Shown here: in pieces, positions 1 to 64,000 of the stretch
Position numbering within the stretch: position 1 is the first letter of the stretch
Layout: the number at the start of each line of letters is the position of its first letter
Source of the DNA: Gluconobacter cadivus
Lineage (GTDB): Bacteria > Pseudomonadota > Alphaproteobacteria > Acetobacterales > Acetobacteraceae
Length of the DNA stretch: 64,000 nucleotides
Direction of reading: 5' to 3'
Assembly (NCBI RefSeq): GCF_015244745.1
Contig: NZ_JABCQI010000002.1
Span: 496,001 to 560,000 of the forward strand
Notes under the pieces: model-generated
Seen by the model: only the letters and a program-made list of their open reading frames with translations
Databases searched by the model: none
Told to the model about the DNA's origin: nothing
Position numbers and translations under genes: made by a program

Positions 1-1
1 T

Positions 2-379
2 GTGTTCCTGCTACTGTTCATGATGTTCAATTCCGGCGGGATTCAGGTGTGTGGCTGGCTGCTGGGGGCGGAAATGTTCCCGCTGTCGATGCGTGGACAG
101 GCGACATCGCTTCATGCCGCGACGCTGTGGGGGGCTGATCTTCTGGTGACCAGCACGGCGCTGAGCATGGCGGAAGCCATCGGGCTGAGCTGGACGATGT
201 GGTTCTATGCGTTCGTCAATATTGCTTCCGTAGTCTTCGTGTTCTTCTTCGTGCCGGAGACAGCGGGTGCGTCTCTGGAAGACATTGAAGAAGCGCTGGT
301 TGAAAAGCGCTTCCGCCCCACGCGTGGGAATACACGGATCGTGCAGAGCGAAGACGAGGACGTCGAAGCCGCTGCATGA
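2..379 (+). CDS. MFS sugar transporter, C-terminal part (truncated by window edge)
   Basis: This is the last 125 residues of a major facilitator superfamily protein of the sugar-porter type; the frame is open to the window edge, so the true start lies upstream. Visible are hydrophobic segments typical of the last transmembrane helices. The closing PETAGASLEDIEE segment matches the PETKG-type signature that follows the last helix in sugar porters. A short acidic cytoplasmic tail (SEDEDVE) ends the protein. It would move a sugar or polyol by proton symport across the inner membrane; the substrate cannot be read from this fragment. The HIT gene begins 35 bp downstream on the same strand and could be cotranscribed. 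Confidence 0.85.
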   Translation: MFLLLFMMFNSGGIQVCGWLLGAEMFPLSMRGQATSLHAATLWGADLLVTSTALSMAEAIGLSWTMWFYAFVNIASVVFVFFFVPETAGASLEDIEEALVEKRFRPTRGNTRIVQSEDEDVEAAA

Positions 380-414
380 TACGCTTTCCCCTTCACGCAG
401 AAGGGGAACCGACC

Positions 415-873
415 ATGACGGATGTTATCGCACAGAGGGTTGCTGCCGCACGACGTGGCAGCAACTCTTCTGTTATCGGGCGGATGAAATCGGGCTGGCT
501 GATGATCGGAGAGACGCAGCCTCTGCCGGGATATTGTCAACTCTTGGCCGACCCGGTTGTGCCGACGATCAATGACCTGCACGGCGAGGCACGGGCACAG
601 TATCTGGCCGACATGGCGGCGGTCGGGGATGCGCTGCTGGCGGTCACTGGCGCGGTGAGGATCAATTATGAGACGTGGTGCAATCTGGCGCCGTCCCTGC
701 ATACCCATATCGTGCCGCGCTATGCGTCCGAAGATCCCGAAAAAGCTACGCGCCCGGCGGGGACGGTCTATGATTACGACGCCGCGCGTCCGTCCAGCCT
801 GGAGCAAGATGGTGCGTTCATGGAGGCCATGCGCCGGTTTTTATTTCTGGCTCAGGATGTAATAAACCTATGA
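415..873 (+). CDS. HIT family (histidine triad) hydrolase
   Basis: This encodes a 152-residue histidine-triad protein, a family of nucleotidyl hydrolases and transferases acting on nucleoside-phosphate conjugates such as AMP-linked substrates. The signature HTHIVPRY, of the form HxHxxPR, lies in the C-terminal half and supplies the catalytic histidines. The start at 415 has a good ribosome-binding site (AAGGGG) about seven bases upstream; an in-frame extension back to 376 lacks one. Length agrees with single-domain HIT proteins. The physiological substrate is unknown. It follows an MFS transporter gene and precedes an abrupt drop in GC content. Confidence 0.85.
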   Translation: MTDVIAQRVAAARRGSNSSVIGRMKSGWLMIGETQPLPGYCQLLADPVVPTINDLHGEARAQYLADMAAVGDALLAVTGAVRINYETWCNLAPSLHTHIVPRYASEDPEKATRPAGTVYDYDAARPSSLEQDGAFMEAMRRFLFLAQDVINL

Positions 874-1046
874 TCGTATCCGCTGAAAACACGTAAAGTT
901 TTCTTTGTTGAGATAGTGAATCCAGGGGTTATTTTCTTGTTTTCTCAAGAAATGGTTATCTTTTCCAAGGCGATTGTTGGAGTAGATTTGCATACAGGTT
1001 TGATCTATTTAATAAAAACCACGCCGATTTTTTGAAGAAAGTTATT
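874..1046. other. AT-rich intergenic region, left edge of a low-GC island
   Basis: This 173-base stretch begins right after the HIT gene and is rich in A and T, unlike the surrounding chromosome. It probably holds the promoter of the AT-rich gene at 1047, but no clear -35/-10 pair, operator, direct repeat or integration site was identified. The compositional break falls close to position 870. Confidence 0.5.
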
Positions 1047-2654
1047 ATGGCATATTATATAAAATCAGCAGAAGATGAATTCGTTATTAGATGCAACGAA
1101 GAATTTTCAAAAAATAAAAATCCAAAAAATCCGTTGCGTAAAATAATAATGCTTAAATTTAAGAAATTTCCGGCTTTAGGAATTATTTTTTCTCTGGAAA
1201 ATTTTGATCCTGATATTGGAATTGAAAGTTTTACTAAATGTTTTAAGAAAATTATTTCCATAGATGAAGCGTATTTAAGAGAAAGTATTGGAATAAATTT
1301 TTTAGAAACAGGAACTTATCTAAGATGTATACCGTCCAGTGAGACTGTTGATGATTTGGGGTTTCATTATTTAGGATGGGAAGAATTGAATGAATTATAT
1401 TTTGATGAAAATAAATCTGATGAAAATATTAAATTAGTTTGTGAAGAAATTATAAAAGCATCTCACTTAGATGGAGATATTATTTTAAATTCAAATTTGG
1501 GTTGGGCAAGCTTTGTAAAGGATTTGTATATAATAAAGAATTTTATCAATTTAAACTTAGATATTGATCCAGTTATTATAAAAAAATACAAGGTAAAGAA
1601 TGAAAATTATCTAAACATTATAAAGAAGAATATAGGGAATTCAATAAAAGAAGCTGTTTTTTTCTTAAAAAATCAAAAATCAGATAGTTTTGACATTGTT
1701 CCTGATCTTGGTATTGGAATTCTCTCCGCTTCTTTAAGAAATTATATTGAAAGAGACAGAAATTCTCAAGTATTTGAGACAACTCCTATTGAAATCCCAG
1801 TGGGATTTATGTCCGCACATAAAGATGCGGTGATGGGGAGAAAGGGTCATGCTTTTTTGACCGGTGGTTCAAATAATTTGATTGAACAATATGATAATAA
1901 AAATGAAAAGGATCTGACGTCAGAAGCATGGTACTCCCTATTAAAAATAAGAAATAAAAAATTAAGTAGTTTGAATTCAAAATTTATTCAAATAATAATA
2001 CCAGAAAAAATATCTGTTTACCCTGATTTATTTCCGTTTGAAATTAGAACTCCAACAAATAATTTGTTTGAATTAGAAAAAAAACTTCATGAAGATGATT
2101 TTTACACGTCTATTTTGAGTGTCTTTTCTAGAAAAGACTTAAAAAATAAGGAAAATTTATATAAAAAGCTTGATACGCACCTTCAGCCAAGAGGAAGTTA
2201 TGAGATATTCTCACACATATTGGGATTAATTTTTAATTTTATTTCTGAAGAAAAAGAATTTAATAAAGAAATGATTTTAAAAGGGGATTTGAGTGATCGA
2301 ATTTTAGGTAATTTCATTTACGATAAATTCTATGAGACTGAAAATGATGAATTTATGTCTGACAGGATTAATGTGGAAACTTTCCATGGCGTTCCTGGAA
2401 AGCATACAGGGCAATATTCAGTCTGGAACAATCCATCAGCGCCCGTAAAAAAGAAAGTAATTGCTTTTGGAAATTCTTTTTTTGGAAACTGTCTTGACCA
2501 GGGATGTCTTGGGTGGTGGTTTTCCAACTATTTAGAAAATTTTTATTGCGTCTGGTCATCAAATATTGATTTTGATCTTGTGGAAAAAGAGAAGCCCGAT
2601 CTGGTTATCTGTCAGACGGCTGAAAGATTTATGAATATAGTCCCACAATATTAA
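1047..2654 (+). CDS. AlgJ/AlgX-like SGNH-domain protein, AT-rich and probably horizontally acquired
   Basis: This 535-residue protein has a C-terminal half (about 260-535) with the motif order of AlgJ/AlgX-type O-acetyltransferases. GHAFLTGGSNN near 275 resembles their DGWLFL segment, and IIPEKISVYPDLFP their VPdKxxvYPe.LP segment. DTHLQPRGSY matches the DxH motif, GNSFFG the serine-nucleophile block, and EKPDLVICQTAER the ending. The DxH...Ser catalytic set is therefore present. The first 260 residues match nothing I know. No signal peptide or membrane helix is apparent, although AlgJ/AlgX proteins act in the periplasm. I chose the ATG at 1047, with GAAG upstream, over a TTG at 1032. Codons are overwhelmingly A/T-ending, unlike every neighbour. 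Next to rhamnose and glycosyltransferase genes, it may O-acetylate or otherwise modify a surface glycan. Confidence 0.6.
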   Translation: MAYYIKSAEDEFVIRCNEEFSKNKNPKNPLRKIIMLKFKKFPALGIIFSLENFDPDIGIESFTKCFKKIISIDEAYLRESIGINFLETGTYLRCIPSSETVDDLGFHYLGWEELNELYFDENKSDENIKLVCEEIIKASHLDGDIILNSNLGWASFVKDLYIIKNFINLNLDIDPVIIKKYKVKNENYLNIIKKNIGNSIKEAVFFLKNQKSDSFDIVPDLGIGILSASLRNYIERDRNSQVFETTPIEIPVGFMSAHKDAVMGRKGHAFLTGGSNNLIEQYDNKNEKDLTSEAWYSLLKIRNKKLSSLNSKFIQIIIPEKISVYPDLFPFEIRTPTNNLFELEKKLHEDDFYTSILSVFSRKDLKNKENLYKKLDTHLQPRGSYEIFSHILGLIFNFISEEKEFNKEMILKGDLSDRILGNFIYDKFYETENDEFMSDRINVETFHGVPGKHTGQYSVWNNPSAPVKKKVIAFGNSFFGNCLDQGCLGWWFSNYLENFYCVWSSNIDFDLVEKEKPDLVICQTAERFMNIVPQY

Positions 2655-2756
2655 AGTTAATCAAGATTTTATCTGGGAATATTACGGTCATTCCAGCCTC
2701 TCTCGGCTGAGAGCGTAGAAAATCTTATTGTCGTGTTGGTTGAGTTTCAATCATTC

Positions 2757-3707
2757 CTAGTCTGCAAATAGATACCAGAGCCGGAAGACAACATTCTCGG
2801 AAAATCTCTGGCGTTTGAGGTTCTGGTATCTGAACAGCAGGCTCAGGCGCGCAGGGAATGTTTGTGCCGCCGCGAGGTCCTGCAGAAGACGCAGGGCTGG
2901 GGGAGACAGGTTTTCTGGCTGGCTCAGCAGATGTGTCACGTTAGTGTGGAAGATCGTCATGAAGGCCTTGGGGCCGCGCCGGCAGGCTGCCACGGCACGT
3001 CTGATGAAGGAGCCGGTTGCACCGACCGTATTCTGGGCGTGCTGCCGGTAGTAGCTGACGCAACGGTTGTCGAAAATGATCTCGCCGCCTGCGGCGGCTG
3101 TCAGGAGATAGGCCCACCAGTCATGTAGGATCGACGGCGGCGGAGGGTTGTTTCGCAGCAGCCTGTGTGCTGCGGCGTTCAGCAGAACCGTATGCCCTGT
3201 TGCGATGTTCTGTGTCAGGGCGGCCGGGAAGTCGGGTTTGCGTCGCAGGGTCGGGGATTTCTGGAGAATGGTGAGATTGGCATTCGTCAGATATTGCCGG
3301 GCACAATACAGGAGTGGTGTTCCGTTCGGGTGTCGGCGGGCCGCGCCTTCGATTTCTTTCACGGCCCATTCGAGTTTCTGGTGTTCCCAGATGTCGTCCT
3401 GATCGGCGAAGGCGACATAAGGTGTGTCTGCCACGATGTCGAGCAGATGGGCATAGGACCCGGCGACACCAAGGCGCTCATGCCGGTTTGCGATCTCGAC
3501 GCATCGTCCCTGTCCGGGGCCTTCTGCAAAAGCGCGCATCTGGTTTTTGGAGCCGTCAGTGGAGGCATCGTCGCGCCAGTACAGGGTCCAGTCCGTATGA
3601 GTCTGGGCCAGGATGCTGGCGAGTTGCGCGTCCAGATAAGCGGCACCGTTATATAATGACAGGAGGATGGCGACGTGGCGGGAAGGTTCGGCCCTTTTCT
3701 GTGTCAT
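2757..3707 (-). CDS. Family 2 glycosyltransferase, rhamnosyltransferase-like
   Basis: This 316-residue GT-A fold glycosyltransferase shows the N-terminal nucleotide-sugar motif (VAILLSLYNGAAYLDAQLASI), then DDASTDGS, then the metal-binding FADQDDIW block. That combination is typical of RfbF/WbbL-type enzymes that often transfer rhamnose from dTDP-rhamnose onto O-antigen or exopolysaccharide. It lies immediately downstream of the rmlBACD genes on the same strand, which supports a rhamnosyl donor. The ATG at 3707 gives a normal N terminus; a TTG at 3764 would add 19 residues that do not look like this family. The 108-bp gap to rmlD contains a small stem-loop (3778-3798). Acceptor and linkage are unknown. 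Confidence 0.75.
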   Translation of the reverse strand: MTQKRAEPSRHVAILLSLYNGAAYLDAQLASILAQTHTDWTLYWRDDASTDGSKNQMRAFAEGPGQGRCVEIANRHERLGVAGSYAHLLDIVADTPYVAFADQDDIWEHQKLEWAVKEIEGAARRHPNGTPLLYCARQYLTNANLTILQKSPTLRRKPDFPAALTQNIATGHTVLLNAAAHRLLRNNPPPPSILHDWWAYLLTAAAGGEIIFDNRCVSYYRQHAQNTVGATGSFIRRAVAACRRGPKAFMTIFHTNVTHLLSQPENLSPPALRLLQDLAAAQTFPARLSLLFRYQNLKRQRFSENVVFRLWYLFAD

Positions 3708-3815
3708 GTTTCGGCACCCGGGCTTAAGGCCGAAAGATGGAGAAAGGGAATCATTCGAACGCAACGCCAGAGAGAGACAGGCAGTTGCCCCCTGCCTGGA
3801 GAGGGCAATAGTCGG

Positions 3816-4718
3816 TCAGGCTTCAGAAAACAGCTTGTGAACGATACGCGTCACGCTGTCGCGCCAGTCTGGCATCTTTACGCCGAAAACGCGATGGAGC
3901 TTGTTATTGTCCATCCGGGAGTCCTGCGGACGCTTGGCTGGGGTAGGCCATTCTTCGGTGCGGATGGCGTTGACCTGCGGCATGGTCTGGCCATGTTTCG
4001 CAGCTTCTTCCAGAGCAGCGACGGCAAGGCCGTACCATGTGGTTTCGCCGGAGCCGCTGGCATGGAAAATGCCCCTGTACTGCGGTTTCCAGCCGTCCCG
4101 CTCGATCAGGGCGATGATGGCGAGAATGGCTTCGGCCAGATCGTCTGAACTGGTCGGATTGCCGCTCTGGTCTCCCACGACCTTGAGCACGGGGTTTTTG
4201 GCGCCTGCATTGATCATGGTGCGGACGAAATTTTTACCATGGGCCGAATAGACCCATGACGTGCGCAGGATGATGCTTTTGATGTTCGCGGTCAGGACGG
4301 CCTGTTCGCCTTCGGCTTTGGTGCTGCCGTAGACGGTCTCGGGAGAGGTAGCGTCGTCTTCGGTATAAGGCGCGCCCTTGTCGCCGGAGAAAACATAGTC
4401 CGTCGAGACGTGGATGAACGGAATGTCTGCCTGTGCACAGGCAGCAGCGAGTGCCGCCGGGCCGGAATTATTGGCGCGGGCAGCGCCCTCTTTTTCCGTT
4501 TCGGCCAGATCGACAGCCGTCCAGGCGGCAGCGTTCACGACGACGGAAGGTTTGTATTTTTCAACTGCGGCGGGGATCGTTTCCGGGTGGTCGAAATCAA
4601 ATTCCGGCCGTCCGATACGGATGACGCGGTCATTGCCGAGCGTCTGAAGGGATGTGGCAAGCTGACCGTTGCCGCCCGTGACGAGAATGGGACCTGTACC
4701 TGACATGGTCATGCTCAC
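3816..4718 (-). CDS. rmlD: dTDP-4-dehydrorhamnose reductase
   Basis: RmlD catalyses the last step of dTDP-L-rhamnose synthesis, the NAD(P)H-dependent reduction of dTDP-4-keto-L-rhamnose in the cytoplasm. The 300-residue product is an extended short-chain dehydrogenase with the nucleotide-binding motif TGGNGQL near residues 14-20, VSTDYVFSG near 104-112 and the catalytic YxxxK pair at Tyr130/Lys134. The GTG at 4718 overlaps the rmlC stop as GTGA, the same arrangement as rmlB/rmlA; ATG codons at 4712 and 4706 are alternatives. The length matches the family. It is probably translationally coupled to rmlC. Confidence 0.92.
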   Translation of the reverse strand: MSMTMSGTGPILVTGGNGQLATSLQTLGNDRVIRIGRPEFDFDHPETIPAAVEKYKPSVVVNAAAWTAVDLAETEKEGAARANNSGPAALAAACAQADIPFIHVSTDYVFSGDKGAPYTEDDATSPETVYGSTKAEGEQAVLTANIKSIILRTSWVYSAHGKNFVRTMINAGAKNPVLKVVGDQSGNPTSSDDLAEAILAIIALIERDGWKPQYRGIFHASGSGETTWYGLAVAALEEAAKHGQTMPQVNAIRTEEWPTPAKRPQDSRMDNNKLHRVFGVKMPDWRDSVTRIVHKLFSEA

Positions 4719-5278
4719 TTTTCGTACTGGAACCAGCCTTTGGATTCCGAGAAATGCGGTGCGACCAGATCCTTGTCGGACAGGACGGCATCAGCTTCGG
4801 AAACGGGCCAGTCGATCTTCAGTTCCGGGCAGTTCCAGATGACCGCGCGTTCTGATGCCTTGCTGTAGAGCGCGGTGCATTTGTACTGGACTTCGGTATT
4901 TTCCTCGAGTGTCACGAAACCGTGCAGGAAGCCAGGCGGCACCCAGAGCTGGGACCAGTTTTCTGCGGACAGTTCAGCGGCTGCCCATTGGCCGTAGGTT
5001 GGCGATCCTGTGCGGACATCGACGGCGACGTCCCAGATGGCGCCGCGTGTGACGCGCACCAGTTTACCCTGCGCATAGGGGGCCAACTGGCAGTGCAGGC
5101 CGCGGACGACGCCTTTCTGGCGCGACAGGCTCTGATTGTCCTGAACGAAGGGCAGGGTGATGCCGGCGTCGTTCATGCGATCAACATTATAGGTCTCGGA
5201 GAAGAAGCCGCGATTGTCACCAAAACGGGGAGGCGTAACGAGAATGACCTCTGGAATGGAAAGACGTTCGACCTTCAT
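4715..5278 (-). CDS. rmlC: dTDP-4-dehydrorhamnose 3,5-epimerase
   Basis: RmlC epimerises C3 and C5 of dTDP-4-keto-6-deoxyglucose, the third step to dTDP-L-rhamnose. The 187-residue cupin shows the usual blocks: RGFFSETY, VRGLHCQ with the catalytic His62, GKLVRVTRGAIWDVAVD, and WVPPGFLHGFVTL. Length is typical. It begins 81 bp downstream of rmlA, and that gap contains a hairpin followed by a T-run, so some transcripts from rmlBA may end before rmlC. Its stop overlaps the rmlD start. Confidence 0.93.
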   Translation of the reverse strand: MKVERLSIPEVILVTPPRFGDNRGFFSETYNVDRMNDAGITLPFVQDNQSLSRQKGVVRGLHCQLAPYAQGKLVRVTRGAIWDVAVDVRTGSPTYGQWAAAELSAENWSQLWVPPGFLHGFVTLEENTEVQYKCTALYSKASERAVIWNCPELKIDWPVSEADAVLSDKDLVAPHFSESKGWFQYEK

Positions 5279-5307
5279 GCTGAAATCCTGCCGTGAAAAT
5301 TTCTTAT

Positions 5308-5347
5308 AAAAAATGGTTCCGGTTGCGTATTTCAGCAGACCGGAACC
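5308..5347 (-). terminator. Intrinsic terminator or attenuator between rmlA and rmlC
   Basis: A perfect 9-bp inverted repeat (GGTTCCGGT at 5315-5323, ACCGGAACC at 5339-5347) with a 15-base loop is followed, reading the minus strand, by ATTTTTTATAAG. This is the form of a Rho-independent terminator. It sits in the 81-bp gap after rmlA and before rmlC, so it may reduce transcription of rmlC-rmlD relative to rmlB-rmlA, or rmlC may have its own promoter here. Confidence 0.65.
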
Positions 5348-5359
5348 CTGAAAACAAAA

Positions 5360-6246
<887 letters not shown>

Positions 6247-6250
<4 letters not shown>

Positions 6251-7302
6251 TTGCTGGCTCCCAGTCTCTGGCCTGTGTAGCGCTTGGAGCGGATACCTTC
6301 CCACCAGGCGCGGTTGTCGAGATACCACTGGACCGTCTTGCGGATGCCGCTTTCGAAATCGTGCGTCGCTTTCCAGTCGAGTTCCTTCTCGGCGTGGGAC
6401 GGGTCGATTTCGTAGCGGAAATCATGGCCGGGGCGGTCGGTGACGAAGCGGATCAGGCGTTCGCGCGGGCCAGCCGGGTCCGGCTGAAGCTCATCGAGGA
6501 TGGCGCAGATCTTCTTGACGACTTCAAGATTCGTGCGGGGCTGGCGGGCGCCGATGGCATAGGTTTCGCCCGGTTTGCCGGTTTCGACCGCCTTGACCAG
6601 AGCTTCGGCGTGGTCTTCGACGAACAGCCAGTCACGGACGTTTTCGCCTTTGCCGTAAACCGGAAGGTCGCGGCCTTCGATCGCATTGATCGTGACCAGC
6701 GGGATTAGCTTTTCCGGGAAATGCCAGATGCCGTAGTTGTTGGTGGTGTTGGTGACGAAGGTCGGCAGGCCGTAGGTATGAAACCAGGCACGGACCAGAT
6801 GGTCGGACGACGCCTTGGAGGCCGAATACGGGCTGCGGGGATCGTAGGGGGTTGTTTCGGTAAACGGCGGATCGTTCGGCTCCAGATGGCCGAAGACTTC
6901 GTCCGTGGAAATATGATGAAAGCGGAAGGCCTTCTTTTCAGCGTCTCCCAGCGTGTTCCAGTATTTGCGGGCCGCTTCGAGGAGGGAGTAGGTGCCGACG
7001 ACGTTCGTCTGGATAAAAATGCCGGGGCCGTCGATTGAGCGGTCCACATGGCTTTCCGCCGCGAGATGCATGACGGCGTCGGGGCGATATTCCTCGAACA
7101 GGCGCTGCATTTCCACACCGTTCACGATGTTCGCACGCGCATGGGAGTAGCGGGGGTCGCCTGCGACTTCGCTGATGGTGTCTTCCGAGGCTGCATAAGT
7201 CATGCAGTCAACATTCAGGACCGAGTGGTCCGTGTTCCGGATCAGATGGCGTATAACGGCCGATCCTATGAAGCCGCAACCGCCTGTCAGCAAAATCCGC
7301 AT
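6247..7302 (-). CDS. rmlB: dTDP-glucose 4,6-dehydratase
   Basis: RmlB converts dTDP-glucose to dTDP-4-keto-6-deoxyglucose with a tightly bound NAD. The 351-residue product has the Rossmann motif TGGCGFIGS at 6-14, the catalytic Thr133-Asp134-Glu135 triplet (STDEVFG) and Tyr159/Lys163 (YSASK), plus the [17 protein letters not shown] segment characteristic of this enzyme. It is the first gene of the leftward rhamnose cluster. Its promoter should lie in the 197-bp gap to the divergent gene at 7500. Confidence 0.95.
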
Positions 7303-7499
7303 TTGAACCTCTTGGTTAAAATCAGGGTCTGGACCCCTGCAGAGTCATTTGATCTTACAGTGTTGTTGGAACAGCGCAAATAACGCTGCGGGAGCTTCTG
7401 TAAAATCATGAAGATGATTTTCACGGACTGTTTTCGCCTCTCGCGCTGGCCGGGCTGATGGGCTAATCCCACAGTCGTGCGGAGGCAGGAGAGGCAGGC

Positions 7500-9548
7500 A
7501 TGCTGGCTGATACTTTGACACGCTCTTTGACGGATGTTCTGGAGCGGCCCGATCTGCGGGTGATTGCGGATGGGCTGGTGCCGATTCTGGATGTGTCACT
7601 GCCGCTTCCGTTCCGGATCGAGGGAGAGCTGGTGCCGGGGCAGGCTTTCTGCCTGCATACGGCGACGCTCAAGCTCGGCGGACTATGTCTTGAGGCCCCG
7701 CGCCTTGCGCCGACTTTTCTGCGGCATGCCATTGAACTTATGCGGTTGCTGGAGCCGGGCGCCAATCCGTTTCTGGCCAGCTTTGCCGCGGCGCGTGTGG
7801 CGGCGTTGTTTCATGCGTTGGATACTGGTGATGTTGCGCCGCTTCCGGCCTGGTTGGCCGTGTTTGCGGGCGACGTGCCTGACGCTCCGGCCTTGTTGCA
7901 GAGTTGGGAGACGCTGAGTGCGTTTCTGCCGGATCTGCCGCCTTTCACACAATCTGAAGCCGAGCGTCTGCAAGGGGTTCTGACCCGGTTGTGGCCCGTT
8001 CTGGCACCCGCCGAGAGCCTGATGAGCGGGGGCGGGGATTCCCGGCTGGCCGTTGATCCGCATACCGGGCTCAACCGGTATTCCAGCTCCCATCGTCCTC
8101 GGCCCTGGGCGATCACTTTTGGGTCATCGACGGCGTCTTCGCTGTCCGAACGCGGTTTTGGAGGGGCTGAATCCGCTCGACGCACCATGATGAGTGCTCT
8201 GCTTGCCAAGCAGGACCCGGATCTGGTTCAGGAAGGTGTCGTGCGCCGGGCCCGTGCGGCGATCGGGGCTCATTATGGTCTGCCGGAAGATGCGGTTCTG
8301 CTGTCGGCATCCGGGACGGACTGTGAACTGGCGGTTCTGGCGCTTGTGGCGGCGGGAACGCAGCGTCCGGTGACGTCCATTCTTCTGGCCCCGGATGAAA
8401 CGGGCAGCGGGGTGCCGCTGGCGGCTTGCGGTCGGCATTTTGCGACGGACAGTGCCTGTTCCACGCTGGTGGGCAAAGGCGAGGTGATCGAAGGGTTTTC
8501 TCCGGAGACGCGGCTGATTGGTGTTGATATTCGTGCGGCTGATGGCACGGCGCGGCCTGTTGCGGAGATCAATGCGCAATGTGCGGCTCTTGTGCGACGC
8601 GAAGCGGCTGAAGGGCGTCATGTGCTGCTGCATCGGCTGGATCAGTCCAAGACCGGGCTTGCGGCACCGGACATGGATCTTGTCTGGGAATTGTGTACCG
8701 AGCTGGGCGATAAGCTCAGCGTCGTTATCGATGTCTGTCAGGCGCGACTGAGTCCGTCGCGGGTGGCGGGCTGGGTGGAGCGGGGAATCATCGTCATGGT
8801 GACCGGCTCCAAGTTCTTTACGGGCCCACCTTTCTGTGGGGCCATTCTTCTCCCTCCTGAAATTCGCAACCGTTTACCGTCCCTGTCGCTTCCGAAGGGA
8901 TTGCGGGCCTATGGCAACCGCGATGAGTGGCCGGAAGGCGCGGATGCGTCGGCGCTCAATAACGGTCACAATATCGGGCTGGCCCTGCGCTGGTATGCGG
9001 CGCTGGCCGAAATGGACGCGCTTTTTGCGCTACCCGATCCGGTCATTCGCAGTCGTCTGACGCGGTTCATGACGGAGGCCGTTGCCATGGTGCGGGCCCG
9101 TCCTGTCCTGACTATGCTGCCCATGGGGACGCCTTTTGATGACGGGCGCTGGGATGCGGTTCCGACCATCCTGTCGTTTCTGGTGGAGGACCCTCATGCA
9201 CCCGGCCAGCCTCTTGCGCTGGAAGATGCGCGACGGCTGCATCGCTGGCTGAATGCAGATCTGTCGCCCTGGGTGGCGGAAGGGGAGGGCAGTCTGCTCT
9301 GTGTTCTGGGGCAGCCCGTTCCAGTGCCGCATCCGATGCTGGATGGACCGGCGGGCGCGCTGCGTCTGTGTGCGGGGGCGCGGCTGGTTTCGGGTGAGCC
9401 GTCGCATGAAGGGCTGGACGAGGAGCGCCGCTTACAGCGCGAATGCATGGATGCGCGCCGGGTGCTCGGAAAACTGGAACTGATCCTGAAACACTGGGAT
9501 GTTCTGCTGGACGCGAACCCCGTCCCCCGTTACGCCCCATTAGCATGA
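7500..9548 (+). CDS. Uncharacterised PLP-fold (aminotransferase superfamily) protein with a long N-terminal extension
   Basis: This 682-residue protein is not one I can name. Residues from about 195 onward look like a fold-type I pyridoxal-phosphate enzyme. VLLSASGTDCELAVLALVAAG resembles the phosphate-cup region, VVIDVCQARLS supplies an aspartate where the pyridine nitrogen is normally bound, and VTGSKFFTGPP carries Lys438, the expected Schiff-base lysine. The first ~195 residues are hydrophobic and leucine-rich without a recognisable domain or signal peptide. The stop overlaps the next start as ATGA, so it is coupled to a histidine phosphatase. A phosphorylated amine or amino acid could be their common substrate, but that is inference only. 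Base composition matches the genome. Confidence 0.65.
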   Translation: MLADTLTRSLTDVLERPDLRVIADGLVPILDVSLPLPFRIEGELVPGQAFCLHTATLKLGGLCLEAPRLAPTFLRHAIELMRLLEPGANPFLASFAAARVAALFHALDTGDVAPLPAWLAVFAGDVPDAPALLQSWETLSAFLPDLPPFTQSEAERLQGVLTRLWPVLAPAESLMSGGGDSRLAVDPHTGLNRYSSSHRPRPWAITFGSSTASSLSERGFGGAESARRTMMSALLAKQDPDLVQEGVVRRARAAIGAHYGLPEDAVLLSASGTDCELAVLALVAAGTQRPVTSILLAPDETGSGVPLAACGRHFATDSACSTLVGKGEVIEGFSPETRLIGVDIRAADGTARPVAEINAQCAALVRREAAEGRHVLLHRLDQSKTGLAAPDMDLVWELCTELGDKLSVVIDVCQARLSPSRVAGWVERGIIVMVTGSKFFTGPPFCGAILLPPEIRNRLPSLSLPKGLRAYGNRDEWPEGADASALNNGHNIGLALRWYAALAEMDALFALPDPVIRSRLTRFMTEAVAMVRARPVLTMLPMGTPFDDGRWDAVPTILSFLVEDPHAPGQPLALEDARRLHRWLNADLSPWVAEGEGSLLCVLGQPVPVPHPMLDGPAGALRLCAGARLVSGEPSHEGLDEERRLQRECMDARRVLGKLELILKHWDVLLDANPVPRYAPLA

Positions 9549-10231
9549 CCCAGACAGATAAAGCGGTCCCGCACGGGCATTTTCTCGATACGCCGGAACT
9601 GCCGAAGGGCGTGACCCGGTTCTGGATGATTCGCCACGCGGTCGTGGAAGCCAGTGCGCGCAAGACGATGTATGGGGCGCTCGATGTGCCGCTGTGCCGA
9701 GAAGCGATGGCAAGCCAGCAGGGCGGCTATGCCACGCTGGCGCGACGTCTGCCGACTGAGGCATTGTGGTACAGTTCGCCGCTCCAGCGCGCGCGCGACA
9801 CGGCGGGCGAAATCCGTAAGGCGGGGGCGTTTTCGCAGGATGTGACGATTGACGGCCGTTTCATCGAACAGTCGATCGGGGAATGGCATGGAACTCCGCA
9901 TACGGAGTTCATGTCCCTGCTGCGACTGCCACCCAATCCGTTCTGGTCCATTTCTGCCTGTGAATTGCCGCCGGGCGGGGAGAGCATGCTGGATGTCTGT
10001 GCACGTGTTGCGCATGGTCTGGAGGATCTGGCGAATGCGCATGAAGGCGAGGACATGGTTGTCGTCAGTCATGGCGGGGCTATCCGTGCAGCTTTGGCAC
10101 ATGCTCTGGGCGTGCATCCCGATACGGCGCTGCGGTTTTCGATCCAGAATCTGTCCATTACCATTCTGGAGCGTATCGACTGCCTGTGGCGTGTCGTGAC
10201 GGTTAACGAACTGCCAGATTTCCGGGGCTAA
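9545..10231 (+). CDS. Histidine phosphatase family protein
   Basis: This 228-residue member of the phosphoglycerate-mutase-like superfamily has the phosphohistidine motif in MIRHAVVE (Arg30-His31), an acidic catalytic segment (FIEQSIGEWHG) and the second histidine in VVSHGGAIR. It probably hydrolyses a small phosphomonoester in the cytoplasm; the substrate is unknown. The ATG at 9545 overlaps the preceding stop by four bases, so translation is likely coupled to the PLP-fold gene. Related proteins include CobC (alpha-ribazole phosphatase), but no other cobalamin gene is nearby, so I do not assign that name. Confidence 0.8.
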   Translation: MTQTDKAVPHGHFLDTPELPKGVTRFWMIRHAVVEASARKTMYGALDVPLCREAMASQQGGYATLARRLPTEALWYSSPLQRARDTAGEIRKAGAFSQDVTIDGRFIEQSIGEWHGTPHTEFMSLLRLPPNPFWSISACELPPGGESMLDVCARVAHGLEDLANAHEGEDMVVVSHGGAIRAALAHALGVHPDTALRFSIQNLSITILERIDCLWRVVTVNELPDFRG

Positions 10232-10341
10232 ACTTGCGCGGCAGTCTCTGGATTTCAGGGGCTGCCGAAAAGCACGAAAAGAGCCTTGGCGGGCTTTGGA
10301 AATTCAATATGAAATTTCTGGAAAATAACCGGAGACGGGCA

Positions 10342-10417
<76 letters not shown>

Positions 10418-10473
10418 ATGGCCCGTCTACCGGTGGAGCGGCTTATAGCGGGATTCGGTGGGAAGCTGCAAGA

Positions 10474-10520
10474 GGTTTTTCTTCTTTTCTTCGCGGCTGG
10501 TCTGAAAAAGAAGAAAAACC
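10474..10520 (-). terminator. Long AT-rich inverted repeat downstream of parB
   Basis: GGTTTTTCTTCTTTT (10474-10488) is matched by AAAAGAAGAAAAACC (10506-10520), separated by 17 bases. It lies between the end of parB and tRNA-Lys. The long stem contains T-runs and may end transcription of the rsmG-parA-parB operon, but it lacks the GC-rich base of a standard terminator. Confidence 0.4.
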
Positions 10521-10536
10521 TTGTTTTTCCAGTGTG

Positions 10537-11412
10537 TTATTTCCGGTTGAGGAGGCGCATGACGCTTTCGAACTGCTCCAGAGACGTATAGTCGATCTTC
10601 AGGGAGCCGCCTTTTTTGCCGTTATAGGAAATATGGACTTTCAGGCCGAGGCGGGAGGAGAGGTCATTTTCGATCTGGAGGATTTCCGCGTCCCGCGCTT
10701 TTTTGGCCGGGGTCGTGGTTTCTTTGCCGCTGGTGAGCGCTTCTGTCTGGCGGACGTTCAGGCCGCGGGCGATAACGAGTTTGGCGGCAGCGACCGGATC
10801 GGGATGGGTCAGCAGGGCGCGGGCGTGACCGGCTGTAAGGTCGCCGTTGCGGACATGCGCGCGGACTTCCGGCGGCAGGTTCAGCAGGCGCATGGTGTTG
10901 GTGATGTGCGGGCGGGATTTGCCAACGGCACCGGCCAGTTCTTCCTGTGTCAGGGTGTAGTCGGTGACGAGGCGTTGCAGACCTTCGGCTTCTTCAATCG
11001 GATTGAGATCCGCGCGCTGGAGATTCTCGACCAGAGCGGCCGCCATCGCGTCCGTGTCGTCCAGTTCGCGGATATGGACGGGGATGCTGTGCAGGCCTGC
11101 GAGCTGTGAGGCGCGCCAGCGGCGTTCACCGGCGATGATCTGGTAATGGCCTGCTTTTTCCGGATCGGGGCGGACGAGCAGGGGTTGCAGGACGCCGCGT
11201 GAGCGGATGGAATCGGCCAGTTCGGACAGGCGCTCGGGGTTCATGTCCTGTCGCGGCTGGAAGGGGCTTGGGGCCAGAACATCCACCGGCAGGGACGAAT
11301 GCTGCTGCGGCTGGGCGTTTGCGCGTGTGGCGCGGGCCAGTTGCGGCGCCTGATCGCCCAGAAGGGCTGCGAGGCCGCGACCAAGACGTGGGGAACTGTC
11401 CTTTTTGGCCAT
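10537..11412 (-). CDS. parB: Chromosome partitioning protein ParB
   Basis: ParB binds parS sites, spreads along neighbouring DNA as a CTP-dependent clamp and loads condensin to organise and segregate the origin region. The 291-residue product starts with the conserved MAKKDSSPRLGRGLAALLGD. It has the CTP-binding GERRWRAS motif at 95-102 and a helix-turn-helix (TQEELAGAVGKSRPHITNTM) near 153-172. A dimerisation domain closes the protein (SSRLGLKVHISYNGKKGG...). It lies six bases after parA. Five parS-type sites occur in this window, the nearest at 12770 in the same operon. Confidence 0.95.
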   Translation of the reverse strand: MAKKDSSPRLGRGLAALLGDQAPQLARATRANAQPQQHSSLPVDVLAPSPFQPRQDMNPERLSELADSIRSRGVLQPLLVRPDPEKAGHYQIIAGERRWRASQLAGLHSIPVHIRELDDTDAMAAALVENLQRADLNPIEEAEGLQRLVTDYTLTQEELAGAVGKSRPHITNTMRLLNLPPEVRAHVRNGDLTAGHARALLTHPDPVAAAKLVIARGLNVRQTEALTSGKETTTPAKKARDAEILQIENDLSSRLGLKVHISYNGKKGGSLKIDYTSLEQFESVMRLLNRK

Positions 11413-11418
11413 CGCCTG

Positions 11419-12222
11419 TTACGCCTTTGTTTTGTTCTTGTTGCGTTTGATCAGCTCGTCCGCCAGTGCCAGATAGGCGATGGCGCCTGTTGAGCGGGCG
11501 TCGTAATCCAGCACCGGGCTACCGTGGCTCTGGGCTTCGGAAATGCGGATGTTGCGCGGGATGATCGTCTCGAACACCTGATCGCCGAAGAAGCCGCGCG
11601 CATCCTGCGCCACGAGTTCGGACAGGTTGTTGCGCCGGTCGTACATCGTCAGGATGATGCCTTCGAGATGCAGGTCTGCGTTGAAGGCGCGGCGGACGCG
11701 GTCGATGGTGCGGACGAGCTGGCTGATGCCTTCGAGCGCAAAGAACTCGCATTGCAGCGGCACGATCACGCTGTCGGACGCGACCAGCGCGTTGAGAGTC
11801 AGCAGGCCGAGGCTTGGCGGACAGTCGATCAGGATCGTGTCGTAATCGCCTTCAAGCGCATGCAGGGCGTCGCGCAGACGGTATTCGCGGCGCTCGTCTC
11901 CGATCATTTCAAGCTCTGCGCCAGCCAGTTCGTTGTTGGCCGTGATGATCGAGAGATTCTCGAACGCGGTCGGCTGGGGCAGGGTGTGGGGTTCGGCTTC
12001 GACCATCAGTGCGGCATAGGTGCCGGTGTTGCGCTGGTCGTAGTCGATGCCCAAGCCGGTTGATGCGTTGCCCTGCGGGTCCAGATCCACGAGCAGGACG
12101 CGCTGTCCCTGACGGGCCAGACCTGCTGCCAGATTGATGGTGGTGGTGGTCTTGCCGACGCCTCCCTTCTGGTTGGTGACGGCAATGATCCGGGTGGTGG
12201 GGGATTCGGTTTTAGACGACAC
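11419..12222 (-). CDS. parA: Chromosome partitioning ATPase ParA
   Basis: ParA is the Walker-type ATPase that moves ParB-parS complexes along the nucleoid. The 267-residue protein has the deviant Walker A motif KGGVGKTTTT close to the N terminus, a VDLDPQGNAS block (Walker A') and LIDCPPSLG (Walker B). I chose the GTG at 12222, which overlaps the end of rsmG and gives the normal short N terminus. An ATA/ATT-free extension back to 12279 is open but reads as low-complexity sequence inside rsmG. The gene belongs to the leftward mnmE-mnmG-rsmG-parA-parB block. Confidence 0.94.
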   Translation of the reverse strand: MSSKTESPTTRIIAVTNQKGGVGKTTTTINLAAGLARQGQRVLLVDLDPQGNASTGLGIDYDQRNTGTYAALMVEAEPHTLPQPTAFENLSIITANNELAGAELEMIGDERREYRLRDALHALEGDYDTILIDCPPSLGLLTLNALVASDSVIVPLQCEFFALEGISQLVRTIDRVRRAFNADLHLEGIILTMYDRRNNLSELVAQDARGFFGDQVFETIIPRNIRISEAQSHGSPVLDYDARSTGAIAYLALADELIKRNKNKTKA

Positions 12223-12793
12223 GCTTGAAATCACTGACCTTGATGATGGCTCCGCCGGGGTCGGTGCGGCTGGGAACAATGGTGTGGCTCATGTGCCAGT
12301 CGGCGCTGGCCTCGGTCAACTCGGCCTGCGCCTTTTGACCTTTCAGAAACAGGCAGAACCCGTCGTCCTTCAGCCATGGCCGTGCCCAGTCGAGGAGCCT
12401 GTTGAGGGGGGCCAGCGCCCGGGCCGTGATGATGTCGGCCGGAGGGGGGCTGGCGGCTTCGATACGTTTGGCGATGACCGTGACCTTTGCGTCGCAGATG
12501 CGTCCGGCTTCCCGCAGGAAGGCACATTTGCGCTGGTCCGATTCGATCAGGGTGACCGGGTTGCCTGTGGCGATGGCCAGAATGATGCCCGGAAAACCGC
12601 CGCCCGAACCCAGATCGGTGATGGTGGCACCTTCGGGGATTAGCTCCGCAAGCTGGAGGCTGTCCTCGATATGGCGGGGCCAGAGCTGGGCGATGTCCCG
12701 CGGGCTGACGAGATTGATTTTCGCGTTCCACTGCACGAGCAGGTCGGCGAAGCGCTCCAGCCTTTCGTGTGTTTCACGTGAAACGGTGGTCAT
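12212..12793 (-). CDS. rsmG: 16S rRNA (guanine527-N7)-methyltransferase
   Basis: RsmG (GidB) methylates N7 of G527 in 16S rRNA using S-adenosylmethionine. The 193-residue protein has the expected N terminus ([19 protein letters not shown]) and the SAM-binding motif [17 protein letters not shown], followed by [15 protein letters not shown]. Its ATG overlaps the mnmG stop as ATGA, and its 3' end overlaps parA. A parS-type site lies inside its first codons (12770-12785), encoding part of VSRET. Confidence 0.95.
12770..12785. promoter_or_regulatory. parS-type centromere site 1 (in rsmG)
   Basis: TGTTTCACGTGAAACG matches the parS consensus TGTTTCACGTGAAACA at 15 of 16 positions. It lies within the first codons of rsmG, about 1.4 kb from parB, and is the closest site to parAB. 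Confidence 0.88.
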
Positions 12794-14646
12794 GACAGGG
12801 TCCTTACATGGGCCAGCAGGGCGACCAGCGCGGCAGGTGTGACCCCGCGCACGCGCTGTGCTGCGGCGAAACTGGTCGGGCGGGCCTGGGAAAAACGCTC
12901 GCGCATTTCGCTGCTCAGGCCGCCGATGGCAGTGTAATCCAGATCGGCCGGAAGGGCGATGGCACTTTCCGATGAGAGCTGTCGAATTTCACGATCCTGC
13001 CGGTGAAGATAGCCGCCATAGCGGGCTTCGGTCTCGACATGACGGCGCACACGCAGAGGAAGTTCGGCGAACCATGGGGCCAGCGCGTTCAGGATCGTGT
13101 GGTCGCCGTTACTGGCAAGGACGTCCAGAACCGTGCGCCGACGACCATCCAGAGAGACTTCGAAACCGACATCGCGGAGGGCCTGCGGCAGGAAGGTTGT
13201 TCCGGCTGCGCGGGCCATGGCGGCGTCGAGTTCGGCTTTCTGGGCGGTGAAAGCGGCTTCGCGTTCGGACAGGACGCAGCCTGCGGCGATTCCTTTGGGC
13301 GTCAGGCGTAGGTCGGCATTATCCGCGCGCAGGGTGAGACGATACTCGGCGCGGGATGTGAACATGCGATAGGGTTCGCTGATGCCGTGCAGCGTCAGGT
13401 CGTCGATCATGACGCCGAGATAGGCGTCACTGCGATCCAGCGTGAGGGCCTCGTTTCCAGCCGTGGCGCGGGCGGCGTTCAAGCCTGCGAGGAGGCCTTG
13501 TGCGCCGGCTTCTTCGTAGCCGGTCGTGCCGTTGATCTGTCCGGCCAGATACAGGCCCGGCAGGCGACGCAGTTGCAGGGACGGCAGAAGCTCTCGCGGG
13601 TCCACGTAATCATATTCGACGGCATAGCCTGCCGTGACGATGCGGGCGTTTTCCAGACCGGGCATGGTGGCGATCATGGCGGCCTGCACGTCGGCGGGCA
13701 GGCTGGTGCTGATGCCGTTGGGATAGACCAGATCGCCGCCCGGATTGCCGGGCAGGGCTTCGGGTTCGAGAAAGACCTGATGCGAGCTGCGATCGGCGAA
13801 GCGGACGACCTTGTCCTCGATGGACGGGCAGTAGCGCGGGCCGCGTCCGGCGATCGCGCCGCCATACATGGCCGAACGGTGCAGGTTCTCGGTGATGATC
13901 CTGTGGGTCTCGGCGGTGGTCTGGGTGATGCGGCAGACGACCTGCGGGTTGGTGATGGCCGTCGTCATGGGGCTGAAGGCCTCGGGCTCGGCATCGCCCG
14001 GATCGGCCGGGAGGTTTTCCCAGTCGATGCTGTCTTTGGCTAGACGTGGCGGTGTGCCGGTCTTGAGGCGGCCCATCTGGAGGCCGAGCGCATAAAGCCG
14101 TTCGCCCAGACGCTTGGCCGGAGCCTCGCCGATGCGTCCGGCCTCCGTTTGGGTGTGGCCGACATGGATGACGCCGCGCAGGAAGGTTCCGGCGGTCAGG
14201 ACAACTGCGCCGCAACGGAACTCGCGACCGTCTTCGCAGATGACGCCGGTGATGCGGCCGTTCTCTTCGATCAGGTCTCCGACTGCGCCTTCACGGATCG
14301 TCAGATTGGGGGTGGCGGCGAGCAGATCCTGAATGGCGGCGCGATAGAGCGAACGGTCGGCCTGTGCGCGGGGGCCGTGAACGGCCGGCCCTTTGGAGCG
14401 GTTGAGCAGTTTGAAGTGGATGCCTGCGCGGTCTGCGGCTTTGCCCATCAGGCCGTCGAGCGCGTCGATTTCGCGCACAAGATGGCCTTTGCCGATCCCG
14501 CCGATGGCGGGGTTGCAGGACATAGCGCCGATCGTTTCCAGCCGATGGGTGAGCAGCAGGGTGCGCGCGCCGAAACGGGCCGATGCCGCTGCGGCTTCAC
14601 ATCCGGCATGACCGCCGCCGATCACGATGACGTCGAAATCGCTCAC
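12790..14646 (-). CDS. mnmG: tRNA uridine-5-carboxymethylaminomethyl(34) synthesis enzyme MnmG
   Basis: MnmG (GidA) works with MnmE to build the cmnm5U34 modification of tRNA wobble uridines, using FAD, NADH, methylene-tetrahydrofolate and glycine. The 618-residue length is standard. The FAD motif [17 protein letters not shown] is at 11-27, and the [23 protein letters not shown] block is intact, as are the [14 protein letters not shown] and [17 protein letters not shown] blocks. It starts three bases after mnmE and overlaps rsmG by four. Confidence 0.97.
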
Positions 14647-14649
14647 AAC

Positions 14650-15954
14650 CTACTTCCCGATACAGAACTGCCCGAAAATCGCATCGAGCAGGGATTCAAC
14701 ATCAACACGTCCGGTCAGACGCCCCAGAGCCAGCATGGACAGCCGGAGTTCTTCGCCCCGCAGTTCCGGCCATGTCGCGGTCCGGGCGTGGTCCAGATGG
14801 GTTGCGGCCTCCTGGATTCCGGCACGGTGTCTGGCGCGGGTCAGAGGAGGCGCGGCTAAACCGGCCATGAGTTCGGACAACCGTTCGGACAGAACCTGAC
14901 GCAGCGCATCAAGCCCTTCGCCGGACTGCGTGCTGATCCCTAACATGCCGGGCGGGGCTGGTGCGATGTCGATTTTCGTCCGGATGGGGATTTCCTGTCC
15001 GGAGAGGGTCTCAAGGCTCTCATCCGGGCCGATCAGATGCAGTACGACATCCGCCTGTTTCACGTGAAACAATGCGCGGCGGATGCCTTCGGCTTCGATT
15101 TCGTCTTCCGTCTCCCGCAGGCCCGCCGTGTCGATCAGACGAAGGCGGACACCGTCCAGAATCCAGTCGAGTGCGATGGCATCGCGGGTCGTGCCTGCAC
15201 GATGGGTGACGATTGCCGCATCTGTTCCGGATAACGCATTGAGAAGGCTGGACTTTCCGACGTTCGGCGAGCCTGCGATCACGACGGTCAGGCCCTGACG
15301 CAGGAGTTCGCCGCGATTGTCCTGAAGATGGGCGGACATTTCGGTGTGGAGTTTTGAGAGTTCCTCGATCAGTCCGTCTTCCACGTCCTGAGGGAGGTCT
15401 TCGTCCGGGAAGTCAATCAGGGCTTCCTGATGGGCGAGGACGAGGCGAAGGCGCTGAGCCCAGTCGTCGTACAGGCGGCTCAGGGCGCCATCGGCCTGAC
15501 GCAGGGCCTGTTTGCGCTGGCTTTCAGTTTCAGAATCCACGAGGTCGGCGATGGCTTCGGCCTGAAGCAGGTCCAGCCGTCCTTTCTGGACGGCGCGCCG
15601 GGTGAACTCGCCCGGTTCGGCAGGGCGGGCGCCCAGATCGGTCAGGGCGTCGGCGACGCGGGCGATGATGGCAGGACCGGCGTGGAGGTGCAGCTCGAAG
15701 CCGTCTTCGCCGGTGTAGGAGTTTGGGCCGGGGAGCCAGAGAGCGACGGCATGGTCGAGCACCTCTGCGTTATGGCGCAGGGTTCGCAGGCTGGCGCGGC
15801 GTGGTTCGGGGAGATGCCCGTTGCATAGCGCGCGCAGGATCGTATCGCTGCCGGGGCCGCTGGCGCGCATGATCGCGATGGCGGCGCGGGAGGGGCCGGT
15901 TGCCAGTGCGAAAATGACCTGCGGGGTGTGGTCCGGGAGGGAGGAGCGCGTCAT
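14650..15954 (-). CDS. mnmE: tRNA modification GTPase MnmE
   Basis: MnmE (TrmE) is the GTPase partner of MnmG in wobble-uridine modification. The 434-residue product has the N-terminal folate-binding domain ([20 protein letters not shown]). A helical domain holds an inserted G domain with G1 GSPNVGKS at 228-235, the GTTRD G2 block and [10 protein letters not shown]. The C-terminal CIGK at 431-434 is intact. A perfect parS 16-mer lies inside the coding sequence. In many alphaproteobacteria rho sits directly beside mnmE; here adhAB and ogt lie between them. Confidence 0.96.
15056..15071. promoter_or_regulatory. parS site 2 (in mnmE)
   Basis: TGTTTCACGTGAAACA is an exact 16 of 16 match to the parS consensus, within the MnmE G-domain coding region (it encodes part of LFHVKQA). 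About 4 kb from parB. Confidence 0.93.
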
Positions 15955-16024
15955 GGGGTTCTATGTAGTGCAGGAGGCCCCGTGGTGAAAATGGTTAGCT
16001 TGCAATGATGGGCGTGCGAGCATG

Positions 16025-16059
16025 AAAAAAGGGCGGATCGTTTCCGATCCGCCCTTTTG
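16025..16059 (-). terminator. Intrinsic terminator between adhB and mnmE
   Basis: AAAAGGGCGGATCG and CGATCCGCCCTTTT form a 14-bp perfect stem with loop TTTC. Read on the minus strand it follows the adhB stop (16087) and ends in a T-run, terminating the adhAB message before mnmE. The symmetric A and T tracts would also work in the other direction. Confidence 0.93.
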
Positions 16060-16086
16060 TTCAGACTGTCAGGGAGTGGGGAACGC

Positions 16087-17523
16087 TTACTGTGCGTTGT
16101 CCACGCCCGTGTGGGTCTGCGGAGAGAAGGTCCAGCCTTCGCCGTAAGGCTGCGGCATATAGGCCATCCAGCCCCTGCTGGAGACGTTCCAGCCAGCCGT
16201 GGAGACCGGTGCTCCCGTCGTACGCAGCTTCTGCATATCGGCAGCGGATACGGTTCCCGGTGCCTTGTTGCCCCAGCCCTTGCGCATGAAGTTCACGACA
16301 TCGGCCATCTGCTGGTCGGTGAGGTGGTTCTTGAAGCCGGGCATGGCGATGGCGGACGGTGCCGTGTTGGTCGGGGGCAGGATGCCGCCGAAGGCCACGA
16401 CATTGGCGAGCGACGTCGGATCATCCGTCAGGACAACCGGGTTGCCAGCCAGCGGCGGGAACATGCGGTTGACGCCCGTACCGTCGTTCATGTGGCAGAG
16501 GGCGCAGTTGTGCAGATAGACTTCCGCACCGGCGTTGCCCTGAGCACCCTTGTCCAGCAGGGCGGTCGTCTGACCGTCATCCTGGCCGAGGTTATTGCCC
16601 TCCGGAACGGCCGGCATGCTCTTCAGGTACTTGGCCGTGGCGCGCAGGTCGTCGTCTGTCCAATGCTGCGTGCTGTAGGCCACCACGTCGGCCATGCCAC
16701 CGAAGACGGCGGAGTGGTCGATACGGCCGCTCTTGAGGAAGGTGACGATGTCATCTTCAGACCAGCGACCCAGGCCTGTGTCGCTGTTGCTGCGCAGGCT
16801 CGGGGCGATCCAGTTGTCGATCGGTGCACCGCCGGACAGATAGACGTTGCCGCCGCTCGTTCCATAAGCCTTGAGCTGCATTGCGAAGCCGCGGGGTGTA
16901 TGACATTCGCCGCAATGGCCCGGACCGTCGACGAGGTATTCGCCGCGTGCGACTTCCGGATCACTGATGCTCTTGTCTTCGCCCGGCGTCATGCTCGGAA
17001 CGAACATGGCGCGCCACACTGCCAGCGGCCAGCGCATGGAGAGCGGCCAGCTGATGTCCGGTGCCTTGTTGGCAAGGGCGACCGGCTTCACGCCATGCAT
17101 GAAGTAGGCATACATCGAGCGGATGTCGTCGTCCGACAGACGCGCGAATTCAGGATAGGGCATTGCCGGGTAAAGCGTTGCACCATCCTTGCGGATGCCC
17201 TTGCGGATGGCCTTCGTGAAGTCCTCAAGGGTGTAGCTGCCGATCCCGTGTTCCGGGTCCGGCGTGATGTTGGTCGAATAGATCGTGCCGATCGGGCTCT
17301 TGATTTCCAGACCGCCCGCATAGGGCTGTCCGTGCAGAGCCGTATGGCAGGCGATGCAGTCTGACAGGCGGGCGACATATTCGCCACGCTTGATCAGGGC
17401 TTCATCAGCGTCCTGGGCATGGGCGGCGCCGAACGACACCGCCATGAGGCCGATTGCGGCCGCGAATTTCCATCCCTGTTTCATCTCAGATACCAGCCTG
17501 TCGCGAATTGATGCATTGAGCAT
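16087..17523 (-). CDS. adhB: Alcohol dehydrogenase cytochrome c subunit (quinohaemoprotein ADH subunit II)
   Basis: AdhB is the triheme cytochrome c subunit that takes electrons from AdhA and passes them to ubiquinone at the periplasmic face of the inner membrane. The 478-residue protein has three CxxCH heme sites at 56-60 (CIACH), 204-208 (CGECH) and 340-344 (CALCH). A signal peptide ends near FGAAHAQ (residue 37). The sequence is very like the Gluconobacter oxydans subunit as I remember it. It lies 34 bp after adhA on the same strand and is followed by a strong terminator. The small subunit III (adhS) is not present here. Confidence 0.96.
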   Translation of the reverse strand: MLNASIRDRLVSEMKQGWKFAAAIGLMAVSFGAAHAQDADEALIKRGEYVARLSDCIACHTALHGQPYAGGLEIKSPIGTIYSTNITPDPEHGIGSYTLEDFTKAIRKGIRKDGATLYPAMPYPEFARLSDDDIRSMYAYFMHGVKPVALANKAPDISWPLSMRWPLAVWRAMFVPSMTPGEDKSISDPEVARGEYLVDGPGHCGECHTPRGFAMQLKAYGTSGGNVYLSGGAPIDNWIAPSLRSNSDTGLGRWSEDDIVTFLKSGRIDHSAVFGGMADVVAYSTQHWTDDDLRATAKYLKSMPAVPEGNNLGQDDGQTTALLDKGAQGNAGAEVYLHNCALCHMNDGTGVNRMFPPLAGNPVVLTDDPTSLANVVAFGGILPPTNTAPSAIAMPGFKNHLTDQQMADVVNFMRKGWGNKAPGTVSAADMQKLRTTGAPVSTAGWNVSSRGWMAYMPQPYGEGWTFSPQTHTGVDNAQ

Positions 17524-17557
17524 GTCACGTGCCTCCTTTTACCGTAACGGTCGCCCG

Positions 17558-19831
17558 TTACGGATGGTCCGCCGTTGCAGGCTCAACCGGACCCTGGGGT
17601 ACGTTGAGGAACTGGTCGTTGGGGACGCCCTGCTTGTTGTCGCGGGCTTTCACTTCGTCCTCATAGGACTCGTTGGACCGCTTCACGAGATAGTTGCGGA
17701 TGTCTTCAATCTCGGCCGCAGACATGGACGTGTCGAAGCGATCCATGCCGTAGGCGGTCAGAGCGCCCTTGGCGACGAGCTTGTAGAATTTCTCCTGTCC
17801 GCGGATCGCACCGGACCAGCGCAGGTCAGGCAGAACGCCACCCGAGATGCCGTTGTCGCCATGGCAGGCGGCGCAATACGTCTGGAACTGGAAATAGCCG
17901 TTCTTCGTACGGGCTTCATCCCACTTCTCAGGCGGCTTGACCGGCAGGAAGCCGAGTTCGTTCTTCGGCGGCAGTGCGTCCTTGCCGTCCAGCGCGAAAG
18001 CAATCACGCGGGAGTGGTTGACGGTCCAGCCGGATGTCCGGGCCACGCCACCGAGGAAGAACGGATAGATGCCGCCCCAGCCCACTTCCACCGCGACATA
18101 CTGCTTGCCGTTGGCGGTATAGGTGATGGGAGGCGCGATGATGGCGCTCTGTGCCGGGAAGCTGAAGAGATCCTTGCCGTTCGTAGCGTCGTATGCATGG
18201 AAATCGCCGGTTGCGAGGCCCTGGAAGAGGAGACCGCCGCCCGTTGCGAGCAGACCGCCGTTCCACGGACCCTTGTGGTCAACCCGGAAGGCTGCCTGCT
18301 GCTTTTCCGGATCCCAGGCCAGAATCCAGCCCTTCAGATCCTTCAGGAACTGTGCCTTGTCGGCCTTGTGCTGCGGATCGGCGTCGTCGAACAGGCCGAT
18401 CTTGTTCATGTCCAGTCCAAGATTCCAGCTGTCATGGTGGGCCTTGAAGCCACCCTTTTGCGGATCATAAAGGAATGGAACCTGCTGGGCGGGGATGTAG
18501 ACCAGCTTCGTCTGCGGGCTGTAGGCCATGGAGGCGAAGTTATGGCCGCCCAGATCGCCCGGAATGCCGTACCAGGCCTTGCCCGTCAGCGTCCACAGAG
18601 CGTCAGGCACATAGTTCGGACGGCCCGTGACGGGGTCCAGACCATTGGCCCAGTTTTCGTAGGTGTAGGGCTTGCCCGAGATGAATTTTCCGGTCTTCGC
18701 ATCGATGATGTAGAAGAAGCCGTTCTTCGGGGCATGGACGATCACATGGCGCATTTCGCCGTTGACCGGCATGTCGAGCGTCATGATCTGCTGGACCGAG
18801 GTGTAATCCCACTGGTCCATCGGCGTTTCCTGGAAATGCCAGACGTACTTGCCGGTATCCGGGTTGATCGCGACGATGCTGCCGAGGAAGAGGTTGTCGC
18901 CCTTGCCTTCGGAGCGGAACTTGTAATTCCAGGGCGAGCCGTTGCCGACGCCGAGATAGACGAGGTCTGTCACGGGGTCATAAACCAGCGAATCCCAGAC
19001 GGTACCGCCGCCGCCCTGCTGCTTCCAGGCTCCGCCTTTGCCCCAGGTCGGATAGGCCTTGGACATCAGGATGTCGTCGGAGGCTGCGCCGTCGGGCTTG
19101 TTGTCGGGGTTCGGAACCGTGAAGAAGCGCCAGTCCATCTTGCCGGTTTCGGCGTCATAGGCCGTCACGAAGCCACGGGCACCGAATTCGGCGCCGCCGT
19201 TGCCGATGATGACGCGGCCCTTGGCGATGCGCGGTGCGCCGTCAACCGTATAGGAGCGCTGGTGGCCGAGTTGGGCTTCCTTGGGGATCGTGTAGACGCT
19301 CCAGACCAGCTTGCCGGTCTTGGCGTCGAGAGCGATCAGACGTCCGTCGAACGTGCCGAAATAGACTTTGCCGTTCCAGTAGGCAGCACCGCGGTTGACG
19401 GAGTCACAGCAGCCGCGATCGGCGATGTTGCCCGGAACCTTGGGATCGTAGGCCCACAGGAGCTTGCCGGTCGCTGCATCCAGCGCCTTCATCTTGCTCC
19501 AGTTGGTCGTGGCGTACATGACGCCGTTCACGACCAGAGGCGTGCCTTCCTGACCGCGGTTCGTATCCAGATCGTAGTGCCAGGCGAGCTTCAGCTGGCC
19601 GACATTGTCCTTGTTGATCTGGTCGAGCGGGCTGAAGCGCTGCTCGGAATAGGAGCGCCCGTAGGACATCCAGTTTCCGACATTGCCACCGTTATCGGCA
19701 CTTGTAATTGCTGCGCCCGTATCTTCCTGCGCAAAAGCGACGGGAACAGCAGCTGAGAGTGCCAGTACGGCTGCGCAGCTGAGAAGGCGCTTTTTCGTAA
19801 CCTTGATCGGCGTCAGTAGACCAGAAGTCAT
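17558..19831 (-). CDS. adhA: PQQ-dependent alcohol dehydrogenase dehydrogenase subunit (quinohaemoprotein)
   Basis: AdhA oxidises ethanol to acetaldehyde in the periplasm using pyrroloquinoline quinone, the first step of vinegar-type oxidation. The 757-residue precursor has a signal peptide ending near VAFAQ (residue 35). An eight-bladed propeller region follows, with repeated tryptophan-docking sequences (LDAATGKLLWAYD, IALDAKTGKLVWSV), and the vicinal Cys141-Cys142 pair over the PQQ site is present. A C-terminal cytochrome c domain carries CAACH at 653-657. Upstream is a 464-bp gap that should carry the promoter. Together with adhB this is a hallmark of acetic acid bacteria. Confidence 0.97.
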   Translation of the reverse strand: MTSGLLTPIKVTKKRLLSCAAVLALSAAVPVAFAQEDTGAAITSADNGGNVGNWMSYGRSYSEQRFSPLDQINKDNVGQLKLAWHYDLDTNRGQEGTPLVVNGVMYATTNWSKMKALDAATGKLLWAYDPKVPGNIADRGCCDSVNRGAAYWNGKVYFGTFDGRLIALDAKTGKLVWSVYTIPKEAQLGHQRSYTVDGAPRIAKGRVIIGNGGAEFGARGFVTAYDAETGKMDWRFFTVPNPDNKPDGAASDDILMSKAYPTWGKGGAWKQQGGGGTVWDSLVYDPVTDLVYLGVGNGSPWNYKFRSEGKGDNLFLGSIVAINPDTGKYVWHFQETPMDQWDYTSVQQIMTLDMPVNGEMRHVIVHAPKNGFFYIIDAKTGKFISGKPYTYENWANGLDPVTGRPNYVPDALWTLTGKAWYGIPGDLGGHNFASMAYSPQTKLVYIPAQQVPFLYDPQKGGFKAHHDSWNLGLDMNKIGLFDDADPQHKADKAQFLKDLKGWILAWDPEKQQAAFRVDHKGPWNGGLLATGGGLLFQGLATGDFHAYDATNGKDLFSFPAQSAIIAPPITYTANGKQYVAVEVGWGGIYPFFLGGVARTSGWTVNHSRVIAFALDGKDALPPKNELGFLPVKPPEKWDEARTKNGYFQFQTYCAACHGDNGISGGVLPDLRWSGAIRGQEKFYKLVAKGALTAYGMDRFDTSMSAAEIEDIRNYLVKRSNESYEDEVKARDNKQGVPNDQFLNVPQGPVEPATADHP

Positions 19832-20295
19832 GATCCAACTGTCCTTTTTGTAAAGACTGTTTCCGCTGTGATATTCTGGACCTATGCAGTCTTGAAAGGG
19901 GCAGGGGAAAATCCTGTCCTCTCAATCCAACGATCAGTACCAGACACCGCCAGCATGAGAACTTACTGACCCTATTTTATTGTTTAAGACAAACACGGCT
20001 TCTGACGTTTCCGTGAGGGATGGGGCAGGATGATCCTGAAACGGGCTATGATGTGGCTCAGGGAATGATTACACAGGCGTTCCGGATAACGTCCTGTCGC
20101 GTTTCTGATACAAAAAAGGGCAGTTTTCCAACACATTACAGAGTATTGCTGGAAAGCCTACTGAAGCGGTACAATATGTTTATTTTGCATATTGAGGCTA
20201 AGCGATATGCGTAAATCGCATGGCTAAAAAGCATCGGTCTCAATGGCAACACTGCCGGATTGACGGTTTTGAGCCGCTCGGGCACCGTGTCGTTC
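19832..20295. other. Intergenic region between divergent adhA and ogt
   Basis: This 464-base region separates the divergent adhA and ogt genes and must contain at least the strong adhA promoter. It is less GC-rich than its neighbours. I see no convincing operator palindrome, small RNA or conserved ORF; a 64-codon open frame at 20020-20214 has no family features. The exact promoter could not be placed by eye. Confidence 0.5.
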
Positions 20296-20742
20296 ATGCC
20301 ACAGCTATCCTGCCACTCACCTTTCGGGGCCCTTACCATCAGTGAAGATGAGGGCCAGATCGTCGCTCTGGACTGGGGTTGGGGGCGCGATCAGGAGGAG
20401 ACTCCACTTCTTCTGAAGGCCCGCGATCTTTTGGAGCGCTATTTTGATGGGGAATCGGTCGATTTCGACACGTTGCCCTATCGTCCTTACGGGACTCCAT
20501 ACCGCCAGAAGGTCTGGGACGCGTTGCGCCGGATTCCTTACGGCAAGACGCGGACTTATGCGGATATCGCGGCCGAGGTCGGTGGGTCTGCGCGGTCGGT
20601 TGGCGGAGCGGTTGGAGCGAATCCGATTCCGATCTTGATCCCCTGTCACCGTGTTGTCGGTCGGGCGGGGCTTGGCGGATATTCGGGACTGGGAGGCATC
20701 GCGGACAAGCATGCCATGCTGCATCTGGAAGGTGTGCTGTAA
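20296..20742 (+). CDS. ogt: Methylated-DNA-[protein]-cysteine S-methyltransferase
   Basis: This enzyme repairs O6-methylguanine by irreversible transfer of the methyl group to its own cysteine. The 148-residue product has the active-site motif IPCHRVVG with Cys117, the RRIPYGKTRTYADIA helix-turn-helix region that inserts into the minor groove, and the ANPIPILIPCHRV block. The ATG at 20296 gives a normal Ogt N terminus; an upstream TTG at 20260 is less likely. It stands alone between adhA and rho. Confidence 0.9.
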   Translation: MPQLSCHSPFGALTISEDEGQIVALDWGWGRDQEETPLLLKARDLLERYFDGESVDFDTLPYRPYGTPYRQKVWDALRRIPYGKTRTYADIAAEVGGSARSVGGAVGANPIPILIPCHRVVGRAGLGGYSGLGGIADKHAMLHLEGVL

Positions 20743-20781
20743 CAGACAGGCTTTCCCGTCATTCCGATAGACCGGACAACA

Positions 20782-20809
20782 AAAAAGGGGAGCCGGAGCT
20801 CCCCTTTTT
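20782..20809. terminator. Bidirectional intrinsic terminator between ogt and rho
   Basis: AAAAAGGGGAGC and GCTCCCCTTTTT form a 12-bp stem with a CGGA loop. It serves the convergent ogt (plus) and rho (minus) genes, with a T-run on both strands. Confidence 0.92.
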
Positions 20810-20833
20810 CATGTCGGCCATGCTGATTCGGGA

Positions 20834-22135
20834 TCAGTTGTTCATGGCGTCGAAGAAGTCCTGATTGGATTTGCTGTATTTGAGCTTGTCCAGCAGGAAG
20901 TCCATGGCGTCCATCGTGCCCATCGGGGCGAGGATGCGGCGCAGGACCCACATCTTGGACAGTTCGGCGCGATCGACCAGCAGTTCTTCCTTACGCGTGC
21001 CCGACTTGGTGATGTCGATGGCGGGGAAGGTGCGCTTGTCGGCGAGCTTGCGGTCCAGAATGAGTTCGGCGTTGCCGGTGCCCTTGAACTCTTCGAAGAT
21101 CACTTCGTCCATTCGCGAGCCTGTGTCGATCAGGGCTGTTGCGATGATCGTCAGCGAGCCGCCTTCCTCGATGTTACGCGCGGCGCCAAAGAAGCGCTTG
21201 GGGCGCTGCAGGGCGTTGGCGTCCACACCGCCGGTCAGCACCTTGCCCGAGGAGGGGACGACGGTGTTGTAGGCGCGGGCGAGACGTGTGATGGAGTCCA
21301 GCAGGATGACCACGTCGCGCTTGTGCTCGACGAGGCGCTTGGCCTTTTCCAGCACCATTTCCGTTACCTGAACATGGCGGGTTGCCGGTTCGTCGAAGGT
21401 GGAAGAGACGACTTCGCCACGGACCGAGCGGGCCATGTCCGTCACTTCTTCCGGGCGTTCGTCGATCAGCAGGACGATCAGGAACACTTCGGGGTGGTTG
21501 GCGGAGATGGAGGCGGCGATGCTCTGGAGCATCACGGTCTTGCCGGTACGGGGCGGGGCGACGATCAGGGCGCGCTGGCCCATGCCGATCGGCGTCACGA
21601 GATCGATCACGCGCGGGGTATAGTCGCGCTGGTCTTTCTTGCCCTTGCCGCGCGGAGAGGATTCCGTGACGGCGGCTTCGGACTGTTCGACTTCCATCTT
21701 AAGGCGACGCTCGGGGTAGAGCGGCGTGAGGTTGTCGAAGTTGATGCGGGTCCGGACGGTTTCCGGGGCCTCGAAATTGATTGTGTTGACCTTCAGCAGC
21801 GCGAAATAGCGCTCGCCGTCGCGCGGGGCGCGGATCTGGCCTTCAACCGTGTCGCCCGGGCGCAGGCCGAAGCGGCGGACCTGCGTGGGGGAGATGTAGA
21901 TGTCGTCGGGGCCGGGAAGGTAGTTTGCTTCCGGGCTGCGCAGGAAACCGAAGCCGTCCGGCAGGATTTCGAGCGTGCCTTCGCCGTAGATCGCCTGATC
22001 ACGCTCGGCAAGGGTCTTGAGAATGGCGAACATGATGTCCTGCTTGCGCATGGACGAGACGTTCTCGATCTCCAGTTCCTCTGCATAATCCAGAAGGTCG
22101 GCTGGGGATTTTTTCTTGAGTTCGGCAAGATGCAT
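20834..22135 (-). CDS. rho: Transcription termination factor Rho
   Basis: Rho is the hexameric RNA helicase that ends transcription at Rho-dependent sites. The 433-residue product has the N-terminal [22 protein letters not shown] helix bundle and the RNA-binding OSB fold ([32 protein letters not shown]). The Walker A site is in [15 protein letters not shown] and Walker B in [17 protein letters not shown]. The C-terminal [14 protein letters not shown] is typical. In relatives it directly precedes mnmE. Confidence 0.97.
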
Positions 22136-22411
22136 GAAAGACGCGCCTTGATGTGCCGGTAGTGGCAGACCTGATAGGGGGAGGGATGCGCGACCGTACA
22201 GAAGGCGGGGCCACTGAACGGGAGCTGCTTGTGTCAGGCGGTGATCTGTGAGGATTTCGCAGGACGATGGAAGCAGGAAGCATCCGTAAGGAAAGGGAGA
22301 CCGGGTGACAGGACGCCACCGGAAAGTCGTCCTTCGCTTACCGGAGCGCGCGAAGCAGTGTCAAGACTCCTGCGCAGGCTCCGGATCACTTTGATCTATG
22401 TCAGATGTCAA

Positions 22412-23959
22412 TCAGACCTTCAGCATGGCCTCCGCAGTGCGCAGCGAGAGCGCCATGATCGCCAGAGCCGGGTTGGCAGCGGCGGCGCTCGGGAAGATCG
22501 AATGATCGGAGATCCACAGATTGTCGATATCGAAACTGCGGCCCACCGGATTGACGACATTGCTATCGGCGTCCGTGCCCATGCGGCAGGTGCCGATCAT
22601 GTGGGCGGCGCGGTCGATGACGCGGATATCCTTTGCGCCCACGGCCTCCCACATCTGCGTCAGCAGGCGGGCGGCGTGGTGGTGCATGGCCCATTCGTTG
22701 GGGCCGTAGGAATGTTCGATCAGCGGTTTGGGAATGCCGAAAGCATCCTTTTCGTCCGAAAGCGTGACACGGTTTTCGGGGCGGGGCAGGCATTCGCCGT
22801 TGATGCCCATACCGGCGGAGCGGTTGTATCCGGCGAGCGCGCGAGCGAAGGCCGGCCCGCGTGTCGTGGTGCTGCGGGCGAGGTTCTGGCCCCATGTTGC
22901 GGGCATCATGCCCAGTGACTGAACGAGGTAGCCGCCTACGAAATCCGCGTCTTTGGGGCGCATCATGTCTTCGGTGATGGTCAGGGACGGGTAGCCGCGA
23001 TTGGGGCGGATGTCTTCGTCGAACTCGCCCCAGACCTGTGTGGAGACATGGGTCATGTAGTTCTGGCCGACCTGGCCGGAGTTGTTGGCGAGACCATTTG
23101 TCAGGAGCAGGCGCGGGGTTTCGACGGCACCGGCGGCGAGGACGAGGCTTGCGCATTTCTGGCGGTGCTCGACGCCGTTCTGGCGGTAAACCACGCCGGT
23201 CACGCGGCCAGAGCTGTCGCGTTCGATCGTGTGGGCGAAGCAGCCGGGGCGGAGTTCCGCACCATAGGCGACGGCCATGGGAAGCCATGTGTTGTCCGTG
23301 CCCGATTTGGCACCGTTGCGGCAGCCCTGATGGCAGGCGCCGCAGTTGGCGCAGGCGTGGCGGGTGCCGAAATGCGGCTGTTCGATATCGCGCGTGATGA
23401 GAGCGGCGGGGCCGTCTGCGTGGCGCAGGCCGAGCGCGTCACAGCCTTCGCGCATTTTCAGCGCGGCGGAGTTGGCGGGCGGGGGCGGGTAGGCATAGCG
23501 GCGCTCCGGGTCCCATGGGTAATGGGCCGGGCCGGAGACCCCGATAAAGGATTCCACGCGCTCGATATAGGGCAGCAGTTCGTCCAGACCGAAAGGCCAG
23601 TCCACGCCCTTGCCGGTTTCGGTGTGCAGGTGGAAGTCGCGGGCGTCCATGCGCGGCATGAAGGCACCGTAATGGAGCATGGAGCCGCCGAGGCCGGTGC
23701 CGCTGTTATTGCCACCGAATGCCTGTGGGTTTGTGCCTGCGGAGAGGCGTTCGTGCAGCCAGTACAGTTCGCGGGCGGCCACTTCGTCGGGCGTGTGTCC
23801 TGTGGCGGGGAAAGCGGGGCCGGCTTCCAGCACCACGACGCTTTTGCCGTTGCGGGCGAGTTCTGCGGCCAGCGGGGCGCCACCGGCACCGCTGCCGATG
23901 ATGAGGGCATCGACGATGTCCGTTTCGGCGAATGTCTTCATGAGGGGGCTGTTGCTCAT
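22412..23959 (-). CDS. GMC-family FAD-dependent dehydrogenase, large subunit
   Basis: This 515-residue flavoprotein belongs to the glucose-methanol-choline family, most like the large subunits of gluconate, sorbitol or 2-ketogluconate dehydrogenases. The FAD motif IIGSGAGGAPLAAELARNGK is near residue 20. The CANCGACHQGCRNGAK cysteine cluster seen in the membrane-linked subgroup is present, as is the C-terminal AHMIGTCRMG block with the catalytic histidine. No signal peptide is present, consistent with export together with a Tat-bearing partner or with a cytoplasmic role. Its start overlaps the small subunit's stop as ATGA. The substrate, probably a sugar or polyol, is not predictable. No cytochrome c subunit gene adjoins it. 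Confidence 0.85.
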   Translation of the reverse strand: MSNSPLMKTFAETDIVDALIIGSGAGGAPLAAELARNGKSVVVLEAGPAFPATGHTPDEVAARELYWLHERLSAGTNPQAFGGNNSGTGLGGSMLHYGAFMPRMDARDFHLHTETGKGVDWPFGLDELLPYIERVESFIGVSGPAHYPWDPERRYAYPPPPANSAALKMREGCDALGLRHADGPAALITRDIEQPHFGTRHACANCGACHQGCRNGAKSGTDNTWLPMAVAYGAELRPGCFAHTIERDSSGRVTGVVYRQNGVEHRQKCASLVLAAGAVETPRLLLTNGLANNSGQVGQNYMTHVSTQVWGEFDEDIRPNRGYPSLTITEDMMRPKDADFVGGYLVQSLGMMPATWGQNLARSTTTRGPAFARALAGYNRSAGMGINGECLPRPENRVTLSDEKDAFGIPKPLIEHSYGPNEWAMHHHAARLLTQMWEAVGAKDIRVIDRAAHMIGTCRMGTDADSNVVNPVGRSFDIDNLWISDHSIFPSAAAANPALAIMALSLRTAEAMLKV

Positions 23960-24603
23960 TCGCTGGAGTCTGCCATCTGGAGAAGGGGGGCGGTGGCTTT
24001 GGGTTCAAAGGACTCGCGGCTGTCGGGGCCGACGTTTGTGAAGCCCTGAAAGACGGTGTCGCCGCCGGTGAGGCTGGAGGAGATACCGAGTGCCTGCTGG
24101 ATGCGCGGGTCGCTCATGATGCAGTCCACGACCTCGCCACGCAGGTCTCCAGACCAGCGTTTCATCTGGGAAGCCGTGAGGCGGCCGTCGTGTTCGAGAC
24201 CGATCTGCCCGTCCATGACGGCGTCGAGCAGGGCGCCGCGCAGGTCCGGGGCCAGATGGATGAAGGCGAGTCCGTGCTGTTCGGCTGCGACGTCGTCGAG
24301 GGTCAGGAGAGCGGATTCCCAGGCTTCGGCATCGGGCGGGAGGTCCGCGAAACGCCAGCCGTCACGCGGGCCGGAGAGCGCGGCGTCGATCCGGACTGTC
24401 ATGGCGATGTCGGTACTGTCAGGCAGGATTTCGTCCAGCGGGAGCAGGACGGGCAGCAGCGCGTCGAGGATGGCATAGGCCCGGAGCGATAGGGTGCGCG
24501 GCTGTGCGGTGGAGACCGAAAGCCGCGATGTCAGGATCTCGCGGGTGCGAGTGGAAAGATGATCGGAGTCCAGAATTTCAGGACGGTCGGGCGGGTGGGA
24601 CAT
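23956..24603 (-). CDS. Gluconate 2-dehydrogenase subunit 3-like small subunit
   Basis: This 215-residue protein resembles the small subunit (gluconate_2-dh3 family) of three-subunit FAD dehydrogenases. It shows [18 protein letters not shown] near the N terminus and the characteristic [20 protein letters not shown] and [22 protein letters not shown] segments. Unlike most such subunits it has no twin-arginine signal, so export of the complex is doubtful. It overlaps the GMC subunit gene by four bases and is divergent from sucB. Confidence 0.75.
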
Positions 24604-24770
24604 TGCGGCCTCCTGTGTTTTGGTTTCAAAGTCCGGCGACGGGGATGGTTCCGCCTCCCGCTGGGAACGAAGATGCAGTATCCTGCATTCTTAACCTTTT
24701 CCGGACAGAGTGCCGGGTACGGCACAGACATTTCCCCGCTTCGCGGCGGGACGCAAGACAGGGAAGCAGC

Positions 24771-25874
24771 ATGACGGTCGAAATCAGGGTTCCGGCGCTT
24801 GGAGAAAGCCTGACGACTGCGACTGTCGCGCGGTGGCTTAAAAACTCCGGCGACTATGTGCAGCATGACGAGACCATCGTAGAGCTGGAGACGGACAAGG
24901 TCAGTGTTGAAGTGACCGCGCCGTCCGCCGGGCGTCTGGAAGACTGTGTGGCGATGGGCACGGAAGTCGAGATCGGCGGGCTGCTCGGGGTGGTGGATGA
25001 GACGGCGGAGGCACCTGCTGCGGCCGAGCCCGCTCCCGCGCCTGAAGCTGCTGCTCCGGCTCCCGAACCCGTTGCGGCTCCTGTTGCATCCCCTGCGCGC
25101 ATCACATCTCCTGCTCCTGAAGCGCCGAAGCCTGTCTCTGCTGTCCCGGCCCCCAAGCTGTCGTCGCATGAAGCGCGGGAGCGTCGCGTTCCCATGAGCC
25201 GTCTGCGTCAGACGATCGCGCGGAATCTGAAGGCGGCGCAGAATACGGCGGCCATTCTGACGACGTTCAACGAGATCGACATGTCTGCCGCCAAGGCGCT
25301 GCGGGCGGAATACAAGGACGAGTTCGAGAAGAAGCATGACGGTGCGCGTCTGGGGTTCATGTCCTTTTTCGCGCGGGCCGTGGTGGGTGCGCTGAAGGAT
25401 TATCCCGCGATCAATGCGCAGATCGAAGGCGATGAGATCGTCTATCGCGATTTCGTCAATCTGGGCATTGCGGTGGGAACGGAGCGCGGGCTGGTGGTGC
25501 CGGTGCTGCATGATGCCGACCAGATGAGCTTCGCCGAGCTGGAGCGTCGGATCGCCGATTATGGCAAGCGGGCGCGGACGGGCGGGCTGAAGCTGGAGGA
25601 GCTGTCGCACGGGACATTCTCCATCACGAATGGCGGGATTTTCGGGTCTCTGCTCTCTACGCCGATCCTGAACACGCCGCAGTCGGGCATTCTGGGGATG
25701 CATGCCATTCAGGACCGTCCGGTCGTGCGGGACGGGCATATCGTGATCCGACCGATGATGTATGTGGCGCTGTCCTACGATCATCGGATCGTAGACGGGC
25801 GGGAAGCCGTAAGCTTCCTCGTCCGGATCAAGCAGCTTGTGGAAGATCCGAGGCGCCTGCTTCTGGATCTGTGA
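24771..25874 (+). CDS. sucB: Dihydrolipoyllysine-residue succinyltransferase (2-oxoglutarate dehydrogenase E2)
   Basis: SucB is the E2 core of the 2-oxoglutarate dehydrogenase complex, passing the succinyl group from E1 to CoA on a lipoyl arm. The 367-residue protein has a lipoyl domain (1-77) with the lipoylated Lys43 in [11 protein letters not shown]. An Ala/Pro-rich linker (78-130) follows, then the catalytic domain from about 137. The catalytic domain has [10 protein letters not shown], the [15 protein letters not shown] block and SYDHRIVDG with His338/Asp342. The E3/E1-binding domain normally found between linker and core is absent. The ATG at 24771 gives the canonical start. No sucA or lpd lies nearby. 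Confidence 0.9.
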
Positions 25875-25988
25875 TGCCTTTTGCGTGGCTGGTGCGTTGA
25901 AGATGTTCCAGTCATGCCGAACGCCGGACAGGTCTCTGTTCCCTCGCGTTCTGTTTGTTGTTCCGAACCCGAGGATGGTGCCCTGAAG

Positions 25989-26999
25989 ATGCGTGATGTT
26001 TCCAGACTGACGCGGTTTGCAGTTCTGTTATGTGCGTCCACGACGATGGTCATGGGATTGTCACCGCTGACGGCCTGTGCGCGGCCGGATGGCGCGGGGC
26101 CGGAATTGTCCGGCCATCAGCCGGATACGACGCCGTCGCTGGGGGTATCGGTTCCGCCGCCAGCCAGCAATCCGCCGACCGATACACCGCCACGGCCCGA
26201 TCTGGCACCGCCGCCTCTGGATATTCCGGATCTACCGGTTGTGTCCGATGAGGCCGCGCGGGAGGAGGCGTCGCGTCTTGCTGTGCTGATGAAGCATAAT
26301 ATCAAGGGGTTCAGCACCTATACGCCCGAACGCCGCCGGGCGTTCCTGACGCTTGCAAAGGAGCAGGTGACGCAGGCGAACATGCCGATTTCACGGCCGC
26401 AGCTTATTATGGTTGTGGATCGCAACGAGCAGATCCAGCATCTGGATTACGTTCTGGCATTGCCGGATGCGCCGTGGGAGTCTCTTGGCGGGACGCCGGT
26501 TTCAACCGGGACGACGGGGCGTAAATATTATTACATTACCCCGATCGGTGTTTTCCAGAACACGGCGGACCGTCTGGGCTACCGGGCGGAAGGCACCAAA
26601 AACAAGAACGGAATCCGTGGTATCGGCGCGAAGGGATCGCGCGTGTGGGACATGGGGTGGCAGACGGCGATGAAGGGCTGGCTGCCGCGACATGAAACCG
26701 GGCAGATTCGGCTGGAGATCCATGCGACGGACCCGCAGTTTCTTGAATGGCGTCTGGGGCATCCGGCGTCGGAAGGCTGCATTCGTATTCCGGCGACCAT
26801 GAACAAGTTCATGGATCATTATGGTTTGATTGATGCTCTCTATGAACAGGCTGCGAGCTACGATCCGCGTTTTCAGGCATTGCTGCCTAAAGATCGGCAA
26901 CCCACGCCGATTGCGGGAGATTTGGTGGTTGTGGTGGATTCAGGACCACTAACTGAACCGAAGATTGACCCTATTGCAGATAAAAGGCCGTTACCGTAA
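25989..26999 (+). CDS. L,D-transpeptidase-like (YkuD) lipoprotein
   Basis: This 336-residue exported protein has a lipoprotein signal peptide with lipobox LTAC (Cys30). A proline-rich linker (about 35-90) follows, then a C-terminal YkuD-type domain. The catalytic block runs HPASEGCIRIP with the nucleophile Cys264 and Arg266. An upstream histidine lies in RLEIHATDP, a pattern of L,D-transpeptidases that crosslink peptidoglycan or anchor proteins to it. The ATG at 25989 starts the signal peptide; upstream in-frame codons are less plausible. The SxGCxR motif (Ser-Glu-Gly-Cys) differs slightly from the usual SHGC. Substrate and partner are unknown. Confidence 0.8.
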   Translation: MRDVSRLTRFAVLLCASTTMVMGLSPLTACARPDGAGPELSGHQPDTTPSLGVSVPPPASNPPTDTPPRPDLAPPPLDIPDLPVVSDEAAREEASRLAVLMKHNIKGFSTYTPERRRAFLTLAKEQVTQANMPISRPQLIMVVDRNEQIQHLDYVLALPDAPWESLGGTPVSTGTTGRKYYYITPIGVFQNTADRLGYRAEGTKNKNGIRGIGAKGSRVWDMGWQTAMKGWLPRHETGQIRLEIHATDPQFLEWRLGHPASEGCIRIPATMNKFMDHYGLIDALYEQAASYDPRFQALLPKDRQPTPIAGDLVVVVDSGPLTEPKIDPIADKRPLP

Positions 27000-27142
27000 A
27001 TATAAAATAAGAAATATTTCAAAATAAGTATGAAGATTTGAAGTAAAGCGTGTGAATGTTTTATTTCAGGAACGGTAAAGCGGTTTTCCTGACCTGAAGC
27101 CTTCCGTATGGAGTGCGCGCCAATCACTGGAGCCCACTCCCC

Positions 27143-29407
27143 ATGACGTTCAAGATGCGTAACCATATCCTGCTTTCCGGGTGCTTTGCCGGTGCCCTGT
27201 TTCTGGGAGGAGGCGCGCAGGCTGATGTTCCTGATGCAAAACAGAAAAAGCATGAAGAGCATAAAACCAGAAAAGAAAAAGACGCGACGCCCGGTGTGGA
27301 AAACCTGACCGTTCTTGGTCATGCTGCGCGAATTGCGCCTGCGACAGTTCCGCTGGACATTACGGAGCCGACATCAAAAATTCAGTCCGGCTTTCTGAGC
27401 AACAATATTATTCCGCTTGCCAGCATCGACGACATCATCCGCTTTCAGCCGAGCGTTTATTCCCAAAATCCTAACGGTCCCGGAATGGGTAAAGCGGAGG
27501 CGATGAGCCTTCGTGGGTTTCAGGACGGCCAGTACAACATGACGTTCGACGGTATTCCGTTTGGCGATGCTACCGATCTGCATCACACGACATCGTCTTT
27601 GTTTATTTCGCATTTCCTTGGAGAGGCGCAGATTGATCGCGGTCCGGGAACGGGCTCGACGATCGGCAATGCCACCTTTGGTGGCACGATGGGTTTCACG
27701 TCCAAGACGCCTCCGGCCAAGAGGGGTGTGTCGCTGTATGGAACTTATGGTAGTTTTAATACGCGTGCAGGCGGTATCGAATTTGACAGTGGCAAGACGC
27801 GTTTTGGTCGGGCGTTTCTCGACATGCAGCACGAGGAGACGAACGGATATCTGACGAACTCGGCAGAGCGCCGGAGCAATCTGATGTTCAAGGATGTGAT
27901 TGATCTTGCGCCCGAGACGACGCTGACATTTGAGACGACCTATAACAAGGAGTGGCAGTTTACGACTCAGGGCGCGACGCTCGCGGAATATGCGAAATAC
28001 GGAGAGAATTACGGGCTGTGCAACGACCCGTCTAAGCAGTGTTATTATGGATATAACCCCAGCACCTACACGTCCGATTTTGATTACGTCAGTCTGAAAA
28101 GCCGTCTTGCGTCGTGGCTGACGATGGAAAACCAGCTTTATACGAGCGGTTTTGAGCATGATTATACGGAAAGCACGGATGCCAGCCAGACGAGCACGGC
28201 TGCGAACGGGGTGACGTTCTACAATACGGCTGGGAAGAAGGTGGCGACCTATGCCAATGATATTCCCGGGAAATATGCGGACGCCAAGTTCCGTTCTTAT
28301 GGCGATACGTTACGGTTCAAGGCGCATACATCCTATGCTGATGTTTTGTTTGGCGTATGGGCGGATGTGCAGAAGGACCGTCGCTACACTTACGCGCTGG
28401 ACTTGAGTAAAAATGCGATACCGGTTCCGTCCAAAACCGGGTCGGCTTACAGTTATGATATTTCGGATCTGAACACGACCATTCAGCCCTATCTCGAACT
28501 GGATATTCACCCCTGGAAGGGGGTGTTTATCAAGCCGGGTGTGAAATATTCCATGTTCACAAGGGACTATGATGCGGCCATCAACAAGTCCACGAAGGTG
28601 CCGCTGAATGATACGCAGCATTATGGATCTTGGCAGCCGTCTATTGCGATTAATCAACGGATTATGGAAAACTGGAGCGCTTATGCACAGATCGCGCGCG
28701 GTTTTCTGGCGCCTCCGATGTCGGTTTTTCAGGTGAAGTCGGTTGGAAACGTGAAGCCTGAAACGACGCTGAATTATCAGGTTGGGTCGGTCTATCACGG
28801 CAAGAACTGGATGCTGTCACTGGATGGATATTATATCGATTTTTCCAATTATATCGCCTCTGCACAGATTAAGGTCGATGGGATCGGAACGACATCCACA
28901 TACGTGAATAGTGGCGGCGCGATTTATAAAGGCATCGAGCTTGAGGGGCAGTATGTCATTGGATATGGCTTCTCGCTTTATGGCAATTACAGCGTAAATG
29001 ATGCGCGCTACAAACATAGCACCGTGCGCGTTGCGACGACGCCGGATTCATTGGCATCGTTCGGTCTGCTTTATGAAAATCCGAAGGGGCCGTATTTCTC
29101 GCTGATGGGGAAATATGTCGGGCATCACTGGGGGCTGGACAGTACCACGAATGCGGCCGGAAATGCGGTGTTTGAAAACCAGTACAAAATCCACAGCAAT
29201 GTGACGGCGGATCTGGCGCTGGGGTGGCGCATTCATAATATCGGTGGTTTCATGCGCGACGTGACGCCGAGCCTCAAGATTTCCAACCTCTTCAACAACC
29301 GCTCCATCAGCGATTTTGCGGGCAACCAGTCTTATGGTGATGCGCCGCTTTACTGGCGTCTGGCAGGGCGCAGCGTCTTCTTCAACATGACGGCGACTTT
29401 CCCGTGA
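27143..29407 (+). CDS. TonB-dependent outer-membrane receptor
   Basis: This 754-residue protein is an outer-membrane beta barrel with a plug domain that takes up a scarce ligand using TonB energy. A signal peptide ends near GGGAQA-DV. The plug (about 60-200) contains DDIIRFQPSVYSQNPNGPGMGKAEAMSLRGFQDGQYNMTFDG and IDRGPGTGSTIGNATFGG, and the barrel ends in aromatic FFNMTATFP. It is preceded by an AT-rich 143-base gap. Its last codons overlap the GTG start of a histidine acid phosphatase lipoprotein, suggesting import of a phosphorylated compound or the product of its hydrolysis. I see no siderophore-specific gene nearby. Confidence 0.88.
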   Translation: MTFKMRNHILLSGCFAGALFLGGGAQADVPDAKQKKHEEHKTRKEKDATPGVENLTVLGHAARIAPATVPLDITEPTSKIQSGFLSNNIIPLASIDDIIRFQPSVYSQNPNGPGMGKAEAMSLRGFQDGQYNMTFDGIPFGDATDLHHTTSSLFISHFLGEAQIDRGPGTGSTIGNATFGGTMGFTSKTPPAKRGVSLYGTYGSFNTRAGGIEFDSGKTRFGRAFLDMQHEETNGYLTNSAERRSNLMFKDVIDLAPETTLTFETTYNKEWQFTTQGATLAEYAKYGENYGLCNDPSKQCYYGYNPSTYTSDFDYVSLKSRLASWLTMENQLYTSGFEHDYTESTDASQTSTAANGVTFYNTAGKKVATYANDIPGKYADAKFRSYGDTLRFKAHTSYADVLFGVWADVQKDRRYTYALDLSKNAIPVPSKTGSAYSYDISDLNTTIQPYLELDIHPWKGVFIKPGVKYSMFTRDYDAAINKSTKVPLNDTQHYGSWQPSIAINQRIMENWSAYAQIARGFLAPPMSVFQVKSVGNVKPETTLNYQVGSVYHGKNWMLSLDGYYIDFSNYIASAQIKVDGIGTTSTYVNSGGAIYKGIELEGQYVIGYGFSLYGNYSVNDARYKHSTVRVATTPDSLASFGLLYENPKGPYFSLMGKYVGHHWGLDSTTNAAGNAVFENQYKIHSNVTADLALGWRIHNIGGFMRDVTPSLKISNLFNNRSISDFAGNQSYGDAPLYWRLAGRSVFFNMTATFP

Positions 29408-30579
29408 AAAAGACGCACTCTGTCGTTCTGTTGGCTTTGTTCCTGACGGGATGTTCGGGGGGTGCCTCTGTGCCGTCGGGGCCTGTTCTGGAAAAAGTCG
29501 TGCTGCTGTCGCGGCACGGAATCCGCAGTCCGACGGCTTCTTCGGGGGCTTTGCGCGAAAAGACCGGTTTTGACTGGCCGGAATGGTCTGTCGCGCCCGG
29601 AGAAATGACGCCGCATGGGGCTGTGGCACTTGGGGCTATGGTTCAGGCTGTCCGGACGCATTATGTGGATCTTGGATTTGATCCGTTGCGATCCTGTTCC
29701 GATAGTATGCGGATCTGGGCGGATGGCGCGGATCATCGGACGCAGCAGACCGGGCAGATCTGGGCACGAAATTTGACTCTGGACTGTCATGTTTCTGCGC
29801 AATGGCAGGAGCATGGGCCAGACCCTGTGTTCAATGCCATTTCGGCTGGACGCGCGGTGCCGTCGAAGCAGGAGACGGAACGGGGGTTTGCTTCCATGCT
29901 GCCTGTCTCAAAGAGTTCGAATGTTCGGCGTGGTTTGCAGGCTTTGCAGACATTGATGGCGCCCGGCGGGTGTGACGGTGCCTCGCATACGGTGTGGTGT
30001 CTGCGCGATGATGCCGTACTTGAATGGAAGAAAGGCGCGCCGCGTCTCTCCGGAGGGGTGGCGACGGCTGGCATGGCGGCGGAGAGTCTGTTGCTGCTGT
30101 ATTCCGAGGGCTTTCCGCTGGATGTTTTCGGGTCTGCCAAAGCGGATGTTCCGGGGCTGCTGAAAACCGTTCTGCCGGTTCATGAAGCAGAGAGCCGGAT
30201 GTTGCGGCGTCTGCCTGTCGTGGCGGCGGCGCGTAACGGGGTGATGGCTGAGAGCATCCGGGCGTTTCTGGCGGACCGTCCGGTGACGGAAATTCCGGGT
30301 GTGCCGGACTCCACGCGTCTGCTGGTTCTGGCGGGGCACGATACGAATCAGGATGCGCTGGCGGCGATCTTCGGACTGTCATGGACGTTTGACGATCAGC
30401 CGGACAGCACCGCGCCGGATACGGTTCTGGCGTTCGAGCGCTGGCGTTATCCGGACCGGCACGTTGTGGTCAGAGTGCGGATATTCCATCAGTCTCTTGA
30501 GGAACTGCGTGCGGGGCAGGCGTCCGGTGTGGAGCGTTCGATGCAGACGCTTGAGCCGGGGAAGGCAATCCTTCTCTGA
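29404..30579 (+). CDS. Histidine acid phosphatase (phytase/glucose-1-phosphatase-like) lipoprotein
   Basis: This 391-residue enzyme belongs to the histidine acid phosphatase family (AppA/Agp type). The phosphohistidine motif RHGIRSPT (Arg37, His38, Arg41) follows a signal peptide with lipobox LTGC (Cys17). The proton-donor motif GHDTNQ has His312-Asp313. Such enzymes release phosphate from phytate, glucose-1-phosphate or similar esters in the periplasm. The GTG start at 29404 overlaps the TonB receptor stop (GTGA), so the two are coupled. As a lipoprotein it could sit at the outer membrane next to the receptor. A strong terminator follows. Confidence 0.87.
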   Translation: MKKTHSVVLLALFLTGCSGGASVPSGPVLEKVVLLSRHGIRSPTASSGALREKTGFDWPEWSVAPGEMTPHGAVALGAMVQAVRTHYVDLGFDPLRSCSDSMRIWADGADHRTQQTGQIWARNLTLDCHVSAQWQEHGPDPVFNAISAGRAVPSKQETERGFASMLPVSKSSNVRRGLQALQTLMAPGGCDGASHTVWCLRDDAVLEWKKGAPRLSGGVATAGMAAESLLLLYSEGFPLDVFGSAKADVPGLLKTVLPVHEAESRMLRRLPVVAAARNGVMAESIRAFLADRPVTEIPGVPDSTRLLVLAGHDTNQDALAAIFGLSWTFDDQPDSTAPDTVLAFERWRYPDRHVVVRVRIFHQSLEELRAGQASGVERSMQTLEPGKAILL

Positions 30580-30592
30580 GGTCAACGTTTCA

Positions 30593-30629
30593 TAAAAAAA
30601 AGCCCGGCTATCACCAGCCGGGCTTTTTT
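30593..30629. terminator. Bidirectional terminator between the phosphatase gene and the DUF3597 gene
   Basis: AAAAAAAGCCCGGCT and AGCCGGGCTTTTTT form a stem around ATCACC. It ends the receptor-phosphatase operon and, on the other strand, the DUF3597 gene. Confidence 0.92.
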
Positions 30630-30649
30630 CGTGATGGAGAGGACGCGGA

Positions 30650-31027
30650 TCAGTGCGTCCAGTCAGCCGGAACCTTGCCGCCATTCTTGGCCAGTTCGGC
30701 ATAGACCTGCTTGATGAGCCAGACATTCATCGTTGCGGTGTCGTCCGTGCTGCCCGAATAATGCAGTTCGCCTGCCAGTTCCTTGCGGGACTGGAGCGAG
30801 CTGTCGAGGCCGAGCAGCTTCAGGAGATCCACGATGGAAGTCTTGTAGTTCAGCGGCTGGCCAGCATTTGCTGCCAGACCGGACAGGACGGCGTCCACAT
30901 CCACGGGCGCTGCTGCCGGGGCTGCTGCGGCGGCCGGAGCAGCATCAGCCGGAGCGGCTGTGGTGGAGGGTGTGGCGGCTTCTGCATGTCCGAAGATCTT
31001 GGACATGATCGTGCTGAAAAGACCCAT
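30650..31027 (-). CDS. DUF3597 domain protein
   Basis: This 125-residue protein matches the DUF3597 family. An N-terminal MGLFSTIMSKIFG segment is followed by an Ala/Pro-rich linker (17-45). A folded domain follows with DVDAVLSGLAANAGQPLNYKTSIVDLLKLLGLDSSLQSRKELA and a C-terminal MNVWLIKQVYAELAKNGGKVPADW. Function is unknown; there is no signal peptide. It lies downstream of ahcY on the same strand with a 75-base gap. Confidence 0.85.
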   Translation of the reverse strand: MGLFSTIMSKIFGHAEAATPSTTAAPADAAPAAAAAPAAAPVDVDAVLSGLAANAGQPLNYKTSIVDLLKLLGLDSSLQSRKELAGELHYSGSTDDTATMNVWLIKQVYAELAKNGGKVPADWTH

Positions 31028-31102
31028 GAGTGTAACTCCTGTTGGTTAAGGAAATCGGGAAAGGGCGCAACCGGGGTTTCGCCCTTCCTGACCGGCCTCG
31101 TC

Positions 31103-32398
31103 TTAGTAGCGGTATTCTTCGTGCTTGAACGGACCGTTGACGGGAACGTCGATGTAGTCCGCCTGTTTCTGTGACATTTTGGAAAGTTCTGCGCCGACCT
31201 TTGCGAGGTGCAGGGCAGCGACCTTCTCGTCCAGAGATTTCGGCAGGGTGTAGACCTTGACCTCGTACTGGCCGGGCTTTGCCGTCCACAGTTCGATCTG
31301 TGCCAGGGTCTGGTTGGTGAAGGACGCGGACATCACGAAGGACGGGTGGCCCGTTGCGTTGCCCAGATTCACCAGACGGCCTTCGGACAGAAGGATGATG
31401 CGGCGGTTCGGCGCCAGTTCGATCTCGTCAACCTGCGGCTTGATGTTGTTCCAGCGATAGTTGCGCAGGGCTTCGACCTGGATTTCGCTGTCGAAGTGAC
31501 CGATGTTGCAGACGATCGCACGGTCCTTCATCTCGCGCACATGGTCGATCGTGATGATGTCCACGTTGCCGGTGCAGGTGACGAAGATGTCGCCGCGCGG
31601 GGCTGCGTTTTCCATCGTGACGACTTCATAGCCTTCCATGGCGGCCTGAAGGGCGCAGATCGGATCGACTTCTGTCACGAGCACGCGGCAGCCTGCGTTG
31701 CGCAGGGAAGCAGCGGAACCCTTGCCCACGTCACCGTAACCGGCAACCACGGCGACCTTGCCAGCCATCATGACGTCCGTGCCGCGACGGATCGCGTCCA
31801 CGAGGCTCTCACGGCAGCCATACAGGTTGTCGAACTTGGACTTCGTGACGCTGTCGTTCACGTTGATGGCCGGAACCTTCAGCGTGCCCTTCTTGGACAT
31901 TTCCCACAGACGATGCACGCCCGTGGTCGTCTCTTCGGAGATGCCGCGCACGTCCTTGAGCATTTCGGGGTACTTGTCGTGCATCATGATGGTGAGGTCG
32001 CCACCATCATCGAGGATCATGTTCGGCGTCCAGCCATCGGGACCATGGATGGTCTGCTCAATGCACCAGTTGAACTCCTCTTCTGTCAGGCCCTTCCAAG
32101 CGAAAACGGGGATGTTCGCGGCGGCGATGGCGGCGGCGGCGTGATCCTGCGTGGAGAAGATGTTGCACGACGACCAACGGACCGTGGCGCCGAGGTCGAT
32201 CAGCGTCTCGATCAGAACGGCGGTCTGGATGGTCATGTGCAGACAGCCGGCGATGCGGGCGCCCTTGAGCGGCTGTGTGTCCTTGTACTCTTCGCGAAGA
32301 GCCATCAGGCCCGGCATTTCGCCTTCGGCGATGGAGATTTCCTTGCGGCCCCAATCTGCCAGAGTAATGTCGCGAACCTTGTAATCCTGCGTCGTCAT
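31103..32398 (-). CDS. ahcY: Adenosylhomocysteinase
   Basis: AhcY hydrolyses S-adenosylhomocysteine to adenosine and homocysteine, removing the inhibitory product of methyltransferases. The 431-residue NAD-dependent enzyme has the substrate-binding [14 protein letters not shown] block, [21 protein letters not shown], and the NAD site [12 protein letters not shown]. The C-terminal PFKHEEYRY is conserved. The ATG at 32398 has AAGGG upstream; an ATG at 32419 lies further out. No SAH riboswitch was recognised in the 94-base upstream gap, though it holds a GC-rich inverted repeat near 32450-32475. Confidence 0.96.
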
Positions 32399-32492
32399 GA
32401 AATGGCCCTTGCTGCCCATCTTTGGATGGCTGCCTGTATAAAGGCTTGGCGGACCCGCGCAAAGGGCGGGCCCGGCAATAGGCTTTTACCTC

Positions 32493-32855
32493 TTATTCCG
32501 GCGCGGACGTCTTGCTTGGGGCGGACGTCTTTTTATGCGTGTGATGGTGCTTGCCGGGAAGCGTGTGTACGTCCTTCTGGTTCGACGGGACGGGGCCGGT
32601 TTCGTTCGTGCTGCGGGTCATGGGGCTGGGGGCCGCGGGAGCGGGCTGGTCCGGCTGTTCCGTTATGGTGCGCGGATTGGTCGGCAGGGCGTTGTTCGGC
32701 TGGCTGACCGTAGAGTTCTGCGCTTTCTGGATCGCGGAGGTCGAGGTCTGTGGCTGGTCGTTGCTGGGTGCGCTGACAGCCTGAGCCATTGCAGGAGCGG
32801 CGATTGCGGTGCCGAGCAGAAAACTTGTGGCGAAGAATGCTGTGCGGATGGACAT
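32493..32855 (-). CDS. Small secreted Ser/Pro/Gln-rich protein with a His-rich tail
   Basis: This 120-residue product has a clear signal peptide (MSIRTAFFATSFLLGTAIAAPAMAQA). The mature part is low-complexity, rich in Ser, Pro, Asn, Gln and Thr, and ends with a basic His-rich segment (KHHHTHKK). I recognise no family. The ATG at 32855 has an excellent GGAAAGG ribosome-binding site; a longer open frame to 33053 lacks one. It may be a periplasmic or cell-wall-associated protein; function is unknown. Confidence 0.6.
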   Translation of the reverse strand: MSIRTAFFATSFLLGTAIAAPAMAQAVSAPSNDQPQTSTSAIQKAQNSTVSQPNNALPTNPRTITEQPDQPAPAAPSPMTRSTNETGPVPSNQKDVHTLPGKHHHTHKKTSAPSKTSAPE

Positions 32856-33097
32856 GGATATTCCTTTCCGGAGGAGCGCGCCCTTATGTCGGGGCTGACT
32901 CATTGCGATATGGTGTTTTAACTGTCTGTTTGGGGTGGAGTTGCATTTTCGTGACGGTTTGGGTGCGGAAAGGCGGGTATATTGCGTCTGTATGCAGGGC
33001 ATGCGAGAAGCCGGAGAGGGCGCGTTGCCCCGTCGTTTCTGTTGAACCTGCATGCCGGTTCTGCCGGTCCTGAACCCCCTGAAAACAGGAGGATGTC

Positions 33098-34162
33098 GTG
33101 TCAGACAGCACTGCCTACAACTTCCCCTTCACGGTTCTGGACCCACAGCATCAGGAAACCGGCGCGCCTGCGTTCGCGAACGGACTTGTCTGGGCCGTGC
33201 ACGCCGTTCCGGGGCAGGAACTGCGGACGCTGGGATCGGCTGAGGTGGAGGCGCTTCTGGCGCCGGGACGCCCGCTTGAGAATGAAGGCTGGTACTGGCT
33301 GCATTTCGATACGGTGCACAGTTCGGCGCGGGGGTATGTCGCGCATCTGCCGGATTTGCCCGAAGACGTCTGCGCGATGCTGGCCGAGACGGAATATGGC
33401 ATTGCGCTTGAGGCGTTCGAGGATCTGATCTGGGGCGCGCTGCCCGCTTTTGACGATGCGCTGTCCGAAGAGGACCGGGAGATCTGTGCCTGGCGGTTTG
33501 CGATGCGCCCCGATCTGCTGATTACGACGCGGCGTAATCCCATTCCGGTGCTGGGGGCGGCCTATCGTTCCCTGAGGCCGGATCAGATTCCCAAAACGCC
33601 TGCGGGGATTATTGATCGTGCCTTGCGGGAATTTACCGGGACCGTGCGGCGTCAGCTCGGGCATCTGGATGATGAGCTGGACCGGGCGGAAGATGTGCTT
33701 CTGCTGATCGAGCATCGCTCCGATCTGGGGCATCTGGGCAGTATCGTGGGCAAGGTGCGTCGTCGTGCGACCGAATTGCGCCGGGTCGTGACGCCAATTG
33801 ACCGTGTTCTGAAAGACGAGGATCTGGATCTTCCGGACTGGGCGGAGGACGAACTCCGGGACCGTGCGGAGCGGCAGGTTCATGCGGCGCTGGACGATCT
33901 GATCGCGCTTCAGGACCGTGCGCGGTCGTTGCAGGACGAACTCGGGTCCAATCAGGCGGAAGAGACCAACCGGCGGCTGTATATCGTCTCGGTCGGGACC
34001 ACGTTGATGCTGCCCGCGACATTCGTAACCGGGTTCTTCGGCATGAATACCGGTGGAATGTTTCTGGCTCAGGGGTCTTTGGGGACCGTTGAGGCAGGCA
34101 TTGTCTGTTTCGTTTTCATGAGTGTGACGTTTCTGTTCATGAAGGTCGCGCGTCTGCTCTGA
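33098..34162 (+). CDS. CorA/ZntB-family divalent cation transporter
   Basis: This 354-residue inner-membrane protein belongs to the CorA superfamily, closer to ZntB-like zinc or magnesium transporters. A large cytoplasmic domain (1-285) with long helices and charged coiled-coil segments is followed by two C-terminal transmembrane helices. The signature GMN is at 315-317 in FFGMNTGGMF. The residues after GMN differ from classical CorA (MPEL), as in ZntB. The GTG at 33098 has a strong AGGAGG ribosome-binding site. The ion cannot be fixed from sequence. Confidence 0.85.
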   Translation: MSDSTAYNFPFTVLDPQHQETGAPAFANGLVWAVHAVPGQELRTLGSAEVEALLAPGRPLENEGWYWLHFDTVHSSARGYVAHLPDLPEDVCAMLAETEYGIALEAFEDLIWGALPAFDDALSEEDREICAWRFAMRPDLLITTRRNPIPVLGAAYRSLRPDQIPKTPAGIIDRALREFTGTVRRQLGHLDDELDRAEDVLLLIEHRSDLGHLGSIVGKVRRRATELRRVVTPIDRVLKDEDLDLPDWAEDELRDRAERQVHAALDDLIALQDRARSLQDELGSNQAEETNRRLYIVSVGTTLMLPATFVTGFFGMNTGGMFLAQGSLGTVEAGIVCFVFMSVTFLFMKVARLL

Positions 34163-34193
34163 TGGTTGTCAGGTTTTTATACGGTACAAAAGA

Positions 34194-34224
34194 AAAACCC
34201 CCGTGTCTGACACGGGGGTTTTTC
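34194..34224. terminator. Bidirectional terminator between the CorA-like gene and pdc
   Basis: AAAAACCCCCGTGTC and GACACGGGGGTTTTT form a stem of about 14 bp with a tight loop, flanked by A and T tracts. It serves the convergent transporter and pdc genes. Confidence 0.92.
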
Positions 34225-34254
34225 GTTAGAGACCTGATTATGATCAGGTGTTGA

Positions 34255-35946
34255 TCAGGTATTTTGGGGCTTGCGGGAGTTTGCGGCTGCAACAGCCTTG
34301 CCCCACTGGACCAGTGTCTTGGTGCAGTCCGTCCGGTCGAGTTTGCACTCGATGAGGGTCGGGCCGCGGGTGTTCTTCTTGGCCTTGGCGATGGCTTCGG
34401 CCAGTTCTTCGCCCGTCGTGGCATGCAGGCCGAGACCGTACTTGCCGCTTTCCTCGCCGGGGACGCCCTGATTGAAGCACTGCATCAGAGCGGCGTAGTC
34501 CCAGTTCTGGATGTAGTTGTACGGGCCGTCATGGATGGCGATTTCGATGACGTAGCCGTGGTTGTTCACGAGGAAGATGATGACCGGCAGTTCGTAGCGG
34601 ACCATCTGGGCCACTTCCTGCGCGGTAAGCTGGAAGGAGCCGTCACCGACCATCAGAACATGCTTGCGCTCCGGCGAGCCGGTGGCGTTGCCGAACATGG
34701 ACGGAACGGACCAGCCGATATGGCCCCACTGCATTTCCGTCTCAAGCTTCGCGCCTTCGGGAAGGTGCATACGCATGGCGTTGAACCATGAGTCGCCGGT
34801 CTCTGCGAACAGGGTGGTGTTGCCATCGACCAGTTCGTTGATCTGGCGGGTCATTTCGTCGTTGGTAAGTGCCTTGGACGGATCGGCCTTCGGCAGGATG
34901 ACGGGCTTGTATTCGCCGGTCAGGGCTGCGGACTTCTTCGGGGCCTTCTCGCTCAGGGCTTTGACGAATTCCTTGAGGCGGAAGCCGTCGAAGGTTTTGC
35001 CGTTGACGGTCACGCGGTCCGGATCGACCTCGAGAACCTTTTCGCCGCGCACGACGCTCTGCCAGCCACCCGAGGAGTAATCGTTCCAGACCGGTGCAAG
35101 GGAGATCACGGCATCCGCGCCTTCGATGATCTCCTGTGCGCCCGGGCTGCTGACATCGCCCCAGTACACGCCACGGAAGCCCGGATGCGTTTCGGGGAAG
35201 TAGCTCTTGCCTGCGGCCATGACCGTGACGGGGCAGCCGAGTTTGTCAGCCAGTTCGACCGTTTCCTTGAGGGCTTCGGCAGCGCGCAGCTTGGTGCCGA
35301 CGAGGATGGCGACCTTGCTGGCCTTGTCGAGGAAGCTCAGGCTTTCGTCCAGAGCGGCCTTGAGGCTGGCTTCGTCAGGGCGCGGATGAGCGTGCAGGGA
35401 CGACACCGGACCCGGACGGACGCATGGCGCGGCCGAGACGTTACAGGCGATTTCGAGATAGGCTGGCTTTTTCTCGCGCAGCATGGTGCGGATGACGTGG
35501 TCGATCTTCGCCGGGGCTGTTTCGGCGGAGGTGATGCTTTCGGCGGCACAGGTAACGTGCTTCGCCATTTCCATCTGGTAGCTGTATTCGGTCGTGCCGA
35601 TCGTGTGATGCAGGACGTGGCCCGAACCGTGATCGTTAGTGTTTGGCGCGCCGGAAATCACGAGGATCGGCAGGTTCTCGGCGTAAGCACCGCCCAGACC
35701 GTTCATGGCGGAAATGGCGCCGACGCTGAAGGTGATGATGGCTGCGGCGGCGCCATTGGCGCGGGCATAGCCTTCGGCGGCGAAGGAGCAGTTCAGCTCG
35801 TTACAGTCATAGATCTGCTTGGTGCCGCCCTGTTCGATCATCTGGTCGAGCAGAACGAGGTTGTAGTCACCTGCGACGGCAAAATGATGCTTCAGGCCGA
35901 TCTGCGTCAGGCGTTCGGAAAGATAATGTCCGACAGTGTAGGTCAT
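34255..35946 (-). CDS. pdc: Pyruvate decarboxylase
   Basis: Pdc converts pyruvate to acetaldehyde and CO2 in the cytoplasm, a rare activity in bacteria but known in Gluconobacter, Acetobacter and Zymomonas. The 563-residue enzyme has the catalytic glutamate (Glu50 in [17 protein letters not shown]), the paired histidines in [14 protein letters not shown], and the thiamine diphosphate motif beginning GDGS at 434 and ending NN at 462. Length matches known Pdc. It has its own 575-base upstream region and terminator. It can supply acetaldehyde to aldehyde dehydrogenases encoded elsewhere. Confidence 0.96.
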
Positions 35947-36521
35947 GATTTCGATACCTCAAGAGCCATAGGGACGGTCAGATGACTGGATGGTCTGGCG
36001 TGCTGACAGGACCATGCAGTCATCTGACCAGAGACAGGCGGATGGCAGGTTGCGGGCTGGTGTCTGAAGCAGGGTTGCGAGGGATGATGTACTGTCAAGG
36101 AGAGCGGAAAATCATAAAATCCGGGATAGCGATTGTCTGTCGTTAAATAATGGGTGGGGTAAGACAATAAACGGTCCGGTCCGTTGAGACGGTCCCTGAA
36201 AACGGCAAGAAAAGAACCAGTTGGCGACATATCTTCCCATGACAGCCGGAAAACAGACCGGCTTCGTATGAAATACCCGCCTGCTTCAGACGCATAAATG
36301 TTTAGAACAAAAATTCTGTCTGTGAAGGACATCGATCAAAAATTACAATTAATTGAAAAAACCCTTTCACGTGAGGGAGAATACAATACAGACAGATAAT
36401 TTCTGTAAAAATGATAAGGACTGGAATGGTCTTGTTCAGGTATTTTAAATAGCAGAATTTGTCATGGTGTGTCGAATATATAGGAGAAATATTTCCATAT
36501 ATTTCGTTTATGGGGATATTT
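35947..36521. other. Long intergenic region upstream of pdc, partly AT-rich
   Basis: This 575-base stretch lies between pdc and the unknown gene at 36522, both on the minus strand. The part nearest pdc should contain its promoter. The section from about 36330 to 36521 is clearly AT-rich and contains TTTCACGTGA at 36364-36373, a core resembling parS but with wrong flanks. I see no RNA gene or credible ORF; an open frame at 35943-36332 shows no family features. Confidence 0.5.
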
Positions 36522-37163
36522 TTATACTATTTCTGATTGGGTGGGTGTTTCGCGGGATACGGTAAAATTGACAGGTTGGGCGTCGGCATCCCATGTCAGT
36601 GCGATTTTGGCGATGGCGCCTGGCATGATCTGGCCGATCTGGATCAGGGTTGTCGTGTTCAGGAACAATGGGAGGGTCCTGTCGCCAAACTGGAGCACGA
36701 ATCCTTGCTGGAGCGTGGGGGTAGGCAGGGTATTCCCCGCGTCGTCTTGCAGTTTTACGGTGTTGGGTTTGAGGATCAGAGACAATCCACGCAACATTTC
36801 GACGGTCATGGGAAAGAAAATTTCCCATTCTCCTGGCTTAGGGGCCCAAAAATCTACGGGCTCTGGACCAAGAGGGGAGCTTCTTAGATAGGTGCCGGTT
36901 CGCGGAATGAAAAAGACCACGCGGTTTGGGGGGAATTCCTGCATTTCCATTTCTGGAAAAGGGCGGGGCATTGAAACCCGCTTTTCCAGAACCGGAGGGC
37001 AGGGAAGCTGGAAAGGTAAGGGAACGGCGGTGCTGAGACCCGGAAGGCGGCCTTCCTGAAAGGGGGTGCGGTCGAGGGCGTCCCTTACGGAATTATGATC
37101 GAGCATCCAGCCGAACCAGTCCATGAACCAGAGGCGGAGTGTCGGCGGGGTCTCAGTCATCAT
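36522..37163 (-). CDS. Uncharacterised protein coupled to mutY
   Basis: I do not recognise this 213-residue protein. It has an aromatic N terminus (LRLWFMDWFGWMLDHNSVRDAL), a proline-rich middle (about 45-95), and a C-terminal half with alternating hydrophobic residues suggesting beta structure. No signal peptide or transmembrane helix is visible. Its ATG at 37163 overlaps the mutY stop as ATGA, so it is probably translated together with that repair enzyme. An upstream ATG at 37196 would overlap mutY further. It could be a phage- or storage-related remnant, but nothing in the sequence supports a specific function. Confidence 0.55.
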   Translation of the reverse strand: MMTETPPTLRLWFMDWFGWMLDHNSVRDALDRTPFQEGRLPGLSTAVPLPFQLPCPPVLEKRVSMPRPFPEMEMQEFPPNRVVFFIPRTGTYLRSSPLGPEPVDFWAPKPGEWEIFFPMTVEMLRGLSLILKPNTVKLQDDAGNTLPTPTLQQGFVLQFGDRTLPLFLNTTTLIQIGQIMPGAIAKIALTWDADAQPVNFTVSRETPTQSEIV

Positions 37164-38218
37164 GTCTCCGAAGGCTGTTGGGTGAGAGCCAGACATTTCT
37201 TCATGACGCCGGGCAGAGCGGCGCGTTTCGTTGAACGGAACGTCCCGAAAGAGGAATCGATCCCTGCATTATGGCCCTGTGGAAGGCAAGCCTCATAGAC
37301 CGTGAGGAACAGGGTGAAATGGGTGAAGACGTGGCGGATTTCGCCTCTGTGGGTCCAGTTGGTCAGGCAGGGCGCATGGGTGAGGGCTTCGTCTTCGCTC
37401 CAGGGTGCGCTGCGCCAGTCCGTTCCGGGAAGCTCGTCCATGCCGCCCAGAAGGCCGGTGGGAGGGCGGGTTCGCAGCAGGATCTGACCGCTGGAATCGT
37501 GCAGGAGGAAATGTACGCCGTAACGGGTGGGGCGTGTCTGTTTGGGCTGTTTGGCCGGGAGTTGGGATGCGATTCCGCGGGCATGGGCGATGCAGGAGGT
37601 CTGCCAGGGGCAGGTCAGGCATGCAGGATTGCGGGGTGTGCAGATCGTTGCGCCGAGGTCGAACAGGGCCTGTGCGAAGTCGGAGGGACGGCTTTGGGCG
37701 ACAGGGTCGGCGTTCAGGAGGGCGGCCTGTTTCGCCAGAAGGGGGCGTGCAGCCGGGAGCGGTTCTTCGGTTGCGTTGAGGCGGGCCGTAACGCGCTCGA
37801 CATTGCCGTCGACGGGGACAACGGGGCGTCCAAAGGCGATGGCGGCGATGGCGCGGGCCGTGTAGGCCCCGATTCCGGGAAGGGTCAGTAACTCTGTGAC
37901 CGTGTCTGGGAAGCCGCCGCGTTCGGAGACCCGTTTCGCACAGGCATGGAGATTGCGGGCACGGGCATAGTAGCCGAGGCCAGCCCAGAGGTGCAGGACG
38001 TCTTCGAGCGGGGCCGCCGCGAGGTCCTGGACTGTAGGGTAATGCGTGAGAAAGCGCTCGTAATAGGATATGACGGCTTTGACGGTCGTCTGCTGGAGCA
38101 TGATCTCGCTCAGCCAGACGGCATACGAGTCTGGACGCTGGCCGGGCAGGCTGCGCCAGGGAAGGGCGCGGCGGTGGTGGTCGTACCAGCGCAGCAGGGC
38201 GGATGCATCAGGAGTCAC
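37160..38218 (-). CDS. mutY: A/G-specific adenine glycosylase
   Basis: MutY removes adenine mispaired with 8-oxoguanine in base excision repair. The 352-residue enzyme has the helix-hairpin-helix LPGIGAYTARAIAAIAFG near 113, catalytic Glu38 (SEIMLQQT) and Asp137 (VDGNVERV). The iron-sulphur cysteines have spacing C-x6-C-x2-C-x5-C (CTPRNPACLTCPWQTSC). A C-terminal NUDIX-like domain recognises 8-oxoG. I chose the GTG at 38218; an open frame back to 38353 runs into the divergent gene. Only ten bases separate its start from the ATG of the DUF721 gene. Confidence 0.93.
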   Translation of the reverse strand: MTPDASALLRWYDHHRRALPWRSLPGQRPDSYAVWLSEIMLQQTTVKAVISYYERFLTHYPTVQDLAAAPLEDVLHLWAGLGYYARARNLHACAKRVSERGGFPDTVTELLTLPGIGAYTARAIAAIAFGRPVVPVDGNVERVTARLNATEEPLPAARPLLAKQAALLNADPVAQSRPSDFAQALFDLGATICTPRNPACLTCPWQTSCIAHARGIASQLPAKQPKQTRPTRYGVHFLLHDSSGQILLRTRPPTGLLGGMDELPGTDWRSAPWSEDEALTHAPCLTNWTHRGEIRHVFTHFTLFLTVYEACLPQGHNAGIDSSFGTFRSTKRAALPGVMKKCLALTQQPSET

Positions 38219-38228
38219 GGGAACGGAT

Positions 38229-38774
38229 ATGACGAAGGATCGCGGTTCGGACAAGCGCCCGTTGCGAAATACGGCCCGAAAGAAACCGGCGCAGGAGCCT
38301 GATGGCTGGGTGCCCGCGCCTGATCGTAACTGGACGCCGCGTCGTTCTGGCACGAAGCAGATCGGGTCTTTCGTTCAGGCGCTGACGCAGCCTGTCTTCA
38401 AGAAGAAGCCGCCGGTTCTGGCACGCCTGATGATGGACTGGGCGGATTTCGTCGGCCCGCGTCTGTCCAAACAGACCGAACCGCGCCGTTTGTCGGCGGG
38501 AACGCTGACGCTGGCCTGTGCGGGGCCGATTGCCATGGAGCTTCAGCATCTGGCGCCGCAGATCATTGAGCGCATCAATGTGGCCTGTGGGCTGCGGGGC
38601 GAGTATGGGATCGAGCGTCTGAAGATTGTTCAGGATCTGGTGGCGTTCGAGCGACCGACGCCGAAGCGTCCGAAACCGTTGCAGATCGAAGTGCTGGATA
38701 TCGAGGACGAGGAGCTTCGTCTGGCGCTGGAAAGCCTTGGGGGGCATCTGGGCGCGAAGCGGAAGCGAAGGTGA
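38229..38774 (+). CDS. DUF721/DciA family protein
   Basis: This 181-residue protein belongs to the DUF721 (DciA) family, whose members help load the replicative helicase DnaB in bacteria lacking DnaC. The conserved core is FVQALTQPVFKKKPPVLARLMMDWADFVGPRLSKQTEPRRLSAGTLTLACAGPIAMELQHLAPQIIERINVACG, given here by position about 45-120. A basic N terminus and a Lys/Arg-rich C terminus flank it. Divergence from mutY is a recurring alphaproteobacterial arrangement. A perfect parS site begins seven bases after its stop. Confidence 0.75.
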   Translation: MTKDRGSDKRPLRNTARKKPAQEPDGWVPAPDRNWTPRRSGTKQIGSFVQALTQPVFKKKPPVLARLMMDWADFVGPRLSKQTEPRRLSAGTLTLACAGPIAMELQHLAPQIIERINVACGLRGEYGIERLKIVQDLVAFERPTPKRPKPLQIEVLDIEDEELRLALESLGGHLGAKRKRR

Positions 38775-38780
38775 CGGAAG

Positions 38781-38796
38781 TGTTTCACGTGAAACA
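38781..38796. promoter_or_regulatory. parS site 3 (between DUF721 and Gly-rich gene)
   Basis: TGTTTCACGTGAAACA is a 16 of 16 match to consensus. It is the only perfect site lying between genes, just after the DUF721/DciA gene and 27 kb from parAB. Confidence 0.93.
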
Positions 38797-38887
38797 AGTT
38801 GTTTCGTCATGGAAAGGCCCTCTTCCTACACGATCTGGTAATGCCGATATGGAAAACATGATCGGGCTTTCCCGCAGGAGACTTGCC

Positions 38888-39505
38888 ATGACCCTCACAT
38901 ATAGACCGGCCGCTGCACTAATGCTGGCCTTGCTGGCGTCCACGATTTCCGTTCCCGCTTTTGCCCAGCATGGGGGGGGACCGGGCGGAGGCGGTGGATT
39001 TCATGGCGGCGGAGGCCCCGGTGGGGGCTTTCACGGTGGTGGTATGGGCGGGGGGATGAGGCCCGTCGGCATGGGAGGTGGCTTTCATGGTCCGGGCGGA
39101 GGTGGGTTCCGCCCTCCCGGAGGTGGATATCATGGAGGTTGGGGCGGCGGTGGCTATGGCGGTGGCCGTCCCGGCTGGGGGTTCCGTGGTGGCGGCTGGG
39201 GCGGAGGCTGGGGTGGGCCGCGCTTTGGCGGCTGGGGCTATCCGGGTTGGGGTGGCTGGAACGGTTGGGGTGGACCCGGCTGGTTCGGCTATGGCTGGGG
39301 GATGCCGGGTTGGGGCGGCGGCTGGGGCTGGGGCGGCTGGGGCCTTGGTGTCGGACTTGGCGTTGCGACCGGCATGGCGATCGAGGCTTCGCCTTATGGC
39401 TATGGTGGTGGGTACGGCGGATACGGATATGCGCCGGGTTATGCTCCTGGTTATTACGCCGCGCCGTCCTATTCGGGTGTGCCGCCTTACACCTGGGGAT
39501 ACTGA
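38888..39505 (+). CDS. Gly/Trp-rich low-complexity secreted protein
   Basis: This 205-residue product has a signal peptide (ending PAFAQ-H), after which almost the whole chain is glycine with Trp, Phe, Tyr, His and Pro in irregular GGG, GWGG, GGGFHGGG and GYGGYGY runs. A short hydrophobic stretch, VGLGVATGMAIEASP, interrupts it. AGGAG lies eight bases before the ATG at 38888. Such proteins are usually cell-surface or periplasmic; no enzymatic domain is present. Frequent in acetic acid bacteria by my recollection, but the function is unknown. Confidence 0.65.
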   Translation: MTLTYRPAAALMLALLASTISVPAFAQHGGGPGGGGGFHGGGGPGGGFHGGGMGGGMRPVGMGGGFHGPGGGGFRPPGGGYHGGWGGGGYGGGRPGWGFRGGGWGGGWGGPRFGGWGYPGWGGWNGWGGPGWFGYGWGMPGWGGGWGWGGWGLGVGLGVATGMAIEASPYGYGGGYGGYGYAPGYAPGYYAAPSYSGVPPYTWGY

Positions 39506-39508
39506 TCA

Positions 39509-39545
39509 AAAAAAGCCGCCGGAGAATCTCTCCGGCGGCTTTTTC
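39509..39545. terminator. Bidirectional terminator between the Gly-rich gene and serB
   Basis: AAAAAAGCCGCCGGAGA and TCTCCGGCGGCTTTTT form a stem around a short AT loop with flanking A and T tracts. It serves the convergent Gly-rich gene and serB. Confidence 0.92.
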
Positions 39546-39568
39546 GTATTCTGCGGGTTTGAGCCCGG

Positions 39569-40462
39569 TCAGTCCGTGACGAAATCCTTCGCATGATAGC
39601 CCTGTGCGAAGAGATGCGCGCGCAGGCTGGCGAAGTTGATTTGGGTGGGAATGATGCGGCGGACATTCGGTTTGGCATGGAAGGCCAGACCGAGGCCCGC
39701 GCTGGCGAGCATGGGGATGTCGTTGGCGCCGTCGCCGGTTGTCAGGGCTGCGCGAAGCTGCACGCCGCGCTCTGAGGTCAGGCGTTCGAGATGATCGCGC
39801 TTGGCGTCGGGGCCGAGGATCGGGCCAGCGAGACGGCCGGTGATTTTGCCGTCCTCGATTTCCAGTTCATTGCCGTAGTTTTCGTCGAATCCGCAAAGCT
39901 CGGCCACGCGTTGGGTGAACCATGTGAAGCCGCCAGAGACGAGAGCCGTCCGGCCATTATGCTTGCGCATGGTCTGCACGAGTTCCCGGGCTCCTTCCGT
40001 CAGGGTGACGGATTCCCAGACCTGTTCGAGAACCGAAGCGGGCTTTCCGGCCAGAAGGGCCACGCGATGTTCGAGTGCGGTTTCGAAATCCAACTCGCCG
40101 TTCATCGAAGCGCGGGTGATGGCTGCGACGTCTTCCCCGCAGCCCAGAAGGTCCGCCAGTTCGTCCAGGGTTTCGCCAGTGACGATGGTGCTGTCCATGT
40201 CCGCGACGAGGACGGCTCGGCGGCGACCGCGTGTTTTGAGAAACAGCGCATCGACACGATAGGGCGCGAGGGTTGCGCGGATCGTGGTGATGTTGGCCGA
40301 ACCGGGGCGCGGCGGCGGGCAGGGAATGTCGACCGCTTCGCCCGGAGACAGGACGATCGGCGCGTTACCCTTGACGAGCGCGCGGGCGATGTCGATGGCC
40401 TCGGGTTTGAGGGGACCGGATTTCCGGTCTGCGATGAGGGTCAGGACGGCAGGAAGGGACAT
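39569..40462 (-). CDS. serB: Phosphoserine phosphatase
   Basis: SerB dephosphorylates O-phosphoserine to L-serine. The 297-residue HAD-family enzyme has the nucleophile motif DMDST (Asp88/Asp90), GETLDELADLLGCGEDVAAIT, the second motif LVSGGFTWFTQRVAE, and the third motif GDGANDIPMLASAGLG. The N-terminal 80 residues form the regulatory-like domain usual in the longer SerB type. The ATG at 40462 gives this length; an extension to 40525 reads as low-complexity sequence in the miaA leader. It feeds serine and, through it, the glycine cleavage pathway encoded at 48-52 kb. Confidence 0.94.
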   Translation of the reverse strand: MSLPAVLTLIADRKSGPLKPEAIDIARALVKGNAPIVLSPGEAVDIPCPPPRPGSANITTIRATLAPYRVDALFLKTRGRRRAVLVADMDSTIVTGETLDELADLLGCGEDVAAITRASMNGELDFETALEHRVALLAGKPASVLEQVWESVTLTEGARELVQTMRKHNGRTALVSGGFTWFTQRVAELCGFDENYGNELEIEDGKITGRLAGPILGPDAKRDHLERLTSERGVQLRAALTTGDGANDIPMLASAGLGLAFHAKPNVRRIIPTQINFASLRAHLFAQGYHAKDFVTD

Positions 40463-40503
40463 GAGATCTCGTAACGGTCCGGCACGTGTGGCAGGAGGGG
40501 AGA

Positions 40504-41496
40504 ATGAACGCCCCGAAGACAACAAAAACTGCGATCATTGTGGCCGGACCGACGTGCTCCGGCAAGTCAGCACTGGCGCTCGATCTTGCGCGACGCTTTG
40601 ACGGTACGGTTATCAACGCGGATTCCATGCAGGTTTATCGTGATCTGCGGATTCTGACGGCCCGGCCTGACGACGCGGATGAGGCTGCTGTCCCGCACCG
40701 GCTTTACGGCGTTCTGGATGCTGCGGTACCGGGAAGTGTGGCTTGGTGGCGCTCCGAAGCCCTGCGGGAAATGGACGAGGCGTGGGCCGTGGGGCGCATG
40801 CCGATCCTGTGCGGCGGGACGGGGATGTATCTGCGGGCGCTGACGGATGGTCTGGTGGAGGTGCCAGACCCCGGAGAGGCTGCGCGGACCGAAGCGCGGG
40901 GGCTGGCGGAGGAGATCGGGCCGGAGGCGCTTCATGCGCGTCTGATGCAGGTTGATCCCGAAACGGCGTCTGGTCTGCGTCCGAACGACACGCAGCGGAT
41001 TTCGCGGGCCTGGGAGGTCTGGGCGGGGACGGGGCATGGGCTGGTCTGGTGGCGGTCGCAGCCGGGTCTGCCGCCTGCGCCGTGCCGGTTTGTGTCCGTG
41101 CAGCTTGATCCCGAACGGGAGGGGTTGCGCCGGGCGATCGACTTCAGATTCGGGCAGATGCTGGAGGACGGGGCACTGGAGGAAGTGTCCCGTCTGCTGA
41201 AGCGAAGGCTTGATCCGGTTCTACCTGCCATGCGTGCTCATGGCGTGCCTGAACTGGCCTCCGTTCTGCGGGGGAAGGAAACGCTTGAGGACGCGCGGAA
41301 ATCTGCGGTCCTTGCCATTGGACGCTATACGCGGCGGCAGGCGACGTGGTTCCGGCATCATGCGTTGGGAAAAGAGGGTGATGCAATGATTTCGTTGCGT
41401 AGATATACCCATTTCACGCAAGATTCGGAAAGTCATTATGAAAAAATAGAGAACTTTATATCGGAACGAGTTGACGCCGCCGCGTTGTCGTCCTAA
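40504..41496 (+). CDS. miaA: tRNA dimethylallyltransferase
   Basis: MiaA adds an isopentenyl group to A37 of tRNAs reading U-starting codons. The 330-residue product has the P-loop GPTCSGKS at 15-22, the INADSMQVYRDLRILTARP block, GGTGMYLRALTDG and RYTRRQATWFRHH near the C terminus. The C-terminal 50 residues are lower in GC than the rest of the gene. The ATG at 40504 has AGGAGGGGAGA upstream. It lies 30 bases before ilvB on the same strand, so the two may share a message. Confidence 0.94.
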   Translation: MNAPKTTKTAIIVAGPTCSGKSALALDLARRFDGTVINADSMQVYRDLRILTARPDDADEAAVPHRLYGVLDAAVPGSVAWWRSEALREMDEAWAVGRMPILCGGTGMYLRALTDGLVEVPDPGEAARTEARGLAEEIGPEALHARLMQVDPETASGLRPNDTQRISRAWEVWAGTGHGLVWWRSQPGLPPAPCRFVSVQLDPEREGLRRAIDFRFGQMLEDGALEEVSRLLKRRLDPVLPAMRAHGVPELASVLRGKETLEDARKSAVLAIGRYTRRQATWFRHHALGKEGDAMISLRRYTHFTQDSESHYEKIENFISERVDAAALSS

Positions 41497-41526
41497 ATCC
41501 GGCGGCTCATACCTTGGGAGGAAACG

Positions 41527-43319
41527 GTGACGGCTGCTGAAAGAGACGCAGGAACAGGCAACGAGGCGCTGAATGGCGCGGAAGTGCTTCTGCGCGTTCT
41601 CGATGAAGAGGGTGTGGAGGTCATATTCGGATATCCGGGTGGGGCTGTCCTTCCGATTTACGATGCTCTTTTCAAGCAGGACCGGATTCGACACATTCTT
41701 GTGCGTCACGAGCAGGCCGCCGTTCATGCGGCAGAGGCCTATGCGCGCTCGACGGGCAAGGTTGGCGTGGTTCTGGTGACGTCGGGTCCGGGGGCGACCA
41801 ATGCCGTGACCGGGCTTGTGGACGCGCTGATGGATTCCATTCCGCTCGTCTGTCTGGCGGGTCAGGTGCCGACGAAGCTGATCGGCAATGATGCGTTTCA
41901 GGAAGCCGACACGACGGGCATCACGCGCCCTGCGACCAAGCACAATTATCTCGTCCGGGAGCCCGGAACGCTGGCACAGATCGTGCGTGAGGCGTTCGAA
42001 GTTGCGCGTTCAGGGCGTCCGGGGCCGGTTCTGGTGGATCTGCCCAAGGACATCACGGTTGGCAAGGCGCCGCTGACGAAGCCTGCACTGTCGCGCCTCC
42101 AGCGGCTGCGTCATCAGGGTGGGCCGGATGCGGAGGCGATTGCCCAGACCCTCGAAGCCATGAAGACGGCGAAGCGTCCGCTCTTCTATACGGGCGGTGG
42201 CATCATCAATTCCGGGCCGGAAGCGTCGGACCTGCTGCGTCGTCTGGCGCGCAAAACCGGCTTTCCGGTGACGTCCACGCTGATGGGGCTGGGGGCGTTT
42301 CCGTCTCCTGATCCGCAGTTCCTTGGCATGCTGGGGATGCATGGTTCGGTCGAGGCGAACATGGCCACGCATGGCTGTGATCTGCTGATCGCTCTGGGAT
42401 CGCGCTTCGATGACCGCGTGACCGGGCGTGTGGATGCGTTCTCGCCCAATTCGTTCAAGGTTCATGCCGATATCGACCCGAGCCAGATCGACAAGATCGT
42501 GCCGGTGGATGTGCGGATCGAAGGCGATGTGCGCGATACGCTTGAAGCTCTGCTCGAAGGCTGGGGTGAGACGCCTGCGCCGGATCTGTCGACCTGGTGG
42601 AACCAGATCGCGTCCTGGCGGAGTGTGGACGGGTTTGGCTTTACGCAGGACATGGCGCCGTCTGCCGTCATTCGCCCGCAGCACGCGGTTCGCCGTCTGT
42701 ATGAACTGGCGAAGGAAACGGGTCGTGATACGTTCGTGTCCACCGAAGTCGGGCAGCACCAGATGTGGGCGGCCCAGCACTTCCAGTTCGACAAGCCGAA
42801 CCGCTGGCTGACGTCCGGTGGTCTGGGAACGATGGGCTATGGTCTGCCAGCCGCCGTGGGCGCGCAGGTGGCGCATCCGGATGCGCTGGTGATCGACATC
42901 GCCGGTGAGGCGTCCACGCTCATGAACATTCAGGAACTGGGAACGATCGCGCAGTATCGCCTGCCGGTGAAGATCTTCATCCTGAACAACCACTATATGG
43001 GCATGGTCCGTCAGTGGCAGGAACTGCTTCATGGCTCGCGCTATTCGCAGTCCTACAGTGAAGCACTGCCGGATTTCGTGAAGCTGGCCGAAGCGTTCCA
43101 TGCGACCGGGATGCGGGCGACGCATGTGGGCGAACTGGATGACGTGATTCGCCGGATGCTGGCGCATGATGGGCCGGTCGTGGCCGATATCTGTGTGGCG
43201 GAAGGCGAGAACTGCTATCCGATGATCCCATCGGGTGCGGCGCACAACCAGATGCTGCTGGGTCCGGATCAGGATTCCGAAGCGGCGGGACTGACCGAAG
43301 AAGGGAAGATGCTGGTCTG

Positions 43320-43320
<1 letters not shown>
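41527..43320 (+). CDS. ilvB: Acetolactate synthase large subunit
   Basis: The large subunit of acetohydroxyacid synthase joins two pyruvates, or pyruvate and 2-oxobutyrate, in the first common step of branched-chain amino-acid synthesis. The 597-residue protein has the catalytic glutamate in VRHEQAAVHAAEAYA, the FAD-binding middle domain, and the thiamine diphosphate motif IAGEASTLMNIQELG...FILNN. The GTG at 41527 has GGGAGGAAAC upstream. It overlaps ilvH by one base. No leader-peptide attenuator is evident in the 30-base gap from miaA. Confidence 0.96.
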
Positions 43321-44866
<1,546 letters not shown>

Positions 44867-45064
44867 TCAGGGGGGTCTGGAGGGCCGGATTCGGCCTCTC
44901 TGGATCGGGACGTATCAGCGTCTGTCGGGCGTCGGGATTTGGGGGGATTCGCTTCCCGCAGATCCGGCGCCCGAACTGTTTTCGGGGCTCGGGGATTTGT
45001 GAAATTTTTGGTCTCAGCCCTGTGTGCAGGAAAGGGAAAACCTCTTTCTCATGCAACAGGGACA

Positions 45065-45205
45065 TGGGGCGAAAAAGATATGTGACATATTGGGGAATCG
45101 CCCCATAAAGTGCTTGCATCAGGGGGGAGGGGCCGGTAACTAGCGCGCTTCCTGGCCCAAGGGGGCATTCTTTGCCCAACAGGCTGTCTACTGGTTTGGG
45201 GGTAC
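45065..45205 (+). ncRNA. Candidate structured leader upstream of speD
   Basis: The region before speD holds several perfect stems. TGGGGCGA (45065-45072) pairs with TCGCCCCA (45098-45105) around an inner ATATG-TGA-CATAT stem. GGGCC (45130-45134) pairs with GGCCC (45154-45158), and GGGCA-TTCTT-TGCCC spans 45163-45177. The arrangement directly upstream of an S-adenosylmethionine decarboxylase suggests a cis-regulatory RNA or translational control element. I recognise no named riboswitch class; part may instead be promoter DNA. Confidence 0.35.
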
Positions 45206-45208
45206 GTG

Positions 45209-45688
45209 ATGAACGCACTTGCTCAACTGGGGATGGTATCGGAACTCCCGAGAGATATCCAGAACAGCGCCGCTCACTTCGTCGAGGATGAGCGCAAAGA
45301 TTACTTCATTGAGCGTGATGGCGAGCGTTTTGCTGGCAATCACCTGCTGATCGATTTCTGGGACGCCCGGAATCTCGATGATCCGATGCGGATCGATGAA
45401 ACGCTGTGTGAAGCTGCGGTTGCAGCTGGCGCGACGATTCTGCACAGCCATTTTCACCACTTCACGCCCAATGGCGGCGTGTCGGGCGTGATCGTGCTGG
45501 CGGAAAGCCATATTTCGATCCATACGTGGCCGGAACGGAATTATGCCGCTGTGGACGTGTTCATGTGCGGTGTGTGTGATCCGAACCTGTCGATTCCGGT
45601 GATGCAGCGCCTGTTTCAGGCTGGCCGGATCGAGGTCGACGCCATGCGGCGCGGCCGCGTGCAGGACAAGGCCGCAAAAGCGGTCTGA
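45209..45688 (+). CDS. speD: S-adenosylmethionine decarboxylase proenzyme
   Basis: SpeD makes decarboxylated S-adenosylmethionine, the aminopropyl donor for spermidine. The 159-residue proenzyme has the self-cleavage site ESHISIHTWPE between Glu99 and Ser100, where Ser100 becomes the pyruvoyl group, with His105 and the cysteine-containing DVFMCGVCDP block after it. Roughly 40 N-terminal residues precede the region shared with short bacterial SpeH forms. The ATG at 45209 has GGGGG upstream; an in-frame GTG precedes it directly. speE follows after a hairpin. Confidence 0.93.
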   Translation: MNALAQLGMVSELPRDIQNSAAHFVEDERKDYFIERDGERFAGNHLLIDFWDARNLDDPMRIDETLCEAAVAAGATILHSHFHHFTPNGGVSGVIVLAESHISIHTWPERNYAAVDVFMCGVCDPNLSIPVMQRLFQAGRIEVDAMRRGRVQDKAAKAV

Positions 45689-45695
45689 ACTGATG

Positions 45696-45724
45696 AAAGG
45701 GCCGGATAAAACCGGCCCTTTTTC
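45696..45724 (+). terminator. Intrinsic terminator between speD and speE
   Basis: AAAGGGCCGG and CCGGCCCTTT form a 10-bp stem with a short A-rich loop, followed by a T-run. It lies eight bases after the speD stop, so speE may rely on read-through or its own promoter. Confidence 0.85.
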
Positions 45725-45753
45725 AATATACTCCGACAAGGAAACGATGATCC

Positions 45754-46626
45754 ATGGCTGAAACATGGCTCAACGAGACACTGTACCCGGATTGGGGACA
45801 GCGTTTTCTCGTTACGCGCGAACTCGCACGGGTAAAATCCGATTTTCAGGACGTGGTGGTGTTCGAAAGCTCCAGCCACGGTCGCGTGCTGGTTCTGGAT
45901 GGTGTCATCCAGATCACCGAGCGTGACGAGTTCGTCTATCAGGAAATGCTGACGCATGTGCCTCTGCTGGCGCATCCCTGTGCGAAGCGCGTTCTGATCA
46001 TCGGTGCGGGTGACGGTGGCGTTCTGCGTCGCGTGTTGCAGCATGAGACGGTCGAGAAGGCTGTCATGGTCGAGATCGACGGTGCTGTGATCGAGTTGTC
46101 CAAGCAGTATCTGCCGAACATTGCCGGAGATGCCTGGAACGACCCGCGCGCCGAGGTCATTGTCGGCGACGGCATCGACTATGTTCTGAAGGCGGCTGAT
46201 GGGTCGTTCGACGTAATCATCGTCGACAGCACCGATCCGATCGGTGTGGGCGAAGTGCTGTTCACGGATGAGTTCTACAGCAACTGCGCGCGCATCCTTT
46301 CGGACGAAGGTCTGATCGTGAACCAGTGTGGCGTTCCGTTCATGCAGGCTGATGAACTGCATGAGACGAGCCTGCGTCGTGCAAAGTTCTTCCCGCATGT
46401 CGGTGCGTATGTCGCGGCTGTCCCGACCTATGTCGGCGGGTTCATGACGCTGGGTGTGGCCTCCAAGGGGCAGGCGCCGAACACGCAGACGGTTGAGCAG
46501 ATCCGCGCCCGTGCGGACGCTGCGAAGATCGTGGGCACGACGCGCTACTGGACGCCGGAGATCCATGTCGGGGCGTTCAATCTGCCACCCTATATTGCCG
46601 AACATCTTCCGAAGACCGGAAAATGA
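45754..46626 (+). CDS. speE: Spermidine synthase
   Basis: SpeE transfers the aminopropyl group to putrescine. The 290-residue enzyme has the conserved LVLDGVIQITERDEFVYQEMLTH segment, the nucleoside-binding GAGDGGVLRRVLQH, and the catalytic DSTDPIGVGEVLFTDEFY aspartates. Length matches the bacterial family. It works directly with SpeD, which is encoded 65 bases upstream. Confidence 0.95.
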   Translation: MAETWLNETLYPDWGQRFLVTRELARVKSDFQDVVVFESSSHGRVLVLDGVIQITERDEFVYQEMLTHVPLLAHPCAKRVLIIGAGDGGVLRRVLQHETVEKAVMVEIDGAVIELSKQYLPNIAGDAWNDPRAEVIVGDGIDYVLKAADGSFDVIIVDSTDPIGVGEVLFTDEFYSNCARILSDEGLIVNQCGVPFMQADELHETSLRRAKFFPHVGAYVAAVPTYVGGFMTLGVASKGQAPNTQTVEQIRARADAAKIVGTTRYWTPEIHVGAFNLPPYIAEHLPKTGK

Positions 46627-46661
46627 TATCGCGCCTGCCTCTTCATTAAAGGGGCAGGCGG

Positions 46662-47090
46662 TTACAGTTGCTCTTTCAGGCTGCTGTTGATCCGTTCCAG
46701 AAGTGTTACGAGAATATCGCGTTCAAGGGGTGTAAACCCCTTGAGTGCTGTGTCGGTTAAATGTTCCATTATGGGAACGATATTCCGGCTTTTCCGCTGG
46801 CCGTCCGGCGTCAGTGTGACCAGTGTGCTGCGGCGGTCTGTTGGGTCTGGTTCGCGCTGGATCAGGCCGTCCCGCTCCATCCGGGCGAGCAGTGTCGTCA
46901 TGCCCGGCTGTTCGATATCCGCAAAATCCGCGAGGGCTTTCTGATTGAGCGCCTTTCCGTCCTGCAGGGCCTGCAGCACGGGAAGCTGACCGATCCGAAG
47001 GCCCGTCTTTTTGAGGTCGCGTTCCAGCAAGAGCGTGAAGAGTCTGGTGGTGCGTGTGGTCAGGGCGCTCAGGGGAGACAGGGCGGTCAT
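46662..47090 (-). CDS. MarR-family transcriptional regulator
   Basis: This 142-residue winged-helix regulator shows the MarR arrangement: LRIGQLPVLQALQDGKALNQKALADFADIEQPGMTTLLARMERDGLIQREPDPTDRRSTLVTLTPDGQ, spanning about residues 32-100. The DRR wing signature is intact, and dimerisation helices lie at both ends. The ATG at 47090 was preferred; an in-frame ATG at 47123 lies inside a perfect 24-bp palindrome (47116-47139) that is most likely its operator. That placement suggests repression of its own gene. It converges with speE; the ligand is unknown. Confidence 0.85.
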   Translation of the reverse strand: MTALSPLSALTTRTTRLFTLLLERDLKKTGLRIGQLPVLQALQDGKALNQKALADFADIEQPGMTTLLARMERDGLIQREPDPTDRRSTLVTLTPDGQRKSRNIVPIMEHLTDTALKGFTPLERDILVTLLERINSSLKEQL

Positions 47091-47115
47091 GCGGATTCCG
47101 GGGAACATGTGGATG

Positions 47116-47139
47116 AAATGCATAACATGTTATGCATTT
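47116..47139. promoter_or_regulatory. 24-bp perfect palindrome, probable MarR operator
   Basis: AAATGCATAACA and its exact reverse complement TGTTATGCATTT abut to form a 24-base perfect palindrome 26 bases upstream of the MarR gene start. Size and position fit a dimeric MarR binding site. The next gene upstream (47190) is transcribed the same way, so the site chiefly controls the MarR gene. Confidence 0.75.
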
Positions 47140-47189
47140 GGAAAATGAAAAACCCGGCGGCCCCGTTCGGGCCTGACCGGGCTGGAAAA

Positions 47190-47471
47190 TCAGGGTTTCA
47201 TCTTGGCCAGAGGCGCGACGCAGCGGTGTTCGCGGTAGAGCGTCCATTCGTCGCAGATCTGATTGGGGGGGAAGGTGCAGGTGCCGGTTTCGCCGCCCGC
47301 AGTCCGCACGTCGCCATGTCGGCCGCCCTGCTGCGTGCAATAGACGCTGGCGGGGTTGGGGATACCGATCAGACGGGTGCGCGGATTATGCTGCGGATGG
47401 GACGCGCAGGCGGACACCGTGCCGCATAGGAGGGTGATGGTGAGGAGGCGTTTCGTGTTTGAAAGATGCAT
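47190..47471 (-). CDS. DUF333 domain lipoprotein
   Basis: This 93-residue protein has a lipoprotein signal peptide with lipobox VSAC (Cys22). A DUF333 domain follows, with NPASVYCTQQGG, GTCTFPPNQICDEWTLYREHRC and conserved cysteines likely to form disulphides. Related proteins are small periplasmic or outer-membrane lipoproteins, sometimes called putative hemolysins; the function is not established. It lies three bases after the ABM-domain gene on the same strand. Confidence 0.8.
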   Translation of the reverse strand: MHLSNTKRLLTITLLCGTVSACASHPQHNPRTRLIGIPNPASVYCTQQGGRHGDVRTAGGETGTCTFPPNQICDEWTLYREHRCVAPLAKMKP

Positions 47472-47474
47472 TGT

Positions 47475-47777
47475 TCAGGGAGCCCTTTTCTTCAGGAAGC
47501 GGACGCTGCGTTCCTTGATGTCGAGTTCTTTTACAGCGTTTGCGAAGACCTCGAAATGCGGGGTCCTGAGGTGTTCTTCGAAGGCTGCGCGGTCGGTATA
47601 GACTTCTACGAGGATGACGGTATCGGCTTCCGTTTCGGGGGAGAGGACCGTGAAGCTGTGGCAGCTGGATTCGTCGGCGACGGAGCGTTCGCTGTCATAG
47701 GCGCAGACCTTGAGAAATCTGTCATAGGTTGCCGGTGTGGTCTCAAATTCGGCAATGACCGTCAGTTCGCCAGCCAT
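47475..47777 (-). CDS. Antibiotic biosynthesis monooxygenase (ABM)-domain protein 1
   Basis: This 100-residue protein has the dimeric alpha-beta barrel (ABM) pattern. It starts MAGELTVIAEFETTPATYDRFLK, has an SFTVLSPETEADTVILVEVYTDRAAFEEHLRTPHF segment across about residues 42-75, and ends in a helix and strand. The EEHLRTPHF signature is shared with the gene at 52777. Such proteins act on small quinone-like or unknown substrates, often as monooxygenases or as stress proteins. AAGGAGACC precedes the ATG at 47777. Confidence 0.82.
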   Translation of the reverse strand: MAGELTVIAEFETTPATYDRFLKVCAYDSERSVADESSCHSFTVLSPETEADTVILVEVYTDRAAFEEHLRTPHFEVFANAVKELDIKERSVRFLKKRAP

Positions 47778-47870
47778 GGAGGTCTCCTTTGTGCATTTAA
47801 GGTCTCGGGACACAACGCAGGAGCGATCGTAACGATTGCGGAGTTTTTCGGAAACTGGCAGGATTGGGGT

Positions 47871-48038
47871 GACCGACACGGGAGAGACCGGCCGAGAGGC
47901 TGGCGCCGAAGGAGCAACCGCCCCGGAAACTCTCAGGCCAAAGGACCGAGTCGGTCAGGACATTCTGGAGAGAGGTGCGCTTGACGCATCCGCCGACGGG
48001 ATAGCGATCTCAGGCGAAAGGACAGAAGGGGCGACGTT
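47871..48038 (+). ncRNA. Tandem glycine riboswitch
   Basis: Two glycine aptamers stand in tandem upstream of gcvT. The first (about 47871-47957) has the signature GGGAGAG, CCGAAGGAGCAA and CCGGAAACTCTCAGGCCAAA. The second (about 47965-48038) has GGAGAGAGGTGCGC, GCCGACGGG and ATCTCAGGCGAAAGGACAGA. Cooperative glycine binding normally switches on the gcv operon. The expression platform extends to the gcvT start at 48117. Confidence 0.95.
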
Positions 48039-48116
48039 TTTCCGGCCGCGTTCTGCGGAGTGCCGGGGGCGTCTGCATCTTCACGTCTTTAGAGAGAATG
48101 GACCGGGCTTTTTCGT

Positions 48117-49250
48117 ATGAGCGATTCCCTCCAGCGTACTCCCCTTTACGATCTGAATCTGGAACTTGGCGCGAAAATGGTGCCGTTCGCAGGCTTTGAG
48201 ATGCCGATCCAGTTCCCTGCGGGGCTGATGGCGGAGCATCTGCATACGCGCGAGAAGGCCGGTCTGTTCGACGTGTCCCATATGGGGCAGATCCGCATTG
48301 CTGCGAAAAGCGGCGACGTGAAGGACGCGGCCGCCGCGCTTGAGACGTTGGTCCCTGCCGATTATGTCGGGCTTGCCGCCGGGCGTCAGCGTTATGGACT
48401 GCTGACTAATGACGAGGGTGGCATTCTGGACGATCTGATGGTCGCGAATATGGGCCATGATCTGCTGGTAGTCGTGAATGCGGGTTGCAAGGTTCAGGAC
48501 GCAGACCGGATCGAGAAGGCGCTGTCTGATCGGTGTGTTGTGACGCGCCAGTTTGATCGCGGTCTTATGGCGCTTCAGGGTCCGGCGGCTGAAGCGGCTC
48601 TGGCACCGCTCTGCCCGGCCGTGAAGGACATGCGCTTCATGGATGTGATCGAGACGGAACTCGCGGGCGTGAAGGTGACGGTGTCGCGGTCCGGCTATAC
48701 GGGCGAGGACGGGTTCGAGATTGGCTGTGCGGGCGCGGATTCCGAGAAGGTCGCACGCGCAATCCTGGCGCAGCCGGATGTGTTGCCGATTGGTCTGGGC
48801 GCGCGGGATTCGCTGCGTCTTGAGGCCGGACTGTGCCTGTATGGCAATGACATTGATGTCACGACCACGCCGGTTGAAGCCTCGCTGGGCTGGGCGATCC
48901 AGAAGGCGCGTCGTGAGGGCGGTTCCCGCGAGGGTGGCTATCCGGGTGCGGAAGTTGTGCTGAAGCAGACGCGCGATGGCGTGTCGCGTAAGCGCGTGGG
49001 TCTGCTGGCGGAAGGTCGGGCTCCGGTGCGGGCAGGGGCGAAGCTCTTTGCCGATGCCGAGGGACAGAAGGAAATCGGGGTGGTTACGTCCGGGGCGTTT
49101 GGCCCGAGCGTGAAGGCTCCTGTTGCGATGGGCTATGTCGCGTCGGATCATGCGGCGCTGGACACACCCGTCTTTGCGGAACTGCGGGGCAAGTATGTGC
49201 CGCTGCATGTGCGGGCGATGCCGTTCGTGGCACCCGGCTTCAAGCGCTGA
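48117..49250 (+). CDS. gcvT: Aminomethyltransferase (glycine cleavage T protein)
   Basis: GcvT transfers the methylene group from the lipoyl-bound aminomethyl intermediate to tetrahydrofolate, releasing ammonia. The 377-residue protein has MVPFAGFEMPIQFPAGLMAEHLHTREKAGLFDVSHMGQI, the [12 protein letters not shown] segment, and ARDSLRLEAGLCLYGNDID with the catalytic aspartate, in the usual order. A tandem glycine riboswitch precedes it, and gcvH starts 36 bases downstream. Confidence 0.96.
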   Translation: MSDSLQRTPLYDLNLELGAKMVPFAGFEMPIQFPAGLMAEHLHTREKAGLFDVSHMGQIRIAAKSGDVKDAAAALETLVPADYVGLAAGRQRYGLLTNDEGGILDDLMVANMGHDLLVVVNAGCKVQDADRIEKALSDRCVVTRQFDRGLMALQGPAAEAALAPLCPAVKDMRFMDVIETELAGVKVTVSRSGYTGEDGFEIGCAGADSEKVARAILAQPDVLPIGLGARDSLRLEAGLCLYGNDIDVTTTPVEASLGWAIQKARREGGSREGGYPGAEVVLKQTRDGVSRKRVGLLAEGRAPVRAGAKLFADAEGQKEIGVVTSGAFGPSVKAPVAMGYVASDHAALDTPVFAELRGKYVPLHVRAMPFVAPGFKR

Positions 49251-49286
49251 ACTTACAGTAGACTTTCAGATCAGGAAAAAGCAGCA

Positions 49287-49646
49287 ATGACGACCTATTA
49301 CACGAAGTCCCATGAATGGATCCGCGTCGATGGCGATCAGGCCACTGTTGGCATCACGACGCATGCCTCTGAAGAGCTGGGCGAACTGGTGTTCGTTGAA
49401 GCCAAGGACGAGGGCACGGAAGTTGCTGCCGGTGATGCGGCCGCGGTTGTCGAATCCGTGAAGGCGGCCTCCGACATCTATGCACCGGTGGCGGGTACGC
49501 TGGCGGGCTTCAACGAAGCGCTGTCCGATGATCCGACGCTGGTGGGCCGCGATGCGGAAGGCGAGGGCTGGATCTTCCGCATGACGGTTTCCAACCCGGA
49601 CGACCTCAAGGGCCTACTGACGGCCGAGCAGTACAAGAGCCTCTGA
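49287..49646 (+). CDS. gcvH: Glycine cleavage system H protein
   Basis: GcvH carries the lipoyl arm that shuttles the aminomethyl group between the P and T proteins. The 119-residue protein has the family start [20 protein letters not shown] and the lipoylated Lys59 in [14 protein letters not shown], and ends in the usual [15 protein letters not shown]. Spacing to gcvT is 36 bases. A terminator-like hairpin follows before gcvP. Confidence 0.97.
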
Positions 49647-49651
49647 GGCTC

Positions 49652-49682
49652 GCGGGGTCTGCGCTGGCAGGCCCCGTTTTTC
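49652..49682 (+). terminator. Intrinsic terminator or attenuator between gcvH and gcvP
   Basis: GGGGTCTGC (49654-49662) pairs with GCAGGCCCC (49667-49675), one G-T wobble, four-base loop, followed by GTTTTTCTTTC. It lies six bases after gcvH, so gcvP expression may be lowered or driven separately. Confidence 0.75.
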
Positions 49683-49722
49683 TTTCAGCCTGTCCCAAAT
49701 TCCTGCCTCCGCTTTTCATGAA

Positions 49723-52578
49723 ATGCCAGAGAACCTGCCTGTGACGACCTTGTGGCCTGCCCAGACCGAAGATTTCAGCTCCCGCCATATCGGCCCGCGT
49801 CCTTCCGAAATCGGGGAGATGCTGCGGGTCGTTGGCGCGTCCAGTCTCGATGACCTGATCGACCGGACCATTCCGGCCGCCATTCTCGATCGCGGGGATC
49901 ACGGGATTGGTGCGGCCCTGACCGAGCAGGATGCGCTGGCGCGTCTGCGTCAGATTGCGTCGCGCAATCAGGTTCTGACCTCCATGATCGGCCAAGGTTA
50001 TTACGATACGGTTCTGCCGCCGGTCATCCAGCGGAACATTCTCGAAAATCCGGCCTGGTACACGGCCTATACGCCGTATCAGCCTGAAATCAGCCAGGGC
50101 CGCCTTGAGGCGCTGCTGAACTTTCAGACGCTGGTGGCGGATCTGACGGGGCTGGATATCGCCAATGCGTCCCTGCTGGACGAGGGCACGGCCTGTGCGG
50201 AAGCCATGGCGCTGGCGCAGCGTGTGGGCAAGTCGAAAGCAACGGCGTTCTTCGTGGATGCCGACACGCATCCGCAGACAGTTGCTGTGATCCGCACGCG
50301 GGCCGAGCCGCTGGGCTGGGATATTGTCGTGGGTGATCCGGAGACGGATCTGGATGCGTCCTCCGTGTTTGGTGCGCTGCTGTCCTATCCGGGCTCTTCG
50401 GGGCAGGTGCGGGATCTGCGCGGCGTGATTGCGGCGCTGCATGAGAAGGGTGCGATTGCGGCTCTGGCCTGTGATCCGCTGGCGCTCGTGGTGCTGGAAA
50501 GTCCGGGCGCGCTGGGCGCGGATATCGCGATCGGCTCGATGCAGCGTTATGGCGTGCCGATGGGGGCTGGTGGCCCGCATGCGGGGTTCATGGCGACGCG
50601 CGATGCGTTCAAGCGGCATATGCCGGGGCGTCTGGTTGGCGTGTCGCGCGACAGTGCGGGCAAGCCCGCCTATCGTCTGGCGCTTCAGACGCGCGAACAG
50701 CATATCCGCCGCGAGAAGGCCACATCCAACATCTGCACGGCGCAGGCGCTTCTGGCGATCATCGCGTCCATGTATGCGGTGTATCATGGTCCGGAAGGGC
50801 TGAAGGCGATTGCCGCACGCACGCACCGGATGGCGTCGATCCTGTCTGCCGGGCTGAAAGCTCTGGGCGCGAATGTTGAGACGGACGTGTTCTTCGACAC
50901 CATCACCGTTCAGGTTGGTGCTTCTGCGCCGCAGGTTCTGGCGCGGGCCGTGGCGTCCGGCATCAATCTGCGCGATGCGGGGAATGGCCGGATTGGTGTG
51001 TCCTGTGACGAGACCACGGCGCCGGAAACGATCCGTGCGGTCTGGGCGGCGTTTGCGGGTGAGGGTGCGGATCTGGCGTCTGTCGAGCAGGCGCTTTCGG
51101 TGACGGATGCGCTACCGGAGGGCCTGTCCCGGACGGCGCCGCTGCTGACGCATCCTGTGTTCCATGCGCATCGTTCCGAGACGGATCTGCTGCGCTACAT
51201 GCGCGCGCTGGCGGATAAGGATCTGGCGCTGGATCGGACGATGATCCCGCTGGGCTCCTGCACGATGAAGCTCAATGCGACGGCTGAGATGATCCCCATC
51301 ACCTGGCCGGAATTTTCGCGGATTCATCCGTTCGCGCCCGCCGATCAGGTTCAGGGTTATGCCGAGCTGTTCACGTATCTGGAGCGCACGCTCTGTGCGA
51401 TTTCGGGGTATGACGCCGTGTCGCTTCAGCCGAATTCCGGCGCGCAGGGGGAGTATGCCGGGCTTCTGGCGATCCGGGGTTATCACCGGGCGCGTGGGGA
51501 TGAGAACCGCGACGTCTGCCTGATTCCGGCGTCCGCACATGGGACCAATCCGGCTTCGGCGCAGATGGTCGGAATGCGGGTTGTCGTTGTGGCCTGCGAT
51601 GCGAATGGCAATGTCGATGTCGAGGATCTGAAGGCGAAGATCGCGCAGCATGACGGGCGCGTGGCGGCCATCATGATTACGTATCCGTCCACGCATGGCG
51701 TGTTCGAGGAGCGGATCGTCGAGATCTGCGAGCTTGTCCACGAAGCGGGCGGGCAGGTCTATCTGGATGGCGCGAACCTTAATGCGCAGGTTGGTCTGGC
51801 GCGTCCGGGGCTGTATGGCGCGGATGTGTCGCACTTCAACCTGCACAAGACGTTCTGCATTCCGCATGGCGGCGGCGGGCCGGGCATGGGGCCGATCGGT
51901 GTGGGCAAGCATCTGGCACCCTATCTGCCGGGGCAGCATGGTATTGCGGTGTCCGCGGCACCTTACGGCTCCGCGTCTATTCTGCCGATCTCCGCTGCTT
52001 ACATCATGATGATGGGCGACGAGGGACTGCGTCAGGCGACGACGATGGCGATCCTGAATGCGAACTACATCGCGTCGCGTCTGGAAGGGCATTATCCGGT
52101 TCTGTATCGCGGCACGAACGGCTTTACGGCGCATGAATGCATCGTTGATCTGCGGCCGCTGAAGGATACGGTCGGTGTAACGGTGGACGATATCGCCAAG
52201 CGTCTGATCGACCACGGGTTCCATGCGCCGACGGTCAGCTTCCCGGTAGCGGGGACGTTCATGATCGAGCCGACGGAATCTGAAGGGAAGGGTGAACTGG
52301 ATCGCTTCTGCGATGCGATGATCGCCATTCGCGCGGAGATTGCCGAAATTGAAGCCGGGCGTGTGGCGATGGAGGCCAGCCCGCTGCGGTTTGCGCCGCA
52401 TACCACGGCGGATCTGGCTGGCGCGTGGGACCGTTCCTACAGCCGCGAGGCGGGGTGTTTCCCCCGCGGTGTGGACACGTCGAAATACTGGTCGCCGGTC
52501 GGGCGTCTGGATAATGCCTGGGGGGACCGGAACCTCGTCTGTTCCTGCCCGGATATTTCGACCTACGCTGAAGGCTAA
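49723..52578 (+). CDS. gcvP: Glycine dehydrogenase (glycine cleavage P protein)
   Basis: GcvP decarboxylates glycine with pyridoxal phosphate and loads the aminomethyl group onto GcvH. The 951-residue single-chain form combines both halves that are separate in some bacteria. The start [21 protein letters not shown] and the PLP lysine Lys709 in [18 protein letters not shown] are present. A glycine-rich loop follows, along with the C-terminal substrate-binding [16 protein letters not shown]. It is the last gene of the gcv operon. Confidence 0.97.
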
Positions 52579-52602
52579 ACAGCTTTTTTAGTTTGGTATT
52601 TA

Positions 52603-52637
52603 GGAAAAGGCGTCTTCCTTTGGGAAGGCGCCTTTCT
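52603..52637 (+). terminator. Terminator after gcvP
   Basis: AAAAGGCGTCTTCC and GGAAGGCGCCTTT form an 11-bp stem with one mismatch and a TTTG loop, ending in TTTCT. It closes the gcv operon. Confidence 0.8.
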
Positions 52638-52700
52638 GCTGTCCGAGCTCTTTTGTTGTGATACCCGGCATGGGTTCTTTCTCACAAAACTGTGCGGTAT

Positions 52701-52716
52701 GGTTTCACGTGAAACA
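52701..52716. promoter_or_regulatory. parS-type site 4 (leader of ABM gene 2)
   Basis: GGTTTCACGTGAAACA matches consensus at 15 of 16 positions. It lies in the gap between gcvP and the ABM gene, 60 bases upstream of that gene's start. Confidence 0.85.
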
Positions 52717-52776
52717 CTGCCCGTCTGCGGAAAGGTCGCGGCCGGGCAGTTGCCATTGTTGATGAGGAATTTCCCC

Positions 52777-53088
52777 ATGAGTCAGACGGTTCACATCACG
52801 GCTGTTGTGACGGTCGCAGCGGACCACGCGGCGGCGGCAGAACATGCTTTTGCGGCCTGTATCGTGTCTTCGCGCAAGGAAGAAGCCTGCCGTCAGTATG
52901 TGGTCAGCAAGGATATCGAAAAGACTGGCCGGCTTGTGGTTTCCGAAGTCTGGACTTCGGAAACCGGGTTCGAGGCGCATCTGGCGTCACCGCATTTCAA
53001 GGCTCTGGGTGAGGCACTTGGAAAACTGGATGCGCAGCTCGACATCATGAAAGTCCGGCCACTGGATGAGGCTGCGGACGCGGTCTGA
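52777..53088 (+). CDS. Antibiotic biosynthesis monooxygenase (ABM)-domain protein 2
   Basis: This 103-residue ABM-fold protein resembles the one at 47475: VHITAVVTVAADHAAAAEHAF opens the first strand-helix unit, and SETGFEAHLASPHFKALGEALGKL contains the shared HLxSPHF signature. The function is unknown. The ATG at 52777 has GAGGAAT upstream; a longer reading from 52699 would place parS site 4 within the coding region. The two ABM genes flank the gcv operon. Confidence 0.8.
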   Translation: MSQTVHITAVVTVAADHAAAAEHAFAACIVSSRKEEACRQYVVSKDIEKTGRLVVSEVWTSETGFEAHLASPHFKALGEALGKLDAQLDIMKVRPLDEAADAV

Positions 53089-53176
53089 AAAAGCGGTTTT
53101 CATTTCTGTGGGAATATGCCCCATTTCGGGGATCGACTGCTTTGCGGAGCAGCCTTTAAAGACAGGAGAGTCTCTG

Positions 53177-53389
53177 ATGGTTTCGATGGTGACGTTCAAG
53201 GTTGACGGGATGTCGTGCAACGGATGTTCGGGCAAGTTGCAGTCTGCCCTGTCCAATGTTCCGGGTGTGTCGTCGGCAGAAGTAACGCTCGATCCGGGGC
53301 AGGCTGCCATTCAGTACGATGAGCAGAAAGTGACGCCGGTGGCGTTGCAGCATGTTGTCGAAGATGTTGGTTTCGACGTTATCGCCTGA
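53177..53389 (+). CDS. Heavy-metal-associated (HMA) domain protein, copper-chaperone-like
   Basis: This 70-residue single-domain protein has the metal-binding motif GMSCNGC near residues 11-17 and the ferredoxin-like fold expected of CopZ/Atx1 chaperones. It probably carries Cu(I) in the cytoplasm. AGGAG precedes the ATG at 53177. No copper ATPase or regulator is adjacent, so its partner is elsewhere. Its end lies 24 bases from the convergent UPF0126 gene. Confidence 0.88.
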   Translation: MVSMVTFKVDGMSCNGCSGKLQSALSNVPGVSSAEVTLDPGQAAIQYDEQKVTPVALQHVVEDVGFDVIA

Positions 53390-53413
53390 GAGGCGTTTGA
53401 ACGCACCTGCCGC

Positions 53414-54043
53414 CTATCGTTTGTAATGCGGCAGGCCGAGTCCTTTGATGAGGGCTACGGCGCGCAGGCTGAAGCCAGCCACGACGGAAATTGCGGCCGC
53501 AAAGCTTGTATTGAGGCCCAGCGCCGTCAGGGAGACATAGCTTCCTGACGCCAGCGCGACGGCTGTGACGTAAAGTTCCGGTCGGATGATGATGGACGGC
53601 ACGCCTGCCAGGATATCCCGGAAAATACCGCCCATGCAGGCGCTGACAATTCCCATGAGAGCCGCCGGGATCAACGGAATGCCGTAGGCCAGCGCCTTGG
53701 CTGAGCCAAAGACGCCATAGGCTGCGATTCCAAGTCCGTCGAACCATTCCACCGCGAGGGCTGGCCAGAAGCGTGCGGGGGTGAACCAGACGGCGATTGC
53801 TGAAAGCAGGCAGGCGGCAATGGGGACGGAAGCGTGCATCCAGAAGACGGGTGCGCCGATCAGCAGGTCCCGCACCGTTCCGCCGCCAACGCCCGTGATG
53901 GCAGCAAAGAACATGAATGTTACGATGGTCAGGCGCGCGCGGGCGGCCTCAATGGCACCCGAAATCGCGAAGACGATTGTGCCTGCGATGTCGAGGACAG
54001 GCAGGGCGGACGAGGAAAAGGTTTCAAGGGCGGGAGGAATCAT
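53414..54043 (-). CDS. UPF0126 (TRIC-like) membrane protein
   Basis: This 209-residue protein has seven hydrophobic segments and the two glycine-rich repeat motifs GVGGGTVRDLL (about residue 50) and CMGGIFRDILAG (about residue 137) of the UPF0126/YicG family. That family is related to trimeric intracellular cation channels. It is probably an inner-membrane ion channel or transporter. It follows glnA with a terminator between. Confidence 0.88.
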   Translation of the reverse strand: MIPPALETFSSSALPVLDIAGTIVFAISGAIEAARARLTIVTFMFFAAITGVGGGTVRDLLIGAPVFWMHASVPIAACLLSAIAVWFTPARFWPALAVEWFDGLGIAAYGVFGSAKALAYGIPLIPAALMGIVSACMGGIFRDILAGVPSIIIRPELYVTAVALASGSYVSLTALGLNTSFAAAISVVAGFSLRAVALIKGLGLPHYKR

Positions 54044-54069
54044 CGGGCTGTCTTGGAGGGGGAATACAG

Positions 54070-54097
54070 AAAAGCCCGGCGTGAAGGCCGGGCTTTC
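54070..54097 (-). terminator. Intrinsic terminator after glnA
   Basis: AAAGCCCGGC and GCCGGGCTTT form a 10-bp stem around GTGAAG. On the minus strand it ends in TTTTCTG and lies 26 bases after glnA. Confidence 0.9.
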
Positions 54098-54122
54098 CGT
54101 TAAAGCGATGTTGTGACCCGGA

Positions 54123-55655
54123 TCAGACCGAGTAGTACATCTCGAACTCTACCGGATGCGGCGTGTGTTCGAACTTGTAGACTTCCGGCCACTTGATGTC
54201 GATGTAGCTTTCGATCTGGTCCTTGGTGAAGACGCCGCCTTCGAGAAGGAATGCGTGGTCTTCCTGAAGGGCTTCGAGCGCTTCACGGAGCGAACCGCAG
54301 ACCGTCGGGATCTGGGCCAGTTCTTCCTTCGGCAGTTCGTACAGATCCTTGTCCATGGCGTCGCCCGGGTGGATCTTGTTACGGATGCCGTCGAGGCCGG
54401 CCATCAGCATTGCGGCAAAGGCGAGATACGGGTTTGCCATCGGGTCCGGGAAGCGGACTTCGACGCGCTTGGCCTTCGGGTTGGTTGCGTGCGGGATACG
54501 ACACGAAGCCGAACGGTTCGCGGCGGAGTAGGCCAGAAGCACGGGCGCTTCGAAGCCCGGGATCAGGCGCTTGTAGGAGTTGGTGGACGGGTTCGTAAAG
54601 GCGTTCAGGGCCTTCGCGTGCTTGATGATGCCACCGATGTAGAACAGCGCGTCTTCGGACAGGTCTGCATACTTGTCACCGGCGAAGGTCGGCTTGCCGT
54701 CCTTCCAGATGGATTGGTGAACATGCATGCCCGAGCCGTTATCGCCCGAGATCGGCTTCGGCATGAACGTGGCCGTCTTGCCGTAGGAATGAGCGACGTT
54801 GTGCACGCAGTACTTGTAGATCTGCATGAAGTCTGCGGACTTCACGAGCGTGTCGAACTTCGTGCCGAGTTCGTGCTGCGACTGTGCGACTTCGTGGTGA
54901 TGCTTTTCGATCGGCAGGCCCATTTCGCCCATCGTCGAGAGCATTTCGGCGCGCAGGTCATGCTCGCTGTCCACGGGCGGGACCGGGAAGTAGCCACCCT
55001 TGACGACAGGGCGGTGACCCATGTTGCCTTCCGGATATGCCTTCAGGGATGCGCCGGGGCCTTCGATGCTGTCGAGCTGATACGTGCCGAAATTCGGGCC
55101 TGTGCCGAACTGCACGTTGTCGAAGATGAAGAACTCGGCTTCCGGGCCGAAGAATGCCGTGTCACCGAAGCCAGCCGACTTAAGGTAGGCTTCTGCGAGC
55201 TTGGCGGTCGAGCGCGGATCCCGGTTGTAGAAATTGCCCGTCTTCGGATCAATGATGTCGCAGAACAGGATCAGCTGCGGCTTGGCCGAGAACGGGTCCA
55301 TGACGGCCGTTTCCGGGTCCGGCAGCAGGACCATGTCGGACTCGTTGATGGCTTTCCAGCCCTGGATGGACGAGCCGTCGAACATGAAACCTTCGACGAA
55401 GGTGTCGTCTTCGATGGTCGAGACCGTCTGGGTTGTGTGGTGCCACTTGCCCTTGGGGTCCGTGAAGCGCAGATCGACGAATTCCGCCGCGTGCTCCTGG
55501 ATCATCTCGAAGACGCGGGCTACGGCCAGCGGGTTCGGAGCGGGCGGCTTGCCGGACGCTGCCGGAGCAGTTTTGGGCGCTGCGGCCTTTGCGGGACGGC
55601 GCGCCGGAGCGGCCTTCGGTTTCACGGTAGAGGAAGTGGGGGCTTTCTTGGCCAT
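54123..55655 (-). CDS. glnA: Glutamine synthetase type I, with a basic Ala/Pro-rich N-terminal extension
   Basis: GlnA combines glutamate and ammonia using ATP. The 510-residue protein has the [10 protein letters not shown] loop, the [12 protein letters not shown] metal-binding block, [10 protein letters not shown], and the adenylylation site Tyr439 in DKDLYELP, so activity is probably regulated by adenylylation. About 42 extra residues precede the normal N terminus, a [22 protein letters not shown]-like run rich in Lys, Ala and Pro. The ATG at 55655 has AAGGCGACAG upstream. Unlike many alphaproteobacteria, no glnB gene adjoins it. Confidence 0.95.
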
Positions 55656-55848
55656 CGATCTGTCGCCTTGCATCGTGTAAACGGCTGCAAAACGATTAAG
55701 CGACAAATGCCCGTCTGTCGAGTATGGGAAATTACGCCATTCTGCGGATTTGAGGTAGAATCTTGCGGAAGCGGATCAAAGCTTTCCACGTCTGGTCCGA
55801 AACTTGCATGCAAAGAGGGCAGCAAGACTCTTTTTGGGAAATATCCTC

Positions 55849-56475
55849 ATGACCCGTGCTGCCGAATCTCTGGATGGCTGGAAAGACAGTGATCTGCTGT
55901 CTCTGCCGGTTGAACGTTATCTGCATGAATTTCGTGGTGGGCTGCTGAGCCTGCCCGAGAGCGAGCGCGATCTGATTGTTTCAGAAGTGCGGGCGCAGGT
56001 TGCAGCGCAGGCGCGGTTGGGCGATGGGGCCGTACAGGCGCTTTTGGAAAAGCTGGGAAAGCCGGACAGGCTCGCTGCACGCTTTACGATCCGGCATGAG
56101 CTGTCGGTCGGGGTGCAGCAGTCCAATCCGTTTGCTCTGCTTTGGGTTCTGCTGCGACTGGCTGCTGGAAGCCTTCTGGCTTTCACGGGTGGCCTTGTTG
56201 TCATTGTGTTCGGTCTGACGGGGCTTCTGCTCACGGCGATGCCTGTGTTGCGGTTTTTTGTTCCGCAGGACGTGTTCGTCAGGAATGACGGCCTGTTTAC
56301 GATTACGGTTACGACAGGTGATGCACCGAAAAATGCCATCCCCCTTTCATGGGAAGCGGCCGTTGTTTCCTGTGGTGTCGGCATTGTTCTGATCGTGTTG
56401 GCGATGCTTCTGATGCGAGGGCTGGGGCAGATCCTGCTGCGCGATATGCGTCGGAAAACACGGATGCGGGATTGA
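55849..56475 (+). CDS. HAAS/DUF1700-like membrane protein
   Basis: This 208-residue protein has an N-terminal helical segment (VERYLHEFRGGLLSLPESERDLIVSEVRAQVAAQARLGDGAVQALLEKLGKPDRLAARF, about 17-75) of the HAAS/DUF1700 signalling type, with the recurring LGKPDxLA motif. Two or three transmembrane helices follow, at about 85-125 and 165-190. Members are often found with PadR regulators, but none is present. The ATG at 55849 was chosen as the first with a plausible ribosome-binding site (GGGAA); function is unknown. Confidence 0.7.
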   Translation: MTRAAESLDGWKDSDLLSLPVERYLHEFRGGLLSLPESERDLIVSEVRAQVAAQARLGDGAVQALLEKLGKPDRLAARFTIRHELSVGVQQSNPFALLWVLLRLAAGSLLAFTGGLVVIVFGLTGLLLTAMPVLRFFVPQDVFVRNDGLFTITVTTGDAPKNAIPLSWEAAVVSCGVGIVLIVLAMLLMRGLGQILLRDMRRKTRMRD

Positions 56476-56548
56476 AAGGCTTTTCAGTCCGGCGTTGGCC
56501 TGCAATGGTGAGGCGCTTTGTGTTTTTCGTGTGCTCTGGACCTCATCA

Positions 56549-57712
56549 ATGAAAACTCCGAATCAGTATCTTGCGGGTCTTCCGACGACCATTTTCACGA
56601 TCATGTCCCAGCTTGCCGTGAAGCACGGAGCGATCAATCTGGGGCAGGGGTTCCCGGATACGGAGGGGCCGCAGGATATTATTCAGGTGGCTGCGGAGGC
56701 GCTCCAGGACGGGCGTAACCAGTATGCGCCGCTGACGGGACTGCCTGAGCTGCGCGACGCTGTGGCGTCTTCCAACCGGCGTTTCTATGGGCTGGAGGTT
56801 GATCCGGCGACGGAAGTGGTTGTGACATCCGGGGCGACCGAAGCGCTGGCGGCTTGCCTCATGGCGGTGGTGGAGCCGGGGGATGAGGTGGTGGTGATCG
56901 AGCCGCTTTATGACACCTATCTGCCAGCACTCAGGCTTCTGGGAGCCGTTCCGCGTTGTGTGCGGCTCCAGCCGCCGCACTGGTCGCTGCCGGAAGCGGA
57001 ACTTCGGGCGGCGTTTGGGCCGAAGACAAAGGCGATCATGCTTAACTCGCCGATGAATCCGTCAGGGAAGGTTTTTGTCCGCGAGGAGCTTGAACTGATT
57101 GCGGATCTGGTGCGGGAGCATGATGCGTATGCGATCTGCGACGAGGTTTATGAGCACCTGACGTTTCACGTGAAACACATGCCTCTGATGACGCTGCCGG
57201 GAATGCGTGAGCGGTGCATGCGGATCGGAAGTGCGGGCAAGAGTTTTTCCCTGACGGGATGGAAAGTCGGCTATGTGACCGCACCGGCCTCCTTGGCATC
57301 GGTGGTGGCCAAGGCGCATCAGGTTCTGGTGTTCGCGACCGCGCCGAACCTTCAGCGGGCCGTGGCTTATGGATTGAACAAGGACGAGAGCTATTATCAG
57401 GCTCTGTCGGCTCAGATGGAAACGCAGCGGGATCTGTTGCGGGACGGTCTGCATCGTCTGGGCTTTGAGACGTTGCCCGCCGATGGGAGCTATTTCATCG
57501 TGGCAGATATCTCGCGTCATGCGGATGGGCGGAGCGATGTGGACTTCGCACGCTGGCTGGTTGAGCATGCAGGAGTCGCGACGATCCCGGTTTCAGCCTT
57601 CTATGACCCTGAGGGGGATGCTCCGCCGCAGAACCTGATCCGGTTCGCATTCTGCAAAAAGCCCGAGATCCTGTCTGAAGCCTTGAAACGGCTGCAAAAA
57701 GCCCTTTCTTAA
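56549..57712 (+). CDS. Aminotransferase class I/II (methionine/kynurenine type)
   Basis: This 387-residue fold-type I aminotransferase has NLGQGFPDTEGP near the N terminus, the phosphate-binding TSGATEALAACL, NSPMNPSGKV, and the Schiff-base lysine Lys231 in SAGKSFSLTGWKVGY. The pattern resembles YbdL/kynurenine-oxoglutarate aminotransferases that use methionine and aromatic amino acids. The exact substrate is not certain. A parS-type site lies in its coding sequence. Confidence 0.87.
   Translation: MKTPNQYLAGLPTTIFTIMSQLAVKHGAINLGQGFPDTEGPQDIIQVAAEALQDGRNQYAPLTGLPELRDAVASSNRRFYGLEVDPATEVVVTSGATEALAACLMAVVEPGDEVVVIEPLYDTYLPALRLLGAVPRCVRLQPPHWSLPEAELRAAFGPKTKAIMLNSPMNPSGKVFVREELELIADLVREHDAYAICDEVYEHLTFHVKHMPLMTLPGMRERCMRIGSAGKSFSLTGWKVGYVTAPASLASVVAKAHQVLVFATAPNLQRAVAYGLNKDESYYQALSAQMETQRDLLRDGLHRLGFETLPADGSYFIVADISRHADGRSDVDFARWLVEHAGVATIPVSAFYDPEGDAPPQNLIRFAFCKKPEILSEALKRLQKALS
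57162..57177. promoter_or_regulatory. parS-type site 5 (in aminotransferase gene)
   Basis: CGTTTCACGTGAAACA matches consensus at 15 of 16 positions and encodes part of TFHVKH in the aminotransferase. About 45 kb from parB, it is the most distant site in the window. Confidence 0.85.
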
Positions 57713-57753
57713 AAGCTCGGTTCTGTCACACGTTTTCTGTCTGGAGATTTTTC

Positions 57754-59217
57754 ATGTCTGTTGCTGCTGATACTCTGGGCGCTCTTGCGACGACCGATGC
57801 CCTGTTTTTCGGGCGGCCTGATTCAAAGCTGACCCGTGAGGACGCCAAGGCGCTCGTTGATCGGGGGCTTGAGGGTGTGGATGACGGTGAGCTTTTTCTG
57901 GAATACCGGGAAAACGAGAGCATCAGTCTGGATGACGGGACGATCCGCTCCGCCAGCTTCAACACGTCTTCAGGGTTTGGTTTGCGGGCTGTTCTGGGAA
58001 CGGAGACGGCGTTTGCCCATGCCGACGATATCAGCCGCGATGCTCTGGCGCGGGCTGTCAGTACGGTGGGGGCCGTTCGGCAGGGGCGGAGTGGTGTGAT
58101 GGCGCCGGGGCCGCAGGCCACAAACCAGCGGCTTTACGGAGACTCCCGTCCGCTTGAAGGGACGGATTTTGCGGCCCGGGCTGCGGTTCTGAGTGAAATT
58201 GATTCCTATGCGCGGGGGCTGGATTCCCGTGTAGTGCAGGTCAGTGCCGTGCTGAGTTCCGAATGGCAGGCGGTGCAGATCATGCGTCGGGCGGATGCCG
58301 GGGGCGATGTTGCGGATCTGCGGCCTCTGGTGCGAATGAACGTATCGGTTGTTGTGGAAAAGAATGGCCAGCGTGAGAGCGGAAGCTGTGGTCTGGGCGG
58401 GCGGTACGAACTGGACCGTCTGCTGGCTCCGGAAACGTGGCGGGATGCGGTCGACAAGGCGCTGAAGCAGGCCCTGATTACGCTGGAAGCGGCCCCTGCG
58501 CCCGCTGGGGAAATGGATGTGGTGCTTGGCCCGGGCTGGCCGGGCATTTTGCTGCATGAAGCTGTAGGCCATGGGTTGGAAGGGGATTTCAACCGCAAAG
58601 GGACGTCGTCCTTTTCAGGAATGATCGGCAAACGTGTGGCCTCTCCGGGTGTGACAGTGGTTGACGACGGAACACTGCCCGAATGCCGGGGATCGCTCAG
58701 TGTTGATGACGAAGGTACGCCGACGTCCCGGACGGTGTTGATCGAGGATGGCATTCTCACGGGTTATCTTCAGGATCGTCTGAATGGCCGTCTGATGGGG
58801 ACGAAATCGACCGGAAACGGGCGTCGTCAGTCTTATGCCCACGCGCCGATGCCTCGCATGACCAATACGCTGATGCTGGAAGGGAGTGCCACGACGGATG
58901 AGATGATCCGTTCGATCAAGCGGGGGCTCTACGCCGTGAATTTTGGTGGTGGGCAGGTTGATATCACGTCGGGGAAATTCGTATTTGCGGCTTCGGAAGC
59001 CTATCTTGTGGAAGACGGGAAAATCATCCGTCCGGTCAAGGGGGCGACCCTGATCGGGAATGGTGCGGATGCCATGAACCAGATCTCCATGATCGGGTCC
59101 GATGTTGCGCTTGATTCGGGGATTGGAACCTGCGGTAAAGCTGGTCAGGGCGTGCCAGTGGGCGTTGGTCAGCCAACACTGAAAATTTCGGGTCTGACGG
59201 TAGGTGGTACGGGCTGA
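57754..59217 (+). CDS. tldD: Metalloprotease TldD
   Basis: TldD, with TldE/PmbA, degrades peptides such as microcin precursors and antitoxins. The 487-residue protein has the HExxxH motif HEAVGHGLEGD at 268-278 and a C-terminal segment with GIGTCGKAGQGVPVGVGQPTLKISGLTVGG carrying the third metal ligand. Length is standard. No pmbA gene is in this window. A small gene follows 41 bases downstream. Confidence 0.94.
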   Translation: MSVAADTLGALATTDALFFGRPDSKLTREDAKALVDRGLEGVDDGELFLEYRENESISLDDGTIRSASFNTSSGFGLRAVLGTETAFAHADDISRDALARAVSTVGAVRQGRSGVMAPGPQATNQRLYGDSRPLEGTDFAARAAVLSEIDSYARGLDSRVVQVSAVLSSEWQAVQIMRRADAGGDVADLRPLVRMNVSVVVEKNGQRESGSCGLGGRYELDRLLAPETWRDAVDKALKQALITLEAAPAPAGEMDVVLGPGWPGILLHEAVGHGLEGDFNRKGTSSFSGMIGKRVASPGVTVVDDGTLPECRGSLSVDDEGTPTSRTVLIEDGILTGYLQDRLNGRLMGTKSTGNGRRQSYAHAPMPRMTNTLMLEGSATTDEMIRSIKRGLYAVNFGGGQVDITSGKFVFAASEAYLVEDGKIIRPVKGATLIGNGADAMNQISMIGSDVALDSGIGTCGKAGQGVPVGVGQPTLKISGLTVGGTG

Positions 59218-59258
59218 CCCTCGGGAAATCTCGATCGGGACGGCGAAAGCAATCAGCG

Positions 59259-59468
59259 ATGGGACATAATTACGCAAAGCCGTTAACGGCTGAGGCCCGC
59301 ATGGAACGGGTTTTCTCCCGCCTTCCTGAGGACTGGACCGTCAAAATGGAGCGCCAGCAGGGAGAAAAATGGTCAGTCCTGATGGAGCGTCCGGACGGGA
59401 TGCTGCATCAGGAAACCGCTGACAGCCTTATTGAGGCGCTGGAAGAGGTGTGGCGCGCCCTGAGATAA
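59259..59468 (+). CDS. Small uncharacterised protein
   Basis: This 69-residue product (MGHNYAKPLTAEARMERVFSRLPEDWTVKMERQQ at its start) has a mix of helix and strand without signal peptide or membrane segment. I recognise no family. It follows tldD by 41 bases on the same strand and converges with yggT. The coding pattern is plausible but support is mainly from position and composition. Confidence 0.5.
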   Translation: MGHNYAKPLTAEARMERVFSRLPEDWTVKMERQQGEKWSVLMERPDGMLHQETADSLIEALEEVWRALR

Positions 59469-59474
59469 AAGCTC

Positions 59475-59780
59475 TTAGAAGCTGCTCTGGGTTGCGAGCA
59501 TGAAAAAGATCCGGTTTACGGCGGGATAGACCAGAAACTGAATCAGCAGCAGGACCACCATGGGCGCAAAATCCACGCCACCTGTGTTGGGCAGGATACT
59601 GCGGATCGGCGCCATGACAGGCTCGACGATCTTGGCCAATGTGTTGAAAATGGAATAGAAAAAGCGGTTGCGGATATCGAGGATGCCGAAACCAAGCAGC
59701 ATCGACAAAATGCAATACGCCAGAAGAATCCATACGAAAGCCTGGATCAGCATCAGGATAATGGTGTGCAGGGCAACCAT
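59475..59780 (-). CDS. YggT family membrane protein
   Basis: This 101-residue inner-membrane protein has two hydrophobic segments (about 5-30 and 70-92) around the family signature IVEPVMAPIRSILPNTGGVDFAPM, of the YggT family. Members are implicated in osmotic shock, cell division or chloroplast biogenesis, but molecular function is unclear. Confidence 0.9.
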   Translation of the reverse strand: MVALHTIILMLIQAFVWILLAYCILSMLLGFGILDIRNRFFYSIFNTLAKIVEPVMAPIRSILPNTGGVDFAPMVVLLLIQFLVYPAVNRIFFMLATQSSF

Positions 59781-59923
59781 GCAAAAACCTCGTCGAATGT
59801 CGGTTAGGGCAGCCGAAAGGCCGGTCGGAAAACGCTTGTAGCCATAGCAATAGCACAGAACAACATCCTGCGCTCAGGTCTGCTTGACAGCGTGAAGGAA
59901 GAGGAGAACTATCGTTCGACCGT

Positions 59924-59999
59924 GGGGCTGTAGCTCAGATGGGAGAGCGCCTCGTTCGCAATGAGGAGGTCAGGGGTTCGATTCCCCTCAGCTCCACCA
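59924..59999 (+). tRNA. tRNA-Ala (anticodon CGC)
   Basis: The 76-base gene begins GGGGCTGTAGCTCAGATGG and ends in an encoded CCA. The acceptor stem GGGGCTG/CAGCTCC includes the G3-U70 pair that identifies alanine tRNAs. The anticodon stem CCTCG/TGAGG encloses TTCGCAA with anticodon CGC, reading GCG. Confidence 0.97.
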
Positions 60000-60165
60000 C
60001 GGTTTTCTCTCTTCTTTAAATAAAGCAGTGTGCGAAAATTGCTTTTTCCTGTTGCTGACCCGTCCGGAAATGCGTCTTCGATTTTCAATCGAAAACAGGA
60101 CATATGCTGCACGATGTTTGCGCAACATATGGCCTGTCGGGTTTATTGATCAGGGAAAATCGTTG

Positions 60166-62796
60166 TTATTCAGCCGATGTGGCAGCGGCAGGCTTTTTGG
60201 TTCGGGTTTTAGTCTGAGTTTTTCTCGTCGCGGGCTTTTCCGTGGCAGGAGACACCTTTTTCGGTTCAACCGTGAATATCGGGGCGTCCCAGAGAGGGCG
60301 AATTTTCTTTCTGGAAGACGCGAGAGGGGGATAACGCGTTTCGTCCACGCCCGGGATTGTCAGATCATAAAAGACCTGTCGATCGAGGGTGAAATGCGGG
60401 TTGTAAAATGGGTCCGTACGGAGCGTTTTGCCCCATTTTTCAATCATGAACTGCGTTTCGTGGAAGAAGCGGCGCTCTGTTGAAGGGCGATCGTCGCTGC
60501 CGCGGCTCAGGCTTTCATGATGCTCTGCACAGAAGTCAGGTGTCCAGATGACCTTGTAACCAGCGTCGCGAACTTTCAGGCACAGATCGATATCGTTGAA
60601 CGCGACTTTGAGATGTTCTTCATCAAAGCCTCCAACCAGTTCGAAGGCCGGACGACGGATCAGCATTCCGGCTGCGGTTACAGCCGAAATTTCCTGTGGG
60701 AAGTAGGCACGACCGGCATAACCGCCTTCGTTTCGCGGGATGCCGACATGGGCATGGCCGGCGACATCACCGATCCCGAGAAGGACTCCGGCGTGCTGGA
60801 CGGTCTGATTGGGATAAACGAATTTACCGCCAACGATTGCGACCTGCGGATCTGCGAGAGCTTCGTTGACCAGAATTTCGAGCCAGTTTTCCTGTTCAAC
60901 AAAGACATCGTTGTTGAGGAATAGAAGAAAATCAGACGCTTCGTCTTTTGCCGCGAGATTGTTGATGCGGGAATAGTTGAAGGGCTCCTTGACAGTCAGA
61001 ATCTCGACATTGGGAATCTCGTCGACTTTTTTTGCAAAAGCCTCTGCCTCTTTCGTGATCGACCAGTTGTTGATCAGAATGACCTTGTAATTCGGATATC
61101 GGGTATATTTCTGGATGGCATCCAGGCATCGCTCGGTGGTGGGAATTTCATCCTTGTAAGGGATGATGATCGTGACCGACGGAGACTGATTGAACTGCCA
61201 GTCCACTGTGTAGAGTGTCATTCCCATTTGGGAATCGACATTGGCAGGCAGATTACGACGTTCAAGGTGATCGTTCACGGCCTTGATGCCCGCATCAATG
61301 GCGTAACGCTTATTGCCAATGTCGGAGGCTGTCGAATTGGCGGTGATGCGCCAGTGATACAGAATTTCGGGGACGTGATGGATTTTCTCAGCGGGAATAT
61401 GCTCGGAGGCGCGGAGCAGGAAATCGTGGTCCTGTGCGCCGTCATAGTCCTTGTTGAGGCCGCCGACTTTCTGCAGGGCAGAATGACGGATCATCACGAA
61501 ATGGCAGACATAGTTGACGCCGAGAAGAAGCCGGTAGTTCCAGTCGGTCTTGAAGGCGGGTTCCCGGTAATAACCGCTGGCGTCAATTTTATCTTCGTCT
61601 GAATAGATCAGATCGGTGCGGCTTCTCGTCGCTTCCCGCAGCATGTATTCGACAGCGACATCTGCAAGAAGATCATCATGATCGAAGAATGCGACCCATT
61701 CACCCTGAGCAGCTTCGAGGCCCGCATTGGTCGCAATGCTGATGCCGCCATTCTTTTCTTGGAATATTGGCTTGATGCGAGGGTCAGCCTTGGCAAAATC
61801 TTCGATGACGGCGCGCAGCTCGGCATTTTTGCTACAGTCATCAACAAGGATGAGTTCCCAGTTCTGCCACGTCTGGGCACGGACACTTTCGATAGCTGCT
61901 GTGAAATCCGTAAGATCCGGATTCCAGACCGGGCAGACAATACTGACCAGTGGGTCGCCGGCGATAAGATCATTATCGCGGGTGCGATCGACATATTTTC
62001 GCAGAACCGGGAAGTAGGCCGTTGCCCAGGAATGATAATCGGCAATGGTAAATCCGGGTTGGGGAAGAATTTCCCGGACCTTGCGACGCAGACGGGTCAA
62101 TTCCACATGTAGAGCGTCAATCTGATCAATCACGTCTATAATTAGAGATTCGTTTGCGTCCGTAACAAAACTGGTCAGGCAGGGGCTGTTGGTCACTTCC
62201 AGCATGTCGGGCAGGACGTAGAAACGGAATTCTTGCTCGTAGGGTTTGCGATACAGATCCGGCGGCGAAAACTGGAAACCGCAGTAGGGATCGCAGGACA
62301 GCGCTTTTCCGACGTCCCCACGATATCTGTTGGCTTCGATTTGGGCAATTTTCTGACCATTGCAGGTCACGAGAATTTGTTGGTTTCCCTTCCATCCTTC
62401 AATGTCGTTGCCGCAGACAACCCAGCCGCTCAAGGCGCCTTGTTTCAGACCATCGACAAAGGAACGTGTTTCTACCGGAAGCCTGCCAGAGAATGAGATA
62501 TGCTCCAGCTTCTGATTTTGTGAGTAGAGTTCAATTTGTTTGAGGCGGTTTTTGAAGGTGATATTATGTTTTTCGCCATCCAGAAGGCTGGGAGGCATTG
62601 GTATCTGGAAGCCGGTATTTTTGGATGGAATGCCGGAAGCGTGAACATCGTCACGCAGATCTGTACAATGGAACTGAAGAAATTCCTGACCATCTGCCAA
62701 CGCGTGAAGGAATACAGGCTGTGATGGATTTTCGGTATCTGTTGCCCAGCCTCGGATGCCATGAACAGAAAATTCATCAATCTGGCAGATAATCAT
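60166..62796 (-). CDS. Large glycosyltransferase with two GT2 domains
   Basis: This 876-residue protein has two GT-A family 2 domains. The first (about 283-510) starts at DPLVSIVCPVWNPD with FFDHDD at 370-375. The second (about 540-800) starts at VTIIIPYKDE with FLNNDV at 626-631 and ends with WGKTLRTDPFYNP. Two N-terminal modules (1-100, 105-205) each begin with a SGWV/RGWA-type motif and resemble modules found before glycosyltransferases in related bacteria. The C terminus is a basic Lys/Thr/Ala-rich tail (about 845-876). It likely extends a surface polysaccharide, adding alternate sugars; substrates are unknown. Confidence 0.82.
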   Translation of the reverse strand: MIICQIDEFSVHGIRGWATDTENPSQPVFLHALADGQEFLQFHCTDLRDDVHASGIPSKNTGFQIPMPPSLLDGEKHNITFKNRLKQIELYSQNQKLEHISFSGRLPVETRSFVDGLKQGALSGWVVCGNDIEGWKGNQQILVTCNGQKIAQIEANRYRGDVGKALSCDPYCGFQFSPPDLYRKPYEQEFRFYVLPDMLEVTNSPCLTSFVTDANESLIIDVIDQIDALHVELTRLRRKVREILPQPGFTIADYHSWATAYFPVLRKYVDRTRDNDLIAGDPLVSIVCPVWNPDLTDFTAAIESVRAQTWQNWELILVDDCSKNAELRAVIEDFAKADPRIKPIFQEKNGGISIATNAGLEAAQGEWVAFFDHDDLLADVAVEYMLREATRSRTDLIYSDEDKIDASGYYREPAFKTDWNYRLLLGVNYVCHFVMIRHSALQKVGGLNKDYDGAQDHDFLLRASEHIPAEKIHHVPEILYHWRITANSTASDIGNKRYAIDAGIKAVNDHLERRNLPANVDSQMGMTLYTVDWQFNQSPSVTIIIPYKDEIPTTERCLDAIQKYTRYPNYKVILINNWSITKEAEAFAKKVDEIPNVEILTVKEPFNYSRINNLAAKDEASDFLLFLNNDVFVEQENWLEILVNEALADPQVAIVGGKFVYPNQTVQHAGVLLGIGDVAGHAHVGIPRNEGGYAGRAYFPQEISAVTAAGMLIRRPAFELVGGFDEEHLKVAFNDIDLCLKVRDAGYKVIWTPDFCAEHHESLSRGSDDRPSTERRFFHETQFMIEKWGKTLRTDPFYNPHFTLDRQVFYDLTIPGVDETRYPPLASSRKKIRPLWDAPIFTVEPKKVSPATEKPATRKTQTKTRTKKPAAATSAE

Positions 62797-63012
62797 TAAT
62801 TTTCCCCTGACAAGTTATTAATATTTTAATTCTGAAATAGTATTTCAATCCTAGAATAAAAACTGTCGCCTTCAAAGACTTAGTCCAGATGATTTTTTCT
62901 CATCAAATATCGGAGTGTAAGGCATGAAAAGCTCCAGTATCATGATACGCAAGACGTGCCATTAAGATCCCGTATTTTCTCAAGTGTCGTCTGAATTTTA
63001 AAATGTGCGGGT
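62797..63012. other. AT-rich intergenic region upstream of the double glycosyltransferase gene
   Basis: This 216-base gap between the ArnT-like gene and the glycosyltransferase gene is rich in A and T (for example ATTTTAATTCTGAAATAG near 62824). It should hold the promoter of the glycosyltransferase. No terminator or operator was identified. Confidence 0.45.
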
Positions 63013-64000
63013 TTATCGAGGCGCAAAAAGCCCTAAATCAAGATGGTGCCCGTTTGAATAATTGACGCCTTGGAGGCGACCATATTCAACACTATCGAGG
63101 CCATATTTGGTTAAGGCGTCATTAAACGCGGCCTCATCGCGGCGATCAATCAACGCCAGACTACATTGTGGATGGTCGTGTAGATACTCTGCGGCGGCTG
63201 CTGGCCCGATAAGTTGGGTGTTGGGACCCGCAAGAAAGACAAGACTTGGTTCTGAATAAGATGAAGACACGAGGGTGCTGTTCGTACAAGGGCGAACATT
63301 CTCGAAAAGGTCAGCGATTCTGGGGCTGAGACGGATAGTCTGCAGGTTAGGGATAACGCCCAGAAAGAGACCTGCATGAGCGATGACGGCGGCGCCCATC
63401 GCGCAGAAGGCGGCCTGTTTGCGCTCCTGTTTCAGCAGCATTATGACGGCGCCGAGCATCAATGGCAGGGCGCCACCCAGCGCGATAAGGGCTGAGGGAG
63501 AGACTGTATGTTCAAGGCTATAGAGCGCGACACTCCCAGCGAAACAGAACGCGAGACCGATAATCGTCCACAAGACGCCGTAAGCACCAAGCAGGGCTTT
63601 GGCCCATCGCGGGGTTTTGGGAATGGGCCAGAGCATCAGACTGGCTGCGGTGAGAATGGCAATCGCCGGATAGGTTGGCAGGACGTAGTGGGGGAGTTTG
63701 GTCGCGATCAGTTCGAACACCAGCCAGTGGGGAAGAATCCAGCTCAACAGGAAGCGGACCTGTGGCAGTTTTCTGTTCTTCCAGACGGACGGGATGGCGA
63801 GGGCGGCGAAAAGCGATCCGGGCCAGAAGGCCAGTCCGAAGACCAGAAGGTGAAAGCCGGGGGGAAGCCCGTGGGCTTCCTGACCATGAGCCACCTTGCC
63901 AAGAAAGTTACGCCCGACCGCGCGGGCAAAGAAGTCTCCGCCGCTGATGACTTCAATGGCGACGCACCAGGGAACGACGACGGCAAGCATGATGAGCCAG
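63013..64000 (-). CDS. ArnT-like membrane glycosyltransferase, C-terminal part (truncated by window edge)
   Basis: The frame is open to the window end, so the start is missing; about 328 residues are visible. The EVISGGDFFARAVGRNFLGKVAHGQEAHGLPPGFHLLV block is the conserved region of family 39 (ArnT/PMT-type) glycosyltransferases, which transfer sugars from polyprenyl phosphate to lipid A, protein or polysaccharide. Several transmembrane helices follow, and then a soluble periplasmic C-terminal domain (about 230-325). Its acceptor is unknown; the neighbouring glycosyltransferase gene suggests an envelope glycan. Confidence 0.82.
   Translation of the reverse strand, partial: WLIMLAVVVPWCVAIEVISGGDFFARAVGRNFLGKVAHGQEAHGLPPGFHLLVFGLAFWPGSLFAALAIPSVWKNRKLPQVRFLLSWILPHWLVFELIATKLPHYVLPTYPAIAILTAASLMLWPIPKTPRWAKALLGAYGVLWTIIGLAFCFAGSVALYSLEHTVSPSALIALGGALPLMLGAVIMLLKQERKQAAFCAMGAAVIAHAGLFLGVIPNLQTIRLSPRIADLFENVRPCTNSTLVSSSYSEPSLVFLAGPNTQLIGPAAAAEYLHDHPQCSLALIDRRDEAAFNDALTKYGLDSVEYGRLQGVNYSNGHHLDLGLFAPR

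Follow-up and report, generated by a model that had tools for sequence, protein, structure and literature searches.

A putative parS centromere beside parAB in Gluconobacter cadivus, with sites inside genes that appear to have dictated host codons

Short palindromes repeated beside a parAB gene pair raise the question of whether they form a chromosomal centromere and, where they lie inside genes, what this has meant for the codons and proteins of their hosts. The window analysed here, a 64,000 nt stretch of a Gluconobacter cadivus contig (C2), contains all five palindromes listed in the initial annotation, as 16-mers starting at 12770, 15056, 38781, 52701 and 57162. The sequence TGTTTCACGTGAAACA, which we take to be the parS consensus, is present exactly at 15057 and 38782, and the other three of the five palindromes differ by one end base, as had been described. 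The set was also said to exceed chance, and it does so by far: with up to two mismatches allowed, 0.21 matches are expected in the window and the maximum among 100 shuffles was three, and under a uniform model only 0.012 exact copies are expected genome-wide. Exact copies of GTTTCACGTGAAAC in the draft genome (3,288,808 bases, 32 contigs) are limited to these five, and there is a single one-mismatch copy, at C2:574119; the scan for two-mismatch sites covered 206 kb. A reversed control pattern gave no match in the whole draft genome. An even distribution of such motifs round the chromosome, named beforehand as the observation that would refute a centromere, was not seen: the exact copies are all confined to 44.4 kb. 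Natural variants of the site sequence are GTTTCACATGAAAC, GTTTCACGTGAAGC and GTTCCACGTGAAAC.

The five sites adjoin the gene run parB-parA-rsmG-mnmG-mnmE (Table 1), which places both partition genes near them. The ParB sequence aligns with Caulobacter ParB 6t1f (E 2e-65), and residue places were counted along this alignment. According to excerpts of PMC7383237, R173 and G201 are absolutely conserved in ParB orthologues and are replaced by Q and R in Noc, the sister family that acts in nucleoid occlusion at NBS sites, while position 184 is said to vary among ParBs. The ParB encoded here carries both parS specificity residues, R173 and G201, and has N at position 184 where Caulobacter has A. The Noc residues Q173, K179, K184 and R201 are absent, the corresponding places being occupied by R, T, N and G, and the match to the Noc model (210 bits) is below the curated cut-off of 315. 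By its residues at the two deciding positions, the predicted ParB is of the parS type and not of the Noc type, and the sites would be parS and not NBS.

Judged from sequence, the palindromes are almost certainly the parS set, and thereby the chromosomal centromere, of the ParABS system of a Gluconobacter (family Acetobacteraceae). As such it is an ordinary ParABS centromere, parS-type sites being already known in many bacteria. By homology, ParB dimers would load on each palindrome, form clamps with CTP and slide over the adjacent DNA, and ParA, encoded alongside, would draw the origin region with its ParB coat into the two daughter cell halves. The sites may also load SMC.

Table 1. Partition genes, parS sites and host genes (window coordinates).
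Feature	Position	Strand	Remarks
parB	10537..11412	-	R-T-N-G at the places of Caulobacter R173 T179 A184 G201
parA	11419..12279	-	Walker-type partition ATPase (KGGVGKTTT); annotated start uncertain
rsmG (gidB), parS 1 host	12212..12793	-	TIGR00138, 134.6 bits vs cut-off 99.5
parS 1	12771..12784		within rsmG (gidB) codons 4-8, VSRET on - strand
mnmG (gidA)	12790..14646	-	TIGR00136
mnmE (trmE), parS 2 host	14650..15954	-	NF003661
parS 2	15057..15070		within mnmE, FHVK residues 296-299 on - strand
parS 3	38782..38795		intergenic, 7 bases past dciA stop codon
parS 4	52702..52715		between gcvP and ABM-domain (antibiotic biosynthesis monooxygenase) protein gene; probably intergenic
PLP-dependent aminotransferase, parS 5 host	56495..57712	+	true start probably downstream
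parS 5	57163..57176		within PLP aminotransferase gene, FHVK on + strand

The replication origin had been proposed to lie near the sites. The likely origin locus, hemE/maf, is indeed close, 21.6 kb to the left of parS 1, and it falls outside the window. In this genome the GC skew switches near C2:464 kb, which is 45 kb to the left of parS 1 and about 22 kb beyond hemE. The switch is some 21 to 36 kb beyond hemE in the relative G007, whereas three others (G005, G012 and G013) have it no more than about 4 kb from hemE, and G058, also sampled, has almost no skew. Because the switch and hemE are apart here and in G007, the origin is placed to within about 22 kb, and in these two genomes the displaced switch may reflect a local rearrangement or a moved origin. 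A search for consensus DnaA boxes returned one-mismatch boxes only: a single DnaA-box-like 9-mer adjoins hemE here, two boxes lie downstream of the hemE start in the stretch fetched from G012, and G005 has three in the roughly 120 bases that precede hemE. The dnaA gene was unusable as an origin marker, being on another contig (C4). The gap that separates hemE from the closest site or host gene ranges from 12 kb (G005) to 61 kb (G001 and G012), and G005 has an extra exact site (C1:861267) on the opposite side of hemE. With the origin placed at this resolution, the sites cluster near it, all to one side of hemE/maf, rather than round the chromosome, and their extent (44 kb for the exact sites, 65 kb with a sixth, described below) agrees by position with the broad centromere suggested earlier.

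Excerpts of PMC5815017 describe a comparable ParABS system in Caulobacter crescentus, which is alike in its ParB type, in carrying parS on a single chromosome arm close to the origin, and in including sites with one conserved half. Its five strongest sites, however, are packed into 5 kb at a distance of about 8 kb from ori, whereas here the five exact sites extend over 44 kb and the first is 21.6 kb from hemE. The Spo0J-parS system of Bacillus subtilis likewise has strong sites in the origin region, with spacings of about 5, 13 and 39 kb (PMC5815017, in excerpt). In the open-licence literature, no study was found on parS in Acetobacter or Gluconobacter, nor on parS shaping codons, and a word search of the available text of the ParB review PMC7022226 gave no mention of coding or intragenic parS.

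Three of the five sites are gene-internal and two are best read as intergenic. Depending on the frame, the 14 shared bases encode either FHVK or VSRET, and the claim that FHVK is encoded at three sites needs correcting, as only two cases are firm (mnmE and the aminotransferase) and the rsmG site specifies VSRET. Two further readings around parS 3 were rejected, the FHVK frame of ORF 38771-39505 and the VSRET reading of the 38208 ORF (antisense to dciA), neither frame being conserved among genus loci. The distance from the end of the dciA match to parS 3 is 10, 13, 14, 16, 23 or, in one genome, 84 bases (22 genus loci), so the frame shifts and the site is best taken as intergenic. Likewise, parS 4 can be read as VSRET here, but it is probably intergenic, since eight of the 12 relatives fetched do not keep this frame open over 60 codons. 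The site in mnmE is exact in 26/26 genus genomes, and TGTTTCACGTGAAACA is the longest invariant run in the mnmE gene alignment; an exact copy of parS 3 is present at 22 of 26 genus loci, and of parS 5 in 21 of 26 genomes. Most loci for parS 1 and parS 4 were retrieved through the coordinates of known matches, and the counts there (VSRET reading identical in 14/14 genus relatives at parS 1; one-base variant GTTTCACATGAAAC in 5 of the 12 genomes at parS 4) are not those of an unbiased survey. Single sites appear dispensable, as the exact aminotransferase site is missing in five and the dciA site in four of the 26 relatives.

Codon conservation under the sites was compared with that of all ungapped four-codon blocks of the same genes, using all rows fetched, including genomes without the site. 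The mnmE block has identical codons in 26/26 rows and ranks first of 421, the aminotransferase block in 21/26 (first of 386, two overlapping blocks tied), and the block of the glycosyltransferase gene that holds the sixth site in 21 of 24 genus orthologue rows (first of 696, two tied). For blocks with residues at least as widely conserved, the medians are 7 (mnmE), 8 (aminotransferase) and 7 (glycosyltransferase). Several codons under the sites are rare in ten genes of the window, where TCA makes up 5% of Ser, ACA 11% of Thr, GTT 18% of Val and TTT 21% of Phe codons. The top-ranked codon identity under the sites indicates that the DNA is selected, not the protein alone. In mnmE and the aminotransferase gene, the codons of the sites are held at the DNA level, and sites inside genes appear to have dictated host codons and, in part, protein sequence.

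The sixth site, GTTTCACGTGAAGC, is the one-mismatch copy at C2:574119 (would-be window position 78119, 14 kb beyond the window), where it is read through the codons GTT TCA CGT GAA; it most likely belongs to the set. That it is instead a decaying former parS, or a functionless chance match, is unlikely but deserves some weight, given that the mismatch disrupts the palindrome, that the site is missing in three of the 24 rows, all on a deep branch, and that putative sites 1 and 6 of Caulobacter bind weakly (PMC5815017, in excerpt). Against this stand the first rank of its codons, kept in 21 rows that diverge elsewhere to pairwise DNA identities as low as 53%, and the intact half GTGAAAC, the GTGAAA half being conserved among Caulobacter sites (legend to Figure 3 of PMC5815017).

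It is scarcely credible that the FHVK and VSRET peptides are themselves under selection and the palindromic DNA a by-product of protein constraint: although five of 26 aminotransferases retain the FHVK residues with the DNA site broken by a TTT to TTC change, two of the five sites most plausibly lie between genes and have frames that shift, identical bases give either peptide according to frame, codons under the sites are kept as well as residues, and the aminotransferase loop residues differ in other genera. Equally improbable is that the palindromes, whose CACGTG core resembles an E-box, serve as transcription factor operators instead of centromere sites, for although two lie in spacers near gene starts, three are gene-internal, the set clusters beside parAB and nowhere else in the genome, the sequence, which occurs in ten papers, is presumably the parS consensus, and ParB is of the parS type.

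A parS centromere being the preferred reading, its site number can be compared across lineages. The 26 genus genomes carry three to six exact sites each, against zero to four in 34 other family genomes, seven of which have none. A parS in the aminotransferase gene was found at none of 28 loci fetched from other genera. At the loci fetched, FHVKH of this genus replaces FDGWKH, FGVPH and similar sequences of other-genus aminotransferases; this residue comparison left out nine of 56 rows (eight aminotransferase, one mnmE), and parS presence was scored on all. On a quick tree, the aminotransferase site switches between present and absent at least three times; this tree was built from one gene, has long branches and many open forks, and counts changes without separating gain from loss. 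In mnmE, parS occurs at three different codons in three lineages, the Caulobacter vibrioides site being 15 residues further on. A search for named relatives by MnmE protein yielded 594 pattern hits, none of them a confirmed relative. A DNA pattern search for parS in mnmE gave at least 117 matching stretches, from which 80 loci were taken, chosen for FHVKQAD context. Among the matches listed, the pattern lies inside an MnmE match in 44 of these 80 and not in the other 36, and the 44 comprise one Caulobacter vibrioides locus and 43 from genera that we take to be acetic acid bacteria.

We lean towards a history in which the centromere grows by the birth of new parS sites in ordinary genes near parAB, which then override protein constraint: the aminotransferase loop would have been rewritten to FHVK, rare glycosyltransferase codons kept for a half-degenerate site, and parS established at three mnmE codons in three lineages. 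Point changes, both within genes and in the spacers around parAB, would have enlarged the cluster as the group evolved, with changed codons as the price and, for the aminotransferase, changed residues too. If this is true, the unanswered question of bacterial centromere expansion would become a datable history of gain and loss. The genus offers a natural series in exact-site number, with single-site changes placed on a provisional tree. It also seems a clear example of how a segregation site in DNA can shape the codons and residues of unrelated enzymes.

The palindrome GTTTCACGTGAAAC, which we take to be the parS consensus, in agreement with published papers containing this sequence, occurs as five exact copies in the window (parS 1-5, see table). 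All five were found where the initial annotation had placed them and are real, as 100 shuffles of the window sequence yielded 0.21 matches on average, and never more than 3, when two mismatches were allowed. Exact copies are confined to these five places in the whole draft genome (3,288,808 bases, 32 contigs), where a reversed control pattern gave no match and where a single one-mismatch copy, referred to here as the sixth site, lies 14 kb past the right end of the window. In the 206 kb around the window, a search allowing two mismatches returned one further two-mismatch place (C2:472836, on the contig of which the window covers 496001-560000), against 0.66 expected. The 26 genomes of the genus carry 3 to 6 exact sites each, and 34 other genomes of the family carry 0 to 4 (none in 7 of the 34). 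Two exact parS 37 to 49 bases apart are seen in five family genomes of other genera (loci L028, L029, L031, L035 and L036), in contrast to the single sites of the genus.

Coordinates of the sites and neighbouring features (window positions unless prefixed by contig, C2, or locus, L006)
Feature	Position	Strand	Context
hemE	C2:486141-487154		divergent from maf
ORF, 540 aa	1032-2654		AT-rich DNA
parB	10537-11412	-	
parA	11419-12279	-	
rsmG, mnmG, mnmE	left part of window	-	beside parB-parA
rho			further along from mnmE
parS 1	12771		rsmG codons 4-8, VSRET
parS 2	15057		mnmE, FHVK
parS 3	38782		just 3' of dciA
Tandem glycine riboswitch aptamers	47869-48035		upstream of glycine-cleavage genes
gcvP	49723-52578		glycine cleavage
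parS 4	52702		between gcvP and ABM-domain gene
parS 5	57163		PLP aminotransferase, FHVK
Sixth site	C2:574119-574132 (78119, outside window; L006:1501-1514)		one mismatch

The parB product aligns to Caulobacter ParB structures (6t1f, E 2e-65) and has R, T, N and G at positions 173, 179, 184 and 201 (Caulobacter numbering, counted along the alignment). According to an excerpt of Jalal et al. (PMC7383237), these four positions tell ParB from Noc; R173 and G201 are absolutely conserved in ParB orthologues, with Q and R there in Noc, and residues 179 and 184 vary among ParBs. With R173 and G201 both present, the window's ParB should recognise parS, judging by its specificity residues. The 540-aa ORF to the left of parB has a third-position GC of 0.23 and no Pfam match, and may have been horizontally acquired.

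Because the site is palindromic, the same two open readings are available on each strand, GTT TCA CGT GAA AC (VSRET) and TTT CAC GTG AAA (FHVK), while the third frame holds the stop TGA. The reading of parS 1 is the same in each of the 14 genus relatives whose sequence was fetched for this place. The initial annotation had three sites encoding FHVK; this holds for mnmE and the aminotransferase, but the third is probably not coding, since reading frames at parS 3 and parS 4 shift among relatives, and both are best taken as intergenic. The sixth site, GTTTCACGTGAAGC, is read as VSREA within a gene that encodes a family-2 glycosyltransferase domain. Its codons GTT TCA CGT GAA are retained in 21 of the 24 orthologue rows from the genus, and the remaining three have either different codons for the same residues or a changed residue; in the two further genus genomes, the gene was split into two pieces in one and unmatched in the other.

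All 26 genus genomes, a set that includes many drafts, have an exact mnmE site, and the longest stretch without variation in the mnmE gene alignment is TGTTTCACGTGAAACA. An exact aminotransferase site is present in 21 of them, and a TTT to TTC change is common to the other five. For each site, the number of rows identical in codons was compared with that of all ungapped four-codon windows in the same gene, no rows being left out. The site window ranked first in mnmE (26/26, 421 windows), the aminotransferase (21/26, 386 windows) and the glycosyltransferase gene (21/24, 696 windows); the medians for windows with residues at least as widely conserved were 7, 8 and 7 identical rows, respectively. 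Codons at the sites include rare ones, their shares of their residue in ten genes of this genome being 5% (TCA), 11% (ACA), 18% (GTT) and 21% (TTT). Protein constraint by itself does not account for the codon identity at these sites.

At the cut-off used, 62 of 80 family genomes searched gave a match to the aminotransferase. Of the 30 loci fetched, 28 came from other genera, all without the exact site; among the 20 of these whose reading frame was correct, FDGWKH, FGVPH, FDVRH and similar stand in place of the FHVKH of the genus. In six genomes of other genera (G030, G040, G042, G058, G122 and G124), the aminotransferase and mnmE are on one contig at least 135 kb apart; the distance is 11 to 44 kb in eight genus genomes compared. 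On a tree built by a quick method from one gene (mnmE, parS site masked), the dciA site changes once, at the split of a four-genome deep clade from the other 22, and the glycosyltransferase site changes once at the same split (3 versus 21 genomes scored). The aminotransferase site requires at least three changes, most simply by loss. At the parS 4 place, 5 of 12 genomes fetched (L267-L270, L276) have GTTTCACATGAAAC, with the centre CACGTG changed to CACATG, and the carriers fall in two separate parts of the tree.

Among 28 loci from other genera, 10 have the mnmE site exact at the same codons. In genome G054, the exact site lies 37 residues further on and is read VSRET, and in Caulobacter vibrioides it lies 15 residues further on, read FHVK, with one end base different, so that parS occurs at three different places in mnmE; the simplest reading would be that these arose independently. 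We infer that the window belongs to Gluconobacter from MnmE identities among the matches listed, which were drawn from a pattern search chosen for one sequence context: the window's protein shares 85 to 95% of its residues with those of seven named Gluconobacter loci (94.7% with G. roseus), 77 to 79% with two from Neokomagataea, and roughly 56 to 68% with those of other acetic acid bacteria.

The hemE/maf neighbourhood is known to mark oriC in alphaproteobacteria, and the first parS lies 21.6 kb to the right of where hemE starts. In three relatives (G005, G012 and G013), the sign change in GC skew falls no more than about 4 kb from hemE; in the window's genome the skew switches near C2:464 kb, about 22 kb beyond hemE, and in a fourth relative, G007, 21 to 36 kb beyond hemE (C3 140000-155000; hemE at 118083). 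In these two genomes, the displaced switch could mean that the origin has moved or that the region has been rearranged locally. The five exact sites and the sixth are all on one side of both origin candidates, at distances of 22 to 87 kb from hemE, and in nine relatives compared the distance from hemE to the nearest site (the mnmE gene in G012) is 12 to 61 kb. G005 also carries an exact parS (C1:861267, L051) about 106 kb away on the opposite side of hemE from its remaining sites; this copy falls in no open frame longer than 120 codons.

ParABS centromeres are textbook knowledge, and one-sided, origin-near parS clusters are likewise known in Caulobacter. An excerpt of one study (PMC5815017) already describes parS within genes in Caulobacter, where the five strongest sites fall within 5 kb, compared with the broader 44 kb here, and Bacillus sites that spread as broadly. 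Our search of the open-licence literature found no paper on a centromere writing codons or residues of its host genes. The present analysis adds the site list of this lineage, the conserved sixth site, and sequence evidence that codons and residues of the host genes have been written by the centromere.
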